64,000 bases of DNA, taken from positions 3,599,601-3,663,600 of the forward strand of contig NZ_JAFMZZ010000001.1 in NCBI RefSeq assembly GCF_017356245.1, given 5' to 3'. The DNA comes from Bordetella petrii (GTDB taxonomy: Bacteria; Pseudomonadota; Gammaproteobacteria; Burkholderiales; Burkholderiaceae_B). Below, one piece after another: positions 1 through 64,000 of this stretch. The notes under the pieces are model-generated. The model searched no databases. It was not told where the DNA came from and was given only the letters and a program-made list of their open reading frames with translations. Positions within the stretch are counted from its first letter, which is position 1, and the number at the start of each line of letters is the position of its first letter. Position numbers and translations under genes: made by a program.

Positions 1-1
1 G

Positions 2-436
2 ATCGAAATCGCCGCCTACGAAGGCGACGAGGCCGCAACGCGCGAGAAAATCGCCACCCGCATCGCCCAGTACCCCGAAGGGTTCCTGGTCATGGAACTG
101 GGCGGGCAGGTGGCGGGCTTCATCAACAGCGGCTGCGCGCACCAGGTCGTGATGTCTGACGAAGCCTTCAAAGAACTGGTGGGCCACGACGCCGGCGCGC
201 CGAATGTCGTCATCATGTCGGTGGTGCTGGACCCGGCCTTCCAGGGCCAGGGCTGGTCCACCCCGTTGATGCGCGAATTCATCGGGCGCATGCGCGCCAT
301 GCGCAAGCAGTCCATCCACCTGATGTGCAAAGAGCGCCATGTCGAGCTGTACAAGCGCTTTGGCTATCGCTATGTGCGGCCGTCCGCCTCCGATCACGGC
401 GGGATGTCATGGCATGAAATGGTCATAGAGGTGTAA
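2..436 (+). CDS. GNAT family N-acetyltransferase, 5' end outside window
   Basis: The open frame enters from the left edge with no start codon, so the N-terminus is missing; 144 codons are visible. The text reads like the acetyl-CoA-binding core of a GCN5-related N-acetyltransferase: a beta strand (VVIMSVVLDPAFQGQG), then the pyrophosphate-loop-like QGQGWSTPLM, and a C-terminal YKRFGYRY segment typical of GNAT proteins. The substrate cannot be told from sequence. The next gene on the same strand starts 62 bp later, so co-transcription is possible. Confidence 0.8.
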   Translation: MEIAAYEGDEAATREKIATRIAQYPEGFLVMELGGQVAGFINSGCAHQVVMSDEAFKELVGHDAGAPNVVIMSVVLDPAFQGQGWSTPLMREFIGRMRAMRKQSIHLMCKERHVELYKRFGYRYVRPSASDHGGMSWHEMVIEV

Positions 437-498
437 CCTCGCGGGCATGCTCTGGGCGCAGTACTGCCAGCGCCACGATTCTTCTGCCGAGGTATCTC

Positions 499-1734
499 TT
501 GTCCAACGCCGCAACCGCGTCTTTAAGTGATTCCGCCCTTGAACTATCGCCGCGCGAACAGCGCGGCAACATCGCCAGGCTGACCATCGCCCAGGCGCTG
601 GCCGGCGCGAACTCGGTGGTGGTCTACGCCACCGGGGCCATCGTCGGCGACATGCTCGCCCCGAACAAGGCCCTGGCCACCCTGCCCATTTCCATTTTCG
701 TGGTCGGCATGGCCGCCTGCATCCTGCCCATGGGCGCCATCGCCCGCCGCCACGGCAGGCGCGCGGCATTCCTTGCCGGCACCGCATGCGGCGTGCTGGT
801 CGGGCTGCTGGCGGCCGCGGCGGTCGTCATCGGCTCGTTCTGGCTGTTCTGCCTGGCCACCTTCTTTGGCGGCGCCTATGCGGCCGTCGTGCTGTCGTTC
901 CGCTTCGCCGCGGCCGACGGCGTGTCCGCCCCGCTGCGCGCCCGCGCCCTGTCATTCGTGATGGGCGGCGGCGTGGTCGCGGGAATTGTCGGGCCCACGC
1001 TGGTCACCTACACCATGTATCTCTGGTCGCCGCACATGTTCGCCGCCACCTTCCTGGTGCAGGCCGTGGTCGCGGCGATATCCGCGGCGGTGCTGCTGGG
1101 GGTGCGGCTGCCCACGCCCACCGCCGCGCAGGTTGCCAGCGGACGGCCGATGTCCGTCATTGCCCGGCAGCCGCTGTTCGTCACGGCGGTGATCTGCGGG
1201 GCGGTGTCGTACATGCTGATGAACTTCCTGATGACCGCGGCCCCGCTGGCCATGCACCTGTGCGGGCATTCCCAGGAAAACGCCAACCTGGGCCTGCAGT
1301 GGCACGTCATCGCCATGTATGCGCCCAGCTTCTTCACCGGGCGGATCATCACCCGCTACGGCGCCGGCAAAATCGTCACGGCCGGCCTGCTGCTGACCGG
1401 CATATCGGCCGCGGTCGGCCTGACCGGCATCGACGTGGCCCATTTCTGGGTAACCCTGATCCTGCTGGGCCTGGGCTGGAACTTCGGCTTCGTGGGCGCC
1501 TCGGCCCTGGTGCTGGAATGCCACCGCCCGGAAGAAAAAACCCGCGTGCAATCGCTGAACGACTTTATCGTGTTCGGCACCATGGCCATCGGGTCTTTCG
1601 CTTCCGGGGGCCTGCTGGCGGCCTACGACTGGGACACCGTGCTGTGGGTATCGTTCGCGCCACTATTCATTGCCGGCGTTGCTCTCGCGGCAACAGCATG
1701 GCCCGACAAGAGAAAGGCAAGATGCAGCGACTAG
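499..1734 (+). CDS. MFS transporter
   Basis: A 411-residue, very hydrophobic protein with about 12 predicted membrane segments, the usual size of a major facilitator superfamily carrier in the inner membrane. The loop near residue 80 (MGAIARRHGRRAAF) matches the MFS motif between helices 2 and 3 (G-x-x-x-D/A-R-x-G-R-R). The start is a TTG at 499, preceded by a GAGGT ribosome-binding sequence about 6 bases upstream; no good ATG lies nearby. The substrate is unknown. It could share a transcript with the GNAT gene. Confidence 0.85.
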   Translation: MSNAATASLSDSALELSPREQRGNIARLTIAQALAGANSVVVYATGAIVGDMLAPNKALATLPISIFVVGMAACILPMGAIARRHGRRAAFLAGTACGVLVGLLAAAAVVIGSFWLFCLATFFGGAYAAVVLSFRFAAADGVSAPLRARALSFVMGGGVVAGIVGPTLVTYTMYLWSPHMFAATFLVQAVVAAISAAVLLGVRLPTPTAAQVASGRPMSVIARQPLFVTAVICGAVSYMLMNFLMTAAPLAMHLCGHSQENANLGLQWHVIAMYAPSFFTGRIITRYGAGKIVTAGLLLTGISAAVGLTGIDVAHFWVTLILLGLGWNFGFVGASALVLECHRPEEKTRVQSLNDFIVFGTMAIGSFASGGLLAAYDWDTVLWVSFAPLFIAGVALAATAWPDKRKARCSD

Positions 1735-1789
1735 TTGCTCAACACGACTTTGTGAAGGTCACCACAAGTCAAAAGCCGTGCCTGGATTA

Positions 1790-1821
1790 GGCGACTTGGC
1801 CCACTGTGGACCCAAGCCGCC
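1790..1821. other. Hairpin between MFS gene and tRNA-Arg
   Basis: Ten-base arms (ggcgacttgg at 1790-1799 and ccaagccgcc at 1812-1821) pair with one mismatch around a 12-base loop. It sits between the end of the MFS gene and the 3' end of the convergent tRNA. No clear T-run follows on either strand, so a terminator role is only a guess. Confidence 0.35.
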
Positions 1822-1839
1822 TCTAAACCATTGGTATTC

Positions 1840-1914
1840 TGGCGCGCCCGACAGGAATCGAACCTGTATCAAGAGCTTCGGAAACTCTCATTCTATCCAT
1901 TGAACTACGGGCGC
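1840..1914 (-). tRNA. tRNA-Arg (anticodon CCG)
   Basis: The minus strand folds into a full cloverleaf. The 7-bp acceptor stem is GCGCCCG (5' end at 1914) with CGGGCGC. The D stem is GTTC/GAAT. The anticodon stem is AGAGT/GCTCT around the loop TTCCGAA, giving anticodon CCG, which reads the Arg codon CGG. The T arm is ACAGG-TTCGATT-CCTGT. Discriminator G is followed by an encoded CCA at 1842-1840. CGG is a plausible need in a GC-rich genome. No integrase or other sign of insertion was seen next to it. Confidence 0.96.
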
Positions 1915-1925
1915 AAAGAGGCAGT

Positions 1926-1931
1926 ATTGTA
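1926..1931 (-). promoter_or_regulatory. Putative -10 box of tRNA-Arg promoter
   Basis: On the minus strand TACAAT lies 12 bases upstream of the tRNA 5' end, in the right place for a -10 element. No convincing -35 was found at 17 bp spacing. Confidence 0.4.
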
Positions 1932-2007
1932 CCCAAGTTTTGGCGTGATGCGGCGGCGCGGCATGCAATTCGGACCACCGCCCTCGTCCCCGTCCTACAG
2001 GCCGTTA

Positions 2008-2013
2008 TATAAT
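2008..2013 (+). promoter_or_regulatory. Putative -10 box of cytochrome c promoter
   Basis: A perfect TATAAT inside TTATATAATCC, about 110 bp upstream of the cytochrome gene start, in an otherwise GC-rich stretch. No good -35 hexamer is visible, so the site is suggested by the -10 alone. Confidence 0.45.
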
Positions 2014-2122
2014 CCAGCGTTTGCATGCGGGGCGGGGCTGCTTTTCGGCCGAGCCTTGCGCTGTAGTTATTCGTCTGTTGCCGCCGCCAGGCGCCCCGGT
2101 ACCCGATTTGCAGGATTTGGTT

Positions 2123-3016
2123 ATGAGCAACGAGCAGGAACACAACGAAGAACACGCCTCGCCCATCAAGACCCCCAAACAGCTGATCGTCACGGTCGTG
2201 CTGTCCTTCCTGATCCCGATCATCGTCATCATCATGCTGGTGAACATGGTTACCTCGGGCACGAAGGTCGGCGCGGGATCCGACACGCTGACCGAAGAAG
2301 CCGTGGCCCATCGCATCGCGCCGGTGGCCGGCTTCGAACTGGTCGACGCCAACGCGCCCAAGGTCTTCAAGACCGGCGAACAAGTCTTCCAGGCCGTCTG
2401 TACGGCCTGCCATACCGCGGGTGTGGCAGGCGCGCCCAAGGTCGGCGACAAGGCCGCCTGGGCTCCGTTCATCAAGACCGGCTTCGAATCCATGCTGAAC
2501 GTGGCGCTGCACGGCAAGGGCGCGATGCCCGCCAAGGGCGGCAACCCGGCCCTGAGCGACTACGAAGTGGCGCGCGCGGTGGTCTACATGGCCAACCAAT
2601 CGGGCGCGTCTTTCGAAGAGCCCGCCGCGCCCGCCCCGGAAGGCGAAGCCGCCAAGGCCGAGGCGCCCAAGCAGGCCGCCGCGCCGGCTCCGGCTCCCGC
2701 GGCGGCGCCGGCTGCCGCCCCCAAGGCCGAGGCCGCCGCTCCGGCCGAAGCTCCCAAGGCTGAAGCCGCCGTCAACCCGGCCGGCGAAAAACTGTACAAA
2801 TCCACCTGCTTCGCCTGCCACGGCACCGGCGTTGCCGGCGCCCCGAAGTTCGGCGACAAGGCTTCGTGGGCCCCCTACATCGCGACCGGCATCGACGCCA
2901 TGGTGAAAGTCGCCATGACGGGCAAGGGCGCCATGCCGCCCAAGGGCGGCGCCGCCAACGCGTCTGAAGAAGACATCCGCGCCGCGGTCGAATACATGGT
3001 GAACGCGGCCAAGTAA
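2123..3016 (+). CDS. Membrane-anchored diheme cytochrome c (c5 type)
   Basis: A 297-residue protein with one N-terminal membrane segment (residues about 21-42) and two class I cytochrome c domains. Heme-binding CxxCH motifs are CTACH near residue 93 and CFACH near 229. Each domain also carries a GKGAMP segment whose Met is the likely sixth heme ligand. The domains are near repeats of each other, joined by a roughly 50-residue Ala/Pro/Lys/Glu linker. This fits a periplasmic electron shuttle tied to the inner membrane, passing electrons to a terminal oxidase. The start at 2123 is chosen because an earlier in-frame ATG (2021) would add an unlikely non-membrane tail. The partner complex is not identifiable here. 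Confidence 0.9.
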   Translation: MSNEQEHNEEHASPIKTPKQLIVTVVLSFLIPIIVIIMLVNMVTSGTKVGAGSDTLTEEAVAHRIAPVAGFELVDANAPKVFKTGEQVFQAVCTACHTAGVAGAPKVGDKAAWAPFIKTGFESMLNVALHGKGAMPAKGGNPALSDYEVARAVVYMANQSGASFEEPAAPAPEGEAAKAEAPKQAAAPAPAPAAAPAAAPKAEAAAPAEAPKAEAAVNPAGEKLYKSTCFACHGTGVAGAPKFGDKASWAPYIATGIDAMVKVAMTGKGAMPPKGGAANASEEDIRAAVEYMVNAAK

Positions 3017-3035
3017 GCCGCCCCGCCCGGCCCAT

Positions 3036-3071
3036 AAAAAAACCCGTGCAGAAATGCTGCACGGGTTTTTT
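3036..3071. terminator. Bidirectional intrinsic terminator
   Basis: Nine-bp perfect stem cccgtgcag/ctgcacggg (3043-3051 with 3057-3065) around a 5-base loop, with an A-run on the left and a T-run on the right. It can therefore end both the cytochrome transcript and the converging hydroxyacyl-CoA dehydrogenase transcript. Confidence 0.92.
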
Positions 3072-3100
3072 CTTGGGCCGCGCCGGCCGCCGATACCTGC

Positions 3101-4624
3101 CTATGCCGCCGGTTCGGCCAGCAGCGACAGCCCCAGCTGCACGCGGCGCTGCAGCCACAGGCTGGGGCGATAGCGCATGTCGCCCGTCACGCGGTGCAGA
3201 TTGCGCAGGATTTCCAGGATGCGGGCGCCGCCCAGCGCATCGCCCATGGCCAGCGGACCGGCGGGATAGCCCAGGCCCAGCGTGACCGCGCGGTCGATGT
3301 CCGACGGCGTGGCGATGCCCTGCTGGGCGATCTCGCTGGCCACGTTCACAATGGCGGCCACGATGCGCTGAGCAACAAAGCCCGGCGAGTCCTGGATGAT
3401 GCTGACCGCCGTGCCGTCTGCCGCCAGCAGCGCATGGGCGGCATCGCGCCAGGGCGCCTGGGTGGCGGGCGACAGCATCAGCGTGCGCCGCTTGCCGGCT
3501 TCCAGGCGGTGCAGCGTATCCAGGCCGACGGTGCGGGCGGCGTCCAGCCCCTGCTGGTAGGCGCAGGTGGACACGTCTTCGCCGTACGGCGTCACCACGA
3601 TCAGCGCCTGTTCGGGCGGCTCGGCGGTGTCGGCAATGCTGGCATCCAGCGATTCCAGCAAGGCCTGGGCGCGCGCATGGCCGTCTTCGTGCGCGGGGCT
3701 GATCCAGACCCGCAGGCCGGCCTGCGCCGCGGGCACGGCCGGTTCGGCCGGCACCTGCTTCTGGTTGTCGGGATAGGCATAGAAGCCTTCGCCCGCCTTG
3801 CGGCCGATCAGGCCGCCGGCCAGGCGCACCGTGGTGATGGGCGACGGGCGAAAGCGCGGCTCATCGAAGAACTGGCGGTAGATCGATTCCATGACCGGGT
3901 GCGAGACGTCGAGCGCGGTCAGGTCCATGAGCTCGAACGGCCCCATGCGAAAACCCGCCTGTTCGCGCATGATGGCGTCGATCTGGGCGAACGAGGCCAC
4001 CGACTCCTGCGCCACGCGCAGGCCTTCGATGTTCATGCCGCGGCCGGCGTGGTTGACGATGAAGCCGGGCATGTCCTTGGCGCGCACGGGCGTGTGCCCC
4101 ATGCGGCGCGCCAGCGCGGCCAGCGCGTCGCCGGCGGCCGGGTCGCTGCGCAGCCCGTCGATGACCTCCACGACTTTCATCAGGGCCACCGGGTTGAAGA
4201 AATGGAAGCCGGCCACGCGCTGCGGGCGCTGGCAGGCCGCGGCGATGGCGGTAATGGACAGCGACGAGGTGTTCGACGCCAGAATGCAGTCGGGGCCGAC
4301 AATGGCCTCGAGCTTGGCGAACAGGTCGCGCTTGATGTCCAGGCGTTCGACGATGGCTTCGATGACCAGCTGGCAGCCCGCCAGCTCTTCCAGTGTGGCG
4401 GCGGGCTGCACGCGTTCCAGGGCCGCCTGCGCGTCGGCCGCGCTCAGCTTGCCTTTCTGGGACAGCTTGTCCCACAGCTGCCGCAGCGATTCGCGCGCCG
4501 AGGCGACGGCGTCGGCGCTGGTGTCGTAAAGCCGCACCTGCACGCCGGCCTGGGCGGCGATCTGCGCAATGCCGCGCCCCATGGCGCCCGCGCCCACCAC
4601 GGCGATGGTCTGGATGTCAGTCAT
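3101..4624 (-). CDS. 3-hydroxyacyl-CoA dehydrogenase (two C-terminal domains)
   Basis: A 507-residue NAD-dependent dehydrogenase that oxidises 3-hydroxyacyl-CoA to 3-ketoacyl-CoA. The N-terminal Rossmann motif is GAGAMGRGIAQIAAQAG (residues 11-27). The catalytic region shows SNTSSLSI and FHFFNP, with the His of FHFFNP as catalytic base. Two copies of the helical C-terminal domain follow, the second starting at DSPGFVAQR. The length matches the PaaH/PaaC-like duplicated form rather than the 280-residue single form. It is last in the TetR-headed run, 39 bp after the CoA-transferase. The exact substrate (phenylacetate, short-chain or branched acyl-CoA) is not shown by sequence. Confidence 0.92.
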   Translation of the reverse strand: MTDIQTIAVVGAGAMGRGIAQIAAQAGVQVRLYDTSADAVASARESLRQLWDKLSQKGKLSAADAQAALERVQPAATLEELAGCQLVIEAIVERLDIKRDLFAKLEAIVGPDCILASNTSSLSITAIAAACQRPQRVAGFHFFNPVALMKVVEVIDGLRSDPAAGDALAALARRMGHTPVRAKDMPGFIVNHAGRGMNIEGLRVAQESVASFAQIDAIMREQAGFRMGPFELMDLTALDVSHPVMESIYRQFFDEPRFRPSPITTVRLAGGLIGRKAGEGFYAYPDNQKQVPAEPAVPAAQAGLRVWISPAHEDGHARAQALLESLDASIADTAEPPEQALIVVTPYGEDVSTCAYQQGLDAARTVGLDTLHRLEAGKRRTLMLSPATQAPWRDAAHALLAADGTAVSIIQDSPGFVAQRIVAAIVNVASEIAQQGIATPSDIDRAVTLGLGYPAGPLAMGDALGGARILEILRNLHRVTGDMRYRPSLWLQRRVQLGLSLLAEPAA

Positions 4625-4663
4625 CGAATGTGCTCCTTGTTCATGTCTGTCTGGCCACGCAGG

Positions 4664-5893
4664 CTACGCGCGCGGCTGCGCCAGCGCCTGGATTTCCTCG
4701 TCCGACAGGCCCAGCCGTTCGGCCAGCACCTGGCGGGTGTGTTCGCCCAGCAGGGGCGCCGGACGGCGATACTGCACCGGGCTGCCCGACAGCTTCAGCG
4801 GGCTGGCCGCGATCGGCACCGTGCCCGCCGTGGGGTGCGGCAATTCGCGCCGCATTTCGCGCGCCTGCACCTGCGGATCCTGGTAGACCTGGTCCAGCGT
4901 ATTGATGGGGCCCGCCGGCACGCCGGCCGATTCGAGCTCGGCCAGCCAATGGTCGCGTTCGCCGGCGGCCATGCGCTCGGCCAGCAGCGGCACCAGGGCG
5001 TCGCGGTTCTGCACGCGCTGCGGGTTGGTGGCAAAGCGCGGGTCGCCGGACAGCTCGGGCAGGCCGATGACGCGGCAATAGTTGCGGAACTGGCTGTCGT
5101 TGCCCACCGCCACGATCAAATGGCCGTCACTGGCGGCGAACACCTGGTACGGCACCAGGTTCTGGTGCGCGTTGCCGGCGCGCCGCGGCGCCTGGCCCGA
5201 GGTCATGTAGTTCAGGTTCTGATTGGCCATCATGGCCACCTGGCAGTCGAGCAGCGCCATGTCGATGTGCTGGCCCAGCCCGCTGCGGCCGCGTTCGTGC
5301 AGGGCCGCCAGGATGCCCACCGTGGAATACATGCCGGTCATCAGGTCGGCCACCGCCACGCCGGCTTTCTGCGGACCGCCGCCGGGCAGGTCGTCGCGTT
5401 CGCCGGTGATGCTCATCAGCCCGCCCATGCCCTGGATCATGAAGTCGTAGCCCGGCCGGCTGGCATAGGGGCCGGTCTGGCCGAAGCCGGTGATCGAGCA
5501 GTAGATCAGGCCGGGGTTGTCGGCCTTCAGGCTGTCGTAGTCCAGGCCGTACTTGAGCAGGCCGCCGACCTTGAAGTTCTCGACCAGGATGTCGCTCTGG
5601 CGCGCCAGTTCACGCACCAGTTCGGCGCCGCGCGGCGAGGCGATGTCCAGCGCCACCGAATACTTGTTGCGGTTGGCGCTCAGGTAGTAGGCGGCTTCGG
5701 TGGTGTCGGCGCCGGCGGCGTCTTTCAGATAGGGCGGGCCCCAGGCGCGCGTGTCATCGCCGGCGCCGGGACGTTCGATCTTGATGACTTCGGCGCCCAG
5801 GTCGGCCAGGTTCTGGGTGCACCAGGGGCCGGCCAGCACGCGGGTCAGGTCCAGCACGCGGATGCCGGTCAGGGGAGCGGGTCGTTGCGACAT
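4664..5893 (-). CDS. Class III (CaiB/BaiF family) CoA-transferase
   Basis: A 409-residue family III CoA-transferase, which moves CoA between organic acids through an aspartyl-CoA thioester. It opens with GIRVLDLTRVLAGPWCTQ and LGAEVIKIERPGAGDDTR, typical for the family. ADLMTGMYS near residue 170 carries the likely catalytic Asp. The frame stays open far upstream of 5893, but the residues there are not family-like, so ATG at 5893 is taken as the start. It lies between the acyl-CoA dehydrogenase and the hydroxyacyl-CoA dehydrogenase and probably activates the acid that they then oxidise. Confidence 0.92.
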   Translation of the reverse strand: MSQRPAPLTGIRVLDLTRVLAGPWCTQNLADLGAEVIKIERPGAGDDTRAWGPPYLKDAAGADTTEAAYYLSANRNKYSVALDIASPRGAELVRELARQSDILVENFKVGGLLKYGLDYDSLKADNPGLIYCSITGFGQTGPYASRPGYDFMIQGMGGLMSITGERDDLPGGGPQKAGVAVADLMTGMYSTVGILAALHERGRSGLGQHIDMALLDCQVAMMANQNLNYMTSGQAPRRAGNAHQNLVPYQVFAASDGHLIVAVGNDSQFRNYCRVIGLPELSGDPRFATNPQRVQNRDALVPLLAERMAAGERDHWLAELESAGVPAGPINTLDQVYQDPQVQAREMRRELPHPTAGTVPIAASPLKLSGSPVQYRRPAPLLGEHTRQVLAERLGLSDEEIQALAQPRA

Positions 5894-5982
5894 AGTGGGC
5901 AGTGAATGAATGCGGTGGCGACAGGGAACTCTGGATATTAGCCCCAGGCGCGGCGATGGCGTATTCCGTTTTCCGAACGTTC

Positions 5983-6001
5983 TTGTGCGCGCCGCGCACA
6001 A
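5983..6001. other. Perfect inverted repeat upstream of CoA-transferase
   Basis: TTGTGCGC-GCC-GCGCACAA is a perfect 8-bp-arm palindrome in the 134-bp gap between the acyl-CoA dehydrogenase stop and the CoA-transferase start. There is no T-run, so it is more likely a protein-binding site or an mRNA processing hairpin than a terminator. The half-sites do not match the TetR operator at 7926. Confidence 0.45.
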
Positions 6002-6027
6002 CGCGGCGCGCGGCGCGCGGCGCGGCC

Positions 6028-7176
6028 CTACGAATACGCCTTGATGGTTTCGCGCGCGATCACCAGCTGCTGGATCTGCGAAGTGCCTTCGTAAATGCGG
6101 AACAGGCGCACGTCGCGGTAGAAGCGCTCGACCGCGTATTCGGATATGTATCCGGCGCCGCCGTGGATCTGCACCGCGCGGTCGGCCACGCGCCCCACCA
6201 TTTCGGTGGCGTACAGCTTGCAGCAGGCCGCCTCGAGGGTGGTGTTCTCGCCGCGGTCGCGCTTGCGGGCGGCGTCCAGCACCATCGAGCGCGCGGCATA
6301 CAGTTCGGCCTGGCTGTCGGCGATCATGGCCTGCACCAGCTGGAATTCGGCGATGGGCTGGCCGAACTGTCTGCGCTCGGTGGCGTACTTGACGGCATCG
6401 CGCACCAGCCGCTCGGCGATGCCCACGCACAATGCCGAGATATGCAGCCGGCCCTTGTCCAGCACGCGCATGGCGGTGCGAAAGCCGTTGCCCTCTTCGC
6501 CGCCCAGCAGCGCCGTCGCCGGCACGCGGCAGTTGTCGAACACCACGTCGCAGGTCAGCGCGCCGGCCTGGCCCATTTTCTTGTCGGGCTTGCCCAGCGT
6601 CAGGCCCGGCGTGCCGGCGTCGACCAGAAAGCACGAGATCGAACTCGCCTTGCGTTCGGGCGCGGTGCGCGCCATGACCGAGAACAGGCCGGCCACCGGC
6701 GCATTGGTGATGAAACGCTTGGTGCCGTTGAGCACGTAGTGGTCGCCGTCGCGCACGGCGCTGGTGCGCAGCGACATGGCGTCCGAACCGGCATCGGGCT
6801 CGGTCAGGGCGAACGAGCCGATCAGCTCGCCGCTGGCCAGTTTGGGCAGATAGTGGCTGCGCTGCGGGTCGGTGCCGGCCAGCACGATGGACTGCGAGCC
6901 GATGCCGATATTGGTGCCCGCCAGCGAACGGAAGGCCGGCGAGGTCTGGCCCAGCTCGAACACCACCCGCACTTCTTCTTCCATGGTCAGGCCCAGGCCG
7001 CCGTAGTCGGGCGAGATCGACAGGCCGAACAGCCCCAGTTCGCGCATCTCGGCCACGATGTCCGGCGGGATTTCGCCGGTGTGGGCCAGCGCCTCTTCGG
7101 CCGGCACCAGCCGGTCGGTAACGAAGCGGCGCACCGCATCCAGCAGCAGGGTCAGGGTTTCGGTATCAAGAGCCAT
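6028..7176 (-). CDS. Acyl-CoA dehydrogenase
   Basis: A 382-residue FAD flavoenzyme that introduces the alpha-beta double bond into acyl-CoA and passes electrons to ETF. Family signatures are ALTEPDAGSD (FAD/substrate loop, near residue 123), QIHGGAGY near 336 and RIYEGTSQIQQ near 362, whose Glu is the usual catalytic base. The length is standard. It follows the TetR gene by 48 bp and precedes the CoA-transferase by 134 bp on the same strand. The specificity (short, branched or aryl-acyl) cannot be set from sequence. Confidence 0.93.
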   Translation of the reverse strand: MALDTETLTLLLDAVRRFVTDRLVPAEEALAHTGEIPPDIVAEMRELGLFGLSISPDYGGLGLTMEEEVRVVFELGQTSPAFRSLAGTNIGIGSQSIVLAGTDPQRSHYLPKLASGELIGSFALTEPDAGSDAMSLRTSAVRDGDHYVLNGTKRFITNAPVAGLFSVMARTAPERKASSISCFLVDAGTPGLTLGKPDKKMGQAGALTCDVVFDNCRVPATALLGGEEGNGFRTAMRVLDKGRLHISALCVGIAERLVRDAVKYATERRQFGQPIAEFQLVQAMIADSQAELYAARSMVLDAARKRDRGENTTLEAACCKLYATEMVGRVADRAVQIHGGAGYISEYAVERFYRDVRLFRIYEGTSQIQQLVIARETIKAYS

Positions 7177-7224
7177 GATGGGAACCTGTAGAACGAAATG
7201 AAAATGAAGAGGCGGCGCCGGGCG

Positions 7225-7845
7225 CTAGACGGCCAGGCCGCCTGCCAGCAGGTCGAAATAGCCGGCCGCGATGGCTTCGGCCGTCTGGGCGCCGCCGGGC
7301 TGGTACCAGCGCGCCATCCAGTTCAGCATCGACAGCACCGCGCGCCCGGTGGCCGACACATCCAGCGCGCGGAACTCGCCGCTGGCGATGCCGTCGGCAA
7401 GAATGCCGCGCAGCATGCGCTCGTAGCCGTCGCGCAGGCGGGCGGCGTCGTCGCGTTCGGGGATGGCCATGCCGGAATAGCCCACCAGCATGGTGACGAA
7501 CTGCGGGTGATGCACTTCGAAGTAGCGGGCATGGGCCAGCATGAACTGGCGCAGCCGCCCGGATGCCGTGTCGGCCTGCGCCACCGCCTGCGAAACGGCC
7601 GCGGTCAGGCCGCCCACCACTTCCAGAATGATGGCGTCGTAGATGTCCTGCTTGGTGGTGTAGTAGTGGTAGATGGCGGCCTTGGATACGCCCAGCGCCG
7701 CGGCCAGGTCGGCCACCGAGCTGTTTTCGTAGCCGCTGCGGGCAAACAGGCGCGCCGCTTCTTCCAGGATGCGTTCGCGCGGCGCCTGCAGCGTGGGCGG
7801 GCGGCCGGCGCGGGGCCGCTTGGCGGGAACGGGGCTATCGGGCAT
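7225..7845 (-). CDS. TetR family transcriptional repressor
   Basis: A 206-residue TetR-type regulator. The N-terminal helix-turn-helix is plain: RERILEEAARLFARSGYENSSVADLAAALGVSKAAIYHYYTTKQDI, split over residues about 22-67, with the recognition-helix text SKAAIYHYY. The C-terminal ligand-binding half is helical and variable. ATG 7845 is preferred over 7908 because the upstream residues lie outside the family fold. It sits between a minus-strand catabolic run and a divergent nitronate monooxygenase gene, with a palindrome at 7926-7955 as likely operator. An acyl-CoA or the pathway substrate is a reasonable guess for the inducer. Confidence 0.92.
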   Translation of the reverse strand: MPDSPVPAKRPRAGRPPTLQAPRERILEEAARLFARSGYENSSVADLAAALGVSKAAIYHYYTTKQDIYDAIILEVVGGLTAAVSQAVAQADTASGRLRQFMLAHARYFEVHHPQFVTMLVGYSGMAIPERDDAARLRDGYERMLRGILADGIASGEFRALDVSATGRAVLSMLNWMARWYQPGGAQTAEAIAAGYFDLLAGGLAV

Positions 7846-7888
7846 GGCGGGGCTCGGGGCCTGGTGGGCATGTGCGGCGCGCCCTGCA

Positions 7889-7918
7889 TTGACAGGCCGG
7901 CGGCGCATGCCGTTAAAT
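7889..7918 (+). promoter_or_regulatory. Sigma-70 promoter of nitronate monooxygenase operon
   Basis: TTGACA (7889-7894) is a perfect -35; after 18 bp comes TTAAAT (7913-7918), a 4/6 -10. Transcription would start near 7925, at the left edge of the palindromic operator, so a bound repressor would block it. Confidence 0.65.
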
Positions 7919-7925
7919 GGTAGAC

Positions 7926-7955
7926 AATTAATTACCGGACATCCGGTAGTTAATT
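7926..7955. promoter_or_regulatory. Palindromic operator, probable TetR site
   Basis: Thirteen-base arms around the spacer acat: aattaattaccgg on the left and ccggtagttaatt on the right, with a single mismatch. It is AT-rich at its outer ends in a GC-rich region and lies between the divergent TetR and nitronate monooxygenase genes, just downstream of the -10 at 7913. Confidence 0.75.
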
Positions 7956-7996
7956 ATACGCACGCCTTTCGCCCACTTTCAACTTCCCGCCTCTTC

Positions 7997-8989
7997 ATGA
8001 ACGCACGCGACGCTACCCAGCCCCAAGCCCTGGTCAACCAGCTCTATGCGCAAATGACACTGCCGGTCATTTGTTCGCCCATGTTCATCGTGTCCAACCC
8101 CAAGCTGGTGGTGGCGCAGTGCGCCAGCGGCGTCATGGGCTCGTTTCCCGCCCTGAACGCCCGCCCCCAGACCCTGCTGGACGACTGGCTGTCCGAAGTG
8201 GCAGAAGGCCTGGCCGCCCGCCGGCAGGCCGACCCGGCCGCCGTGGTGGCTCCGTTCGCGGTCAATCAGATCATCCACCAGTCGAACGATCGCCTCGAGC
8301 ACGACCTGAGCCTGTGCGGCAAGCACCGCGTGCCGTTCATCATTACCAGCCTGCGCGCGCCCGGCGACCTGGTCGCCGGCATCCACGCCTGGGGCGGCAA
8401 GGTGTTCCACGACGTGACCACCGTGCGCCATGCCGAAAAAGCCCTGGAAGCGGGGGTCGACGGCCTGATCCTGGTGTGCGCGGGGGCCGGCGGCCACGCG
8501 GGCACGCTCAGCCCGTTCGCCCTGCTGTCCGAAGTGCGGCGCTTCTACGACGGCCCGCTCATCCTGTCGGGCGCCATCACCTCGGGCTCGGGCATCCTGG
8601 CGGCGCTGGCCATGGGCGCCGATTTCGCCTACATGGGCACGCGCTTCATCGCCAGCGCCGAGGCCAACGCCTCCGAGGGCTACAAACAGGCCATCGTCGA
8701 TGCCAGCGCGTCCGATATTCTGTACACCCCGTTCTTCACCGGCATTCCGGGCAACTACCTGAAAGCCAGCATCGCCGCGGCCGGGCTCGATCCGGCCAAC
8801 CTGCCCGCCCCCGATGCCGGCGCGTCGAATTTCGGCTCGACGCGCGTCAAGCCCTGGAAAGACATCTGGGGCGCCGGGCAGGGCGTGGGCGGCATCGACA
8901 GCGTGCGCCCGGCCGCCGATATCGTCGCCACCCTGCGCCAGGAATACGCCCAGGCGCAGGCGCGGCTGGCCGGCAAGGCCTGCGCATGA
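7997..8989 (+). CDS. Nitronate monooxygenase family flavoprotein
   Basis: A 330-residue FMN-dependent TIM-barrel protein of the nitronate monooxygenase (2-nitropropane dioxygenase) family. Visible motifs are LPVICSPMFIVSNPKLV at the N-terminus, the GAGGHAG loop near residue 162 carrying the conserved His, and MGTRFIASAEANAS, the phosphate-binding end of the barrel. ATG 7997 directly precedes the family-like start; longer in-frame extensions are not family-like. The stop overlaps the next start (ATGA), so the two genes are translated together. In CoA-pathway clusters such proteins are often of unknown substrate, so real nitronate activity is unproven. Confidence 0.88.
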   Translation: MNARDATQPQALVNQLYAQMTLPVICSPMFIVSNPKLVVAQCASGVMGSFPALNARPQTLLDDWLSEVAEGLAARRQADPAAVVAPFAVNQIIHQSNDRLEHDLSLCGKHRVPFIITSLRAPGDLVAGIHAWGGKVFHDVTTVRHAEKALEAGVDGLILVCAGAGGHAGTLSPFALLSEVRRFYDGPLILSGAITSGSGILAALAMGADFAYMGTRFIASAEANASEGYKQAIVDASASDILYTPFFTGIPGNYLKASIAAAGLDPANLPAPDAGASNFGSTRVKPWKDIWGAGQGVGGIDSVRPAADIVATLRQEYAQAQARLAGKACA

Positions 8990-9747
8990 GCACGCCGGCC
9001 ACCCTGCCCGACAGCCTGCGGGCCGAGCGCGACGGCGCGATCCTGACCCTGACCATCAACCGCCCGCAGCGGCGCAACGCGCTGGACGTCGCCACCTACC
9101 TGGCGCTGGCGCAGCAGCTGCGCCAGGCCACCGAAGACGCCACCCTGTCGGCGGTGATCCTGACCGGCGCCGGCGAACACTTCACCGCGGGCAACGACCT
9201 GCGCGATTTCCAGGCCGACCGCCCCGAGGGCGACAGCGCCGGCATGACCTTCCTGCGCGCCCTGATCGCCACCGACCTGCCGGTGATTGCCGCGGTGGAA
9301 GGCTATGCCGTGGGCATCGGCGTCACGCTGCTGCAGCACTGCGATTTCGTCTACGCGGCGCGCACGGCCACGCTGCGCATTCCGTTCGTGGCGCTGGGCC
9401 TGTGCCCCGAAGGAGCGTCCAGCCTGGTCCTGCCGCGCCTGGCCGGCGCGCGCAAGGCGGCCCAATGGCTGCTGCAGGGCAAGGCGTTCGGGGCCGAAGA
9501 AGCCGTGCAGGCCGGCCTGGCCACCGCGGTGGCCGAGCCGGGCCAGGCGCTGGCCGCCGCCCGCGCCACGGCGGCCGAGCTGGCGGCCCAGCCCCGCAGC
9601 GCGCTGCGCCTGACCAAAACCATGCTGAAGCGGGCCGATCGCGAAGCCGTCAACGAAACCCTGGACTTCGAGGCCGCGCAATTCCGCGCGCGCCTGAAAA
9701 CCCAGGAAGCGCAGGATGCCTTCGCGCGCTTCCTGAACAAGAAGTGA
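8986..9747 (+). CDS. Crotonase family protein (enoyl-CoA hydratase/isomerase-like)
   Basis: A 253-residue crotonase-fold protein. The oxyanion-hole regions are GEHFTAGNDL near residue 65 and VEGYAVGIG near 104. The usual first catalytic Glu (GGGxExAL) is replaced: GIGVTLLQHCD has Thr at that place. The second Glu is kept in LGLCPEGASS. This single-Glu pattern is typical of delta-enoyl-CoA isomerases rather than of true hydratases. It overlaps the nitronate monooxygenase stop by 4 bp and ends the plus-strand operon. Its reaction in this pathway is inferred only. Confidence 0.88.
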   Translation: MSTPATLPDSLRAERDGAILTLTINRPQRRNALDVATYLALAQQLRQATEDATLSAVILTGAGEHFTAGNDLRDFQADRPEGDSAGMTFLRALIATDLPVIAAVEGYAVGIGVTLLQHCDFVYAARTATLRIPFVALGLCPEGASSLVLPRLAGARKAAQWLLQGKAFGAEEAVQAGLATAVAEPGQALAAARATAAELAAQPRSALRLTKTMLKRADREAVNETLDFEAAQFRARLKTQEAQDAFARFLNKK

Positions 9748-9762
9748 AGGCAATTGCCTCCC

Positions 9763-9849
9763 GGTGTCAGGCTCCGCAGGTGCCTGACACCATTGCGTGC
9801 CAAGACTGTCTCAGCCGCAGGATGTCAGGCACCTGCGGAGCCTGACACC
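9763..9849. repeat. Twin-hairpin (BIME-like) element A
   Basis: First hairpin 9763-9791: GGTGTCAGGC and GCCTGACACC around a 9-base loop. Second hairpin 9821-9849: GATGTCAGGC and GCCTGACACC. The loops (TCCGCAGGT and ACCTGCGGA) are exact reverse complements, so the two hairpins are inverted copies and the whole unit is one long palindrome around a 29-bp spacer. It lies between the convergent genes ending at 9747 and 9874. TGGCA follows on the right, as in elements D and E. Confidence 0.92.
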
Positions 9850-9873
9850 TGGCAGCAAGCCTGCCCGCCGCGC

Positions 9874-10707
9874 TCAAAAAGGCGAGTCCGGCTTGAAATC
9901 GGGCGGCCGCCGCTCACGCAGCGACTGGATGCCCTCGCGCACGTCGGGTCCGGCGAAGCCCATGAATTCCAGCGCCAGCGAAGCGTCGAAGCTGGGGCCG
10001 GCCAGCCGCAGCCAGTTGTTCAGCGCGTACTTGGTCCAGCGGATGGCCGTCTGCGATCCGTTGGCCAGCTTGCCCGCCACCTCGAATGCCTTGGCGATCA
10101 GTTCGGCTTCGTCCACGCACAGCGATACCAGGCCGATGCGCTCGGCTTCTTCGCCGCTGACGGCTTCGCACAGCAGCAGGTAATACTTGGCCTTGGCCAT
10201 GCCGCACAGCAGCGGCCACACGATGGCCGCATGGTCGCCCGCCGCCACGCCCAGGCGGGTGTGGCCGTCGATGATGCGGGCATCGCGCGCGGCGATCGAC
10301 ACGTCGGCCAGCAGGCCGGCCACCAGCCCCGCCCCCACGGCGGCGCCGTGCATGGCCGACACGATCGGCTTATTGCAGTTGATCACGTTGTAGACCAGGT
10401 CGCGCGCTTCGCGCCATACCCGCGCGCGCACCTGGAAGTCGTCGGCCATCTGCTGCACCAGTTCCAGGTCGCCGCCGCCGGAAAACCCCTTGCCTTCGCC
10501 GCGGATCACCACCACGCGCGTGTCCGGGTCGGTGTCCACGTCGCGCCAGATATCGGCCAGCTCGCGGTGCAACCGCTCGTCGGCGGTGGACAGCTTGCCC
10601 GGCACTCCGCCCCTGGCGCCCATGATGAGCTCCAGGATGCCCTGCGGATGGCGGCGCAGCTTCAGGGCTTGATAGTGCGCATAATGGTCGAGCGATGGTT
10701 CGGACAT
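9874..10707 (-). CDS. Crotonase family protein (enoyl-CoA hydratase-like)
   Basis: A 277-residue crotonase-fold protein. It has an oxyanion-hole segment [20 protein letters not shown] near residue 120, but the catalytic Glu pair of hydratases is absent: [11 protein letters not shown] lacks the first Glu, and [11 protein letters not shown] carries Asp/His where the second Glu would sit. A hydrolase or isomerase role is therefore possible. The start at 10707 has a GGGAG ribosome site 7 bases upstream; the in-frame extension beyond it is low-complexity. The gene is alone on its strand, converging on the 8986-9747 crotonase. Confidence 0.87.
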
Positions 10708-10743
10708 GGTCTGCTCCCGGAAGTGATGCTCAGGCTTTCCGGG

Positions 10744-10753
10744 CACTATAGTG
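10744..10753. promoter_or_regulatory. Palindromic -10 candidate between divergent genes
   Basis: CACTATAGTG is a perfect 10-bp palindrome, so TATAGT reads as a -10 on both strands in the 81-bp gap between the crotonase and nnrD genes. No strong -35 is seen on either side. Confidence 0.35.
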
Positions 10754-10788
10754 GATAGCCTTGCCAGCCCGCAGCCCGGAAACCCGCC

Positions 10789-11643
10789 ATGTCCGCCGCC
10801 CCCGCGCCCGCCCCCATTCTCCGCCAGGATCTGCCGGCCCTGTTCGCGCCGCGCCCGGCCGATGCCCACAAGGGCACCTTCGGCACCGTGGCGGTGGTGG
10901 GCGGCGGCGCCGGGATGGCCGGAGCCGCCCTGCTGGCCGCGCGCGCGGCCCTGAAAACCGGCGCCGGCAAGGTGCTGGTGGGCTTTGCCCAGGCCTCATG
11001 CCCGCTGGCGTGCGATCTTCTGCAGCCTGAATTGATGTTGCGCGATGCCGCCAGCCTGTACCAGGCCGGCCTGCCGGTCGATGCCTGGGTGGCCGGTTGC
11101 GGGCTGGGCACCGGCGGCCAGGCGCGGGCCGCGCTGGACGCGCTGTTCGCCCGCCGCGGCGGCGCGCCGCTGGTGCTGGACGCCGACGGCCTGAATCTGC
11201 TGGCCGCCGGCGCGCTGCCCGCCTGGGGCCCGGGGCCCGTGATCCTGACGCCGCATCCGGCCGAGGCCGCGCGGCTGCTGGGCACGGACGCCCAGGCCGT
11301 GCAGGCCGACCGCCCGGCGGCGGCCCGCGCGCTGGCCAGCCGCCATGGCGCCTGGGTGGTGCTCAAGGGTGCCGGCACCCTGGTGTGCCGGCCCGACGGC
11401 CTGTGCCGCCGCAATATCACCGGCAATGCCGGGCTGGCAACGGCCGGCACCGGCGATGTCCTGGCCGGGATGCTGGGCAGCCTGCTCGCCCAGGGCATGG
11501 CGCTGGACCAGGCGGTGGCGGGCGCCGTCTGGCTGCATGGGGCGGCCGCCGACGCCCGGGTGGCGGCGGGCATCGGCCCCATCGGTTTGACGGCCGGCGA
11601 GCTGGCCGACGCCGCCCGACAGTTGCGAAATGGCCACGGATAA
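10789..11643 (+). CDS. nnrD: ADP/ATP-dependent NAD(P)H-hydrate dehydratase
   Basis: A 284-residue YjeF C-terminal-domain (ribokinase-like) protein that repairs hydrated NADH and NADPH with ADP or ATP. Family motifs are present: [13 protein letters not shown] at the start, [11 protein letters not shown] near 125, [13 protein letters not shown] near 149, and [18 protein letters not shown] near 211, whose GTGD carries the catalytic Asp. The epimerase (YjeF N-terminal) domain common in fused forms is absent, so the partner must be encoded elsewhere. The next gene has its own promoter 30-60 bp downstream. Confidence 0.9.
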
Positions 11644-11656
11644 CCGCCGTTACAAC

Positions 11657-11665
11657 TTATCCACA
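11657..11665 (+). promoter_or_regulatory. Perfect DnaA box
   Basis: TTATCCACA matches the strong DnaA consensus exactly. It stands 9 bases upstream of the -35 of the promoter for the small gene at 11740, so it may tie that gene to DnaA. It could also be chance. Confidence 0.45.
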
Positions 11666-11673
11666 GATTCATG

Positions 11674-11703
11674 TTGCATTGCACTTAGGGTTATCCCTAT
11701 AAT
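11674..11703 (+). promoter_or_regulatory. Sigma-70 promoter of small gene 11740-11973
   Basis: TTGCAT (11674-11679), 18-bp spacer, perfect TATAAT (11698-11703). The predicted start near 11710 leaves a leader of about 30 bases before the ribosome site. Confidence 0.7.
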
Positions 11704-11739
11704 GGTTTACCCCATGACGAAACGGACTGGAGAGAAACC

Positions 11740-11973
11740 ATGAGCGAACTGACCCTGAACACCAATGCCCGCCTGACCGATGCGCTGGAACGCGACCTGC
11801 TTCGCGGCGCGATGGAAAGCCAACCGAATGCCCAACCCCTGGTGCTGCTGAAGCAGGCCGGTGCCGCGATCGCCCGCGCTGTCGGCGCCTTCGCCGACTA
11901 CGTCGCCGAAGTGCACGAAGCCATGAATCGCGCCCGCGCCGCCAGCGCCCGCTACGCCGGTTCGCAGTGGTAA
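11740..11973 (+). CDS. Small hypothetical protein, 77 residues
   Basis: I do not recognise the family. The gene looks real: good promoter, GGAGAG ribosome site 7 bases before ATG, and strong hairpins after the stop. The product is soluble and mostly helical, with an N-terminal half rich in charged residues (LTDALERDLLRGAMESQ) and a middle alanine-rich helix (GAAIARAVGAFADYVAEVHEAMNRARAA) that could pack as a coiled coil. It has no signal peptide, membrane segment or cysteine. It stands alone between nnrD and an ABC binding protein, each with its own signals. Confidence 0.75.
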   Translation: MSELTLNTNARLTDALERDLLRGAMESQPNAQPLVLLKQAGAAIARAVGAFADYVAEVHEAMNRARAASARYAGSQW

Positions 11974-11985
11974 TTGCCCTCCGGC

Positions 11986-12019
11986 TTGCCGCCCTACCCT
12001 GAAAAGGGCCGGGCGGCAA
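11986..12019 (+). other. Nested hairpin after small gene
   Basis: TTGCCGCCC (11986-11994) pairs with GGGCGGCAA (12011-12019), and inside it CCCT-gaaa-AGGG forms a GNRA-like capped inner stem. No T-run follows directly; it may protect the mRNA 3' end. Confidence 0.6.
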
Positions 12020-12044
12020 AGCTATACGCGTCTTGCGCGTGCCC

Positions 12045-12086
12045 AAGGCGCCGCACCCCGAAGCGGGGCGCGGCGCCTTGTTGTTT
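12045..12086 (+). terminator. Strong intrinsic terminator-like hairpin
   Basis: Sixteen-base arms (12045-12060 and 12064-12079) pair with one mismatch around an AAG loop, followed by GTTGTTTCT. Together with the hairpin at 11986 it closes the small-gene transcript before the promoter at 12134. Confidence 0.8.
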
Positions 12087-12133
12087 CTGGCCGCCAGGCC
12101 ATCTTGCTGCGGCGCAATACCTAACTGTGCGCA

Positions 12134-12163
12134 TTGACAACGCACGAAGCGGCTTCCGATAAT
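12134..12163 (+). promoter_or_regulatory. Sigma-70 promoter of first ABC binding-protein gene
   Basis: Perfect TTGACA (12134-12139), 18-bp spacer, GATAAT (12158-12163, 5/6). The start near 12170 leaves a leader of about 75 bases. Confidence 0.7.
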
Positions 12164-12243
12164 CGCCCCCTTGTCACGATTGATTGCATCTGACGGCACC
12201 CTGCCGGCAGCCACGCAATCCATCCCGTCGACCCGGAGCCTTC

Positions 12244-13863
12244 ATGAAATTGCGTACTTCCCTGGCCCTGCTGGCGGCCAGCGCCGGCCTGGCCGCCGCC
12301 CCCGCCGTCCTGGCCCAGTCCCTGACCATCGCCCTGTCGTCCGAACCGACCTCTGCCGACCCGCACTATCACAAGCAGACGCAGAACGACGCGTTCGCCG
12401 CCCATGTCTACGACTCGCTGATCTACCGCGGCCCCGACATGAAGCTCAAGCCGGGCCTGGCCACGTCATGGAAGAACCTGGACGACCTGACCTGGGAGCT
12501 GAAGCTGCGCGAAGGCGTGAAGTTCTCGAACGGCGAGCCCTTCACCTCGCAGGACGTGCTGTTCTCGGTGTGCCGCACCCTGAACAACAAGACCAACATC
12601 TCGCAGTCGTACATGACGGTGACCAAGCTGCTGACCGACGTGCAGACGCCCGACGCGCACACGGTCATCCTGAAAACCGCCGAGCCCTTCCCGCTGATGC
12701 CGGCCGAACTGGCGCGGCAGCTGCCCATCATCTGGAACGGCATCGTCGAGCACGGCCCGCTGAAGTTCGCCCCCAAGGAAGGCTGCGGCGTGACCGGCCC
12801 GTGGCCCACGGTGGCCGATTTCAACAACGGCAAAGACGCCATCGGCACCGGCCCGTACAAGCTGAAATCGTACGTGAAGGGCACCGGCATCGAGCTCGAG
12901 CGCAACGAAGGCTACTGGGGCGACAAGCCGCAATGGAAAACGGTGAAATTCGTGCCCGTGCCCAACGCCGGCCCGCGCCTGACCGGCCTGCTGTCGGGCG
13001 ACTTCGACGTCATCGAGAACCCGGCCGCGCGCGACTTGCCGCGCCTGAAGGAAAACGGCAATTTCGGCTACGTGGCCACGCCCTCGACCCGCCTGGTCTT
13101 CTTCCAGCCCGACGTGGGCCGCAACCCCAGCCCGTTCGTCAAGAGCCCCGACGGCAAGAACCCGCTGCAGGACCTGCGCGTGCGCCGTGCCATCAACATG
13201 GCCATCGACCGCAAGACCATCAATGCGCGCATCATGGACGGCCTGGCGACCCCGGCCTACCAGTACATGCCCGACGGCATGTTCGGCGCGCTGCCCAAGG
13301 CGCCCGAGATCAAGTACGACCCGGAAGGTGCCAAGAAGCTGCTGGCCGAGGCCGGCTACCCCGATGGCTTCGAACTGACCCTGTCGTCCACCAACAACCG
13401 CTACGTGAACGACGGCCAGGTGACGCAGGCCGTGGCCCAGTACCTGTCGCGCATCGGCATCAAGACCCACGTCGACGCAATGACCGCCTCGATCTACTTC
13501 CCCAAGCGCGCCAAGCGCGAGTTCAGCTTCGCCATGGGCGGCTGGCCGGCCGAAACCGGCGAAGCGTCGGCGCTGTTCCAGCTGTGGGTCGCCTCGACCG
13601 ACTCGGCCCGCAGCCTGGGCACCAGCAACTACGGCGGCTTCTCGAACGCCGAGTTCGACAAGGTGTACGAGCAGGCCATCGTGACGGTCGACCCGGAAAA
13701 GCGCGAGAAGCTGCTGCAGCAGTCCACGCAGATCGCCCTGGACAACCTGCCGCTGATTCCGCTGCACTTCGAAAGCAGCATCTGGGCGTTCCGCAAGGGC
13801 CTCACCTACGAAGGCCGGCGCGACCAGTACACGCTGGCCATGTCGGTGCATTCGGCGAAGTAA
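12244..13863 (+). CDS. Peptide-type ABC transporter substrate-binding protein (copy 1)
   Basis: A 539-residue family 5 periplasmic binding protein (DppA/OppA type). The Sec signal peptide is about 25 residues long and ends AVLAQ. It is followed by LTIALSSEPTSADPHYH, the usual family opening, and a C-terminal GLTYEGRRDQYTLAMS. ATG 12244 has CGGAG 5 bases upstream. It has its own promoter and is followed by a twin-hairpin element, so it is transcribed alone. It is a close paralogue of the binding protein at 16253-17875, which sits with a permease operon; the two probably share that permease and differ in ligand. Confidence 0.93.
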   Translation: MKLRTSLALLAASAGLAAAPAVLAQSLTIALSSEPTSADPHYHKQTQNDAFAAHVYDSLIYRGPDMKLKPGLATSWKNLDDLTWELKLREGVKFSNGEPFTSQDVLFSVCRTLNNKTNISQSYMTVTKLLTDVQTPDAHTVILKTAEPFPLMPAELARQLPIIWNGIVEHGPLKFAPKEGCGVTGPWPTVADFNNGKDAIGTGPYKLKSYVKGTGIELERNEGYWGDKPQWKTVKFVPVPNAGPRLTGLLSGDFDVIENPAARDLPRLKENGNFGYVATPSTRLVFFQPDVGRNPSPFVKSPDGKNPLQDLRVRRAINMAIDRKTINARIMDGLATPAYQYMPDGMFGALPKAPEIKYDPEGAKKLLAEAGYPDGFELTLSSTNNRYVNDGQVTQAVAQYLSRIGIKTHVDAMTASIYFPKRAKREFSFAMGGWPAETGEASALFQLWVASTDSARSLGTSNYGGFSNAEFDKVYEQAIVTVDPEKREKLLQQSTQIALDNLPLIPLHFESSIWAFRKGLTYEGRRDQYTLAMSVHSAK

Positions 13864-13887
13864 GCGCCGCCGGGCAGATCGGGGCAA

Positions 13888-13979
13888 GGTGTCCGACTCC
13901 CGGCAGGGTGTCGGACACCGAAGTGTGCGCAGGCCGCCTCAACAGAACGGTGTCTGACACCCTGCGGGAGTCAGACACC
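13888..13979. repeat. Twin-hairpin (BIME-like) element B
   Basis: First hairpin 13888-13919: GGTGTCCGAC and GTCGGACACC around 12 bases. Second hairpin 13949-13979: GGTGTCTGAC and GTCAGACACC around 11 bases. The two loops are reverse complements apart from one base. The spacer 13920-13948 is 29 bp. Stem bases differ from element A at paired positions in a compensatory way. A T-rich run (TTTTCTTTTT) follows on the right. It lies between convergent genes ending at 13863 and 13994. Confidence 0.9.
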
Positions 13980-13993
13980 TTTTCTTTTTCCGT

Positions 13994-14902
13994 CTACGGC
14001 AAAGTCGCCTCGACTTCGTCGATGCGCGCCTTCAGGTGTTCGATGAAGCGCGCCACGCCGGGCGGCAGCAGCCGCCCTTCCATGGTCTGGATCTGCAGAT
14101 TGCGCGATTGCAGTTCGGCACTGACCACGGGCCGCGCCACCAGGCCGTCCTGCGCCAGGCGCCAGGCCACCGAAATATAGCCGGCGAACATCACGGCGTT
14201 GGAATGGCGCACGAAGCCATGCAGCGCCGGTGAATAATTCGAGATCAGCGCCGCCTGCAGCTGCATGTCTTCCAGCGCGCAGGTGCGGTTGAGCAGGCGC
14301 CGCGCCGTGCTTTTGTCGTCGGTCAGCGCCAGCGGATAGGCCAGCACGTCTTCCAGGCACAGGCGGCTGCGTCCGGCCAGCGGGTGGGTGGCCGCCATCA
14401 CCGCATAGACCGGCGCGCGCCAGGAGTGCAGCACCGCCACGCCCTGGGCCGGCTCGACGTTGAACGACACCGACACGTCGATATCGCCGCTGGCGATCTG
14501 CCGCATGGACTCGGGAGGCGTCAGCACGTGCAGCGAGAACCGCGTGCGCGGGTGCTGCTGCCGGAAATCCACCATGGCCACCGGCAGGAAGCCCTGCGCG
14601 GGCCCTTCCGACGCCCCCACCCGGATCTCGTCATGCGGCGTGCCTTGCAGGCCGGCGATCTGCCTCAGCACTTCATCCGATTCCAGCAGGGTGCGCCGCG
14701 CATGCGCCAGCAGCAGCCGCCCGGCCTGGCTCAGGGCCATGCCGCGCGGCGCCCGCTCGAACAGCGGCGCGCCCACCTCTTCCTCCAGGCGGGCGATCTG
14801 GCGGCTGATGGCCGATACCGCCACGTGCAACTGCTTCGAGGCGCCGCTCAGACTGCCGGCCTGGGCCACCGCCACGAAGTACTTCAGCGAAATTCCATGC
14901 AT
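13994..14902 (-). CDS. LysR family transcriptional regulator
   Basis: A 302-residue LysR-type regulator. The N-terminal winged helix-turn-helix reads YFVAVAQAGSLSGASKQLHV, then SAISRQIARLEEEVGAPLFER, both at their usual places (residues 8-50). The remainder is the periplasmic-binding-like effector domain, with GASEGPAQGFLPVAMVDF opening it. ATG 14902 gives the normal family N-terminus. It diverges from the aspartoacylase/ABC transporter operon starting at 15210, so it probably controls that operon in response to the transported compound or a breakdown product. Confidence 0.93.
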   Translation of the reverse strand: MHGISLKYFVAVAQAGSLSGASKQLHVAVSAISRQIARLEEEVGAPLFERAPRGMALSQAGRLLLAHARRTLLESDEVLRQIAGLQGTPHDEIRVGASEGPAQGFLPVAMVDFRQQHPRTRFSLHVLTPPESMRQIASGDIDVSVSFNVEPAQGVAVLHSWRAPVYAVMAATHPLAGRSRLCLEDVLAYPLALTDDKSTARRLLNRTCALEDMQLQAALISNYSPALHGFVRHSNAVMFAGYISVAWRLAQDGLVARPVVSAELQSRNLQIQTMEGRLLPPGVARFIEHLKARIDEVEATLP

Positions 14903-15209
14903 GGTGTCGTACCCATCCCGTGGGGCCGGCCGGGGGCATGGCCCATTGCGTTGCTTTGCCAAAAAGGCAAATAGTGTCTCAAATATTCTAATTGCCGAGA
15001 AAGCTGACCCGCTCCTAGAATCTGCCTCAAGATAAGAATCGGCATCGCGCCAGCCTCGCAGCTGGCGGCTCGCCCAGGGGGAAATGTGTTCCTGGCTGCC
15101 AAACGGCCCGCCGTCGCCCGGCGGCCCCGCCTCCTGCGCGCGCTGCGCTGCGTGCCGCCGCGCCCTGCGCCGCCGGCGTGCCGATGTGTCCCTTGTTTGT
15201 GGAGCGCCC
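14903..15209. promoter_or_regulatory. Divergent regulatory region with LysR-type dyad
   Basis: This 307-bp gap between the LysR gene and the aspartoacylase-like gene holds no gene I can support. At 14955-14971 TTTGCC-AAAAA-GGCAAA is a perfect dyad containing the LysR pattern T-N11-A, and the stretch 14950-15035 is clearly more AT-rich than its surroundings, fitting promoters there. The right half (15040-15209) is GC-rich with no further clear signal. Confidence 0.5.
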
Positions 15210-16193
15210 ATGTCTACGCCTGATGCCGCAGCCCCGCTGCGCCCGTTTGAACTCGCCTGTCCGGATTTGTCGGCCGAGCGCCTGGGCAACACCGACACGC
15301 CGGGCGTGTGGCACTTCGATTCGGGCGCGCCGGGCAGGCACGTGATGCTGACGGCGCTGATCCACGGCAACGAACTGTGCGGCGCCTGGGCCCTGAAAAC
15401 ACTGCTGGCCAGCGGACTGCGGCCGCGCCATGGCGCGCTGACACTGGCGTTCTGCAACCTGGCGGCCTTCGACCGCTTCGACCCCGCCAACTACCTGCCG
15501 GCGCGCTTTGTCGACGAAGACATGAACCGGGTCTGGAGCGACGACAAGCTGGCCGACCCGTCCTCCCAGGAACGCCGGCGCGCCGCCGCGCTGCGGCCCT
15601 GGGTGGCCCGGGCCGACTGGCTGATGGACTTCCATTCGATGAGCAATTCCGACGTGCCGCTGCAGCTCACCGGCCTGCAGCCACGCAACATCGAACTGGC
15701 GCTGCAGCTGGGCACGCCGGCCAACATCATCGCCGACGCCGGCCATGCCGCCGGCGTGCGCATGCGCGACTACGGCCGCTTCGGCGCCGGCGGCGGCGAC
15801 GGCACGCGCTCGCTGCTGATCGAATGCGGCTTTCACGGCGCGCCGCAGGCGCGCGACGTGGCGATAGACCAGATGGCCCGCTTCCTGGTGGCTGCCGGCA
15901 CGTTCGCGCGCGACGACCTGCCCGCCGATTGGTTCGCGCCCGATGCGCCGCGCCAGCAGGCGCTGCGCGTCACGCATGCCATTGCCGCCCAGAGCGCCGA
16001 CGTGCGCTTCGCGCAACGCTGGCGCGGGCTGGAACAGCTGCCGCGGGCCGGCACGCTGCTGGGCTGGAATGCCGGCGAACCCTTCGTCACCCCGTACGAC
16101 GACTGCGTGCTGATCATGCCGTCGCTGGCCAATGTGCGCCCGGGCGTGACCGTGCTGCGCCTGGCCCAGCCCATCGCCCAGGCCGGCGGCTGA
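15210..16193 (+). CDS. Aspartoacylase/succinylglutamate desuccinylase family hydrolase
   Basis: A 327-residue zinc carboxypeptidase-like hydrolase of the aspartoacylase family, which removes N-acyl groups from amino acids. The zinc ligands fit HGNE (LIHGNELCGAW, near residue 52) and the later His in WLMDFHSMSN near 144; IECGFHG near 208 matches the end of the catalytic core. The start at 15210 has GGAG about 6 bases upstream. It is the first gene of the operon, 59 bp before a periplasmic binding protein. This suggests that the transporter brings in an N-acylated or amide-linked amino acid that this enzyme opens. The actual substrate is unknown. Confidence 0.85.
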   Translation: MSTPDAAAPLRPFELACPDLSAERLGNTDTPGVWHFDSGAPGRHVMLTALIHGNELCGAWALKTLLASGLRPRHGALTLAFCNLAAFDRFDPANYLPARFVDEDMNRVWSDDKLADPSSQERRRAAALRPWVARADWLMDFHSMSNSDVPLQLTGLQPRNIELALQLGTPANIIADAGHAAGVRMRDYGRFGAGGGDGTRSLLIECGFHGAPQARDVAIDQMARFLVAAGTFARDDLPADWFAPDAPRQQALRVTHAIAAQSADVRFAQRWRGLEQLPRAGTLLGWNAGEPFVTPYDDCVLIMPSLANVRPGVTVLRLAQPIAQAGG

Positions 16194-16252
16194 GCCTCCC
16201 TGATTTCGCGGTACCGACAACGAAAGCCCTACGCTCCCAGGAGAAAACATCC

Positions 16253-17875
16253 ATGCACGCTTCCTGCATCCGCGCGGCGGCCCTGGCCGCGCTGTTCGGC
16301 CTGGCCGCCGGCGCGCACGCCCAGTCGCTGAAAATCGCGCTGGCATCCGAGCCCACGGCCATGGACCCGCACTACCACCAGGCCACGCCCAACAACGCGA
16401 TGGCTTCGCAGATCTTCGAGACCCTGGTGGCGCAGGACGCCAAGATGAGCCTGATCCCCGGACTGGCCACGTCGTGGAAAGCGCTGGACGACACCACCTG
16501 GGAATTCAAGCTGCGCGAAGGCGTGAAGTTCTCGAACGGCCAGCCCCTGACCCCGCAGGACGTGATCTTCACCTTCTGCCGCGTGATGAACAATGAAGAA
16601 TCCATCGCCGGTTCGTATGCCGCGGTGGTGCAGAAATTCGCCAGCGTCGAAGCCACCGATGCCCACACGCTGCGCATCAAGACACTCAAGCCCTACCCGC
16701 TGCTGGCCAACGACCTGACCCGCACCGGCATTCTGTGGAGCGGCATCGTCGAGCACGGCCCCATCAGCTTCGACCTGGACAAGAAGTGCGGCGTAACCGG
16801 CCCCTGGCCCAGGGTGGCCGACTTCAATAGCGGCAAGAACACCATCGGCACCGGCCCCTACAAGTTCAAATCGTATGTGAAAGGCACCGGCATCGAGCTG
16901 GAACGCAACGACGGCTACTGGGGCAGCAAGCCCGAATGGCGCGACGTCGCCTTCGTGCCGGTGCCCAATGCCGGCCCGCGTCTGACCGGCCTGCTGGCCG
17001 GCGACTTCGACGTGATCGAAAGCCCCGCCGCCCGCGACGTGCAGCGCATCAAGAGCACGCCGGGCTTCGGCTATGTGGTCACGCCCTCGGTGCGCGTGGT
17101 GTACTTCCAGTTCGACGTAGGCCGCGACGCCACCCCGCTGGTCAAGGCGCCCAACGGCAAGAACCCGCTGCAGGACGTGCGCGTGCGGCGCGCCATCAGC
17201 ATGGCCATCGACCGCAAGACCATCGTGGCGCGCATCATGGACGGCATGGCCACGCCGGCCAACCAGTTCCTGCCCGACGGCATGTTCGGCACCCTGCCGC
17301 ATCCGCCGGAACTGAAATACGACCCCGCCGGCGCCAAAAAACTGCTGGCCGAGGCCGGCTACCCCGATGGCTTCGAAATGACGCTGTCGTCCACCAACGA
17401 CCGCTACATCAATGACGGCCAGATCACCCAGGCCGTGGCGCAGTACCTGTCGCGCGTGGGCATCAAGGCGCATGTCGACGCCATGACCCGCTCGGTGTAC
17501 TTCCCCAAGCGCGCCAAGCGCGAATTCAGCTTCGCCATGGGCGGCTGGTCGTCGGAAACCGGCGAGGCCTCGTCGTTCCTGCAGTACTGGGTAACCTCGT
17601 ACGCTCCCGAACTGGGCATGGGCACCAGCAACTACGGCCGCTACTCCAACCCCGAGCTGGACAAGATCTTCCGCCAGGCCGTCACCACGGTGGACGACGC
17701 CAAGCGGGAAAAACTGCTGCAGCAGGCCCTGACCATCGCCCTGGCCGACCTGCCCAGCATCCCGCTGCATTTCGAAAGCAGCATCTGGGCGTTCCGCAAG
17801 GGGCTGACCTACGAAGGCCGCGCGGACCAGTACACTCTCGCCTCGTCAGTCAAATCGGTCAAATCGGCCCCATAG
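16253..17875 (+). CDS. Peptide-type ABC transporter substrate-binding protein (copy 2)
   Basis: A 540-residue family 5 binding protein with a short signal peptide ending AAGAHAQ, then LKIALASEPTAMDPHYH. ATG 16253 has AGGAG about 8 bases upstream; the long open frame to its left is a shadow. It is very like copy 1 over its full length, including the final FESSIWAFRKGLTYEGR, so the pair arose by duplication. It lies 42 bp before the permease gene and should deliver substrate to the permease pair encoded next. Confidence 0.94.
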   Translation: MHASCIRAAALAALFGLAAGAHAQSLKIALASEPTAMDPHYHQATPNNAMASQIFETLVAQDAKMSLIPGLATSWKALDDTTWEFKLREGVKFSNGQPLTPQDVIFTFCRVMNNEESIAGSYAAVVQKFASVEATDAHTLRIKTLKPYPLLANDLTRTGILWSGIVEHGPISFDLDKKCGVTGPWPRVADFNSGKNTIGTGPYKFKSYVKGTGIELERNDGYWGSKPEWRDVAFVPVPNAGPRLTGLLAGDFDVIESPAARDVQRIKSTPGFGYVVTPSVRVVYFQFDVGRDATPLVKAPNGKNPLQDVRVRRAISMAIDRKTIVARIMDGMATPANQFLPDGMFGTLPHPPELKYDPAGAKKLLAEAGYPDGFEMTLSSTNDRYINDGQITQAVAQYLSRVGIKAHVDAMTRSVYFPKRAKREFSFAMGGWSSETGEASSFLQYWVTSYAPELGMGTSNYGRYSNPELDKIFRQAVTTVDDAKREKLLQQALTIALADLPSIPLHFESSIWAFRKGLTYEGRADQYTLASSVKSVKSAP

Positions 17876-17917
17876 GGCCGGCCGGTTGTTTTCGCAAGAC
17901 CCCAAGGAACGCACAAC

Positions 17918-18895
17918 GTGGTTTTGTTTACCCTGCGCAGGCTGATCCAGAGCCTGTTCGTGATGCTGGCCGTATCGGTCGTGGTGTTTTTCGCGGTATA
18001 TGCCGTGGGCGACCCGATCGAGCTGCTGGTCAGCCCCGAGGCAACGGTGGAGGCCCGCGCGGCCACCATCGCCCGCCTGGGGCTCGACCAGCCCATCTGG
18101 CAGCAGTATTTCACCTTCCTGTGGCGCGCCCTGCACGGCGACCTCGGCACGTCTTTCGTGCACGGCATCCCGGCCATCGAGCTGATCGTGCAGCGCATTC
18201 CCGCCACGTTCGAACTGGTGGTGGTGGCCATCACCCTGACCTGTCTGATCGGCATTCCGCTCGGGCTGGTGGCCGGCCTGTACCGCGACCGCGTGCTGGG
18301 CCGGGGCATCATGGCGACCTCGGTGCTGGGCTTCTCGCTGCCCAATTTCTGGCAGGGCATGATGCTGATCCTGCTGTTCGCCGTGTGGCTGGGCTGGCTG
18401 CCCGCCTCGGGGCGCGGCGACACGGTCAGCGTGCTGGGCGTGCCGCTATCGATCCTGACCGCCGATGGCTGGTCGCACGTGATCATGCCGGCGGTCAATC
18501 TGGCGCTGGCCAACATCGCCCTGGTGCTGCGCCTGACCGCCACCGGCGTGGCCGAGGCCCAGTCGCAGGAATACGTGAAATTCGCGCGCGCCAAGGGCGT
18601 GCGTCCCGGGCGCATCGTGCGCCGGCACATCCTGCGCAATATCCTGATTCCGGTCGTCACGGTGGTGGGCATGGAATTCGGCAGCCTGATCGCCTATTCC
18701 ACCATCACCGAAACCGTGTTCGCCTGGCCCGGCATGGGCAAGCTGCTGATCGACAGCGTCTACCAGCTGGACCGTCCGGTGGTGGTGGCCTACGTGATGC
18801 TGGTGACGCTGATCTTCGTGATCGTCAATTTCATCGTCGATATTCTCTATGCCGCGCTCGACCCGCGCGTGCAGCTTGTCGCTCCCGCCCAGTAA
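17918..18895 (+). CDS. ABC transporter permease (DppB/OppB family)
   Basis: A 325-residue inner-membrane permease with about six helices. The binding-protein-dependent transport motif appears as EAQSQEYVKFARAKGVRPGR near residue 211, the EAA loop that touches the ATPases. The start is GTG at 17918, with AAGGAA about 8 bases upstream. The stop is 4 bp before the next permease start, so translation is coupled. Confidence 0.95.
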   Translation: MVLFTLRRLIQSLFVMLAVSVVVFFAVYAVGDPIELLVSPEATVEARAATIARLGLDQPIWQQYFTFLWRALHGDLGTSFVHGIPAIELIVQRIPATFELVVVAITLTCLIGIPLGLVAGLYRDRVLGRGIMATSVLGFSLPNFWQGMMLILLFAVWLGWLPASGRGDTVSVLGVPLSILTADGWSHVIMPAVNLALANIALVLRLTATGVAEAQSQEYVKFARAKGVRPGRIVRRHILRNILIPVVTVVGMEFGSLIAYSTITETVFAWPGMGKLLIDSVYQLDRPVVVAYVMLVTLIFVIVNFIVDILYAALDPRVQLVAPAQ

Positions 18896-18899
18896 CGCC

Positions 18900-19820
18900 A
18901 TGGCTCATTCTTCCTCCAACGGCCGCACGCGCACCATCCAGCCACTGGCTGAAACCCCGCGCCGCGCCGCCATCCTGAAAAAACTGCGCAGCCGCCCCAC
19001 CGTGACGGGTTCGGCCATCGCGCTGGCCATCCTGATCGTGGTGGTGCTGGCCGCCCCGTTCTTCGCGCCGCAGAACCCCTACGACCTCGCCAACCTCAAT
19101 CTGCTCGACGGCCGCCTGCCGCCGGGAGCCGCCTCGATGGACGGCAAGGTGTACCTGCTGGGCACCGACGACCAGGGCCGCGACATGTTCAGCGCCATTC
19201 TGTATGGCCTGCGCATCAGCCTGATGGTGGGCCTGTCGGCCGTGGGGCTGGCCACCGCCATCGGCAGCATGGCCGGGCTGGTGGCCGCCTATGTCGGCGG
19301 TTTTGTCGACACCGTGCTGATGCGCATTGTCGATTTCATCCTGGGGTTCCCCACCATCCTGGTGGCGCTGGTGCTGCTGGCCATGATGGGCCGCGGCGTC
19401 GACAAGGTGATCCTGGCGCTGGTGGTGGTGCAATGGGCGCACTACGCGCGCATCATGCGCGGCCGCGCGCTGCAGGAACGCCGCAAAGAATACGTCGAGG
19501 CGGCCGCCAACCTGGGCTTTCCCGCCTGGCGCATCATGCTGTTCCACCTGCTGCCCAACTGCCTGGGGCCGGTGATGGTGTTCGCCACCATCCAGATCGC
19601 CACCGCCATCGCGCTGGAAGCCACGCTGTCGTTCCTGGGAGTGGGCGTGCCCATTACCGAGCCGTCGCTGGGCCTGCTGATCGCCAACGGCTTCCAGTAC
19701 CTGCTGTCGGGCGACTACTGGATCAGCATGTTCCCGGGCGTGGCCCTGCTGCTGCTGATCCTTACCATCAACATCGTGGGCGACCGCCTGCGCGAAGCCC
19801 TGGACCCGCGACGAGCATGA
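18900..19820 (+). CDS. ABC transporter permease (DppC/OppC family)
   Basis: A 306-residue second permease of the dipeptide/oligopeptide type, with an N-terminal cytoplasmic tail and about six helices. The segment [18 protein letters not shown] near residue 85 is a DppC hallmark, and [19 protein letters not shown] near 198 is the EAA loop. ATG 18900 is used since it directly follows the previous stop. The end overlaps the next ATG (ATGA). Confidence 0.95.
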
Positions 19821-20796
19821 GCGACGTAATCCTGCAGGTGCGCGGGCTGCGCACCGCCTTCCACACCGAAGCCGGCGCCTGGCCGGCGGTCGACGGCGTC
19901 GACCTCACTGTGCGCCGCGGCGAGATCCTGGGCCTGGTCGGCGAATCCGGTTCGGGCAAATCGGTTACCGGCTTTTCGCTGCTGGGCCTGATCGACCCGC
20001 CGGGCGAAGTCGTGTCCGGCGAGATCCTGTTCAAGGGACAAGACCTGCGCAAGCTCGACGAAGAAGGCATGCGCCGCCTGCGCGGCAACCGCATCGCCAT
20101 GATCTTCCAGGACCCGCTGATGACGCTGAACCCGGTGCTGCGCATCGGCGAACAGATGATGGAAGCCATCCTCACGCACGAAAACGTGCCGGCCGCCCAG
20201 GCGCGCGAGCGCTGCCGCGAGGCCCTGGCCATGGTGGGCATTCCCGCCCCCGAAAAGCGCCTGGACAGCTATCCGCACGAATTCTCGGGCGGCATGCGCC
20301 AGCGGGTGGCGATCGCCATCGCCATGCTGAACAATCCCGACCTGATCATCTGCGACGAGCCCACCACGGCGCTGGACGTGACCATCCAGGGGCAGATCCT
20401 GTACCGCATGCAGGAAATCTGCCGCAAGCACGATACCGCCCTCATCTGGATCACCCACGACCTGGGCGTGGTGGCCGAGCTGGCCGACCACGTGGCCGTG
20501 ATGTATGCCGGGCGCATCGTCGAGGCCGGCCCGGTCGAGCAGGTGCTCGACGCGCCGCGCCATCCGTATACCCGCGGCCTGCTCGACTCGATGCCCGGCA
20601 ATACCGCGCCCGGCGCGCGCCTGCACCAGATCGAGGGCATGGCCCCCAGCCTGGCGGGGCGGCCCGCCGGCTGTGCGTTCCGCCCGCGCTGCCCCAGCGC
20701 CATCACACGCTGCGCCGAACAGGCTCCTGCCGCCGTGCAGGAAGGCCCGCGCAGTTTCCGCTGCTACGTACCGATCGCCCGCGAGACCGCTACCGC

Positions 20797-20800
<4 letters not shown>
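19817..20800 (+). CDS. ABC transporter ATP-binding protein (DppD/OppD family)
   Basis: A 327-residue ATPase that powers the permease pair. Walker A is GESGSGKS (near residue 44), the Q-loop is [11 protein letters not shown], the signature is FSGGMRQRV near 156, and Walker B is [12 protein letters not shown]. The C-terminal oligopeptide extension has the Cys-rich tail [14 protein letters not shown]. Four-base ATGA overlaps join it to the genes before and after. Confidence 0.96.
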
Positions 20801-21798
<998 letters not shown>

Positions 21799-21810
21799 AT
21801 CCGCCCCGCC

Positions 21811-22713
21811 ATGAAAGCAGAGATGTCCAATGCCGACCGCATCGCCCAGGAACTGGGCCATGCCGGCCGCAACGCCATTGCCTATGTCGACGACGACCGC
21901 AATGCCGACCGCCCGTTCACGCTGCAGACCTACCGCCCCTACGGCTACACGCCCGACCGCCCGGTGGTGATGGTGCAGCACGGCGTGCTGCGCAACGGCG
22001 ACGACTACCGCGACTTCTGGATCCCGGCCGCCGACAGGCACAACGTGCTGATCGTGGCGCCCACGTTCTCGAACGACATCTGGCCCGGCGTCGAAAGCTA
22101 CAACAACGGCCGCGTCTTCAGCGCCGGCGGCAACCCGCGCCACATCGACGGCTGGACCTACGCGCTGGTGGCCAAGGTGTTCGCCGACCTGCGCGCCGCG
22201 GGCGTCACCGAGGCCGCGCAGGCCCACCTGTTCGGCCATTCGGCCGGCGGCCAGTTCGTGCACCGCCTGATGAGCAGCCAGCCGCACGCGCCGTTCTGCG
22301 CGGTGGCCGCCGCCAACCCGGGCTGGTACACCCTGCCCACCTTCGAACACCGCTACCCCGAAGGCCTGGACGGCGTGGGCCTGACCGAAGACCACCTGGT
22401 GCGCCTGCTGGCCTACCCCATGACCATCCTGGCCGGCGATCAGGACATCGCCACCGACGACCCCAACCTGCCGTCCGACGCCGCCGCGCTGCGCCAGGGG
22501 CCGCACCGCTATGCGCGCGCCCACAACTATTTCGAGGCCGGCCAGCGCGAAGCGCAGCGCCGCGGCGTGCCGTTCGGCTGGACGCTGCAGACCGTGCCCG
22601 GCATCGGCCACGACGGGCGCGCCATGTCGGCGGCTTGCGCCAGCCTGTGGTTCGAAGGCAAACTGCCCAGCGACGCCGAACTGGCCCGGCTGGCAGGCCA
22701 GCAGGTCGCCTGA
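21811..22713 (+). CDS. Alpha/beta hydrolase
   Basis: A 300-residue alpha/beta hydrolase without signal peptide. The nucleophile elbow is GHSAGG near residue 146, and candidate triad partners are the Asp of LAGDQDIATDD near 210 and the His of GIGHDGR near 268. It resembles the PHB-depolymerase/feruloyl-esterase type of fold rather than a classical lipase. It lies inside the transporter operon, 12 bp after the second ATPase and 35 bp before an M20 peptidase, so it likely cleaves an ester or amide in the imported compound. ATG 21811 could also be replaced by the next ATG four codons on. Confidence 0.82.
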   Translation: MKAEMSNADRIAQELGHAGRNAIAYVDDDRNADRPFTLQTYRPYGYTPDRPVVMVQHGVLRNGDDYRDFWIPAADRHNVLIVAPTFSNDIWPGVESYNNGRVFSAGGNPRHIDGWTYALVAKVFADLRAAGVTEAAQAHLFGHSAGGQFVHRLMSSQPHAPFCAVAAANPGWYTLPTFEHRYPEGLDGVGLTEDHLVRLLAYPMTILAGDQDIATDDPNLPSDAAALRQGPHRYARAHNYFEAGQREAQRRGVPFGWTLQTVPGIGHDGRAMSAACASLWFEGKLPSDAELARLAGQQVA

Positions 22714-22748
22714 TCCCCATCGTCCACCGCCCACCTGGAACGCGAAGC

Positions 22749-23879
22749 ATGTCATCCCTGCCCTCCACCGAAGCACTCGTCGCCGGCATCCAATCGTGGG
22801 TGCGCTGCGAATCGCCATCCAACTCGCCGCAAGGCGTGGCCGCCATGGCCGCCCTGGTCGAGACGCAGGCGCGCGCCGCCGGCCTGACGGTCGAAGTCAC
22901 GCCGCTGGGGCCGGACACGGGCCCGCTGCTGTACGCCACCAACCGCGCGGCCGGCGACACGCGTCCCGGCATTCTGGTGCTGGCGCACCTGGATACGGTG
23001 CATCCCATCGGCACGCTGCAGGACAACCCCTGCCGCATCGAAGGCGACCGCCTGTACGGCCCCGGCAGCTACGACATGAAGGGCGGCATCTATCTGGCGC
23101 TGGCCGCCCTGTCCACGCTGGCGCAGCCCGGCAGCACGCGCCTGCCGGTGGATTTCCTGATGGTGCCCGACGAAGAGATCGGCAGCCATGCCTCGCGCGC
23201 CTCGATCGAACGCTACGCGGCCAACGCCAAGTACGGCCTGGTGTGCGAGCCGGCCCGCCCCAACGGCGGCAAGTGCGTCACCGCCCGCAAGGGCACCGGC
23301 ATGCTGCGCCTGAACGTCAAGGGCCGTCCGGCCCACGCCGGCATGCAGCACGAAAAAGGCCGCAGCGCCATTCGAGAAATGGCCCATCAGGTGCTGGCGC
23401 TGGAAGCCATGACCGACTACGAGCGCGGCGTAACCGTCAGCGTGGGCACCATCGCCGGCGGCACGGTCACCAACACGGTGCCGGCGCAATGCCGCTGCGT
23501 GGTCGATTTCCGCGTGCCCGACATGGGCGCGGCCGAAGACGTGCTGCGCCGCATGCGCAACCTGTGCGCGGTGGGGCCGGATGTGGAACTGGACATCGAC
23601 GTCGAACTCAACCGGCCGCCCATGGTGCGCAGCGACGCGGCCGCCGCGCTGCTGGCGCTGGCGCAGGAATACGCGCGGGAAGCCGGCTTCGCACTGGAAG
23701 AAGCCCCCATGACGGGCGGCGGCAGCGACGCCAACTTCACCTCGGCCATGGGCGTGCCCACGCTGGACGGCCTGGGCGCCGACGGCGACGGCGCGCACAC
23801 CCTGCACGAGTACATCCTGGTGTCCACCCTGCAAACCCGCGCGAAGTTCTGGGAACTGCTGCTGCGCGAACTGGCATAA
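22749..23879 (+). CDS. M20 family metallopeptidase (carboxypeptidase G2-like)
   Basis: A 376-residue M20 peptidase. Metal and catalytic residues are visible: LAHLDTVHPIG near residue 80 (His and Asp), GSYDMKGG near 112 (bridging Asp), PDEEIGSHAS near 142 (catalytic Glu pair), and DGDGAHTLHEY near 347 (last His). There is no signal peptide, so it acts in the cytoplasm. CPG2-like enzymes cut C-terminal Glu or related amides. It is the last gene of the ABC operon; a half twin-hairpin repeat follows. ATG 22749 gives the family N-terminus; the long frame to the left is a shadow. Confidence 0.9.
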   Translation: MSSLPSTEALVAGIQSWVRCESPSNSPQGVAAMAALVETQARAAGLTVEVTPLGPDTGPLLYATNRAAGDTRPGILVLAHLDTVHPIGTLQDNPCRIEGDRLYGPGSYDMKGGIYLALAALSTLAQPGSTRLPVDFLMVPDEEIGSHASRASIERYAANAKYGLVCEPARPNGGKCVTARKGTGMLRLNVKGRPAHAGMQHEKGRSAIREMAHQVLALEAMTDYERGVTVSVGTIAGGTVTNTVPAQCRCVVDFRVPDMGAAEDVLRRMRNLCAVGPDVELDIDVELNRPPMVRSDAAAALLALAQEYAREAGFALEEAPMTGGGSDANFTSAMGVPTLDGLGADGDGAHTLHEYILVSTLQTRAKFWELLLRELA

Positions 23880-23916
23880 GGCGGGCCCGCCGCGCGCGGC
23901 CGCCCAGGAACATCAC

Positions 23917-23945
23917 GGTGTCAGGCACCTGCGGAGCCTGACACC
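23917..23945. repeat. Half twin-hairpin element C
   Basis: A single hairpin, GGTGTCAGGC (23917-23926) and GCCTGACACC (23936-23945) around ACCTGCGGA. It equals the second hairpin of element A except that the A there is G here, which restores perfect pairing. The spacer and first hairpin are missing. TGGCG follows. It lies between convergent genes ending at 23879 and 23959. Confidence 0.9.
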
Positions 23946-23958
23946 TGGCGCGCGGGCA

Positions 23959-26016
23959 TTATTTCTTCAGCAGCGCCTTCAGCATGCCCAGGCGCTCTTT
24001 GGGGCTCATGGCGCGGGTGGCCTCGTCTTCCTGCACGGGGATGTCGCCCAGCCCCATCTCTTCGATGAAGCGCGAAGGCTCGCGCACCATGTCTTCGCGG
24101 GCGCGGCGCCGCTTCTTGCACCAGCTCAGGTTCAGGCTGCGCTGCGCGCGCGTGATGCCCACGTACATCAGCCGCCGCTCTTCCTGGATGCGGGTGGCCA
24201 GGTTCTCGGCCGCGCGCGCCGGGTCGCCGTCTTCGTCATCCTTGCCCAGGTGCGGCAGCAGGCCCTCTTCCACGCCGGCCAGGTACACGTGCGGATACTC
24301 CAGCCCCTTGGACGCGTGCAGCGTCGACAGCTTGACCGCGTCGGGCTCTTCTTCTTCGCCGCGTTCCAGCATGGTGATCAGCGCCACGTGCTGCACCAGG
24401 TCGAACAATGACATGCCGTCTTCCTCGGCCTTGCGCTTGAGCCAGCCGGTGAGCTCCAGCACGTTTTCCCAGCGCGTCTGGGCCGGCTTTTCTTCCAGTG
24501 TGTCGTACAGGTAGCGCTCGTACTGGATGGCCCCCAGCATGTCGTCCAGGATGGCGCCGGCCGGCTCGGCCGAGCCCTGGCCGTCGGTGCGGCCACGCCC
24601 CGCGCGCCACTGGATGCGGCGGATGAACTCGGCAAAGGTGCGCAGCGAATCCAGCTGGCGCGGCTGCAGCAGGCTTTCCAGGCCGGTTTCGGCCACTGCG
24701 GCCAGCAGCGACACCTCGCGCTGCGCGGCATACTGCCCCAGCACCTGCAGCGTGGCCTGGCCGATGCCGCGCTTGGGCGTGGTGGCGGCGCGGATGAAGG
24801 CCGGGTCGTCGTCGTCATTGGCGATCAGGCGCAGGTACGACAGAATATCGCGCACCTCGGCCTTGTCAAAGAAACTTTGTCCGCCGGCGATGGTGTACGG
24901 AATCTTCAGGTTGCGCAGCGCCTGTTCCAGAATGCGCGACTGATGATTGCCGCGATACAGAATGGCGAAGTCTTTCCATTGCGCCTGCCGCTCGAACCGG
25001 GCCGCCGAGATTTTCATGGCGATCGACTGGGCTTCGTGCTCGTCGTTTTCCATCGGCGACACCAGAATGGGTTCGCCCACGCCCAGGTCCGACCACAGTT
25101 TCTTTTCGAACAGCTTGGGGTTTTTTTCGATGACCGTGTTGGCCGCCGCCAGGATGCGCTGCACCGAGCGGTAATTCTGTTCCAGCTTGATCAGCTTGAG
25201 CTGCGGATAATCGGTGGTGAGCTTGGCCAGGTTCTCGATGGTGGCGCCGCGCCAGGCGTAGATAGCCTGGTCGTCGTCGCCCACCGCGGTGAACATCGCG
25301 CGGTCGCCGCACAGCAGCTGCACCAGCCGGTACTGGCACACGTTGGTATCCTGGTATTCATCCACCAGCAGGTAGCGCACACGGTTCTGCCAGCGGGTGC
25401 GCACCGCTTCGTTGCTTTCCAGCAGCTGCGCCGGTATGCGGATCAGGTCGTCGAAGTCCACGGCCTGGTAGGCCGCCAGGGTGGCGCTGTAGCTGCGGTA
25501 CACATTGGCCGCCTCGACCTCGCCGGGCGTGGCGGCGGTGCGCGCCGCGTCGTCGGGGCCAAGCAGCGCGTTCTTCCACAGCGAAATAATCGACTGCACC
25601 GCGCGCAGCCGGCCGCGGTCGGTGGTGGCCAGAAGCTCCTGGATGATCGCCATGGCGTCGTCCGCATCCAGGATGGAAAACTGCGGCTTCAGCCCCGCCT
25701 GGCGCGCTTCTTCGCGCAGCAGCCTGACGCCCAGCGAATGGAAGGTGCTGATGGTCAGGCCCTTGGCCAGCTTGCGGTCGACCAGCGTCTTGACGCGCTC
25801 GTCCATCTCGCGCGCCGCCTTGTTGGTGAAAGTCAGCGCCACGATATTGCGGCCCATGTAGCCGCATTCGCGCAGCAGGTAGGCGATTTTCTGCGTAATG
25901 ACGCGCGTCTTGCCGCTGCCCGCGCCGGCCAGCACCAGGCACGGGCCGTCCAGGTACAGCACGGCTTCTTTCTGGGCGGGGTTCAGGCCGTGGCCTATGG
26001 GTGCGCTGTCGGACAT
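23959..26016 (-). CDS. rep: ATP-dependent DNA helicase Rep (UvrD/Rep superfamily 1)
   Basis: A 685-residue 3'-5' DNA helicase. Motif I is AGAGSGKT near residue 31, followed by LTFTNKAAREM and STFHSLG; motif II is VDEYQDTN near 219; then GDDDQAIYAWRGA (III), LEQNYRS (IV), LSTLHASKGLEYPHV (V) and RRLMYVGITRAQ (VI). The length fits Rep (about 670-690) rather than UvrD (about 720). Rep clears proteins ahead of the fork and helps restart. It begins 3 bp after the priA stop on the same strand, a sensible pairing of two restart proteins. Confidence 0.93.
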   Translation of the reverse strand: MSDSAPIGHGLNPAQKEAVLYLDGPCLVLAGAGSGKTRVITQKIAYLLRECGYMGRNIVALTFTNKAAREMDERVKTLVDRKLAKGLTISTFHSLGVRLLREEARQAGLKPQFSILDADDAMAIIQELLATTDRGRLRAVQSIISLWKNALLGPDDAARTAATPGEVEAANVYRSYSATLAAYQAVDFDDLIRIPAQLLESNEAVRTRWQNRVRYLLVDEYQDTNVCQYRLVQLLCGDRAMFTAVGDDDQAIYAWRGATIENLAKLTTDYPQLKLIKLEQNYRSVQRILAAANTVIEKNPKLFEKKLWSDLGVGEPILVSPMENDEHEAQSIAMKISAARFERQAQWKDFAILYRGNHQSRILEQALRNLKIPYTIAGGQSFFDKAEVRDILSYLRLIANDDDDPAFIRAATTPKRGIGQATLQVLGQYAAQREVSLLAAVAETGLESLLQPRQLDSLRTFAEFIRRIQWRAGRGRTDGQGSAEPAGAILDDMLGAIQYERYLYDTLEEKPAQTRWENVLELTGWLKRKAEEDGMSLFDLVQHVALITMLERGEEEEPDAVKLSTLHASKGLEYPHVYLAGVEEGLLPHLGKDDEDGDPARAAENLATRIQEERRLMYVGITRAQRSLNLSWCKKRRRAREDMVREPSRFIEEMGLGDIPVQEDEATRAMSPKERLGMLKALLKK

Positions 26017-26019
26017 GGG

Positions 26020-28101
26020 TCAGATTTCAAGGGGGTCCACTTCCAGCTGCCAGCGCACGCGCGCCTCGGCCGCCATGGCGGGCAGGTACACCGACCACGC
26101 GGCCAGGAACGCCTGCAGGGCGGGCCGGCTGGTGCTTTCCAGCAGCAGTTGCGCGCGCTCGATATTGGCCACGCGCACCACGCGCAGCGGCACCGGATCG
26201 TACAGGGTCAGCGCGGCAATGCCGGGAAAATCGCTGTCGGCGGCCAGCGCACGCGCCTGCTGCAGAAACGCCAGCGCCTGGGCCAGCTCGCGCGCTTCGG
26301 AAGTCAGCAGCGCCTGATAGGCAAACGGCGGCAGGCCGGTGGTCTCGCGTTCTTCGAGCGCGTGGCGCGCAAAGCCGGCGTAATCGTGGCGCAGCAAGGC
26401 CTGGTACACAGGCTGCTCGGGGTAGCCCGTCTGGATCAGCACTTCGCCGCCGCCGCTGTGGCGGCCGGCCCGCCCCGCCACCTGCATCAGCTGGGCGAAC
26501 AGGCGCTCGGGCGCGCGAAAGTCATGCGCGAACAGCATCGAATCGGCATTGAGCACGCCCACCAGGCCCAGGCGCGCGAAATCGTGCCCCTTGGCCACCA
26601 TCTGGGTGCCGACCAGGATATCGACCTCGCCCGCATGCACGGCCGCGAACAGGGTTTGCGCGCTGCCCTTCAGGCGCGTGCTGTCGGCATCGATGCGCGA
26701 GATGCGCGCCTGGGGAAACAGCTCGGCCAGGTGCTCTTCGACCCGCTGCGTGCCGCGGCCCATGGGCTCCAGGTCCTGGTCGCCGCATTCGGGGCAGGCG
26801 CGCGGCACCGGCGCCTGGTAGCCGCAGTGGTGACAGTGCAGCCGATGGCCGCGGCCGCTGGTTCGATGCAGCACCGTAAAGGCCGAGCAGCGCGGGCAGT
26901 GGCTGACCCAGGCGCACGACGCGCAGTGCAGCACCGGCGCGTAGCCGCGGCGGTTCAGAAACACCAGCGACTGCTCGCCGCGTTCCAGCCGCTGGCCGAT
27001 GGCGTCGGTCAGTTGCGGCGACATGCCCTGGCGCATGGCCAGGCGCCGCGTGTCGATCAGCCGCACCGCCGGCAGGCTGCTGGCCCGCGCGCGGCCCGGC
27101 AGCGCCAGCCGCAGGTAATGGCCGCGCGATGCGTGGTGCCAGCTTTCCAGCGAGGGCGTGGCCGAGCCCAGCACCACCGGAATGTCCAGGTCGCGCGCGC
27201 GCCACACGGCCAGGTCGCGCGCCGAATAGCGCAGACCGTCCTGCTGCTTGTACGAGGCATCGTGCTCTTCGTCGATCACGATCAGGCCCAGCTCGGCCAG
27301 CGGCGCGAAAATCGCCATGCGCGTGCCCAGCAGCATGCGCGCCTGGCCCCGCTGCGCGCGCACCCACGCCTGCAGGCGCTCGCCGTCGGACAGGCCGCTG
27401 TGCATGACGGCCAGGCCATCCGCGCCCAGCACCGATTCCAGGCGGGCGCGCAGCGCGCCTTCGAGCTGCGGCGTCAGGTTGATTTCGGGCACCAGCAACA
27501 GCACCTGCCGCCCCGCCGCCAGCACGCGCTGCGCGGCGCGCAGGTAGACCTCGGTCTTGCCGCTGCCGGTAACGCCGTGCAGCAGCACCGGCTTGAAACC
27601 GGCCAGGCCGGCAACGGCCTCGACGGCCGCCTGCTGGTCGGCGTTGAGTTCGGGCGCCTGGTCGGGCGGCGTGGGCGCGGCCGCCGCCTTGGGCTTGCGC
27701 GCCTCCAGCCGCGCCACCGGCCCCTGCCCCGAACGCTTGCCCTGGTAGGCCGACGGTTTGCGCAGCGGCGGCGGCATGGCCGGCAGCATCACCTCGCCCA
27801 GCGGCCGCTGGTAGTAGTCGGCCGCAAAGCGCGCCAGCCGCAGCCAGTCGGCCGGCAAAGGCGGCAAATCCTGCAGTACCTGCTCGACATCGCGCACCTG
27901 GGCGGCATCGACCGACGGCTGCCCTGGATTGTCGACCACCACGCCCACCAGCTTGCGCCGGCCGAACGGCACGATGACGCGCGTGCCCACGGGCACGACG
28001 GCCTGGGCGCGGTAGTCGAACAGGCCGGCCAGCGGAACGTCCAGCGCCACACGCACCCAGATGTCCGCATGCAAGCCGCTGCCGCCGGGCGCGTCAGGCA
28101 T
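26020..28101 (-). CDS. priA: Primosomal protein N' (replication restart helicase PriA)
   Basis: A 693-residue restart helicase that recognises stalled forks and loads the primosome. Walker A is GVTGSGKTEVYL near residue 178, and the DEEH box is IVIDEEHDASYKQQ near 276. The zinc-binding insert has eight cysteines in four pairs (CASC, CPRC, CHHC, CPEC) between about residues 392 and 435. The N-terminal 3'-DNA-binding domain begins IWVRVALDVPLAGLFDYRA. Upstream is an AT-rich 351-bp gap; downstream rep follows after 3 bp. Confidence 0.96.
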   Translation of the reverse strand: MPDAPGGSGLHADIWVRVALDVPLAGLFDYRAQAVVPVGTRVIVPFGRRKLVGVVVDNPGQPSVDAAQVRDVEQVLQDLPPLPADWLRLARFAADYYQRPLGEVMLPAMPPPLRKPSAYQGKRSGQGPVARLEARKPKAAAAPTPPDQAPELNADQQAAVEAVAGLAGFKPVLLHGVTGSGKTEVYLRAAQRVLAAGRQVLLLVPEINLTPQLEGALRARLESVLGADGLAVMHSGLSDGERLQAWVRAQRGQARMLLGTRMAIFAPLAELGLIVIDEEHDASYKQQDGLRYSARDLAVWRARDLDIPVVLGSATPSLESWHHASRGHYLRLALPGRARASSLPAVRLIDTRRLAMRQGMSPQLTDAIGQRLERGEQSLVFLNRRGYAPVLHCASCAWVSHCPRCSAFTVLHRTSGRGHRLHCHHCGYQAPVPRACPECGDQDLEPMGRGTQRVEEHLAELFPQARISRIDADSTRLKGSAQTLFAAVHAGEVDILVGTQMVAKGHDFARLGLVGVLNADSMLFAHDFRAPERLFAQLMQVAGRAGRHSGGGEVLIQTGYPEQPVYQALLRHDYAGFARHALEERETTGLPPFAYQALLTSEARELAQALAFLQQARALAADSDFPGIAALTLYDPVPLRVVRVANIERAQLLLESTSRPALQAFLAAWSVYLPAMAAEARVRWQLEVDPLEI

Positions 28102-28452
28102 GGGAAACGAAAACGGAAAGCATGGCGAAAGACTTTTGCAAGTTAAAGTGAATTCTTGGTTTTGCAGCTAACAGATTGTCAGGCCGGAGTGAAACGCTGA
28201 ATTCACAGCAGCCTGTGGATAACTTTGGGGAAAAACATGCAACAACCTTGGCACATGTCAATATGAATAGCGCAGCAGCATATGCCGGCATGCCACCACA
28301 CGATTATTTCCTTTTTATATTCATATACTTATAAACGCTTTCCAGAACCGCTGCCAGCTAATTCGGGTTATCCCGAGTTGTCTCGCTGCTGTGCACAAGT
28401 GTGGTCAAGGAACACGCTGGCAGAGCCTTCCAGCGCGCTAGCGGCCACTTAC
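28102..28452. other. AT-rich intergenic island between hemE and priA
   Basis: This 351-bp gap is far richer in A and T than the rest of the window. It holds a perfect DnaA box on the minus strand (28214-28222), a small dyad CGGG-TTAT-CCCG near 28364-28375, and near its hemE end a hairpin CGCTGG/CCAGCG (28415-28435) that may end hemE. Very AT-rich text at 28300-28340 could hold the priA promoter, but no clean -35/-10 pair was found. A 65-codon minus frame (28291-28094) is open here; it has no fitting ribosome site and overlaps priA, so it is not called. Confidence 0.6.
28214..28222 (-). promoter_or_regulatory. Perfect DnaA box upstream of priA
   Basis: TGTGGATAA on the plus strand is TTATCCACA on the minus strand, the exact strong DnaA consensus, about 113 bp before the priA start. 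A link between DnaA level and priA-rep expression is a guess. Confidence 0.45.
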
Positions 28453-29526
28453 TCAGGCGTGCATGGCGCGGCTGTACGTGTGCACTTCGTCGACCAGCTC
28501 CGCCACGACTTCGGGCGGTGTGTACTGCGAAATGCCGTGTCCCAGGTTGAACACATGGCCGCCCTTGCCCACCGGGCCGAACGCATCCAGGGTACGCCGG
28601 GCCTCGGCGCGGATGGCCGCGCCGCCGCCGAACAGGGTCATCGGGTCCAGGTTACCCTGCAGCGCCACGGCGTCGCCGGTGCGCTGGCGCGCCTGGCCCA
28701 GGTTCACCGTCCAGTCCAGCCCCACGGCGTCGCAGCCGCAGCCGGCGATGGATTCGAGCCACTGCCCGCCTCCCTTGGTGAACACGATGACGGGCACGCG
28801 CCGGCCCTGGTGTTCGCGGACAAGCCCGTCCACCACCTTGCGCGTGTAGGCCAGCGAAAACTGCTGGAACAGGCCATCGGCCAGTACGCCGCCCCAGCTG
28901 TCGAACAGCATGACCGCCTGGGCGCCGGCCTGGATCTGCGCGTTCAGGTAGCGCAGCGTGGCCTGCGCGTTGATATCGAGAATACGGTGCAGCAGATCGG
29001 GCCGGGCGTACAGCATGGTCTTGATGAGCCGATAGTCGTCGCTGCCGCGGCCTTCGACCATGTAGCAGGCAATGGTCCAGGGGCTGCCGGCGAAGCCGAT
29101 CAGCGGCACCTTGCCGTCGAGTTCGCGGCGAATGACGGCCACGGCGTCGAAGACATAGCGCAGCGATTCCATGTCGGGCACCGCCAGGCGGGCCACGTCG
29201 TCTTCAGTGCGCAATGGCCGCGCAAAGCGCGGGCCCTCGCCGGGAGCGAAATCGAGCCCCAGGCCCATGGCATGCGGCACGGTAAGAATGTCGGAAAACA
29301 GGATGGCCGCATCCAGGTCGTAGCGCGCCAGGGGCTGCAGCGTGACTTCGGCGGCATAGTCGGGGTTTTGCGCCAACCCCATGAACGAGCCGGCGCGCGC
29401 GCGCGTGGCGTTGTATTCGGGCAGATAGCGTCCGGCCTGGCGCATCAGCCAGATGGGGGTATAAGGGACGGGCTCGCGCAGCAACGCGCGCAAGAACACG
29501 TCGTTCTTCAGGGGAGCAGCGGACAC
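28453..29526 (-). CDS. hemE: Uroporphyrinogen decarboxylase
   Basis: A 357-residue enzyme of heme synthesis that removes four carboxyl groups from uroporphyrinogen III to give coproporphyrinogen III. The family signature [19 protein letters not shown] lies near residue 21, and the second signature [16 protein letters not shown] near 143. [10 protein letters not shown] near 246 and a C-terminal [11 protein letters not shown] are also typical. The start is GTG at 29526 with AAAGGA about 6 bases upstream. It is transcribed leftward with its own likely -10 (TAAAAT at 29559-29554). Confidence 0.97.
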
Positions 29527-29553
29527 GACTATCCTTTAAAATCGGAAGCCGTG

Positions 29554-29559
29554 ATTTTA
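29554..29559 (-). promoter_or_regulatory. Putative -10 box of hemE
   Basis: TAAAAT on the minus strand, 28 bases before the hemE GTG, in a GC-rich gap. No clear -35 was found at standard spacing. Confidence 0.4.
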
Positions 29560-29622
29560 CCCTTCGCTGAAGGCGCCGGCCGCGATGCGGGACAAGCCGC
29601 GCGCGGGCCAGGAACGGCGCGG

Positions 29623-30444
29623 CTAGCCCGGTGCGCCGGGACGGCCGTCGGCGCCCTGGCGATAGGGCGCGGCGTCGATGCGGTGCTTGCGCATCAGCGC
29701 CCAGAATGCGCGCCGGTGCTTGCTGGATGCCCGCGCCGCCCGGGCCACGTTGCCGGCGTGGCGCGACAGCGCGCGGCGCAGGTATTCGCGTTCGAAGCCG
29801 GCCACCACGCGCGCCTTGGCCTGGCGGAAGGGCTCGTCGTCCTGGATGGCTTCCTGGGCGTGCAGCGCGGCCAGGGCGGATTCGAGGCGGGCCCGCGTGG
29901 CGGCCCGGCGCGAGGCGGTGCGGGCGCCGTAAAGCGGCGCCGGTTCGCGGACGGCGTAAGTGGCACTGGGAACGCGGGGGGCTCCGGCAGCGCTGCCCGG
30001 GGTGCCGGGCGGCACGGGCATGGCGGCGGGCTGCACGGCGCGGCGCAGGCGTATCAGGCGAGCCCGTAGTTCGTCGGTGCAGGCCGGAGCCCGGATGAAA
30101 TCGGCGGCGCCCAGCGCCAGCAGGTCGAGGATGGCGGGCGCGGTGATGTCGAACACCAGCGCCACCAGGGGCGTGCGCGGCCCGCCGCCGGCATTGGCTA
30201 GCACCGTGCGCACCCATGACAGCGACGCCGGCGCCACGGGCACCAGGCAGCCGTCGAAGCGCCGCAGCGCCAGGCGCGCCCGCGCCAGCAGGCGGGTATC
30301 GGGCGCGCCCGGCGCCAGCGCGGACAGTTCCTGGGCATGCAGCCGCAGGCGGCCCTGCTGGCCCTGCTGGCGGCCAACCCAGTCTTGGACCCAGGCCTCA
30401 TGGCCGGGTGTCATCAGTACGGCGCAATCGAGTGTTTCACGCAA
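29623..30444 (-). CDS. Atypical regulator: degenerate receiver-like domain plus Fis-type HTH
   Basis: A 273-residue protein. The C-terminus is a clear Fis/NtrC-type DNA-binding helix-turn-helix (YLRRALSRHAGNVARAARAS, then KHRRAFWALMRKHRI). The N-terminal 140 residues resemble a response-regulator receiver: RFDGCLVPV at the phospho-Asp strand, and AILDLLALGAADFIRAP before the last helix. The usual Lys is Arg (FIRAP) and the acidic pair near the N-terminus is missing. An Ala/Pro-rich linker joins the parts. A TTG start at 30444 is chosen because AAGGAG lies 8 bases upstream; the open frame further left lacks this. No histidine kinase is nearby. The role is unknown; phosphorylation seems unlikely. 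Confidence 0.75.
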   Translation of the reverse strand: MRETLDCAVLMTPGHEAWVQDWVGRQQGQQGRLRLHAQELSALAPGAPDTRLLARARLALRRFDGCLVPVAPASLSWVRTVLANAGGGPRTPLVALVFDITAPAILDLLALGAADFIRAPACTDELRARLIRLRRAVQPAAMPVPPGTPGSAAGAPRVPSATYAVREPAPLYGARTASRRAATRARLESALAALHAQEAIQDDEPFRQAKARVVAGFEREYLRRALSRHAGNVARAARASSKHRRAFWALMRKHRIDAAPYRQGADGRPGAPG

Positions 30445-30545
30445 GACAGGCTCCTTGAAACATACGCAAAAAAAGCAAGCGTACGCGCCAGGTCTGCAGG
30501 GCGATATTCGCAGTTGCCACACTGCGGGTTATACGTAAAACGGGT

Positions 30546-30559
30546 ATCAACAGGTTGAT
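30546..30559. other. Perfect 14-bp palindrome ATCAAC-AG-GTTGAT
   Basis: It lies about 100 bp upstream of the Fis-type regulator start, in the gap to atpC. It could be an operator for that gene. The wider gap 30445-30608 is otherwise AT-rich with no certain promoter. Confidence 0.4.
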
Positions 30560-30610
30560 GCGACGCGCGCCATGCGCTACTTCAGGCTAGGTAGCCGCGC
30601 GCAAAAACGG

Positions 30611-30640
30611 AAAAGGGCGGCCGTAATGGCCGCCCTTTTT
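30611..30640. terminator. Intrinsic terminator of the atp operon
   Basis: GGGCGGCC (30615-30622) pairs with GGCCGCCC (30628-30635) around GTAAT, flanked by an A-run on the left and a T-run on the right. Read on the minus strand, it is 43 bp after the atpC stop and ends the ATP synthase transcript. Confidence 0.93.
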
Positions 30641-30682
30641 CGCCCTGGCGGCGCCGCGCATGGCGCGGCGCCCGGTGGCGCC

Positions 30683-31108
30683 TTAGTGCGTGTTGCGCGT
30701 CTGGCGCAGCTTGCGGGCTGCGATGGCCTGTGCGGCCAACATGGCGAGCTCGGCTTCGACAACCGCGATGTCGGCCTTGTCCTTGGCGTTGCGCAAGGCC
30801 TCTTCGGCTTTCTCGCGCGCCTCCACGGCGCGGGCTTCGTCCAGGTCGGCGGCACGGATGGCCGTATCGGCCAGCACGGTGACCATGCCCGGCTGCACTT
30901 CCAGGATGCCCCCGGCGACGAAGATGTTTTCCTCGCCTCCATCGGTACGGACGATCTTGACCGTCCCGGGGCGTATGCGCGAAATCAGCGGGGTGTGCCC
31001 GGGCAGGATGCCCAGCTCGCCCGCTTCGCCAGGCAGCGTCACGAACTTCGCCTCACCGGCGAAGATCGCTTCTTCAGCGCTGACGACATCCACTTGCAGG
31101 GTAGCCAT
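30683..31108 (-). CDS. atpC: ATP synthase F1 epsilon subunit
   Basis: A 141-residue central-stalk subunit with the N-terminal beta barrel ([20 protein letters not shown], then [16 protein letters not shown]) and the C-terminal two-helix arm that can brake ATP hydrolysis. It is last in the operon, 9 bp after atpD, and followed by a strong terminator. Confidence 0.97.
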
Positions 31109-31117
31109 GTGAGCTCC

Positions 31118-33467
<2,350 letters not shown>

Positions 33468-33490
33468 TGCGCTTTCCTGTTGTAACGGCT

Positions 33491-33557
33491 TGGCGGGATG
33501 CGGCCGGGGCTCGCCCCGCCCTACCGTAGGGCAGGCCCGAGGCCCGCCGCTACGCCA
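33491..33557. repeat. Imperfect 67-bp palindrome between atpA and atpG
   Basis: Two related units of about 35 bp face each other around a CCG at 33524-33526. The right unit begins CCGTAGGGCAGGCCCGAG and ends CTACGCCA. The reverse complement of the left unit begins CCGTAGGGCGGGGCGAG and ends CCCGCCA. The centre GCCCTA-CCG-TAGGGC is perfect. The left half also folds alone as GGGGC-TC-GCCCC. It resembles a REP-pair (BIME-like) element inserted between two essential co-transcribed genes. No second copy was seen in the window. Confidence 0.7.
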
Positions 33558-33566
33558 GACATTGCC

Positions 33567-35108
33567 TTAAAAAGCACCGTGCTTCTTGAAATCCTGGATG
33601 GCGGCAGCCAGTTCGGCTTCGTCGTCCTTGGACAGTTCCTTGGTGTCTTCGACACGCTGGATCAGGCCGGCATGCTTGGCCTTGAGTTGATCCTTCAGCG
33701 ATTTTTCGAAGGCCAGGACCTGCGCCACGTCCACGTCATCCAGGTAACCGTTGTTGACCGTGTACAGCGTGACGGCCAGTTCCCACACTTGCAGCGGCTG
33801 GTATTGCGGCTGCTTGAGCAGTTCGACCACGCGCTTGCCGCGTTCGAGCTGGCGACGGGTGGCGTCGTCGAGGTCGGAGGCGAACTGCGCGAAGGCGGCC
33901 AGTTCACGGTACTGGGCCAGGTCGGTACGGATACCGCCCGACAGCTTCTTGATGACCTTGGTCTGGGCCGCACCGCCCACCCGCGACACCGAGATACCGG
34001 CGTTGATGGCGGGGCGCACGCCGGCGTTGAACAGGTCGGTTTCCAGGAAGATCTGGCCGTCGGTGATCGAGATCACGTTGGTGGGCACGAAGGCCGACAC
34101 GTCGCCTGCCTGGGTTTCGATGATCGGCAGCGCGGTCAGCGAGCCGGTCTTGCCCTTGACGGCGCCGTTGGTGAACTTCTCGACGTATTCTTCGTTGACG
34201 CGCGCGGCGCGCTCGAGCAGGCGCGAGTGCAGGTAGAACACGTCGCCGGGGTAGGCTTCGCGGCCGGGCGGACGGCGCAGCAGCAGCGAGACCTGGCGGT
34301 AGGCCCAGGCTTGCTTGGTCAGGTCGTCATAGATGATCAGGGCGTCTTCGCCGCGGTCGCGGAAGTATTCGCCCATGGTGCAGCCGGCGTAGGCGGCCAG
34401 GTACTGCATGGCGGCCGAATCGGAAGCCGAGGCGGCCACGACGATGGTGTATTCCATGGCGCCGTGCTCTTCGAGCTTGCGCACCACGTTGTTGATGGTC
34501 GACGCCTTCTGGCCGATGGCGACGTACACGCAGGTGACGCCCTTGCCCTTCTGGCTGATGATGGTGTCGACGGCAACGGCGGTTTTACCGGTTTGGCGGT
34601 CGCCGATGATCAGTTCGCGCTGGCCGCGGCCGATCGGCACCATGGAGTCGATGGCCTTGATGCCGGTTTGCAGCGGCTGCGACACCGAGCGGCGGGCGAT
34701 CACGCCAGGCGCCACTTTTTCGATGATGTCGGTTTCTTTGGTGTCGATGGGGCCCTTGCCGTCGATGGGCACGCCCAGCGTGTTGACCACGCGGCCCTTC
34801 AGTTCGGGGCCGACCGGCACTTCGAGGATGCGGCCGGTGGTCTTGACCTGGTCGCCTTCCGACACGCCGGTGTAGTCGCCCAGAATCACGGCGCCGACGG
34901 AGTCGCGCTCGAGGTTCAGCGCCACGCCGAAGACGTTGTTGGGAAATTCGAGCATTTCGCCCTGCATCACGTCGGACAGGCCGTGGATGCGGGTGATGCC
35001 GTCGGTTACGGACACGACGGCGCCCTGGGTGCGAATGTCAGCCGAAGCGCCCAGGCCCTCGATGCGGCTCTTGAGCAGTTCGCTGATCTCGGAGGGATTG
35101 AGTTGCAT
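33567..35108 (-). CDS. atpA: ATP synthase F1 alpha subunit
   Basis: A 513-residue non-catalytic nucleotide-binding subunit. The P-loop is [15 protein letters not shown] near residue 169. [17 protein letters not shown] is Walker B, and [21 protein letters not shown] near 282 is the family signature (split here for length). Starts [18 protein letters not shown], as usual. It is 30 bp after atpH. Confidence 0.98.
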
Positions 35109-35138
35109 ATTGACTCCTGGAATCCTGTTTGTCTGGCG

Positions 35139-35678
35139 TCAGGCGGCCAGCGTATCCCGCAAGCGGGCCAATTGAGCTTGTACGGAAGTATCGAGCACCT
35201 GGTCGCCAACCGCCACGCGCACGCCGCCGATGAGCGACTTATCGACCGTGACGCTGGGCTTGAGCTTGAGGCCTAACTTGGTTTCGAGCGCCTCGATCAG
35301 TTCCTTGACCTGGGCGTCGCTGAGTTCGAACGCGCTGGTGATTTCCGCCTGCGCCGTGCCTTCGTGGCGATTCTTCAGCGCGACGAATTGCTCGGCGATG
35401 ACGGGCAGCAACAGCAGCCGGTCGTTGGCCACCAGCAGTTCGATGAAATTGCGAACGGCCTGGGGCAGCTGGGCCTTGACCAGGCCGGTAAACAGCCCGG
35501 TGCGCTGGGCATCGTCCAGGCGCGGATCGTTCATCGCTTCGCGCACGTCGGGATGGGCGGCCAACTGGGCCAGCTCGCCGATCAGGTCGGACCAGGCCGG
35601 CAAGCCGGCCTTGTCGTCACGCGCCACGCTGAAAATCGCTTCAGCGTAGGGCCGGGCAACAGTGGAAAGTTCAGCCAT
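35139..35678 (-). CDS. atpH: ATP synthase F1 delta subunit
   Basis: A 179-residue peripheral-stalk subunit that binds the top of F1. It opens [17 protein letters not shown], a family hallmark, and closes with [19 protein letters not shown] and [14 protein letters not shown]. It is 12 bp after atpF. Confidence 0.97.
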
Positions 35679-35690
35679 GGCGTTCCTGGA

Positions 35691-36161
35691 TTAAAGCTGC
35701 GCCTTGAGCTGGTTGAGCAGCTCGGCGTGGGCGCGGGCGTCGACCTCGCGCTTGAGGATCTGTTCAGCACCCTTGACGGCCAGCGCGGCGACGTCGTCGC
35801 GCAGCGTATCGCGGGCACGCTGAACTTCCTGCGCGGCATCCTGTGCCGCCTGGGCGACGATGCGGGCGCGTTCAGCTTCGGCTTCACGGCGAGCCTGCTC
35901 GATCAGCGAGGCGGCCTGCTTCTCGGCCTCGATGATGCGGGCGTGGTTCTCGGATTTTGCAGAAGCCTCGATCAGACTGACGCGCGCCTGGGCCTGGGCC
36001 AGATCGGCCTTGCCCTTCTCGGCGGCGGCCAGGCCGTCGGCGATTTTTTGGCGGCGCTCGTCCATCGCCTTCGTCAGGGGCGGCCACACGAATTTCATCG
36101 TGAACCAGCCCAGAACGAAGAACACGAGCATCTGGAAAAAGATCGTCGCGTTCAGATTCAC
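35691..36161 (-). CDS. atpF: ATP synthase Fo b subunit
   Basis: A 156-residue stator subunit with one N-terminal membrane helix ([19 protein letters not shown]) and a long charged coiled coil. The start is taken as GTG at 36161, 156 residues being the usual length; AAGGAACG lies 4 bases upstream. A longer frame from 36209 would add an unlikely tail. The 148-bp gap before it holds two hairpins. Confidence 0.95.
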
Positions 36162-36234
36162 GGTCGTTCCTTTAACACCTTGCGGCTCCGGACGCGTCAA
36201 GGGCGCCACGGAGCACTCGATACTTTGCCGGCAT

Positions 36235-36288
36235 GCGGCGAAAAATTTTCGCCGCCGCCGGCGTCAAACCCGCCATTGCGCCGGCGGG
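36235..36288 (-). other. Two hairpins in the atpE-atpF gap
   Basis: The first, 36235-36255, is a near-perfect palindrome GCGGCGAAAA-A-TTTTCGCCGC. The second, 36269-36288, is CCCGCC/GGCGGG around 8 bases. Read on the minus strand, both follow the atpE stop and precede atpF. They may stabilise atpE mRNA or slow read-through, matching the need for many more c subunits than b subunits. Confidence 0.6.
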
Positions 36289-36309
36289 CGTTGCCATGGA
36301 CCGTCGGGC

Positions 36310-36579
<270 letters not shown>

Positions 36580-36665
36580 TCAAATTGTAAGAAAACGGTA
36601 CTGCTAGGAATGCAAGAAAACCTTGCGCCCCGGGCGCGGGCGGCCTGCCCGCGCCAGGAATAGGG

Positions 36666-37547
36666 TCAATGCCCTTCGTGTGCCTGGCCGATGTACACCA
36701 GCGTCAGCATCATGAAGATGAAAGCCTGCAACAGCACGATCAGGATGTGGAAGATGGCCCACACCGAACCGGCCAGCACATGCCCGATGCCCAGGCTGAT
36801 GCTGGAGGCGTTCAGGCCCGTCCAGGCGCCGCCCAGCAGGGCGATCAGCATGAAGATGAGTTCGCCGGCGAACATGTTGCCGAACAACCGCATGCCCAGC
36901 GACACCGACTTGGCGGCGTATTCGATCAGGTTGAGCAGCAGGTTGGCGGGAGCCAGCAGCAGCGCGCCGATGCCATGGCCATGGAAAGGCGCCGTGAAGA
37001 GTTCTTTGACGAAGCCGCCCGGGTGCTTGATCTTGATGCCGTAGTAGAGCATCAGCAGCAGCACGCCCATGGACATGCCCATGGGCACGTTCAGGTCGGC
37101 GGTGGGCAGGATGCGGTGGTAGTAGAGCGGGTCGCCGTGGTGGGCACCCAGGCCGGTCCAGCGCCAGATGGTGGGCATGAGGTCGACCGGGATCAGGTCG
37201 AGCGCGTTCATCAGGATGATCCAGAGGAACACGGTAAGGGCCAGCGGCGCCACGAACTGGCGGCTCTTGGCGTTGTTGACGATGCCCTTGGCCTGGTCGT
37301 CGACCATGTCGACGATCATTTCGACGAAGACCTGGAAGCGGCCCGGCACATTGGAAGAGGCGCGGCGCGCGGCCAGCCAGAGAAACAGCACCACGACCAG
37401 GCCGGTGAGAGCGGACCAGAACACCGAGTCGTAGTTGATGACGTTGAACTGGGCGATGACGGACTGCTTTTCGCCAATATTGTTCAAGTGCACCAAGTGG
37501 TGCTGTATGTACGCGGCCTGAGGTGTTACGTCGCTGGCAGCAGCCAT
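36666..37547 (-). CDS. atpB: ATP synthase Fo a subunit
   Basis: A 293-residue membrane stator with the essential Arg in [15 protein letters not shown] near residue 218, plus the C-terminal [19 protein letters not shown] helix (here [18 protein letters not shown]). The length is typical of betaproteobacteria. It is 70 bp after atpI. Confidence 0.97.
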
Positions 37548-37617
37548 TTGAACCCTACCCTGTTTGCTATGTGGCCGGATCTTGCGAGCCGGCCGTTTAC
37601 ATGATCTTTTTAAGCAG

Positions 37618-38046
37618 CTACGACAACTTGCGGAACAGCAACAGCACGAGATAGCCCTTCAGCGTGAGGATCAGCCCGAGCAGCACCGCCGGCCACACCA
37701 GCCAGCCTTGCGCCACACGCGACAGCAGCCACAACAGCAGTGCCGTCATGAGCAGCTTGACCATCTCGCCGAGGAAAAAAGTAACGGGGCTGGTTCGGCC
37801 CGACTTGAGGACGTTGATGAGCAGGCGCAATGCAAACAACGCATTGGGTATGAAATACGCCCCCGCCCCCGCCAACGCCGACAACCCTGCCGCCGCACCC
37901 GCAATGATCCCTGCAATTGCTGCCGCTGCGAGCCCCATGGCGCCCTGCGCCGCCAATACCCACAAGAGCCCCCGGCAAGCCTGGGCATCGAGTGCCGCGC
38001 GATCGGCATCGGTAAGCACCGGATTCTGTTCCACCAGGCTTTGCAT
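37618..38046 (-). CDS. atpI: ATP synthase subunit I (AtpI)
   Basis: A 142-residue membrane protein at the head of the atp operon, with about four helices; AtpI helps c-ring assembly and magnesium supply but is not part of the finished enzyme. The sequence is poorly conserved, as usual; the call rests on place, size and membrane layout ([32 protein letters not shown]). ATG 38046 has GGGGAAG 6 bases upstream and is preferred to the TTG at 38070. Confidence 0.85.
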
Positions 38047-38126
38047 CAGGCTTCCCCGCTCTTGCGGCAAAGACAGGCGCGGCAGGCTTACCGCGTGTTT
38101 TTATCCCGCAAGCGTCAAACTCGTAG

Positions 38127-38156
38127 AGTATAGCGTGATTCGTTTTGGTCGGGCAA
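38127..38156 (-). promoter_or_regulatory. Sigma-70 promoter of the atp operon
   Basis: On the minus strand TTGCCC (38156-38151), 18-bp spacer, TATACT (38132-38127). Transcription would start near 38120, giving a leader of about 75 bases before atpI. Confidence 0.65.
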
Positions 38157-38162
38157 ATGAAG

Positions 38163-38195
38163 AAACCGACGCCGGATCAGTCCGGCGCCGGTTTT
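38163..38195 (-). terminator. Intrinsic terminator of DUF1254 gene
   Basis: Thirteen-base arms (38164-38176 and 38181-38193, one mismatch) with a 4-base loop. On the minus strand it is followed by TTTCTTCATTT. It insulates the atp promoter directly downstream. Confidence 0.85.
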
Positions 38196-38227
38196 GCAAC
38201 ACGGCCGCAAGGCCGCCCCGGGCGGGG

Positions 38228-39790
38228 TCAGTCTTCTTTGACTGGCGGCGGCGCCCAATGGCCATCGAGGGCGATGTCTTTGGGCCAGTACAGCCGCATG
38301 TTGAGCATGAAGTTGCCCTGGTGCGGCGCGGGCAGCCAGTTGGCCGCCTTGCGCGGGCCCGGGTCATCGCGCTGGATGTAGATGTCCAGCGAGCCGTCGG
38401 CGTTGTATCGCAGGGGATCGGTGCTGCGCAGCGCGTAACGGCCGATGGAGTTGGCGGCCAGGCCCTGATCGGCGTTGTACAGGATCAGGGACCACGACGC
38501 ATTGACCGGCGGCAATTGCCCCTTGTCGAAATGCAGCACGTACTCTTCGTCGCTGCGCAGCAGCTCGCCGTCGTCATCGATGGTGGTGACCGGGTACAGC
38601 GCGTCCTGCGGCGTGTTGGCGCCCAGCCCGGCATAGGCGATGGCGGCGCGGCGGGTGTAATCGGTGCCGTAGGTGCCGATGCCATGCAGCACCGTGCTCC
38701 AGCCGTTCATGGGCTTGCCCAACTGGGCAACCGCATCGGCGATGCGGCGCCCCGCCACGGGACGCGCGTCGGCCAGCGCCTGCTGCACCACCGGGTCGAG
38801 GCGGCTGTACGAAAAGGGCTGCGGGCCCGCCAGGCCGATGCGGCGCATGCGCGACAGGATCGCATTGTCGTTGGCGTGCGGCGGATTGGCGGCCAGCAGT
38901 TCCGAGAACACCGTGAAGAACGTGGCCGGGTCCATGGCGGCCACCTGCTGGCCGGGCGAGCCCTGGGCGTTCCAGGTAACCGACGAGACCGGGGGCGGCA
39001 GCATCGGGGCCGCGCCCACCGGCACGTAGCCGGGGCTGGCCGGGCTTTGCGGCCAGGTGGCCGGCTTGGCCGCGCCGCGGCGCGGCGGGGTGACCAGCGC
39101 GGGCGGCGGCGCCGCCATCGGCGAGGCAGTCATGCCGGCCTGAAACTGGTTGACGGCGCCATATTCGTTGGGCCCGCCAGTCTGGATGCGGGCGATCAGC
39201 CATCCCATGCCGGTGGGGCTGCGCACGACATCCGCGCCGATCGGCGCGGTGCCCTGCCAGTGCGGGCCGACGATGGCGAAGGTTTGCTCGCCATTGCCGG
39301 TGGTGCGGGTGCCGCGCGAGGCGAACTCGTCGGTCCACATGTCGAGCAGCGACAGCGCGTAGTAGCGGCCGCCCGAGGCGGGCACGCGCACGATCAGCGG
39401 CTGGCGCGAAACGTCGAACCAGAGGCTGGAATACAGCATGTCGGTGCTGGGCCAGGCCACGTCGGTGGCGCCGGGATCCGGAAACACCGTGCGGTGGCCG
39501 AACTGATTCATGGGCGCCTTGCCCGCCAGCGGTGTCTGCACCTGGGTCGAGGCCCGCCGCGTCGCCTCCATCAGCACCATCGGATAAGCGTAGAGGTAGG
39601 CGTCGACCGCGATGTCGCGCAATTCTTCGGCGGTAACGGCGGGGCTGGACGCGGCCGTCGGGGTTTCGGACACCAGCCGCATCGAGGGCCGCGGCTGGGC
39701 CAGGGCGGCGCAGGCAAAGCCGGCGGCCAGCGCGCCGGCCAGCAGGGCCCGGGGCCAGCGGCGTGTGAGGGGAAATGGACGGTTATGCAT
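38228..39790 (-). CDS. Exported DUF1254/DUF1214 protein
   Basis: A 520-residue exported protein with a Sec signal peptide (Arg-rich start, then LLAGALAAGFACAALAQ). The N-terminal half matches DUF1254 (ELRDIAVDAYLYAYPMVLM, NQFGHRTVFPDP, WPSTDMLYSSLWFD) and the C-terminal half DUF1214 (ending NFMLNMRLYWPKD, the family close). Function is unknown for the family. The start at 39790 has AAGGAG about 7 bases upstream. A Pro/Ala-rich insert near residues 210-250 looks unstructured. The gene is transcribed alone and ends in a terminator. Confidence 0.9.
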   Translation of the reverse strand: MHNRPFPLTRRWPRALLAGALAAGFACAALAQPRPSMRLVSETPTAASSPAVTAEELRDIAVDAYLYAYPMVLMEATRRASTQVQTPLAGKAPMNQFGHRTVFPDPGATDVAWPSTDMLYSSLWFDVSRQPLIVRVPASGGRYYALSLLDMWTDEFASRGTRTTGNGEQTFAIVGPHWQGTAPIGADVVRSPTGMGWLIARIQTGGPNEYGAVNQFQAGMTASPMAAPPPALVTPPRRGAAKPATWPQSPASPGYVPVGAAPMLPPPVSSVTWNAQGSPGQQVAAMDPATFFTVFSELLAANPPHANDNAILSRMRRIGLAGPQPFSYSRLDPVVQQALADARPVAGRRIADAVAQLGKPMNGWSTVLHGIGTYGTDYTRRAAIAYAGLGANTPQDALYPVTTIDDDGELLRSDEEYVLHFDKGQLPPVNASWSLILYNADQGLAANSIGRYALRSTDPLRYNADGSLDIYIQRDDPGPRKAANWLPAPHQGNFMLNMRLYWPKDIALDGHWAPPPVKED

Positions 39791-39987
39791 GGGGGGCTCC
39801 TTGTTCGTTGTTGGCAAACGAGCCAGCCATCCCGCCCGGAAGGGGATGGCCTTTTTCGGCATGACGCTGCTTCAGGATAGGCGCGGAAGCTGCAACAAGG
39901 TGAGATTTAAAGGTTACAGCCCGAAACCAACCGTCCATATTCCCCGCGCAATCCGTTTTTGTTCGCCGGGAGCCCGCGTAACAAGCG

Positions 39988-40764
39988 TTACTTGTGCCGG
40001 AAAGCCGGCGGGCGCTTTTCCATGAAGGCGGCCATGCCTTCTTTCTGGTCTTCGGTGCCGAACAGCGAATGGAACACGCGGCGCTCGAACAGCAGCCCTT
40101 CGTTCAGCGACGACTCGAAGGCGCGGTTGACGCATTCCTTGGCCATCATGACCGAGGGCAGCGACATCGAGGCAATGACAGTGGCGGCCTCGAGGGCTTC
40201 GTCCATCAGCTTGTCGGCCGGGACCACGCGCGATACCAGCCCGGCCCGCTCGGCTTCTTCGGCGCCCATCATGCGGGCGGTGAGGGCCAGGTCCATGGCC
40301 TTGGCCTTGCCCACCGCGCGGGGCAGGCGCTGCGTGCCGCCGGCGCCGGGAATGACGCCCAGCTTGATTTCCGGCTGGCCGAACCGGGCGGTGTCGGCGG
40401 CGATGATGATGTCGCACATCATGGCGAGCTCGCAGCCGCCGCCCAGGGCGTAGCCGGACACGGCCGCGATGACGGGCTTGCGGATGCGCTTGAGGGTTTC
40501 CCAGTTGCGGGTGATGTATTCGCTGCCATAGACGTCCATATAAGACCAATCTTTCATGGCGCCGATGTCTGCGCCGGCGGCGAACGCCTTCTCGCTGCCC
40601 GTGATGACCACCGCGCCGATGCCGTCGTCGGCTTCGAAAGCCAGCAGCGCGGCGCCCAGCTCATTCATGAGCTGGTCATTGAGCGCATTGAGCGCCTTGG
40701 GGCGGTTCAGCGTCAGCAGCCCGACGCGTCCACGGGTTTCGACCAGCACAAACGATTCGCTCAT
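39988..40764 (-). CDS. Enoyl-CoA hydratase
   Basis: A 258-residue crotonase with both catalytic Glu residues: [11 protein letters not shown] near 112 and [15 protein letters not shown] near 132, so a genuine short-chain enoyl-CoA hydratase is likely (compare the Glu-poor crotonases at 8986 and 9874). Oxyanion-hole Ala and Gly sit in [10 protein letters not shown] and GYALGGG. A palindrome GTAAC-AAGC-GTTAC at 39978-39991 overlaps its stop codon. It diverges from the M61 protease gene across only 46 bp. Confidence 0.94.
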
Positions 40765-40810
40765 GGGGATGTCTCCTGGAAAAATAAATGTAGGTCAGTA
40801 AGATAGCGCA

Positions 40811-42574
40811 ATGGACACCCCCGTAATTTACCGCCTAGAGCCCAGCGACCCCGCCGGCCATCGCTACCGCATCACCCTGACCGTGCCGCAGCCGGACCCC
40901 GACGGCCAGCGGCTGGCATTGCCGGCCTGGATTCCCGGCAGCTACCTGATCCGCGATTTCTCGCGCCAGGTCGAGACCTTGCAGGCACGGTCGGCCGGCC
41001 GCCCGGTCGCCGTCACCAAGCTCGACAACCACACCTGGCAAGCCGCGCCCTGCGCCGGCCCGCTGCAGATCGACTACACCGTCTACGCCTGGGACCTGTC
41101 CGTGCGCGGTGCGCACCTGGACGAGGCTCACGGCTTTTTCAACGGCACCAGTGTGTTCCTGCGGGTAGAGGGCCGCGAAAACGCGCCCTGCCTGCTGGAC
41201 CTGGCCCCGCCGCGCGGCATTGCCGGCTGGAAGGTCTACACCAGCCTGCCCGAGGCGCGCGGCCACGCCGGCGCGGCCCGCCGGCACGGCTTCGGCCTGT
41301 ACCGGGCCCCCGACTACGACGCGCTGATCGACCACCCCGTGGAAATGGGCACGCCCCAGGTGGCCCGCTTTACCGCGCACGGCGCCGAGCACGAACTGGT
41401 CTTCACCGGCGTGGCGCCCCGCCTCGACCTGAGCCGCATCGCCGCCGACGCGCGCCGCATCTGCGAAGCCCAGATCGCCTTCTTCGAGCCGCGCAGCAAG
41501 CGTGCGCCCTTCCTGGACAGCAGCGACCGCTATGTATTCATGACCATGGTGGTGGGCGACGGGCACGGTGGCCTGGAACACCGCGCCAGCACCGCGCTGA
41601 TGGCGTCGCGCAAAGACCTGCCGGTGCTGGGCCAGCAAGGCCAGGGCGAGGGCTATCGCGGCTTTCTGGGGCTGGTCAGCCATGAATACTTCCATACCTG
41701 GAACGTCAAGCGCATCAAGCCGGCCGCCTTCGCGCCCTACCATCTGCAGCAGCCCGACCTGACGCGGCTGCTGTGGGTGTTCGAGGGCTTCACGTCGTAC
41801 TACGACGACCTGATGCTGCTGCGCGCGGGCGCCATCGGCCTGACCGACTACCTGCGCCTGCTGGCCAAAACGATTACCAGCGTGGCGCGTTCGCCGGGGC
41901 GCCGCAAGCAGTCGGTGGCCGAAAGCTCGTTCGATGCCTGGACCCGCTACTACAAGCAGGACGAGAACTCGCCCAACGCGCTGGTCAGCTACTACACCAA
42001 GGGCGCGCTGGTGGCGCTGGGGCTGGACCTGACCATCCGGCGCGAGTCCGGCGGCGCGCGCTCGCTGGACGATGTCATGCGGCTGCTGTGGCAGCGCTAC
42101 GGCCGCGATTTCTATCGCGGCAAGGCGCAGGGCCTGCCCGAAGACGCCCTGCCCGCGCTGGTCCGCGAAGCCACCGGCGTGGATGTGCGGCGCTTCGTGG
42201 CGCGCCACGCCTACGGCACGGCCGACGTGCCGCTGGCCGAATTGCTGGCGCCGCACGGCGTCGGCCTGCACTGGAAGCCCACGGTCAACATCCCGTCGCT
42301 GGATGTGCGCACGCGCAAACAGGGCGATGCCCTGGCGCTGGCCACGGTGCTCGAGGGCGGCGCGGCCCACAAAGGCGGCCTGTCGGCCGGCGATGTGCTG
42401 GTGGCGGTCGACGGGCTGCGCGTGGATGCGCCGGCCGGGCTGGAGCTGCTGCTGGCGCAATACCGCGCCGGCGACCGCGTGACGGTGCACGTGTTCCGCC
42501 GCGACGAACTGCGCGCCTTCACTGTGCGGCTGGCCGCGCCGGCGGCGCTGGACTGCGTGCTGTCGGTAAAGTAG
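40811..42574 (+). CDS. M61 family metallopeptidase with PDZ domain
   Basis: A 587-residue M61 (glycyl aminopeptidase-like) peptidase. It has an N-terminal beta domain (LPAWIPGSYLIRDFSRQVE), the zinc motif HEYFH near residue 291 with HTWNVKRIKP after it, and the third ligand Glu in FEGFTSYYDDLML near 322. A C-terminal PDZ domain (about 490-565, GGLSAGDVLVAVDGLRVD) follows. No signal peptide is seen, so it should be cytoplasmic. Substrates are unknown. It is followed by twin-hairpin element D. Confidence 0.92.
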   Translation: MDTPVIYRLEPSDPAGHRYRITLTVPQPDPDGQRLALPAWIPGSYLIRDFSRQVETLQARSAGRPVAVTKLDNHTWQAAPCAGPLQIDYTVYAWDLSVRGAHLDEAHGFFNGTSVFLRVEGRENAPCLLDLAPPRGIAGWKVYTSLPEARGHAGAARRHGFGLYRAPDYDALIDHPVEMGTPQVARFTAHGAEHELVFTGVAPRLDLSRIAADARRICEAQIAFFEPRSKRAPFLDSSDRYVFMTMVVGDGHGGLEHRASTALMASRKDLPVLGQQGQGEGYRGFLGLVSHEYFHTWNVKRIKPAAFAPYHLQQPDLTRLLWVFEGFTSYYDDLMLLRAGAIGLTDYLRLLAKTITSVARSPGRRKQSVAESSFDAWTRYYKQDENSPNALVSYYTKGALVALGLDLTIRRESGGARSLDDVMRLLWQRYGRDFYRGKAQGLPEDALPALVREATGVDVRRFVARHAYGTADVPLAELLAPHGVGLHWKPTVNIPSLDVRTRKQGDALALATVLEGGAAHKGGLSAGDVLVAVDGLRVDAPAGLELLLAQYRAGDRVTVHVFRRDELRAFTVRLAAPAALDCVLSVK

Positions 42575-42584
42575 CGGCCGCCCA

Positions 42585-42675
42585 GGTGTCAGGCTCCGCC
42601 AGGTGCCTGACACCGCAGTACGCCGCGGCCGTCTCAGTCCCTACGGTGTCCGATACCCTGCGGGAGTCGGACACC
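42585..42675. repeat. Twin-hairpin (BIME-like) element D
   Basis: First hairpin 42585-42614: GGTGTCAGGC and GCCTGACACC, the element A type. Second hairpin 42645-42675: GGTGTCCGAT and GTCGGACACC, the element B type with a T-G pair. So D joins the two stem types. The spacer 42615-42644 is 30 bp and ends with TACGGTGTC as a junction. TGGCAA follows. It lies between convergent genes ending at 42574 and 42705. Confidence 0.92.
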
Positions 42676-42704
42676 TGGCAACAGCCCGGGATGGTTCGCC
42701 ATCT

Positions 42705-43601
42705 TCAGCCGGCGCCGCGCTCCCAGTGGCGCTGGATGGCCTTGGCGGCCACCACGCCATCGGCCAGCGAAGTCACCACGCAGGGGTGCATGCGGTGGGC
42801 GACCTCGCCGATGCCGTAGACGCCGGACACGCTGGCCTCGGCCGTGGCGGCATCGGTGCGTATATACCCGCGCGGGTCGCGCTGCAGGCCCAGGCCGTCG
42901 GCAAACGCGGCCTGCGGCTCCCAGCCGTAGAACACCAGAATCACGTCATAGGCCTGCCCATCCACCGTGCGCGCCGCGGGATCGACCCGGTAGGGGCCGA
43001 CCCGCACGCCGTCGCGGCCGGCCCGCGACACCCATTGCTGCTGGGCGCGCACGCTGCGGGCGTACAGATGCACGCTGCGCGCGCCCCGGTTGCGCACATA
43101 GACGAAGTTTTCATAGGCGTTGTCGCCGCCGCCCAGCACGGCCACCGACAGGCCGGTGTAGTCGTGCGCCATGATGGACGAGCCCGGCCCCACGAACACG
43201 CCGGGCCAGGCGGCGTCGGCGGGGTGGTCCGGCAGGCCGCGCGCGCGCACGCCCGAGGCGATTACCAGGGCCCGCCCCCGGACAGTGGCGCCGGCCCCGC
43301 CGGCGTCCAGATCGACTTCGAAACCGCCCTCGGCGCGCCGCGCCTGCCGCGCGGCCGTGCCCAGGCGCGCCGGTACACCGGCGGCCCGCACGCTGCTGGC
43401 GATATTGGCGGCCACCTGCTGGCCGGTAACGCCGGGCAGCACGGCGATCCAATCGTCGGCGAACGGATTGTCGTTGCCCAGCCCGCCCAGGCGCGGCCCG
43501 GCCTCGACCAGCAGCGGCGCCAGGCCCAGCCGGGCCAGCCAGATGGCGCACGAGGCCCCGGCCGGGCCGCCGCCCACGATCACTGCGTCGTATTGCTGCA
43601 T
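42705..43601 (-). CDS. FAD-dependent pyridine nucleotide oxidoreductase
   Basis: A 298-residue flavoprotein of the thioredoxin-reductase-like size class. The FAD dinucleotide fold is VIVGGGPAGASCAIWLARLG near residue 7, the NAD(P) fold is VAVLGGGDNAYENFVYV near 150, and VSGVYGIGEVAHR near 263 closes the FAD site. I see no redox-active CxxC, so it is not a thioredoxin reductase; a ferredoxin/flavodoxin reductase or a partner of an unknown acceptor is more likely. ATG 43601 gives the standard N-terminus. Confidence 0.85.
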   Translation of the reverse strand: MQQYDAVIVGGGPAGASCAIWLARLGLAPLLVEAGPRLGGLGNDNPFADDWIAVLPGVTGQQVAANIASSVRAAGVPARLGTAARQARRAEGGFEVDLDAGGAGATVRGRALVIASGVRARGLPDHPADAAWPGVFVGPGSSIMAHDYTGLSVAVLGGGDNAYENFVYVRNRGARSVHLYARSVRAQQQWVSRAGRDGVRVGPYRVDPAARTVDGQAYDVILVFYGWEPQAAFADGLGLQRDPRGYIRTDAATAEASVSGVYGIGEVAHRMHPCVVTSLADGVVAAKAIQRHWERGAG

Positions 43602-43656
43602 AGTCTGTCGTATTCCGTGTGGCAATGCCGTGCGCCGCGCGGGCGCATCAGGCGGA

Positions 43657-43687
43657 TTGTAGCCAGGGGCCCCACCCGCCTTACAAT
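43657..43687 (+). promoter_or_regulatory. Putative sigma-70 promoter of folB-ttcA
   Basis: TTGTAG (43657-43662), 19-bp spacer, TACAAT (43682-43687). Spacing is one or two bases long, so strength may be modest. Confidence 0.45.
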
Positions 43688-43714
43688 TCCGGTTCTCTCT
43701 TCCAGGTATTCATC

Positions 43715-44083
43715 ATGCCTACACGCCGCATCATCCTTTCCGGACTGGCGCTGGATGCCCGCATCGGCATTCTCGAACACGAGCGCAGGGCCACCCAGCC
43801 GCTGCACATCGATGCCGAGTTCGACGTGGACATCACCCGCAGCGTCGATGACCACGACATCCACAGCGTGCTCGACTACCGGCGGCTGCGCGAGGCCATT
43901 GTCGAAGAATGCACCCAGGCGCACGTGAACCTGATCGAAACGCTGACCGAACGGGTCGCGGCCCGCCTGCTGCGCGATTTCGACGAGGTACGCGCGCTGC
44001 GGCTGCGCATCAGCAAGCCCATGGCGTTCTCGGACTGCGCCGCAGTGGGCGTGGAAATCCAGCTCAATCGCCAGGCCGGCTGA
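43715..44083 (+). CDS. folB: Dihydroneopterin aldolase
   Basis: A 122-residue folate-pathway enzyme that splits dihydroneopterin to hydroxymethyl-dihydropterin and glycolaldehyde. Active-site text is visible: [10 protein letters not shown] near residue 14 (Glu), HSVLDYRRL near 50, [11 protein letters not shown] near 73, and [10 protein letters not shown] near 97 with the catalytic Lys. It starts at ATG 43715 after TTCCAGGTATTC and is followed by ttcA after 8 bp, so the two are co-transcribed. Confidence 0.94.
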
Positions 44084-44091
44084 CTCTGACC

Positions 44092-45066
44092 ATGCAAGAC
44101 CTTATCGACACCCCCATCGCCGCGCGCACGCCGGCCGAAGAAAAAATCCGCCACGAAGGCAACAAGCTGTCCAAGCGGCTGGCGCGCGAAACCACCCGCG
44201 CCATCGCCGACTACAACATGATCGAAGCGGGCGACCGGGTCATGGTGTGCCTGTCGGGCGGCAAGGATTCCTACGCGCTGCTGGACATCCTGCTCAGCCT
44301 GCGCAAGCGCGCGCCGTTCTCGTTCGACATCGTGGCGGTCAACCTGGACCAGAAGCAGCCCGGCTTTCCGCCCGATGTGCTGCCCGCCTACCTGACGTCG
44401 CTGGGCGTGCCTTTCCATATCGAGACGCAGGACACGTATTCGATCGTGACCCGCGTGATACCCGAAGGCAAGACCATGTGCTCGCTGTGCTCGCGGCTGC
44501 GGCGCGGCATTCTGTACCGCGTGGCGGGCGAACTGGGCGCCACCAAGATCGCCCTGGGCCACCACCGCGACGACATCCTGGCCACGTTCTTCCTGAACCT
44601 GTTCTACGGCGGCAAGGCCAAGGCCATGCCGCCCAAGCTGGTCTCGGACGACGGCCGCCACACCGTGATCCGGCCGCTGGCCTACGTGCCCGAACACGAC
44701 CTGGTGGCGTATGCCCGGTTCAAGCAGTTTCCGATCATTCCGTGCAATCTGTGCGGCTCGCAGGAAAACCTGAAGCGCCAGGAAGTGGCGCGCATGATCC
44801 GCGACTGGGACCGCCAGCACCCGGGCCGTTCCTGGAACGTATTCAATGCCCTGTCGCGCGTCGTGCCATCGCACCTGATGGACCGCGACCTGTTCGACTT
44901 CGCGGGGCTGAAGCCGTCGGGCGTGCCGGACGCCAACGGCGACACGGCGTTCGATCCGGTCGATCCGGAAGATCCGCAAGCCGAAGCGGGCGGCGCCTGT
45001 GCCGACGGCCCTGCCGGCGGCGACTCGGCCATGACGGAACAGAAAGTGGTGTTTGCCAGACTGTAG
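44092..45066 (+). CDS. ttcA: tRNA 2-thiocytidine synthetase TtcA
   Basis: A 324-residue enzyme that puts sulfur on C32 of certain tRNAs using ATP and an iron-sulfur cluster. The PP-loop is [14 protein letters not shown] near residue 54. The cluster cysteines are in [11 protein letters not shown] near 129 and [14 protein letters not shown] near 219. The C-terminal tail after LKPSGVPDA is acidic and Ala-rich, likely unstructured. It ends 32 bp before twin-hairpin element E. Confidence 0.96.
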
Positions 45067-45098
45067 GCCCGCGGCCGCCAGCTGCCTGGCCGGGGCCA

Positions 45099-45185
45099 GG
45101 TGCCTGACTCCGAAGGTGTCAGACACCGTGCTGTTGAAACAGTCGTTGCACACTTCGGTGTCTGACACCTTCGGGGTCAGACACC
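45099..45185. repeat. Twin-hairpin (BIME-like) element E, spacer inverted
   Basis: First hairpin 45099-45127: GGTGCCTGAC and GTCAGACACC (one mismatch). Second hairpin 45157-45185: GGTGTCTGAC and GTCAGACACC. The spacer 45128-45156, read on the other strand, matches the element B spacer at 22 of 29 places (shared GAAGTGTGC and TCAACAG), so E is the same element in reverse. Flanks GCCAGG on the left and CCTGGCA on the right extend the inverted ends. It lies between convergent genes ending at 45066 and 45198. Confidence 0.92.
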
Positions 45186-45197
45186 TGGCAATACCGC

Positions 45198-46169
45198 CTA
45201 CGCGTTCAGCACGCGCACTGGCTGGCCTGCCATCCAGGCTTTTACGGCCTCGAGCGCGCTGCGGTAGAACGCGGTGAAGTTCTCGGGGCTGACATAGCCC
45301 AGGTGCGGCGTCAGCACCACGTTGTCGAGCGCCCGCAGCGTGTCGGTGGGCGGCAGCGGCTCTTCGGCGTAGACATCCAGGCCGGCGCCGGCGATGCGCC
45401 CCTTGCGCAGGGCGTCCAGCAGCGCGGGCTGGTCCACCAGCCCGGCGCGCGAGGTGTTCACCAGGAAGGCCGTGGGCTTCATGGCGGCCAGCGCGGCGGC
45501 GTCCACCACATTGCGCGTACGGTCGCTGAGGATCAGGTGCACGCTGATGACATCGGCATTGGCGAACAGTTCGTGCTTGGGCACGAATTCCACGCCCGCG
45601 GCCTCGGCCCGCTCGGCCGTCAGGTTGGGGCTCCAGGCCTGCACCTGCATGCCGAAGGCCTTGCCCACCTGGGCCACCGCCGTGCCCAGCTTGCCCAACC
45701 CCAGCACGCCCAGGCACTTGCCGGCCAGCGGCTGCGGCATGCCGGTTTGCCACAGCCCGCGGCGCATGTTGGCGTCTTCGGTGACCAGGTTCTTGAACAA
45801 CGCCAGGATGTGCGCCCAGGCCAGTTCGGCCGTGGCGGTGTTGGCATCGGCGCTGCCCGGCGCTCCGCACACCACGATGCCCTGGCGCGTGCAGGCGTCC
45901 ATGTCGATGGCCAGGTTGCGCAGGCCGGTGGTGACCAGCAGGCGCAGCCTGGGCAAGGCCTCGACCAGCTGCGCCGGAAACGGCGTGCGCTCGCGCATGG
46001 CCACGATGACATCAAACGGTTGCAGGGCGCCGGCGCGCTCGCCTTCGGGCAGGTAATCGCGAAACGACTGCACCTGGACCCGCGGGCCCAGCGCGGCCCA
46101 GTCGGCGTAGCGCTCGGCCACGCCGTGGTAGTCGTCGAGCAGGGCAACCTTGATGACATCGGTGTTCAT
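45198..46169 (-). CDS. D-2-hydroxyacid dehydrogenase family protein
   Basis: A 323-residue NAD-dependent dehydrogenase of the D-isomer family. The nucleotide fold is LGVLGLGKLGTAVAQVG near residue 153. The catalytic Arg lies in NTSRAGLVDQ near 238, Glu in DVYAEEPLP near 265 and His in LTPHLGYVSPEN near 285. The substrate (a phosphoglycerate-, glycerate- or other 2-keto acid) is not fixed by sequence. It is the last gene of the apaG-mltA-ubiH-dsbC run, 13 bp after the DsbC-like gene. Confidence 0.92.
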   Translation of the reverse strand: MNTDVIKVALLDDYHGVAERYADWAALGPRVQVQSFRDYLPEGERAGALQPFDVIVAMRERTPFPAQLVEALPRLRLLVTTGLRNLAIDMDACTRQGIVVCGAPGSADANTATAELAWAHILALFKNLVTEDANMRRGLWQTGMPQPLAGKCLGVLGLGKLGTAVAQVGKAFGMQVQAWSPNLTAERAEAAGVEFVPKHELFANADVISVHLILSDRTRNVVDAAALAAMKPTAFLVNTSRAGLVDQPALLDALRKGRIAGAGLDVYAEEPLPPTDTLRALDNVVLTPHLGYVSPENFTAFYRSALEAVKAWMAGQPVRVLNA

Positions 46170-46182
46170 GAAGAGGCTCCGG

Positions 46183-46989
46183 TCATTGGCCCAGGCGGGC
46201 CTGGATCATTTCGAGCGGGGCGGCGCCATTCAGGCGGGTGCCGTCCTGGAAGAAGATCGCGGGGGTGCCGCGCACCATCAGCTTCTGGCCCAGCGCCAGC
46301 ACCTGCTGGATGGGCGCGTCGCACTCGGCGGTGGCCGGCGCCTTGCCGCGCTGCATCCAGTCTTCCCAGGCCTGGGCGGGATCTTTGGCGCACCAGACAT
46401 CGCGCGACTTGGTTTTCGAATCGGGCGCCAGGATGGGATACAGGAAGGTGTAGATGGTGAGATTGCTCTCGTTCTGCAGCGTCTTGTGCAATTGCTTGCA
46501 GTAGCCGCAGTTGGGGTCTTCGAAGATGGCCATCTTGCGCGAGCCATCGCCGCGCACCTGCTTGACGGCCAGGTCGAGCGGCAGCTGGTCGAAGGAGACC
46601 GAGCCGAGTTTTTCCTGGCGTTCGCGGGTGACGTCGCGGCGCGTCATGGCGTCGATGAGCGGGCCCTCCATGACCCAGGTGACCTTTTCATCGGTATAGA
46701 CCAGGTCGCCGCCCAGCTGGACTTCGAAAATGCCATAGGGCGTGCGGCGCACGGCGGTCACGCTGAGTTCGGTGAAGCGCTGCGCGAAGCGTTCCTTGAC
46801 GGCCTGGGCAGCCGGATCGGACACCGATTCGGTGGAATACGACTTGCCGGCCGGCGCCTTCGAGCCTGGCACCGTGGAATAGACCTGGTCTTGCCTGGCG
46901 GGCGCCTGCTGGGCCCAGGCGCCCCATGCCAGGGCAAGCCCCGCCACGCACAGCGCGCGGGCCAACAGGGCGGAAAAGCGGAAATTCAT
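46183..46989 (-). CDS. dsbC: DsbC-family thiol:disulfide interchange protein
   Basis: A 268-residue periplasmic disulfide isomerase/reductase. A Sec signal peptide (to about residue 26, ending GAWAQ) is followed by an N-terminal dimerisation domain (VKERFAQRFTELSVTAVRRTPYGIFEVQ) and a thioredoxin fold with FEDPNCGYCKQLHK near residue 158, the CGYC active site of DsbC. Later VRGTPAIFFQDGTRLNG carries the cis-Pro loop. A DsbC chaperone partner (DsbD) is not in the window. Confidence 0.93.
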   Translation of the reverse strand: MNFRFSALLARALCVAGLALAWGAWAQQAPARQDQVYSTVPGSKAPAGKSYSTESVSDPAAQAVKERFAQRFTELSVTAVRRTPYGIFEVQLGGDLVYTDEKVTWVMEGPLIDAMTRRDVTRERQEKLGSVSFDQLPLDLAVKQVRGDGSRKMAIFEDPNCGYCKQLHKTLQNESNLTIYTFLYPILAPDSKTKSRDVWCAKDPAQAWEDWMQRGKAPATAECDAPIQQVLALGQKLMVRGTPAIFFQDGTRLNGAAPLEMIQARLGQ

Positions 46990-47008
46990 CAGTGCTCCTT
47001 GGGGCGGG

Positions 47009-48178
47009 CTAGTTGCGCGAGGCCCCGTCGATCAAGTGGCGTTTCAGGAAAGGGGAAGCGTCGACCCATTGCATGCCGGCATTGCGCAGCCAGGCCAGCG
47101 GCGCGGCACGTGTGCCGAACAGACGATACAGGCCATCGGTGGCCAGGCGCATGGCGAATACCGATTCGGCGCGGGCCCGTTGATAGCGGCGCAGCACGCG
47201 GGCATCGCCGGCCGTGCGGTAGGGTTCGCGGCCGGCCACCGCGCGGGCCAGGGCTTCGACATCGCCCAGGCCCAGATTGAGCCCCTGCCCGGCCAGCGGG
47301 TGCACGCGATGCGCCGCATCGCCCGCCAGCGCGATGCCGGGGGCCGTCATGCGGGCCTGGTCGAGGGTAAGCGGAAAGCCGTGCAGCTTGCTGCGCATGC
47401 GCAACCGGCCCAGGCGCCCCTGGGCGGCATGCGCCAGCAGCTGCTCGAGCTGCGCCGCCTGGGCCTCGGGGGCCAGGGCCTGCAAGGACTGGGCCTGCGC
47501 GTTGCGCATGGACCAGACCATCGACACCTGCGGCCCGGCCGAAGTATCGGGCAGGGGCAGCAGGGCCAGCACGCCGTCGTCGCGGAACCACTGGAAGGCG
47601 GTGCCATGATGCGCGAGCTCGGCGTCCAGGTGCGCCACCAGGCCGGTGTCCTGGTAGGGCACCGAGGTATGCGGGATGCCGGCGGCCGTGCGCAGCGGCG
47701 AGGCCGCGCCATCGGCGCCGACGAACAGTTCGGCCCGCAACCATTCGCCCGAGCTGGTTTCCACCGCGCCATCGCGATAGCCCACGCAGCGTTCGGGCAG
47801 CCAGGGAATGCCGAACATGCGCACGGCCTGCATCAGCACGCGTTCGATTTCGCCGGACTCGACGATCCAGGCCAGCTGCGGCTGGGCGGCCTGCCAGGCG
47901 GTCAGGTCGACCCGGCCATCGGCGTCGCCGTGGATTTCCATGGCCTGCACGGGCATGATGCGCGCCGCGGGCATGGCATCCCAGACACCCAGCTCGGCCA
48001 GAAAGCGCTGGCTGGCCGGCGAAATGGCGTAGACCCTCGGGTGGTAGGCGTCGGGATCGGCGGCGGGCACGGTGGCGGCGGGCGCCAGCAGGGCCACCCG
48101 CTGCCCGCGCCGCGCCAGGGCCAGCGCGCTGGCCAGGCCGACGATGCCGGCTCCGCAGACGACGATCTGGTGAGTCAT
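47009..48178 (-). CDS. UbiH/VisC-family FAD-dependent hydroxylase
   Basis: A 389-residue flavin monooxygenase of the ubiquinone-hydroxylase family. The FAD fold is IVVCGAGIVGLASALALARR (residues 5-24); GADGAASPLR near 167 is the DG motif, and LAGDAAHRVHPLAGQGLNLG (near 283) is the family signature. It likely hydroxylates the ring in ubiquinone synthesis, though which position (UbiH, UbiF, UbiI or a non-ubiquinone role) cannot be told. The start overlaps the mltA stop by 4 bp. Confidence 0.9.
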   Translation of the reverse strand: MTHQIVVCGAGIVGLASALALARRGQRVALLAPAATVPAADPDAYHPRVYAISPASQRFLAELGVWDAMPAARIMPVQAMEIHGDADGRVDLTAWQAAQPQLAWIVESGEIERVLMQAVRMFGIPWLPERCVGYRDGAVETSSGEWLRAELFVGADGAASPLRTAAGIPHTSVPYQDTGLVAHLDAELAHHGTAFQWFRDDGVLALLPLPDTSAGPQVSMVWSMRNAQAQSLQALAPEAQAAQLEQLLAHAAQGRLGRLRMRSKLHGFPLTLDQARMTAPGIALAGDAAHRVHPLAGQGLNLGLGDVEALARAVAGREPYRTAGDARVLRRYQRARAESVFAMRLATDGLYRLFGTRAAPLAWLRNAGMQWVDASPFLKRHLIDGASRN

Positions 48179-49467
48179 CGCGCGCTGGGCTCCCCGGCCT
48201 GCTTGGGCCACAGCACCCACATCTGGCCGCGCTGCTTCATGCGGCCGGCCAGGGCGCCGGCCTCTTCGCCATAGCCCCAGTAGAAGTCGGCACGCGCCGC
48301 GCCGCGGATGGCCGTGCCCGTGTCCTGGGCGAACACCAGGCGCTGCAGCGGCCGGTCGGATGCCGGCCAGGTGGTGGCCAGGTACACGGGCGTGCCCAGC
48401 GGCACGAAACCGGTATCCACGGCAATGGCGCGGCGCGGCGCCAGCGGAATGCCGTAGGCGCCCTTGGGCCCCAGTTCGGGATCGACCACGGCCTCTTCGC
48501 GGAAGAACACCACGGCCGGATTGGCGTTGAGCATTTCGGGCACCCGGCCCGGGTTGCGCTGCGCCCAGGCGCGGATGTTCTGCATCGAGGCCTGGTCGGC
48601 GCGCAGCTCGCCCTGCGCGATCAGCCAGCGGCCGATCGATGCATACGGCTGGCCGTTGTGGTCGGCGTAGGCCAACCGGATGGTGGTGCCGGCGTCGGGG
48701 CCGTCGGTCAAGAGCACGCGGCCCGAGCCCTGCACCTGCAGGAAGAAGTTGTCGACCGGGTTGTCGATCCAGACGATGGCCGGCGGCCGCTGGCCCGAGG
48801 ATTCGATGGCGGCGCGGGTGTCGTACGGCACTACGCGCTTGCCCACCAGCTTGCCGCGCACCCGCTTGCCCGCCAGTTCGGGATACACCGCCCCCAGGTC
48901 GATGGTGAGCAGGTCGTCGGGCACGGCATACAGCGGCCATTGGTAGGCCCCGCCCTGCCGGCGCGAGCCGCGCACCAGCGGTTCGTAATAGCCGGTGACC
49001 GTATTGGCGGCCGGACGGTTGTCGGCGCCGTTCAGGCGCCACGGCTGCAGGTATGTTTGCAGGAACTGGCGCACGGCGGCGGCGTCGGCGGGCGCGCGGG
49101 CGGGGTCGGCCGCCGCCGCGCAGACCGGCTGCCAGGCGCGCGGCGTGGCGCGCGCCGGCGCCGCCAGGTTGCCGCTGGTGGGCCGCATCAGGCCCTTGCA
49201 ATTGCGGATGAACAGCGGCCAGAACTGCGACAGGTCGTCGCCCGACCAGCCCGGCAGGTCGGCCCAATTGGCCCGCTGGAAGCGGCCGCCCAGCGTGCGC
49301 GCGGGGGTGTCGCGCAGGGCCGACAGCGGCGGCACCACCAGCGGCCCCGTGACGGAGGGCGCGGCGGCGCCGGGCTGGCCCGGCTGCCCGGACTCGGGCG
49401 GGACTTCGGACAGGCTGCATGCCGCCAGCAGCGGCGGCAGGCACAACAGGCTAAGGAAACGCTTCAT
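48175..49467 (-). CDS. mltA: Membrane-bound lytic murein transglycosylase A
   Basis: A 430-residue outer-membrane lipoprotein. The lipobox is LLAACS, with Cys at residue 16. The MltA domain follows (NTVTGYYEPLVRGSRRQGG; IDNPVDNFFLQVQGSG), and the C-terminal 3D domain holds VFAQDTGTAIRGAARADFYW with the catalytic Asp in DTG. It cuts peptidoglycan glycan strands with formation of 1,6-anhydro ends. The gene lies 34 bp after apaG and overlaps the hydroxylase start by ATGA. Confidence 0.95.
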   Translation of the reverse strand: MKRFLSLLCLPPLLAACSLSEVPPESGQPGQPGAAAPSVTGPLVVPPLSALRDTPARTLGGRFQRANWADLPGWSGDDLSQFWPLFIRNCKGLMRPTSGNLAAPARATPRAWQPVCAAAADPARAPADAAAVRQFLQTYLQPWRLNGADNRPAANTVTGYYEPLVRGSRRQGGAYQWPLYAVPDDLLTIDLGAVYPELAGKRVRGKLVGKRVVPYDTRAAIESSGQRPPAIVWIDNPVDNFFLQVQGSGRVLLTDGPDAGTTIRLAYADHNGQPYASIGRWLIAQGELRADQASMQNIRAWAQRNPGRVPEMLNANPAVVFFREEAVVDPELGPKGAYGIPLAPRRAIAVDTGFVPLGTPVYLATTWPASDRPLQRLVFAQDTGTAIRGAARADFYWGYGEEAGALAGRMKQRGQMWVLWPKQAGEPSAR

Positions 49468-49501
49468 AAACCGTGACAGGGAAAAAGCGGCATGCCGGGC
49501 A

Positions 49502-49876
49502 TCAGTGCAGGGTGCGCGGCATGGCCAGCAGGAATTCGGTAATGGGCACCTCGAACGGGATGCCGTTCTCGCCCACGCAATGGTAAGTGCCGCGCATGGT
49601 GCCCACAGGCGTGTTCAGCGGACAGCCGCTGGTGTATTCGAAGGTTTCGCCGGGCGCCAGCAGCGGCTGCTGGCCCACCACGCCCAGGCCGCGCACTTCC
49701 TGGACGCGCTGGTTGCCGTCGGTGATGATCCAGTGGCGGCTGATGACCTGCGCGGGATGCTCGCCCGTATTGGTGATGCGCACGGTATAGGCGAACACAT
49801 ACTGCTGTTCGGCGGGATCGGACTGCTCGGGCACGAAGCGCGGAGCGACGGTGACGGTCAGGTCGTACGGTTTCAA
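49502..49876 (-). CDS. apaG: ApaG (Co2+/Mg2+ efflux-associated DUF525 protein)
   Basis: A 124-residue ApaG protein, the family's usual length when the TTG at 49876 is used as start (GGGAAAGG lies just upstream). Motifs are FAYTVRITNTGEHPAQVISR, RHWIITDGNQRVQEVRG and YTSGCPLNTPVGTMRGTY. The biochemical role is unclear; deletion phenotypes elsewhere concern metal resistance. It starts the run apaG-mltA-ubiH-like-dsbC-like-dehydrogenase and diverges from rpe. Confidence 0.93.
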   Translation of the reverse strand: MKPYDLTVTVAPRFVPEQSDPAEQQYVFAYTVRITNTGEHPAQVISRHWIITDGNQRVQEVRGLGVVGQQPLLAPGETFEYTSGCPLNTPVGTMRGTYHCVGENGIPFEVPITEFLLAMPRTLH

Positions 49877-49980
49877 GGGCCTTTCCCGGTGGGCACTGGG
49901 CGGTTGAGCGGCGTGCCGCGCGGCCGGCGGGGCCGGGCCAGGCGGCATTCAGGTGCGGCAAACTACAATAATGGCACATT

Positions 49981-50712
49981 ATGCCCGCGGAAACCCCGAT
50001 CATCATGCCCACTGCAGCCCCGGCCGCCACCCGCATCGCCCCCAGCATCCTGTCCGCGGACTTCGCCCGCCTGGGCGAAGAGGTGCGCAACGTCGTCGCC
50101 GCCGGCGCCGACTGGATCCATTTCGACGTCATGGACAACCATTACGTGCCCAATCTGACCATCGGGCCGATGGTATGCGCCGCGATCCGGCCGCACGTGC
50201 AGGTGCCCATCGACGTGCACCTGATGGTCGAGCCGGTGGACGAACTGGTGCCGCAATTCGCCAAGGCGGGCGCCAACATCATTACCTTCCACCCCGAGGC
50301 CTCGCGCCACGTGCATCGCACCCTGTCGCTGATCCGCGACCACGGCTGCAAGGCCGGGCTGGCATTCAACCCGGCCAGCCCGCTCGACGCCATGGATCAC
50401 GTCATGGACCTGCTGGACGTGGTGCTGCTGATGTCGGTGAACCCGGGCTTCGGCGGCCAGAGCTTCATTCCGGCCACGCTGCACAAGCTGCGCGACGCCC
50501 GCGCGCGCATCGACCGCTGGATGCAGGCGGGCGGCCAGCCCATCCTGCTCGAGGTCGACGGCGGCGTCAAAGTCGACAATATCGCGCAGATCCGTGCGGC
50601 GGGCGCCGACACGTTCGTGGCCGGCTCGGCCATTTTCGGCCAGCCCGACTACGCGGCGGTCATCCAGTCCTTGCGCGGCGAGATCGCCAAGGCCGGAACC
50701 CTGTCCGCCTGA
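49981..50712 (+). CDS. rpe: Ribulose-phosphate 3-epimerase
   Basis: A 243-residue TIM-barrel enzyme of the pentose phosphate and Calvin pathways that interconverts ribulose- and xylulose-5-phosphate. Motifs: [54 protein letters not shown] and LEVDGGVK. The start may instead be ATG 50005 (235 residues), since a TACAAT at 49964-49969 would put the transcript start near 49976 and leave no leader for 49981. It is followed by gph after 7 bp. Confidence 0.96.
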
Positions 50713-50719
50713 GGCCCCC

Positions 50720-51436
50720 ATGACCGCTTTCCACGCCGTGCTGCTCGACCTGGACGGAACCCTGCTCGACTCCATTCCCGACCTGGCCCACGCGGCCAAC
50801 GCCATGCGCATCGAACTCGGCATGACGGCCCTGCGCGAAGAAGTGGTGGCCACGTTCGTAGGCAAGGGGGTCGACAACCTGGTGCGCCGCGCCCTGGCCG
50901 GCTCGCTGCACGACGCCGACCCCGATCCGGCCCTGTTCGCCCGGGGGCGCGAATCGTTCTACCGGCACTACCACCTGGTCAACGGCGACAAGGCCACTGT
51001 GTTCGACGGCGTGATCGACGGGCTGAAAGCCATGCGCGACCAGGGCCTGAAGCTGGCCGTGGTTACCAACAAGCCCACGGAATTCACCCTGCCCCTGCTG
51101 CAGCGCACCGGCCTGGCCGGCTTTTTCCAGGAAGTGGTGTGCGGCGACACCTGCGCGCGCCGCAAGCCCGACCCCGACCAGATGCTGTACGTGTGCGAGC
51201 GCCTGGGCGTGTCTCCGGCCCAGGCGGTGGCCATCGGCGACTCCATCAACGACGCCCAGGCGGGCCGCGCCGCGGGCGTGCATGTGCTGGCCGTCCCGTA
51301 CGGTTACAACGAAGGCCAGGACGTGCACGGACTGGATGTCGATGGTATAGTTGGCAACATTGCCGAAGCGGCCCGGTGGATTGCCCTCTGGAACGCCGAC
51401 CGGCAATTTTCTTCATTGCACAAACCCGTCAAATGA
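50720..51436 (+). CDS. gph: Phosphoglycolate phosphatase
   Basis: A 238-residue HAD-superfamily phosphatase that hydrolyses 2-phosphoglycolate formed in DNA-damage repair or by Rubisco. Motif I is LLDLDGTLLDSIPDL (residues 7-21), motif II LAVVTNKPTEF near 115, and motif IV VAIGDSINDAQAGRAAG near 170. The stop codon overlaps the ATG of the trp leader peptide (ATGA at 51433-51436), tying gph to the trp genes. Confidence 0.94.
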   Translation: MTAFHAVLLDLDGTLLDSIPDLAHAANAMRIELGMTALREEVVATFVGKGVDNLVRRALAGSLHDADPDPALFARGRESFYRHYHLVNGDKATVFDGVIDGLKAMRDQGLKLAVVTNKPTEFTLPLLQRTGLAGFFQEVVCGDTCARRKPDPDQMLYVCERLGVSPAQAVAIGDSINDAQAGRAAGVHVLAVPYGYNEGQDVHGLDVDGIVGNIAEAARWIALWNADRQFSSLHKPVK

Positions 51437-51507
51437 ACGCTCGCCCCTTGAACCAAATGCGCAACGCCTCGTGGCGTTGGTGGCGTTTGTCTTCCGGGTG
51501 GCGATGA
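51433..51507 (+). CDS. trpL: Tryptophan operon leader peptide
   Basis: A 24-codon open frame, too short for usual gene finders: MNARPLNQ, then MRNASWRWWRLSSGWR. Four Trp codons (51472, 51478, 51481, 51499) in the last eleven codons are very unlikely by chance, since Trp is rare. It starts inside the gph stop and is followed by a terminator, then trpE. Ribosome stalling at the Trp codons would let the operon be read. Confidence 0.9.
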   Translation: MNARPLNQMRNASWRWWRLSSGWR

Positions 51508-51569
51508 TTCCCTTCCCGGCCCTGGACGCATCTGCCGCCTAGTGCCGAAGCTGTATGAAAAACAGCGCC

Positions 51570-51604
51570 AAAGCCCGGAACCGCAACTGGACCGGGCTTT
51601 TTTG
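51570..51604 (+). terminator. trp attenuator (intrinsic terminator)
   Basis: AAAGCCCGG (51570-51578) pairs with CCGGGCTTT (51592-51600) around a 13-base loop, followed by TTTTGTTGT. Located 44 bp upstream of trpE and after the Trp-rich leader. A competing pair exists: TTCCGGG (51492-51498, inside trpL) with CCCGGAA (51574-51580). A ribosome stalled at the first Trp pair might partly cover that site, so the exact antiterminator is not settled. Confidence 0.9.
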
Positions 51605-51647
51605 TTGTGTGCCTGGTCCGTAGACCCAAAAAACCCACGAGACCCAC

Positions 51648-53168
51648 ATGACCGAAATCGAATTCAACGCACTGGCCGCCCAGGGGTACAACCGCATTCC
51701 GCTGGTAGCCGAGACCTACGCCGACCTGGACACGCCGCTGGCCATCTACCTGAAGCTGGCCCACAGCGGCCCGCAGGGCGGCCGCATGAGCTGCCTGATG
51801 GAGTCGGTGGTGGGCGGCGAACGCTTCGGCCGCTATTCGTTCATCGGCCTGCCGGCCCGCGTGGTGATCCGCGCCAGCGGCACCACCACCGAAGTGCTGC
51901 GCGATGGGCAGGTTGTCGAAACGCACGCCGGCGACCCCCTGGCATTCATCGAGCAGTACCAGGCCCGTTTCAAGGTGGCCCTGCGGCCCGGCATGCCGCG
52001 CTTCTGCGGCGGCCTGGCCGGCTACTTCGGCTACGACACCGTGCGGCACATCGAACCGCGCCTGGGGCCGGCGGTCAAGCCCTTTCCGGCGGGCATGGAC
52101 GGCGGCACGCCCGACATCATGCTGATGCACGTCGATGAACTGGTCATCGTCGACAACCTGGCCGGCCGCACCTACCTGATGGTGTATGCCGACCCCACCC
52201 AGCCCGAAGCGTACAGCCGCGCCCAGCGCCGCCTGCTGGAGCTGCGCGGCCGCCTGCGCCGCCCGGTGGACATTCCGTACAGCCACGCCAGCATGCAGAC
52301 CGACGAGCAGCGTGACTTCAAGAAAGAAGACTACCTGGCCGCCGTGCGCCGGGCCAAGGAATACATCGCCGCCGGCGACCTGATGCAGGTGCAGGTGGGC
52401 CAGGTGATTTCCAAGCCGTTCCGCGACGCCCCGCTGTCGCTGTACCGCGCGCTGCGCTCGCTGAACCCGTCGCCCTACATGTACTTCTGGAATTTCGGCG
52501 ACTTCCAGGTGGTGGGCTCGTCGCCCGAGATCCTGGTGCGCCAGGAACAGGTCAACGACAACGGCGCGGCCAAGTCGCAGGTCACCATCCGCCCCCTGGC
52601 CGGCACGCGCAAGCGCGGCTCGACGCCCGAGCAGGACCTGGCCCTGGCCGAAGAACTGCGCGCCGACCCCAAGGAAATCGCCGAGCACGTGATGCTGATC
52701 GACCTGGCGCGCAACGACGTGGGCCGGGTGGCCGAGGTGGGCTCGGTGAAGGTTACCGACACCATGACCATCGAGCGCTATTCCCATGTCATGCACCTGG
52801 TGTCGAACGTGGCCGGCAACCTGAATCCCGGCATGAGCAGCATGGACGTGCTGCGCGCGGCGTTCCCGGCCGGCACGCTGACCGGCGCCCCCAAGGTGCG
52901 GGCCATGGAAATCATCGACGAGCTCGAACCCGTGCGCCGCGGCATCTACGGCGGCGCGGCCGGCTACCTGAGCTACGGCGGCGAAATGGACGTGGCCATC
53001 GCCATCCGCACCGGCGTCATCAAGAACGGCATGCTGTATGTGCAGGCCGCCGCCGGCATCGTGGCCGACTCGAACCCCGAGCTCGAATGGGCCGAGACCG
53101 AGGCCAAGGCGCGCGCCGTGCTGCGCGCGGCCGAACAGGTGCAGCACGGCCTGGACGAGCCCATCTGA
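51648..53168 (+). CDS. trpE: Anthranilate synthase component I
   Basis: A 506-residue synthase of tryptophan biosynthesis, making anthranilate from chorismate and ammonia. The N-terminal feedback element is present as [17 protein letters not shown] (near residue 48), the place where Trp binds. The chorismate-binding half reads [21 protein letters not shown] and [22 protein letters not shown] (here [16 protein letters not shown]), ending with [14 protein letters not shown]. It is the first gene after the attenuator. Confidence 0.97.
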
Positions 53169-53232
53169 ACCCGCCGTCCCGTACCGCCACCCCGAACCCA
53201 GCGACCGCGCAACCCATTTACGCAGGTGCCCC

Positions 53233-53799
53233 ATGCTCTTGATGCTAGATAACTACGATTCTTTTACCTACAACCTGGTGCAGTACTTCGGCGAATTGGG
53301 CGAAGACGTGCGGGTGGCCCGCAACGACCAGATAACGCTGGATGAAATCGCCGCCCTGAAGCCCGACCGCATCTGCGTGTCGCCCGGCCCGTGCTCGCCG
53401 GCCGAGGCCGGCGTGTCGGTGGCGCTGATCCAGCGCTTTGCCGGCCAGGTGCCGATCCTGGGCGTGTGCCTGGGCCACCAGGCCATCGGCGCGGCCTATG
53501 GCGGCGATATCGTGCGCGCGCAGCAGATCATGCACGGCAAGACGGTGCGGATCACGCACCAGGGCACCGACGTCTTCGCCGGCCTGCCCTCGCCCTACAC
53601 GGCGATCCGCTACAACTCGCTGACCATCGCGCCCGACACGCTGCCCGACTGCCTGGAAGTGACCGCCACGGCGCCCGACGGCGACATCATGGGCGTGCGC
53701 CACAAGACGCTGCCCCTGTACGGAGTACAGTTCCATCCCGAGTCCATGCTGAGCGAACACGGGCATGACCTGCTGCGCAATTTCCTGAATATCCGATAA
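53233..53799 (+). CDS. trpG: Anthranilate synthase component II (glutamine amidotransferase)
   Basis: A 188-residue class I amidotransferase that supplies ammonia to TrpE. It begins [20 protein letters not shown]. The catalytic Cys is in [12 protein letters not shown] near residue 79, and the His-Glu pair in [14 protein letters not shown] near 169. ATG 53233 sits 64 bp after trpE. The protein may also serve folate synthesis (PabA role), as is known elsewhere; this is not shown here. Confidence 0.96.
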
Positions 53800-53814
53800 A
53801 AAGGGGACAACACC

Positions 53815-54846
53815 ATGACCATCGCGCCCGCCGAAGCCCTGACGCGCTGCATTGAGCACCGCGAGATTTTCCACGACGAAATGCTGCACCTGATGCGCAT
53901 GCTGATGCGCGGCGAAATGTCGCCGCAGATTGCCAGCGCGCTGCTGATGGGGCTGCGCGTCAAGAAGGAAACCGTTGGCGAGATCACCGCGGCGGCGCAG
54001 GTCATGCGCGAGTTCGCCACCCCGGTCGTCACGCCCAATCCGCAAGACCTGCTGGACATGTGCGGCACCGGCGGCGACGGCAGCCACACGTTCAACATAT
54101 CGACCACCGCCATGTTCGTGGCGGCCGCCGCCGGCGTGCCGATCGCCAAGCACGGCGGGCGCAGCGCGTCGTCGTCGTCGGGCAGCGCCGACGTGCTGGA
54201 AGCCCTGGGCGCCAACCTGGTGCTCAGCCCCGAACAGGTGGCCGAATGCATCCAGGCCACCGGCATCGGTTTCATGTTCGCCCCGGCCCACCACAGCGCC
54301 ATGAAAAACGTCGCGCCGGTGCGCAAGGAACTGGGCGTGCGCACGATTTTCAACATCCTGGGGCCGCTGACCAATCCGGCCAATGCCGCCAACCAGCTGA
54401 TGGGCGTGTTCCACCCCGACCTGGTCGGCATCCAGGTGCGCGTGCTGCAGCGACTGGGCTCGCGCCACGTGCTGATCGTGCACGGCAAAGACGGCATGGA
54501 CGAGGCTTCGCTGGGCAGCGCCACCCTGGTGGGCGAACTGAAGGACGGCGAAATCCGCGAATACGAGATCCACCCTGAAGACTACGGCCTCTCGATGGTG
54601 TCTAATCGAGGCATCAAGGTGGCCAACCGCGAGGAATCGCGTGAACTTGTCATCCAGGCGCTGGACAATGTCGAAGGCGTCGCCCGCGACATCGTCGCCC
54701 TGAACGCGGGGCTGGCCATCTATGCTGGCAACAAGGCCGACACCATCGGCCAGGCCCTGTCGCTGGCCTTTGAAACGATTTCTAACGGCTCGGCCCGCGC
54801 CAAGCTGGAAGAGTTCTGCGCATATACCCGGAAATTCCAGAAATGA
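53815..54846 (+). CDS. trpD: Anthranilate phosphoribosyltransferase
   Basis: A 343-residue enzyme that joins anthranilate to PRPP. Hallmarks are the [14 protein letters not shown] loop near residue 84 (PRPP binding), [21 protein letters not shown] at about 113, and [19 protein letters not shown] near 181. Length is standard. ATGA overlap with trpC gives coupled translation; trpG lies 15 bp before. Confidence 0.97.
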
Positions 54847-55631
54847 ACGATATTCTTGCGAAGATCCTCGCCGTCAAGGCCGAGGAAGTCGCTACTGCCC
54901 GCCAGATGCGCAGCGAAGCCGAGCTGCTGCGCGAGGCGCAGGCCCGGCAGGACGTGCGCGGCTTCGCCCAGGCCATCGAAGACAGGATCGCCCAGGGCAA
55001 GGCCGGCGTCATCGCCGAAATCAAGAAAGCTTCGCCCTCGAAGGGCGTGCTGCGCGAAAACTTCGACCCCGCCGCCATCGCCGCCACCTACGCGGTGCAT
55101 GGCGCGGCCTGCCTGTCGGTGCTGACCGACGTGCAGTTCTTCCAGGGCTCGCACGACAACCTGCGGCGCGCCCGCGCGGCCTGCCCGCTGCCGGTGCTGC
55201 GCAAGGACTTCGTCATCGATCCCTACCAGGTGATTTCGGCGCGGGCCATGGGGGCCGACTGCGTGCTGCTGATCGTGGCAGCCCTGGCGCCGGCCCAGCT
55301 GCGCGAACTGGAAACCCTGGCCATGGAGCTGGGCATGGACGTGCTGGTCGAGGTGCACGACGCCAAGGAACTGGACGTGGCTCTCAGCCTGAAGACGCCC
55401 CTGCTGGGCATCAACAACCGCAACCTGCGCACCTTCGAGACCAGCCTGCAGAACACGCTGGACCTGCTGCCGCAGATTCCGGCCGGCAAGCGCGTCGTCA
55501 CCGAAAGCGGCATTCTGTCGTCCGACGACGTCAAGCTCATGCGCGGCCACCAGGTCGATGCCTTCCTGGTGGGCGAAGCCTTCATGCGCGCCGAAGACCC
55601 GGGGGTCGAACTGGCCCGCCTGATGGGCTGA
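54843..55631 (+). CDS. trpC: Indole-3-glycerol phosphate synthase
   Basis: A 262-residue single-domain TIM barrel that closes the indole ring. Motifs: [20 protein letters not shown] near residue 57 (Lys and Glu of the active site), [12 protein letters not shown] near 119, [13 protein letters not shown] near 188, and [13 protein letters not shown] near 219. It is not fused to TrpF. The rest of the trp pathway (trpF, trpB, trpA) is not in the window. Confidence 0.97.
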
Positions 55632-55687
55632 AATGATGGTCCCGCCGCCGAAGCGCTGCGCGGTAAAACACTGACAGGAGAGCCGCC

Positions 55688-55855
55688 ATGAAACCGCTAC
55701 TGTCCCTGCTGTCGCTGATCGCCGCCGCGCTGCTGGTGGCCGGCTGCGCCAACGGCAACCATCAGCCCGGCCCGCCGCACCCGGGCGCGGTCAACCCGTA
55801 CAGCAATGGCGGGTTCCATGACGCGGGGCCGAACTACCCCGACACCGGGCGCTAG
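55688..55855 (+). CDS. Small lipoprotein, 55 residues
   Basis: A short gene with GGAG 6 bases before ATG. The signal peptide (LLSLLSLIAAALLVAGC) ends in a good lipobox LVAGC, with Cys at residue 20. The mature part is small, rich in Pro, Gly and Asn (NGNHQPGPPHPGAVNPYSNG), ending in DTGR. No family is recognised. It lies 56 bp after trpC and may be read through from it, or have its own promoter. It ends 9 bp before the converging SDR gene. Confidence 0.7.
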   Translation: MKPLLSLLSLIAAALLVAGCANGNHQPGPPHPGAVNPYSNGGFHDAGPNYPDTGR

Positions 55856-55864
55856 GCGCGGCGC

Positions 55865-56617
55865 CTACCTGCCGCCCGACACGTCGATGAACGAGCCGGT
55901 GGTGTAGCTGGCTTCGTCCGAGGCGAACCACATCACGGCGGCGGCCACCTCCTGGGCGGTGCCGCCGCGCTGCATCGGAATGGAACCGGCCACCCGGTCG
56001 ACGCGGCCCGGCTCGCCGCCGCTGGCATGCATCTCGGTGTAGATGGCGCCCGGCCGCACCGCGTTGACGCGGATGCCGTCGCCCGCCACTTCTTTCGACA
56101 GGCCGATGGTCAGGGTGTCCAGCGCGCCCTTGGAGGCGGCGTAATCCACATATTCGCCCGGCGACCCCAGCCGCGCCGCCATCGACGACACGTTGACGAT
56201 GGCGCCGCCGCGTCCGCCATGGCGCGGCGCCATGCGGCGCACCGCCTCGCGGCAGCAGACCAGCGCGCCCACCACGTTGGTGGCCAGGATGCGCGACACC
56301 CGCGCGGCATCCATGTCTTCGACGCGCATCTGAGTGTCCAGCACGCCGGCATTGTTCACCAGCGCATCGACGCGGCCCAGCTCGCGATCGACAGTCTGGA
56401 ACAGCTGCACGATCTGGGCCTCGTCGGCCACGTCGGCGGCAACGGCGATGGCCCGGCCGCCTTCGCCGTGGATGGCGCGCACGACTTCGTCGGCGGCATC
56501 GCGGCGCTGGCGATAGTTGACGCAGACCGCATAGCCGCGCTGCGCGGCCAGCCGGGCCACGGCCGCGCCTATGCCGCGGCTGGCGCCGGTGACGATCATG
56601 ACTTTATCCGAGGACAT
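55865..56617 (-). CDS. Short-chain dehydrogenase/reductase
   Basis: A 250-residue SDR. The nucleotide motif is TGASRGIGAAV near residue 10, NNAG (VNNAGV) near 89, the catalytic Ser in IVNVSSMAAR, and YVDYAASKG (Tyr-x-x-x-Lys) near 159. The C-terminus GSFIDVSGGR is family-typical. ATG 56617 has AGGAA about 8 bases upstream. The substrate is unknown. It follows the isomerase gene by 34 bp on the same strand. Confidence 0.93.
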   Translation of the reverse strand: MSSDKVMIVTGASRGIGAAVARLAAQRGYAVCVNYRQRRDAADEVVRAIHGEGGRAIAVAADVADEAQIVQLFQTVDRELGRVDALVNNAGVLDTQMRVEDMDAARVSRILATNVVGALVCCREAVRRMAPRHGGRGGAIVNVSSMAARLGSPGEYVDYAASKGALDTLTIGLSKEVAGDGIRVNAVRPGAIYTEMHASGGEPGRVDRVAGSIPMQRGGTAQEVAAAVMWFASDEASYTTGSFIDVSGGR

Positions 56618-56651
56618 GGCATGGTTCCTGAGAGTGGTTAGGGGGACGGCG

Positions 56652-57272
56652 CTACGCCTGCGCGGCGGGGCCGCGCGCCGCCCATTGCAGCGCATCTTCG
56701 AGGCGGTCGTTGCCCCAGAACATTTCACGCCCCACGATCAGGCTGGGCGCGCCGAAAATACCCAGTTCGCGCGCGCGGTCGACCTGCCGGCGCAGGGCTT
56801 CCTTGGTGCTTTCCTGGCGCGCCTGCGCGATCAGCGCCGGGCCGTCCAGCGCCAGGCGGTCCAGGATACCGCCCACCACGGCTTCATCCTGGATATCCAG
56901 GTCGTCGACGAAATTGGCGCGGAACACCGCCAGGCAGAAATCGCGCCCCCACGGCTGGTCTTGCCCCAGCAGGGCCACCCGCGCCGACAGCACGCTCATG
57001 CGCGGGAACTGGCTGGGCCGGCGGTAGCCCAGGCCGTACTTGTCGGCCAGGCGCGCGATGTCGCGCATCATGTAGGCGCCCTTGCCGGGAAACAGGCGGA
57101 ACGGCGAGTCGTTCCAGCCCTGCGCCTGGAAAATCGGGCCCAGCAGGAACGGCCGCAGCGCCACGCCGACGCCGGCCTGGCGCGCCAGCGGTTCGACCCG
57201 TTCAATGGCCAGGTAGCTGTAGGGGCTGGCGAAGTCGAACCACATTTCGCAGGGCAAGGCAGAGGCATTCAT
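56652..57272 (-). CDS. 2-hydroxychromene-2-carboxylate isomerase family protein (DsbA-like)
   Basis: A 206-residue kappa-class GST/HCCA isomerase-like protein. The FDFASPYSYLAIERV segment (residue 12) carries the conserved Ser that replaces thioredoxin's Cys, and GIFGAPSLIVGREMFWGNDR near 173 is the cis-Pro/C-terminal family mark. Such proteins isomerise aromatic degradation products, or use glutathione; the substrate here is unknown. Its start overlaps the stop of the small DUF2917-like gene by 4 bp, and it is followed by the SDR gene. Confidence 0.88.
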   Translation of the reverse strand: MNASALPCEMWFDFASPYSYLAIERVEPLARQAGVGVALRPFLLGPIFQAQGWNDSPFRLFPGKGAYMMRDIARLADKYGLGYRRPSQFPRMSVLSARVALLGQDQPWGRDFCLAVFRANFVDDLDIQDEAVVGGILDRLALDGPALIAQARQESTKEALRRQVDRARELGIFGAPSLIVGREMFWGNDRLEDALQWAARGPAAQA

Positions 57273-57529
57273 GCAGGGGGCTCCAGGATGAAAGCGACCC
57301 GCGCGTCGGGCAGGCCGCTCAGGACAATATCGCGATTGCCGCGCAGTTGCACGGCGTCGCCCGCGCCGAGCACGTGGTCTTCGCGGCAGCGGTCTTCGGA
57401 TATCCACACCGCGCCGGACTCGCACAGGATACGCAGGCCGCGGGCCCGCCTCAAGCGCACGGCGGCCCGGGCCGACAAGGCCAATGACATTCCCGTGATG
57501 CAATACAGGCGGATCGGGGCGCTGGCCAT
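57269..57529 (-). CDS. DUF2917-like small protein
   Basis: An 86-residue protein resembling DUF2917: LRILCESGAVWISEDRC, then GAGDAVQLRGNRDIVLSGLPDARV, a small cupin-like beta fold. Function unknown. ATG 57529 is preferred to longer starts because earlier residues are atypical. It overlaps the isomerase gene by ATGA, and the divergent LysR gene lies 128 bp upstream. Confidence 0.7.
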   Translation of the reverse strand: MASAPIRLYCITGMSLALSARAAVRLRRARGLRILCESGAVWISEDRCREDHVLGAGDAVQLRGNRDIVLSGLPDARVAFILEPPA

Positions 57530-57657
57530 GCCGGCTCCTGGCTGCCGCGCGGCCGTCGGGCCACGCGTGAAGAAAACGTTTCGTGCAGCCCCATTGAACG
57601 CTGGAAGCGTATGATTGTTCAACCGATTTTCACGCCGCATTCGCATGCGCTGACAGA

Positions 57658-58572
57658 ATGCCATACCCTTTATCGAAGCTGCCGCCGCTGGACCTCGTGC
57701 GCGGGTTCGTGGCCGTGGGGCGGCGCATGAGCATCACCGCCGCGGCGCAAGACCTGCACCTGACGCAATCCGCGGTCAGCCGCCAGATCCGCGCGCTTGA
57801 AGCGCACCTGGGCGTCGCGCTGTTGTCGCGCGGTTTCCGTTCAGTGTCGTTCACCTCTGAAGGCGCGCATCTGTTCCGCATGGCCGACCCCTGGCTGACG
57901 CAGCTGGGCGAACTGGCCGCGCAATGGCGGGCGCCCGAGCGCCGCACACCGGTGACGGTTACCACCACCATCGGCGTGGCCTCGCTGTGGCTGCTGCCGC
58001 GGCTGGGCGAGTTCCAGGCGGCGCATCCTGCCGTGGACGTGCGCGTGGCGGCCGACAACCGGGTGCTGGACATCGATCGCGACGGGGTCGACATCGCCAT
58101 CCGCTACAGCCCGCGCGAAGCCGCGCCCGAGGGGGCGCTGTGGTTATTCGGCGAAGCCGTGGTGCCCGTGGCGCACCCCTCGCTGGGCGTTGCCCGGCTG
58201 GATGCCGGGGCGCTGGCCGGCCTGGTGCTGCTGGAATTCGACGACCCCACCCGCCCCTGGCTGCAATGGGCCGAATGGCTGCAGGCGCATGAGCTGGGCG
58301 GCGCCCGGCCCAAGGGCATGCTGCGCTTCAATCAATACGACCAGATTGTGCACGCGGCGCTGGCCGGCCACGGGGTGGCGCTGGGCCGGCGCGCGCTGAT
58401 CGAGCCGCTGCTGGCGCAGCAGCGCCTGGTGGCCGTGGGTGATGTCCAGCAAAGCGCGGCGCGCCATGCGTACTGGATGATATGCAGTCCGCAGCCGCGT
58501 TCGCCCGAAGTACGCATCGTGGCCGCCTGGCTGGCAAGCCAGGCGCGCGCCACGGCGCACGTGCTGGGTTGA
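57658..58572 (+). CDS. LysR family transcriptional regulator (GcvA-like)
   Basis: A 304-residue LysR regulator with the HTH FVAVGRRMSITAAAQDLHLT, then QSAVSRQIRALEAHLGVALL, near residues 17-57. The GcvA-like subfamily mark is the FRSVSFTSEGAHLF stretch. It diverges from the DUF2917-like/isomerase/SDR run, so it likely controls it. A dyad TTGAAC...GTTCAA spans the 128-bp gap near 57595-57623. It is followed 47 bp later by the exported metallo-hydrolase gene. Confidence 0.92.
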   Translation: MPYPLSKLPPLDLVRGFVAVGRRMSITAAAQDLHLTQSAVSRQIRALEAHLGVALLSRGFRSVSFTSEGAHLFRMADPWLTQLGELAAQWRAPERRTPVTVTTTIGVASLWLLPRLGEFQAAHPAVDVRVAADNRVLDIDRDGVDIAIRYSPREAAPEGALWLFGEAVVPVAHPSLGVARLDAGALAGLVLLEFDDPTRPWLQWAEWLQAHELGGARPKGMLRFNQYDQIVHAALAGHGVALGRRALIEPLLAQQRLVAVGDVQQSAARHAYWMICSPQPRSPEVRIVAAWLASQARATAHVLG

Positions 58573-58619
58573 TTCGCGCTATCCTCGACGCACTCTCGCT
58601 TGCCATGGAGCACCGACTC

Positions 58620-59624
58620 ATGCGCTTTCCGGCCTGTTTCCCCTCGCGCGCACTGGGCGCGCTCAGCCTGTCCGCCGCGGCCCTGCTGGCCGGCGGCGCA
58701 TCCCCCGCGCTGGCCACCGCGCCGGCCCAGACCGCGCAGGCCCCCGGGTTCCATCGCATGGCGCTGGGCGACTTCATCGTCACCGCGCTGTACGACGGCT
58801 ACGTCGACCTGGACCCGGCCATTCTCAGCGGCGCCAGCGCCCAAGACATACAGGCATTGCTGGCCAGCATGTTCGTGCCCGTCGAACCCGGCATGCAGAC
58901 CGCGGTCAACGGCTATGTGGTGCAGAACGGCAAGCAAGTCGTGCTGGTCGATACGGGCGCCGGGCCCTGCATGGGCCCCACGGCCGGCGGCCTGGCCGAC
59001 AACCTGCGCGCCGCCGGCTTCCAGCCCGAACAAGTCGACGCCGTGCTGCTCACTCATTTGCACCCCGACCATGCCTGCGGACTGCTGACGCCCGAAGGCG
59101 CGGCGCTGTTTCCCAACGCCGATGTCTATGCCGCCCGCGCCGAGACCGATTTCTGGCTGAGCGCCGCCGTGGCGGCGCAGGCCCCTGCCGACGTCCAGCC
59201 CTTTTTCAAGATGTCGCGCGACGCGGCCGCGCCCTACCAGGCAACCGGCAAATTCCTGACCTACCAGCCCGGCGAAGCCCTGCTGCCGGGCGTGCGGGCC
59301 GTGCCCACGCCCGGCCACACGCCGGGCCATACCTCGTACCTGTTCACCTCGGGCCGGCGAAGCCTGCTGGTGTGGGGCGACATCGTGCACAGCCACGCCG
59401 TACAGTTTGCGCGGCCGGAAGTCGCCATCGAGTTCGACGTGGACAGCGCCCAGGCCGTCGCCAGCCGCAAGAAGATCTTCGCCGAGGCCGTGCGCGGCCA
59501 GCTATGGGTGGCCGGGGCGCACCTGCCTTTCCCGGGCCTGGGCCACGTGCGCGCCGATGGCCAGGGCTATGCCTGGGTACCGGCGGCATACGCGCCGTTG
59601 CGGCAGCGCCCGGCCCGGCCCTAG
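58620..59624 (+). CDS. Exported MBL-fold metallo-hydrolase
   Basis: A 334-residue metallo-beta-lactamase-fold hydrolase with a Sec signal peptide (to about residue 33, ALATA). Zinc ligands are in LLTHLHPDHACGLL (HxHxDH) near residue 147, HTPGHT near 228, and GDIVHSHAVQF near 252. The start at 58620 has GGAG 8 bases upstream. Such periplasmic proteins include lactonases and phosphodiesterases; the substrate is unknown. It follows the LysR gene and ends 10 bp before the convergent dienelactone hydrolase. Confidence 0.87.
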   Translation: MRFPACFPSRALGALSLSAAALLAGGASPALATAPAQTAQAPGFHRMALGDFIVTALYDGYVDLDPAILSGASAQDIQALLASMFVPVEPGMQTAVNGYVVQNGKQVVLVDTGAGPCMGPTAGGLADNLRAAGFQPEQVDAVLLTHLHPDHACGLLTPEGAALFPNADVYAARAETDFWLSAAVAAQAPADVQPFFKMSRDAAAPYQATGKFLTYQPGEALLPGVRAVPTPGHTPGHTSYLFTSGRRSLLVWGDIVHSHAVQFARPEVAIEFDVDSAQAVASRKKIFAEAVRGQLWVAGAHLPFPGLGHVRADGQGYAWVPAAYAPLRQRPARP

Positions 59625-59634
59625 CCGGCCGGGC

Positions 59635-60510
59635 CTACCCGCCGTAGCGCTCGAACCAATCGAGCATGCGGCGCCAGGCGTCCTCGGCGGCGTCTTTGCG
59701 GTAACTGGGCCGGTAATCGGCATGGAAGCCGTGGGGCGCGTCTTTATACAGGCGGATCTGCGACTGCCGGGCGGCTTCCGAGCCCTTGCCCAGCGCATCG
59801 CGCATCTGTTCGACGTCGGCCACCGGGATGCCGGCATCGGCCTCGCCATACAGCCCCAGCACCGGCGCGGCCAGCTTGTCGACCAGCGCGATCGGGTCGG
59901 TCGGCTTGATGGGGCTGGTGGTGTTGCGCACGTGTCCGTACCACGCGGCGCCCGCGCGCAAGCCGGGATTGTGCGCGGCATACAGCCAGACGATGCGGCC
60001 GCCCCAGCAGAAGCCCGTGACCATCAGGCGCTTCGGGTCGCCGCCATGCCCGGCCGCCCACGCCGCGGTGGCGTCCAGGTCGGCCATGACCTGGTCGTCG
60101 GGCACCTTGTCGATGATCTCGGCGCGCAGCCGGGCGATCTCGGTGTACTTGGACGCGTCGCCCTGGCGCGCGAAGAGTTCGGGCGCGACGGCCAGGTAGC
60201 CGGCCTTGGCCAGCCGGCGGCACACGTCTTGTATGTATTCGTGCACGCCGAAGATTTCGTTGATGACCAGCACGGTGGGCAGCGCCTTGCCGCCCTGGGG
60301 CGCGGCGCGGTAGGCCGGCATGTTGCCGCCCTGCGCCGGAATCTGCACCGGGCCTGCGTCCAGCCCGGCGGACGGCGTGGTGATGGCGGTGGCCGCGGCC
60401 GCGTGGCCGGTGGCGGTGGTGAAGCCCGTGGCCAGGGCAGTAACCACGAACGCGCGCCGGTCCAGCCGCAAGGGCGGCAGCAGGCTGTCGAACTGCGAAT
60501 CTCGGGACAT
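59635..60510 (-). CDS. Dienelactone hydrolase family protein with Tat-like signal
   Basis: A 291-residue DLH-like alpha/beta hydrolase. The nucleophile is Cys in GFCWGGRIVWLYAA near 149, Asp in YGEADAGIP near 203, and His in PHGFHADYRPSY near 254. An N-terminal RLDRRAFVVTALATG looks like a twin-arginine signal, so the protein would be exported folded. The start at 60510 has GGAG about 8 bases upstream. Role in lactone or ester hydrolysis is inferred. It is 88 bp after aqpZ on the same strand. Confidence 0.88.
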   Translation of the reverse strand: MSRDSQFDSLLPPLRLDRRAFVVTALATGFTTATGHAAAATAITTPSAGLDAGPVQIPAQGGNMPAYRAAPQGGKALPTVLVINEIFGVHEYIQDVCRRLAKAGYLAVAPELFARQGDASKYTEIARLRAEIIDKVPDDQVMADLDATAAWAAGHGGDPKRLMVTGFCWGGRIVWLYAAHNPGLRAGAAWYGHVRNTTSPIKPTDPIALVDKLAAPVLGLYGEADAGIPVADVEQMRDALGKGSEAARQSQIRLYKDAPHGFHADYRPSYRKDAAEDAWRRMLDWFERYGG

Positions 60511-60598
60511 GGGAGGTCTCCTTGGGGGATGGGCCGCCCGCGCGCGGCCGGAAACCATTATGCATCCGGCCGCATGTCCCGTCTTGGCGTTTTGTTTA

Positions 60599-61300
60599 CT
60601 AGTTTTCGCGCTCCAGGCAGCGGTAGACCAGCCCCGCGATGATGGCGCCGGCGATCGGCGCGACCCAGAACAGCCACAGCTGCTCGAGCGCCCATCCGCC
60701 CACGAACAGGGCCGGGCCGGTAGAGCGGGCCGGGTTCACCGACGTATTGGTGACCGGGATGCTGATCAGGTGGATGAGCGTCAGCGCCAGGCCGATGGGG
60801 ATGGGGGCGAAACCCGCCGGCGCGCGCTTTTCGCTGGAGCCCAGGATCACGAACAGGAAACCGAAGGTCAGCACGACCTCGCACACCAGCGCGGCGCTGA
60901 GGGCGTACTGGCCGGGGGAATGCTCGCCGTAGCCGTTGGCCGCGAAGCCGCTGGCGACCAGGTCGAAGCCCGGCTTGCCGCTGGCGATCCAGGCCAGCAC
61001 CGCCGCCCCGATCACCGCGCCGATGACCTGCGCCACGGCGTACGGCACCACCTCGCGCATCGGGAACCGCCCTCCCACGGCCAGGCCCACGGTGACGGCC
61101 GGGTTGAAGTGCCCGCCGGAAATATGCCCCACCGCGAACGCCATGGTCAGGACCGTAAGGCCGAATGCCAGCGCAACCCCCACAAAGCCGACGCCCAATT
61201 CGGGAAAACCGGCGGCCAGTACCGCGGTTCCGCACCCGCCCAGAACCAGCCAGAAGGTGCCGATGAGTTCGGCCGTGCAACGCTTTGATAACGAAGACAT
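60599..61300 (-). CDS. aqpZ: Aquaporin Z
   Basis: A 233-residue water channel with six helices and both NPA boxes: [11 protein letters not shown] near residue 61 and [14 protein letters not shown] near 186. SISGGHF-type text ([12 protein letters not shown]) and the Arg after the second NPA favour water selectivity (AqpZ) over glycerol. ATG 61300 has GGAG 11 bases upstream. It diverges from the thioesterase gene across 157 bp. Confidence 0.95.
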
Positions 61301-61457
61301 GATGCTTTCTCCAGGGAAAAACCGCAGTGAGCGTATCGCAACCACATCAAGCACAAAGTGAAGCTTTGCAAAGAGCGCGGCGCCGCGGCGGGCGCCCGAT
61401 ATGCTGGGCGCCGTGCGCACCGATTACCATGGCGTTTTCCATTCTGCCCCCGACGCC

Positions 61458-61970
61458 ATGCAAGAACCTGCCAGCCACCAACTGTCGATGACCATCCTGA
61501 TGACGCCGGACATGGCGAACTTCGCGGGCAATGTCCACGGCGGCACTATTCTGAAGTATCTGGACCAAGTTGCCTACGCCTGTGCAAGCCGCTATGCCGG
61601 CCACTATGTCGTCACCCTGTCGGTCGACCAGGTGGTTTTCCGCCAGCCCATCCACGTGGGCGAACTGGTCACGTTCCTGGCGTCGGTGAATTACACCGGC
61701 CGCACCTCGATGGAAATCGGCATCAAGGTCATTACCGAAGACATCCGCCGCCAGATCGTGCGCCACGCCAACAGCTGCTATTTCACGATGGTGGCGGTGG
61801 ACGACAACGGCCAGCCCACGGCCGTGCCGCAGCTGGCGCTGCGCACGCTGGAAGAAAGACAGCGGCATGAAGCCGCGTGCGAGCGCCGCGAACTGCGCCA
61901 GGCGATGGAAAAACACCACCAGGAAATCAAACAGCGGGTGCAGGACCCCTTGGCCGACCCGGCCGCATAA
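61458..61970 (+). CDS. Acyl-CoA thioesterase (hotdog fold, YciA/ACOT-like)
   Basis: A 170-residue single-hotdog thioesterase that hydrolyses acyl-CoA. Typical text: LMTPDMANFAGNVHGGTILKYLDQ (split here; NVHGG holds the Asn-His pair), YVVTLSVDQVVFRQPIHVGE and SVNYTGRTSMEIGIKV. The C-terminal tail is highly charged (RRELRQAMEKHHQEIKQR). The start at ATG 61458 is chosen by homology style; the ribosome site is poor, and ATG 61401 is an alternative. It may limit acyl-CoA or spare CoA. Confidence 0.9.
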   Translation: MQEPASHQLSMTILMTPDMANFAGNVHGGTILKYLDQVAYACASRYAGHYVVTLSVDQVVFRQPIHVGELVTFLASVNYTGRTSMEIGIKVITEDIRRQIVRHANSCYFTMVAVDDNGQPTAVPQLALRTLEERQRHEAACERRELRQAMEKHHQEIKQRVQDPLADPAA

Positions 61971-62153
61971 CACGCATGGGCGGCCGTTGTTGCAGCTTCA
62001 CAACGATCCGGGCCGCCAATTTCTCGGGATTTTCCCTAGTGTGTGTATTCAGGTCTGTGTAACGAAGCCGCGCCCGCGTGCTTTGCCGGGCTCGGGGCCG
62101 GGCGCGCGGCCATCCTGCCACCAAAGGCAGGTGTCCATCTGATGTACGTTTTT

Positions 62154-62606
62154 TTAATGAATTGCGGGACCGAATTTATCCAGCAATTTGATCAAAAGCG
62201 GCCCGATGCGGCGCAATTGTTCAAGGTGAACGGCAGATAAAGCCTGCAGCTTGGCCTCGGCCTGGGGCGTGAGCGCGACGCGCACGCGGCGGCCGTCGGC
62301 CGGGTCCACGGAACGCGCCACCATGTCCATGCGCACCAGCCGGCTGATGAGTTCGACGGCGCTGTGGTGCTTGATGCAGAGTTTTTCGGCGAGTTCGCCC
62401 ACGGTAAGGGCCTGCGCCCCGCTGCCCTTGATGGTGAGCAAGGCCTGGTGCTGCTGCGGCGACAAGCCCTGGCCGTGGGCCTCGGCTTCGCTGAAAACGG
62501 TGAAGCACCGCAGCGCATAACGGAACTCGGCCAGGGTTGCGAAATCGGCCGGTTGCAATTCCCGCGTTTCGATATCGGCTCCCCGGATGGTTAGAGGATT
62601 CACCAA
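62154..62606 (-). CDS. MarR family transcriptional regulator
   Basis: A 150-residue winged-helix regulator. The HTH/wing text is LTVGELAEKLCIKHHSAVELISRL then RSVDPADGRRVRVALTPQAEAKL, at the usual residues (66-117). The start is a TTG (62606) or GTG (62603); no clear ribosome site. It diverges from tctB across 221 bp that contains an inverted repeat (62623-62635), and probably represses tctBA or itself in response to a small acid. It converges with the thioesterase gene; the 183-bp gap between them holds a CCTGCC/GGCAGG hairpin near 62114-62131 but no gene. Confidence 0.88.
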   Translation of the reverse strand: MVNPLTIRGADIETRELQPADFATLAEFRYALRCFTVFSEAEAHGQGLSPQQHQALLTIKGSGAQALTVGELAEKLCIKHHSAVELISRLVRMDMVARSVDPADGRRVRVALTPQAEAKLQALSAVHLEQLRRIGPLLIKLLDKFGPAIH

Positions 62607-62622
62607 CAGAATTCTAAACTAC

Positions 62623-62635
62623 ATCGTGCTACGAT
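62623..62635. promoter_or_regulatory. Inverted repeat ATCGT-GCT-ACGAT, possible MarR operator
   Basis: A perfect 5-bp-arm dyad 17 bp upstream of the MarR start, in the divergent gap to tctB and near a palindromic AGAATTCT. MarR operators are usually short dyads in such places. The tctB promoter itself could not be fixed. Confidence 0.45.
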
Positions 62636-62827
62636 CCATTCGACTTGGACTTATGCGTGCTGGCGGTGCGCTGAGTGTCCGGACGCTTGCAGAACCCGAT
62701 ATGGCTCGCGCCGCCGTGCCATATTTTTTTTTATATGTTTCATGTCCAAGCCTCATGCGTCCTCCGGCACTGCGTCTCCGCCTTTCAGGTTCCACCAACC
62801 TGGCACGGCACAATACGGAGACCTTCT

Positions 62828-63292
62828 ATGCAGCTAAAGAACAAGCAGGATTTCTGGTCAGGGGTGATGTTCACCCTGATCGGCCTGGGATTCGCGGTTG
62901 GGGCCACCCAATACAACATGGGCACTTCCGCCCGCATGGGCCCCGGCTACTTCCCTTTCTGGCTGGGCATCTGCCTGGCCATACTGGGCGCCACCGTCGC
63001 CTTCGGCGCGCTTTCTCCCAAGGCCACCGAAACCACGATCGAGAAATTCGATTTCAAGATCCTGTTCATCATCATCGGTTCCGTTGTGCTGTTCGGGATA
63101 CTGCTGCGCCCGCTGGGTCTCTATCTGTCGCTGTTCCTGCTGGTGGTGGGAAGCAGCGTCGCCAGCTATGAATTCAGCTGGAAAGTTGCCGTCGCCAACG
63201 CGATTTTCCTGGTGGTGTTCTGCTGGCTGGCATTCATCAAGGGTCTGGGATTGATCTTCCCGCTGTGGCCTTCGTTTCTGGGCTTGAACTAA
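62828..63292 (+). CDS. tctB: Tripartite tricarboxylate transporter small membrane subunit TctB
   Basis: A 154-residue membrane protein with four predicted helices, the standard TctB. It opens with WSGVMFTLIGLGFAVGATQY and MGTSARMGPGYFPFWLGI, which is the family hallmark (GPGYFP). ATG 62828 has GGAG 8 bases upstream, with a small hairpin CAGGTT-CCACC-AACCTG at 62786-62802 just before it. It is followed by tctA after 21 bp. No periplasmic TctC-type receptor gene is seen in the window. Confidence 0.93.
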   Translation: MQLKNKQDFWSGVMFTLIGLGFAVGATQYNMGTSARMGPGYFPFWLGICLAILGATVAFGALSPKATETTIEKFDFKILFIIIGSVVLFGILLRPLGLYLSLFLLVVGSSVASYEFSWKVAVANAIFLVVFCWLAFIKGLGLIFPLWPSFLGLN

Positions 63293-63313
63293 AACCAAGG
63301 GGAAGACAACATC

Positions 63314-64000
63314 ATGGAATTGCTGGATCACCTCGCGCTCGGGTTCTCCGTCGCGTTCACCCCTGAAAACCTGCTGTATGCCCTGCTGGGTTGTATCCTG
63401 GGCACGCTGGTCGGGGTGCTGCCGGGCCTGGGGCCCGTGCCCACCATCGCGATGCTGCTGCCGATCACGTACGTGCTGCCCCCGGTGGCCGGCCTGATCA
63501 TGCTGGCAGGCATCTATTACGGCACGCAGTACGGCGGCTCCACCACCGCCATCCTGGTCAACCTGCCAGGCGAGACATCAGCGGTGGTAACTGTGCTGGA
63601 CGGGCACCAGATGGCGCGCAACGGACGAGCCGGGGCAGCCTTGTCGCTGGCCGCCGTCGGCTCGTTCTTCGCGGGCAGCGTCACCACCATGCTGATCGCC
63701 GCCTTCGCGCCCCCGCTGGCCGAAGTCGCGTTCAAGTTCGGCCCGGCCGAATACTTCTCGCTGATGACCCTGGGCCTGATCGGCGCCGTGGTGCTGGCCT
63801 CGGGCTCGCTGCCCAAGGCGATCTGCATGATCTTGCTGGGCCTGCTGCTGGGCATGGTGGGCACCGACGTCAACTCGGGCGTGGCCCGCTACGACTTCGG
63901 CATCCCCGAACTGCAGGACGGCATCGACTTCGCCATCGTGGCCATGGGCGTGTTCGGCTTTGCCGAAATCCTGTCCAACCTCGAACAGAAAGAAAACCGC
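63314..64000 (+). CDS. tctA: Tripartite tricarboxylate transporter large subunit TctA, 3' end outside window
   Basis: The frame is open from ATG 63314 (GGGGAAG 7 bases upstream) to the right edge: 229 codons of a normal 500 or so. Membrane helices and the family signature GTLVGVLPGLGPVPTIAMLL, then YYGTQYGGSTTAILVNLPGE, are plain. It forms the main channel of a sodium- or proton-linked tricarboxylate carrier with TctB and a binding protein. Substrate unknown. Confidence 0.94.
   Translation, partial: MELLDHLALGFSVAFTPENLLYALLGCILGTLVGVLPGLGPVPTIAMLLPITYVLPPVAGLIMLAGIYYGTQYGGSTTAILVNLPGETSAVVTVLDGHQMARNGRAGAALSLAAVGSFFAGSVTTMLIAAFAPPLAEVAFKFGPAEYFSLMTLGLIGAVVLASGSLPKAICMILLGLLLGMVGTDVNSGVARYDFGIPELQDGIDFAIVAMGVFGFAEILSNLEQKENR

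Follow-up and report, generated by a model that had tools for sequence, protein, structure and literature searches.

A REP-type family of twin hairpins that favours convergent gene ends in Bordetella petrii and appears to have lost its RAYT transposase

The window analysed here is a 64,000-nucleotide stretch of the Bordetella petrii genome assembly GCF_017356245.1, and it contains five copies of a hairpin element in the gaps between converging genes. The sequence-only reading had described five such elements with spacers of 29–30 bp; all are located where it placed them, as four twins and one single hairpin, with twin spacers of 29, 29, 30 and 29 bp:

9763..9849, twin element: hairpins 9763-9791 (T.T mismatch) and 9821-9849 (A.A mismatch), spacer 29 bp; between convergent enoyl-CoA hydratase/isomerase genes at 8986-9747 (+) and 9874-10746 (-)
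13888..13979, twin element made up of hairpins 13888-13919 and 13949-13979 around a 29-bp spacer; flanked by a solute-binding protein gene at 12244-13863 (+) and a LysR gene at 13994-14902 (-)
23917..23945, single A.A hairpin; flanked by an M20 peptidase gene at 22845-23879 (+) and a UvrD-like helicase gene at 23959-26016 (-)
42585..42675, twin element made up of hairpins 42585-42614 and 42645-42675 around a 30-bp spacer; flanked by convergent genes at 40811-42574 (+) and 42705-43601 (-)
45099..45185, twin element made up of hairpins 45099-45127 and 45157-45185 around a 29-bp spacer in reverse orientation; flanked by convergent genes at 44092-45066 (+) and 45198-46169 (-)

Gene calling gives nine convergent junctions in the window, one fewer than first counted; as in that count, elements sit in five of them, and among the remainder two are about 10 bp long. 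There are 30 occurrences of the motif GGTGTCNG in the window where 10.1 would be expected, and none of 100 dinucleotide-preserving shuffles reached 30. A known RNA family was rejected as the identity of the elements, as Rfam at gathering scores returned a tRNA alone in the window.

Hairpins in the window genome are 28–33 bp long, and the units are usually twins of approximately 89 bp, comprising a T.T hairpin, a conserved 29-bp spacer and an inverted A.A hairpin. Among 38 neighbouring hairpin pairs in a 1.26-Mb sample, 25 follow the T.T-then-A.A order and 27 have a 29-bp spacer. These 27 spacers match one asymmetric core, itself built from the same 27 copies, at a mean of 21.5 of 29 positions (8.3 when shuffled), and the spacer occurs in both orientations. 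At variable stem positions, Watson–Crick pairing in the window genome holds at 129/136 within hairpins and at 70/136 across the twin; pairing is thus maintained within each hairpin more than across the pair, as it is in the related genome G123, whereas in another relative, G053, it is equally good within hairpins (167/184) and across the twin (161/184). In RNA folding, three of the four twins in the window form a single long hairpin that spans both halves; the stems of the 42585..42675 twin mismatch each other, each folding separately. The 3′ foot of the A.A hairpin is TGG (T in 63, G in 60 and G in 46 of 69) and the 5′ foot is largely [C/G]T[A/T]C, with the final C in 59/69; neither a GTAG nor a CGTC tag is present among the 69 hairpin feet tabulated.

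The window genome contains 300 exact hairpins and none of the reversed pattern. Hairpin counts allowing up to one mismatch gave reversed controls of 0 in the window genome, 1 in G123, 0 in G171 and 0 in G053; a looser search with up to three mismatches (275 hits, 110 in reversed sequence) was discarded for counting. Across nine genomes of the genus, six others carry 85–867 hairpins and two carry 0–1, and each of 191 sampled family genomes outside the genus has at most four exact hairpins. By this sequence search, the family is confined, among the genomes covered, to the window's genus, that is, to Bordetella petrii and its near kin.

The sequence-only reading held that the elements occur only between convergent genes and insert or survive only there. 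Within the window this stands, with all nine hairpins of up to one mismatch in convergent gaps, but it fails genome-wide. Of 99 near-exact hairpins in the 1.26-Mb sample, 91 lie outside called genes: 54 between convergent genes, 36 between same-strand genes and 1 between divergent genes. Eight fall inside called genes; four of these look chance-like by eye, and the others may mark mis-called genes. Counted by gap, 32/155 convergent, 20/812 same-strand and 1/161 divergent gaps are occupied, or 27/145, 20/770 and 1/151 with the window excluded. The equal spread over gap types that had been named as speaking against the claim is therefore not seen; the convergent preference and near absence from divergent gaps hold, as a strong but non-exclusive bias amounting to a solid tenfold preference for convergent over same-strand gaps. 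In all 20 occupied same-strand gaps, the element lies closer to the stop codon at the upstream gene's 3′ end.

REPs (repetitive extragenic palindromes) are short hairpin DNAs copied around bacterial chromosomes by a transposase gene, and RAYTs are single-strand DNA transposases related to those of IS200/IS605. A likeness to BIMEs had been proposed from the letters of the window, with a search for a RAYT gene suggested as a check, and the genus bears out the likeness. Exactly one RAYT gene is found in each of the six other repeat-rich genomes, none in either of the two repeat-poor ones, and all six RAYTs are flanked on both sides by the present hairpin. Of five RAYT proteins scanned, four exceed the NCBIfam cut-off of 80 bits and the fifth scores 77.4. 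These features identify the elements, at the level of sequence, as a REP/BIME-type family.

The window genome itself seems to have lost its RAYT. A Pfam scan of this genome gave no RAYT match, and a genus RAYT used as query with E up to 10 returned only two hits, one a distant homologue that lacks the catalytic motifs and the other at chance level. A UvrD gene tree places the window genome as sister to G123 (100/99). At the G123 RAYT site, the window genome keeps both neighbour genes, separated by 183 bp of repeat debris, compared with approximately 1,449 bp in G123. That a RAYT was missed at an assembly break is very improbable: the assembly is in 14 contigs, but it is 99.84% complete, both searches failed to recover the gene, and the site occupied by RAYT in G123 and G053 is empty in the window genome and falls within a contig. 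The apparent loss, which is drawn from this one assembly and a one-gene tree with poorly settled deeper branches, would leave the repeat population orphaned. No decay of intact-copy fractions is seen, with hairpins of 0/1/2 mismatches numbering 77/14/6 in the window genome, 35/5/3 in G123, 15/2/0 in G171 and 58/8/2 in G053 (reversed controls 0/0/2, 0/1/0, 0/0/1 and 0/0/0), over a split too recent for this to be decisive. The loss may therefore be recent; otherwise something else must be maintaining the copies.

REP/BIME systems with RAYTs, or ‘REPtrons’, are known in E. coli, Pseudomonas and Stenotrophomonas (PMC3733652, PMC2817692, PMC8266576). As far as those accounts describe them, the present family shares their short palindromes with a mismatched stem, inverted pairing, hundreds of copies, siting after stop codons and between convergent or same-strand genes, and flanking of the RAYT gene by the same repeat, here in genus relatives. 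It differs in lacking a GTAG or CGTC tag, in its TGG outer ends, in its conserved spacer and in the loss of RAYT from the window genome; RAYT loss by deletion is itself reported for many E. coli strains (PMC3733652). The inverted pair as unit, folding as one long hairpin in most window twins, recalls REPINs, for which short, highly diverse spacers are reported (PMC3116915, PMC8049555), unlike the 29-bp spacer with a common sequence in 27/38 pairs here; the per-hairpin pairing in the window genome and G123 is a further difference. Bor repeats, 26–30-bp REP-like stem-loops near coding regions of B. bronchiseptica, B. parapertussis and B. pertussis (PMC1590033), are alike by description, being REP-like stem-loops in Bordetella; the scarcity of exact hairpins in the 191 out-of-genus genomes speaks against identity with them, if the Bor species are among those sampled. 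No account of the present repeat was recognised in the open-licence PMC literature, and on its sequence it is apparently an addition to known REPs, one that lacks the usual tags and has a conserved spacer.

The hairpins had also been read as shared two-way transcription stops, and a strong hairpin in convergent gaps does resemble an intrinsic two-way terminator. As a general rule this is not supported: a U-tract (at least five T in the next eight bases) follows just 5 of 114 outer ends, so most copies are not classical terminators, and U-tract termination is rejected as the rule. The 13888..13979 twin is an exception within the window, as TTTTCTTTTT follows its right hairpin, and 13888-13989 therefore resembles an intrinsic terminator for the + strand, with both hairpin and U-tract. 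At this junction, all 21 Achromobacter rows show a hairpin and T run by eye where Bordetella petrii kin carry REPs, and in Bordetella sp. 02P26C-1 the hairpin there is long and unrelated. It is quite unlikely that the twins are working two-way terminators, kept by the host or recruited between convergent genes as substitutes for U-tract terminators. The tenfold convergent preference and the 13888 junction favour such a role, as does G123, where strict intrinsic terminators are commoner in REP-bearing than in REP-free convergent gaps (3/13 vs 1/38, p = 0.046). The window genome shows no such excess (5/32 vs 14/51, p = 0.29; the strict scan replaced a loose one because the latter scored 41/158 divergent gaps), and the same-strand gaps hold more than a third of sampled hairpins (36/99). 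In addition, four junctions occupied in the window genome were compared with BOR01 (G156), and three of them have no exact element there.

The convergent bias could instead reflect targeting of convergent ends by the transposase, for example through supercoiled or single-stranded DNA, rather than survival after random insertion; we consider this unlikely. In a sample of the convergent junctions of the genus, RAYT-bearing relatives are occupied in 19/28 comparisons where the window genome is occupied and in 3/19 where it is empty, and shared occupied junctions often differ in subtype and number. Gaps shorter than 40 bp after subtracting the element are occupied in 9/71 convergent and 2/271 same-strand cases. 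However, common descent of old insertions predicts the same junction pattern, the comparisons are non-independent, and the scarcity in divergent gaps and the proximity to stop codons are explained just as well by selection against damage to promoters.

We favour, with a probability of roughly three in four, a REP family of a RAYT whose units were copied in trans and whose RAYT was later deleted, with the copies persisting after stop codons. The RAYT would have copied twin units in trans and then been deleted, probably via recombination between its flanking repeats. Copies would survive mainly just past stop codons, because neither promoters nor operons are broken there, and convergent gaps would be the safest such places. 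In RNA, each hairpin may form a 3′ structure that acts as a barrier to 3′ exonucleases or a partial block to read-through, most copies working without U-tract termination; protection of mRNA 3′ ends is possible. More doubtfully, the orphan hairpins may have been co-opted as gene ends, a common mRNA ending of convergent genes, with selection acting per hairpin and the spacer part of the signal.

Together, the two sister genomes form a natural before-and-after pair, one with approximately 300 REP hairpins and no transposase, the other with the same repeats and the transposase at a mapped site. This pair makes it testable whether REPs persist by RAYT copying or by host use.

All five repeat elements that the sequence-only reading placed in the window (starting at 9763, 13888, 23917, 42585 and 45099) are present at those positions, as four twins and one single hairpin. 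In the usual twin, a hairpin with a T.T mismatch is followed by a spacer (29, 29, 30 and 29 bp in the four window twins) and an inverted hairpin with an A.A mismatch. With 30 copies against an expectation of 10.1, the start motif is enriched in the window; none of 100 shuffles that preserved dinucleotides had as many. Our own gene calls give nine convergent junctions rather than the ten counted earlier, five of them with an element as claimed. The hairpins that depart from the pattern by no more than one mismatch number nine in the window, every one of them in a convergent gap. When Rfam is applied with its gathering scores, a tRNA gene (1843-1914, minus strand) is the only family matched in the window.

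Among 38 neighbouring hairpin pairs, 25 have the order T.T then A.A and 27 have a 29-bp spacer. These 27 spacers, 14 of them in forward and 13 in reverse orientation, share an asymmetric core that they match at a mean of 21.5 of 29 positions versus 8.3 after shuffling, an effect inflated by a reference built from the same copies. In the sister genome, G123, all 12 spacers of 29 bp, tandem copies among them, have one orientation. The outer ends read TGG (T 85, G 78 and G 65 of 114), and the 5′ foot on the A.A-mismatch strand is mostly [C/G]T[A/T]C, with the final C in 59/69. At neither hairpin foot does the consensus read GTAG or CGTC; GTAG and mismatched stems are described as important for recognition by RAYT (REP-associated tyrosine transposase) in PMC8266576. 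Watson-Crick pairing at the variable stem positions 7 and 9 is kept within hairpins in 129/136 cells and across the twin in 70/136, with corresponding values of 47/48 and 9/48 in G123, 31/32 and 12/32 in B. petrii BT1, and 167/184 and 161/184 in B. genomosp. 7, where one subtype dominates. By this measure of sequence, the single hairpin is a better-kept unit than the twin in three of the four genomes.

The genome (4.95 Mb) contains 300 exact copies of the hairpin pattern and no copy of the reversed pattern. Of the nine genomes compared in the genus, six have exactly one RAYT: BT1 (867 hairpins), B. genomosp. 7 (456), G123 (357), B. petrii MY10 (243), B. genomosp. 2 (100) and Bordetella sp. BOR01 (85). 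The same hairpin flanks the RAYT gene on both sides in all six, and four of five scanned RAYT proteins exceed the NCBIfam cut-off for REP-associated tyrosine transposases (80 bits), the fifth scoring 77.4. Judged from these flanks and scores, the elements form a REP family that has its own cognate RAYT, which bears out the likeness to BIMEs noticed earlier. Two repeat-poor genomes, Bordetella sp. 02P26C-1 (0 hairpins) and G103 (1), are without a RAYT, and no family genome sampled from outside the genus (191 in all) has more than 4 hairpins. Y1_Tnp matches occur in 46 of 200 family genomes (genus included), with RAYT-type proteins in several outside it. In B. genomosp. 7 (stretch L064) the RAYT reading frame is interrupted by one stop, despite the hairpin number of that genome.

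The search for a RAYT gene, suggested in the sequence-only reading, found no Y1-transposase or RAYT by Pfam in the window's genome. In G123 and B. genomosp. 7 the RAYT sits between genes that we named by eye as a hydrolase and an ABC-ATPase; in BT1 the hydrolase side matches and the contig ends beyond the RAYT. Both neighbours are present in the window's genome, 90 and 92% identical to those of G123, separated by 183 bp of REP debris versus approximately 1,449 bp with the RAYT in G123. The RAYT neighbours in MY10, BOR01 and B. genomosp. 2 do not match this site. A UvrD gene tree places the window's genome as sister to G123 (support 100/99; deeper branches unresolved). The sequences are most simply explained by loss of the RAYT in this lineage; RAYT loss by deletion is described for E. 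coli in PMC3733652. Searched with the RAYT of a genus member (E up to 10), the genome yields only one distant homologue without catalytic motifs and one chance-level match. The distant homologue (L067 1315-2052, minus strand; G000:C4:918768-919505) is 30% identical over query residues 95-231, has no Pfam match, scores 15.4 bits with the NCBIfam RAYT model and is matched in 153 of the 200 family genomes, including repeat-poor ones. The HUH histidines are missing in 31/31 aligned rows (30 loci, that of the window's genome counted twice), and Trp replaces the catalytic Tyr in the 30 displayed. It is possibly a domesticated, inactive transposase.

Placement was tabulated in the window together with 60 sampled 20-kb stretches (1.264 Mb in total). 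Genes were called by our own codon-based script, and hairpins were counted if they had no more than one mismatch (the reversed control gave 0). The 99 hairpins comprise 54 in convergent gaps, 36 in same-strand gaps, 1 in a divergent gap and 8 inside called genes; the claim that elements occur only between convergent genes thus fails genome-wide.

Gaps occupied by an element (convergent; same-strand; divergent)
Window's genome: 32/155; 20/812; 1/161
Window's genome, window left out: 27/145; 20/770; 1/151
G123: 9/59; 7/274; 0/56
B. genomosp. 7: 11/41; 6/193; 0/41
B. petrii BT1: 2/15; 6/97; 0/16 (not significant)

In the window's genome, convergent gaps are favoured over same-strand (odds ratio 10.3, p = 1.6e-14) and divergent ones (41.6, p = 4e-10), with p = 0.23 for same-strand versus divergent. 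Convergent occupancy exceeds same-strand occupancy in all four gap-length classes after subtraction of element length, and convergent junctions are still about 4 times richer per 3′ end, counting two per gap. Within occupied same-strand gaps, the element is closer to the upstream stop codon than to the downstream start in 20/20 cases (closer to the stop codon in 5/7 in G123, 6/6 in BT1 and 5/6 in B. genomosp. 7). PMC3733652 and PMC1525189 describe a preference of REPs elsewhere for convergent and same-strand gaps, close to stop codons. No gap in the sample from the window's genome has more than 3 hairpins; tandem clusters reach 17 per gap in RAYT-bearing G123 (L160-L179) and 11 in RAYT-bearing B. 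genomosp. 7 (L191-L206). Another palindrome family, of larger size and ending in TTCTTCTGGCG / CGCCAGAAGAA, is seen in L117 (~15126-15727), in L132 (~13174-13935) and in BOR01 at the window 45066 junction; its end motifs in the sample from the window's genome lie in convergent gaps (7), same-strand gaps (2) and a called gene (1).

Where a convergent gap has an element in the window's genome, RAYT-bearing relatives have one in 19/28 comparisons, and where it has none, in 3/19. Several comparisons draw on a common junction, so they lack independence, and the RAYT site is itself among the junctions. Occupied same-strand gaps give 2/10, six of the ten being one junction, beside the distant RAYT homologue, added on purpose. 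None of 53 divergent comparisons has an element on either side, and repeat-poor 02P26C-1 and G103 lack one in all three of their comparisons with an occupied junction. Subtype and copy number often differ between genomes at one junction, and some junctions counted as empty contain degenerate copies. At the 13888 junction, Achromobacter has a hairpin and T run in 21/21 rows (by eye) and 02P26C-1 an unrelated long hairpin; BOR01 (L207) has a short remnant, apparently two outer ends joined as if the inside were deleted, that looks like an element scar. At the 9763 junction a twin occupies the same position in BOR01 but has its spacer reversed, as is the spacer of G123 at 45099. Orientation differs in three of five classifiable comparisons, a pattern that both inversion in place and repeated insertion would fit.

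Searches of open-licence PMC papers gave no match for this REP family, its RAYT, the conserved spacer or the orphan state of the repeats in this strain. The 'Bor' repeats of other Bordetella species, described in PMC1590033, are likewise REP-like and untagged.

The proposal that the elements are two-way transcription stops is not supported as a general rule. A U-tract (at least 5 T in 8 bases) follows only 5/114 outer ends, and strict intrinsic terminators are no commoner in REP-bearing than in REP-free convergent gaps of the window's genome (5/32 versus 14/51, p = 0.29). Counter to a reading of weak termination, G123 has 3/13 versus 1/38 (p = 0.046), with the same direction in B. genomosp. 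7 (2/15 versus 0/17, p = 0.21). Overall, the sequence evidence for U-tract termination by the hairpins is weak. RNA folding predicts that the twin halves pair into a single long stem at three sites (9763, 13888 and 45099) and stay separate at 42585. E. coli REPs are generally held to be 3′ RNA structures that slow exonucleases or lower read-through. By analogy, the remaining role of this family may be that of such a 3′ structure, and its placement may also reflect avoidance of promoters and operon interiors.
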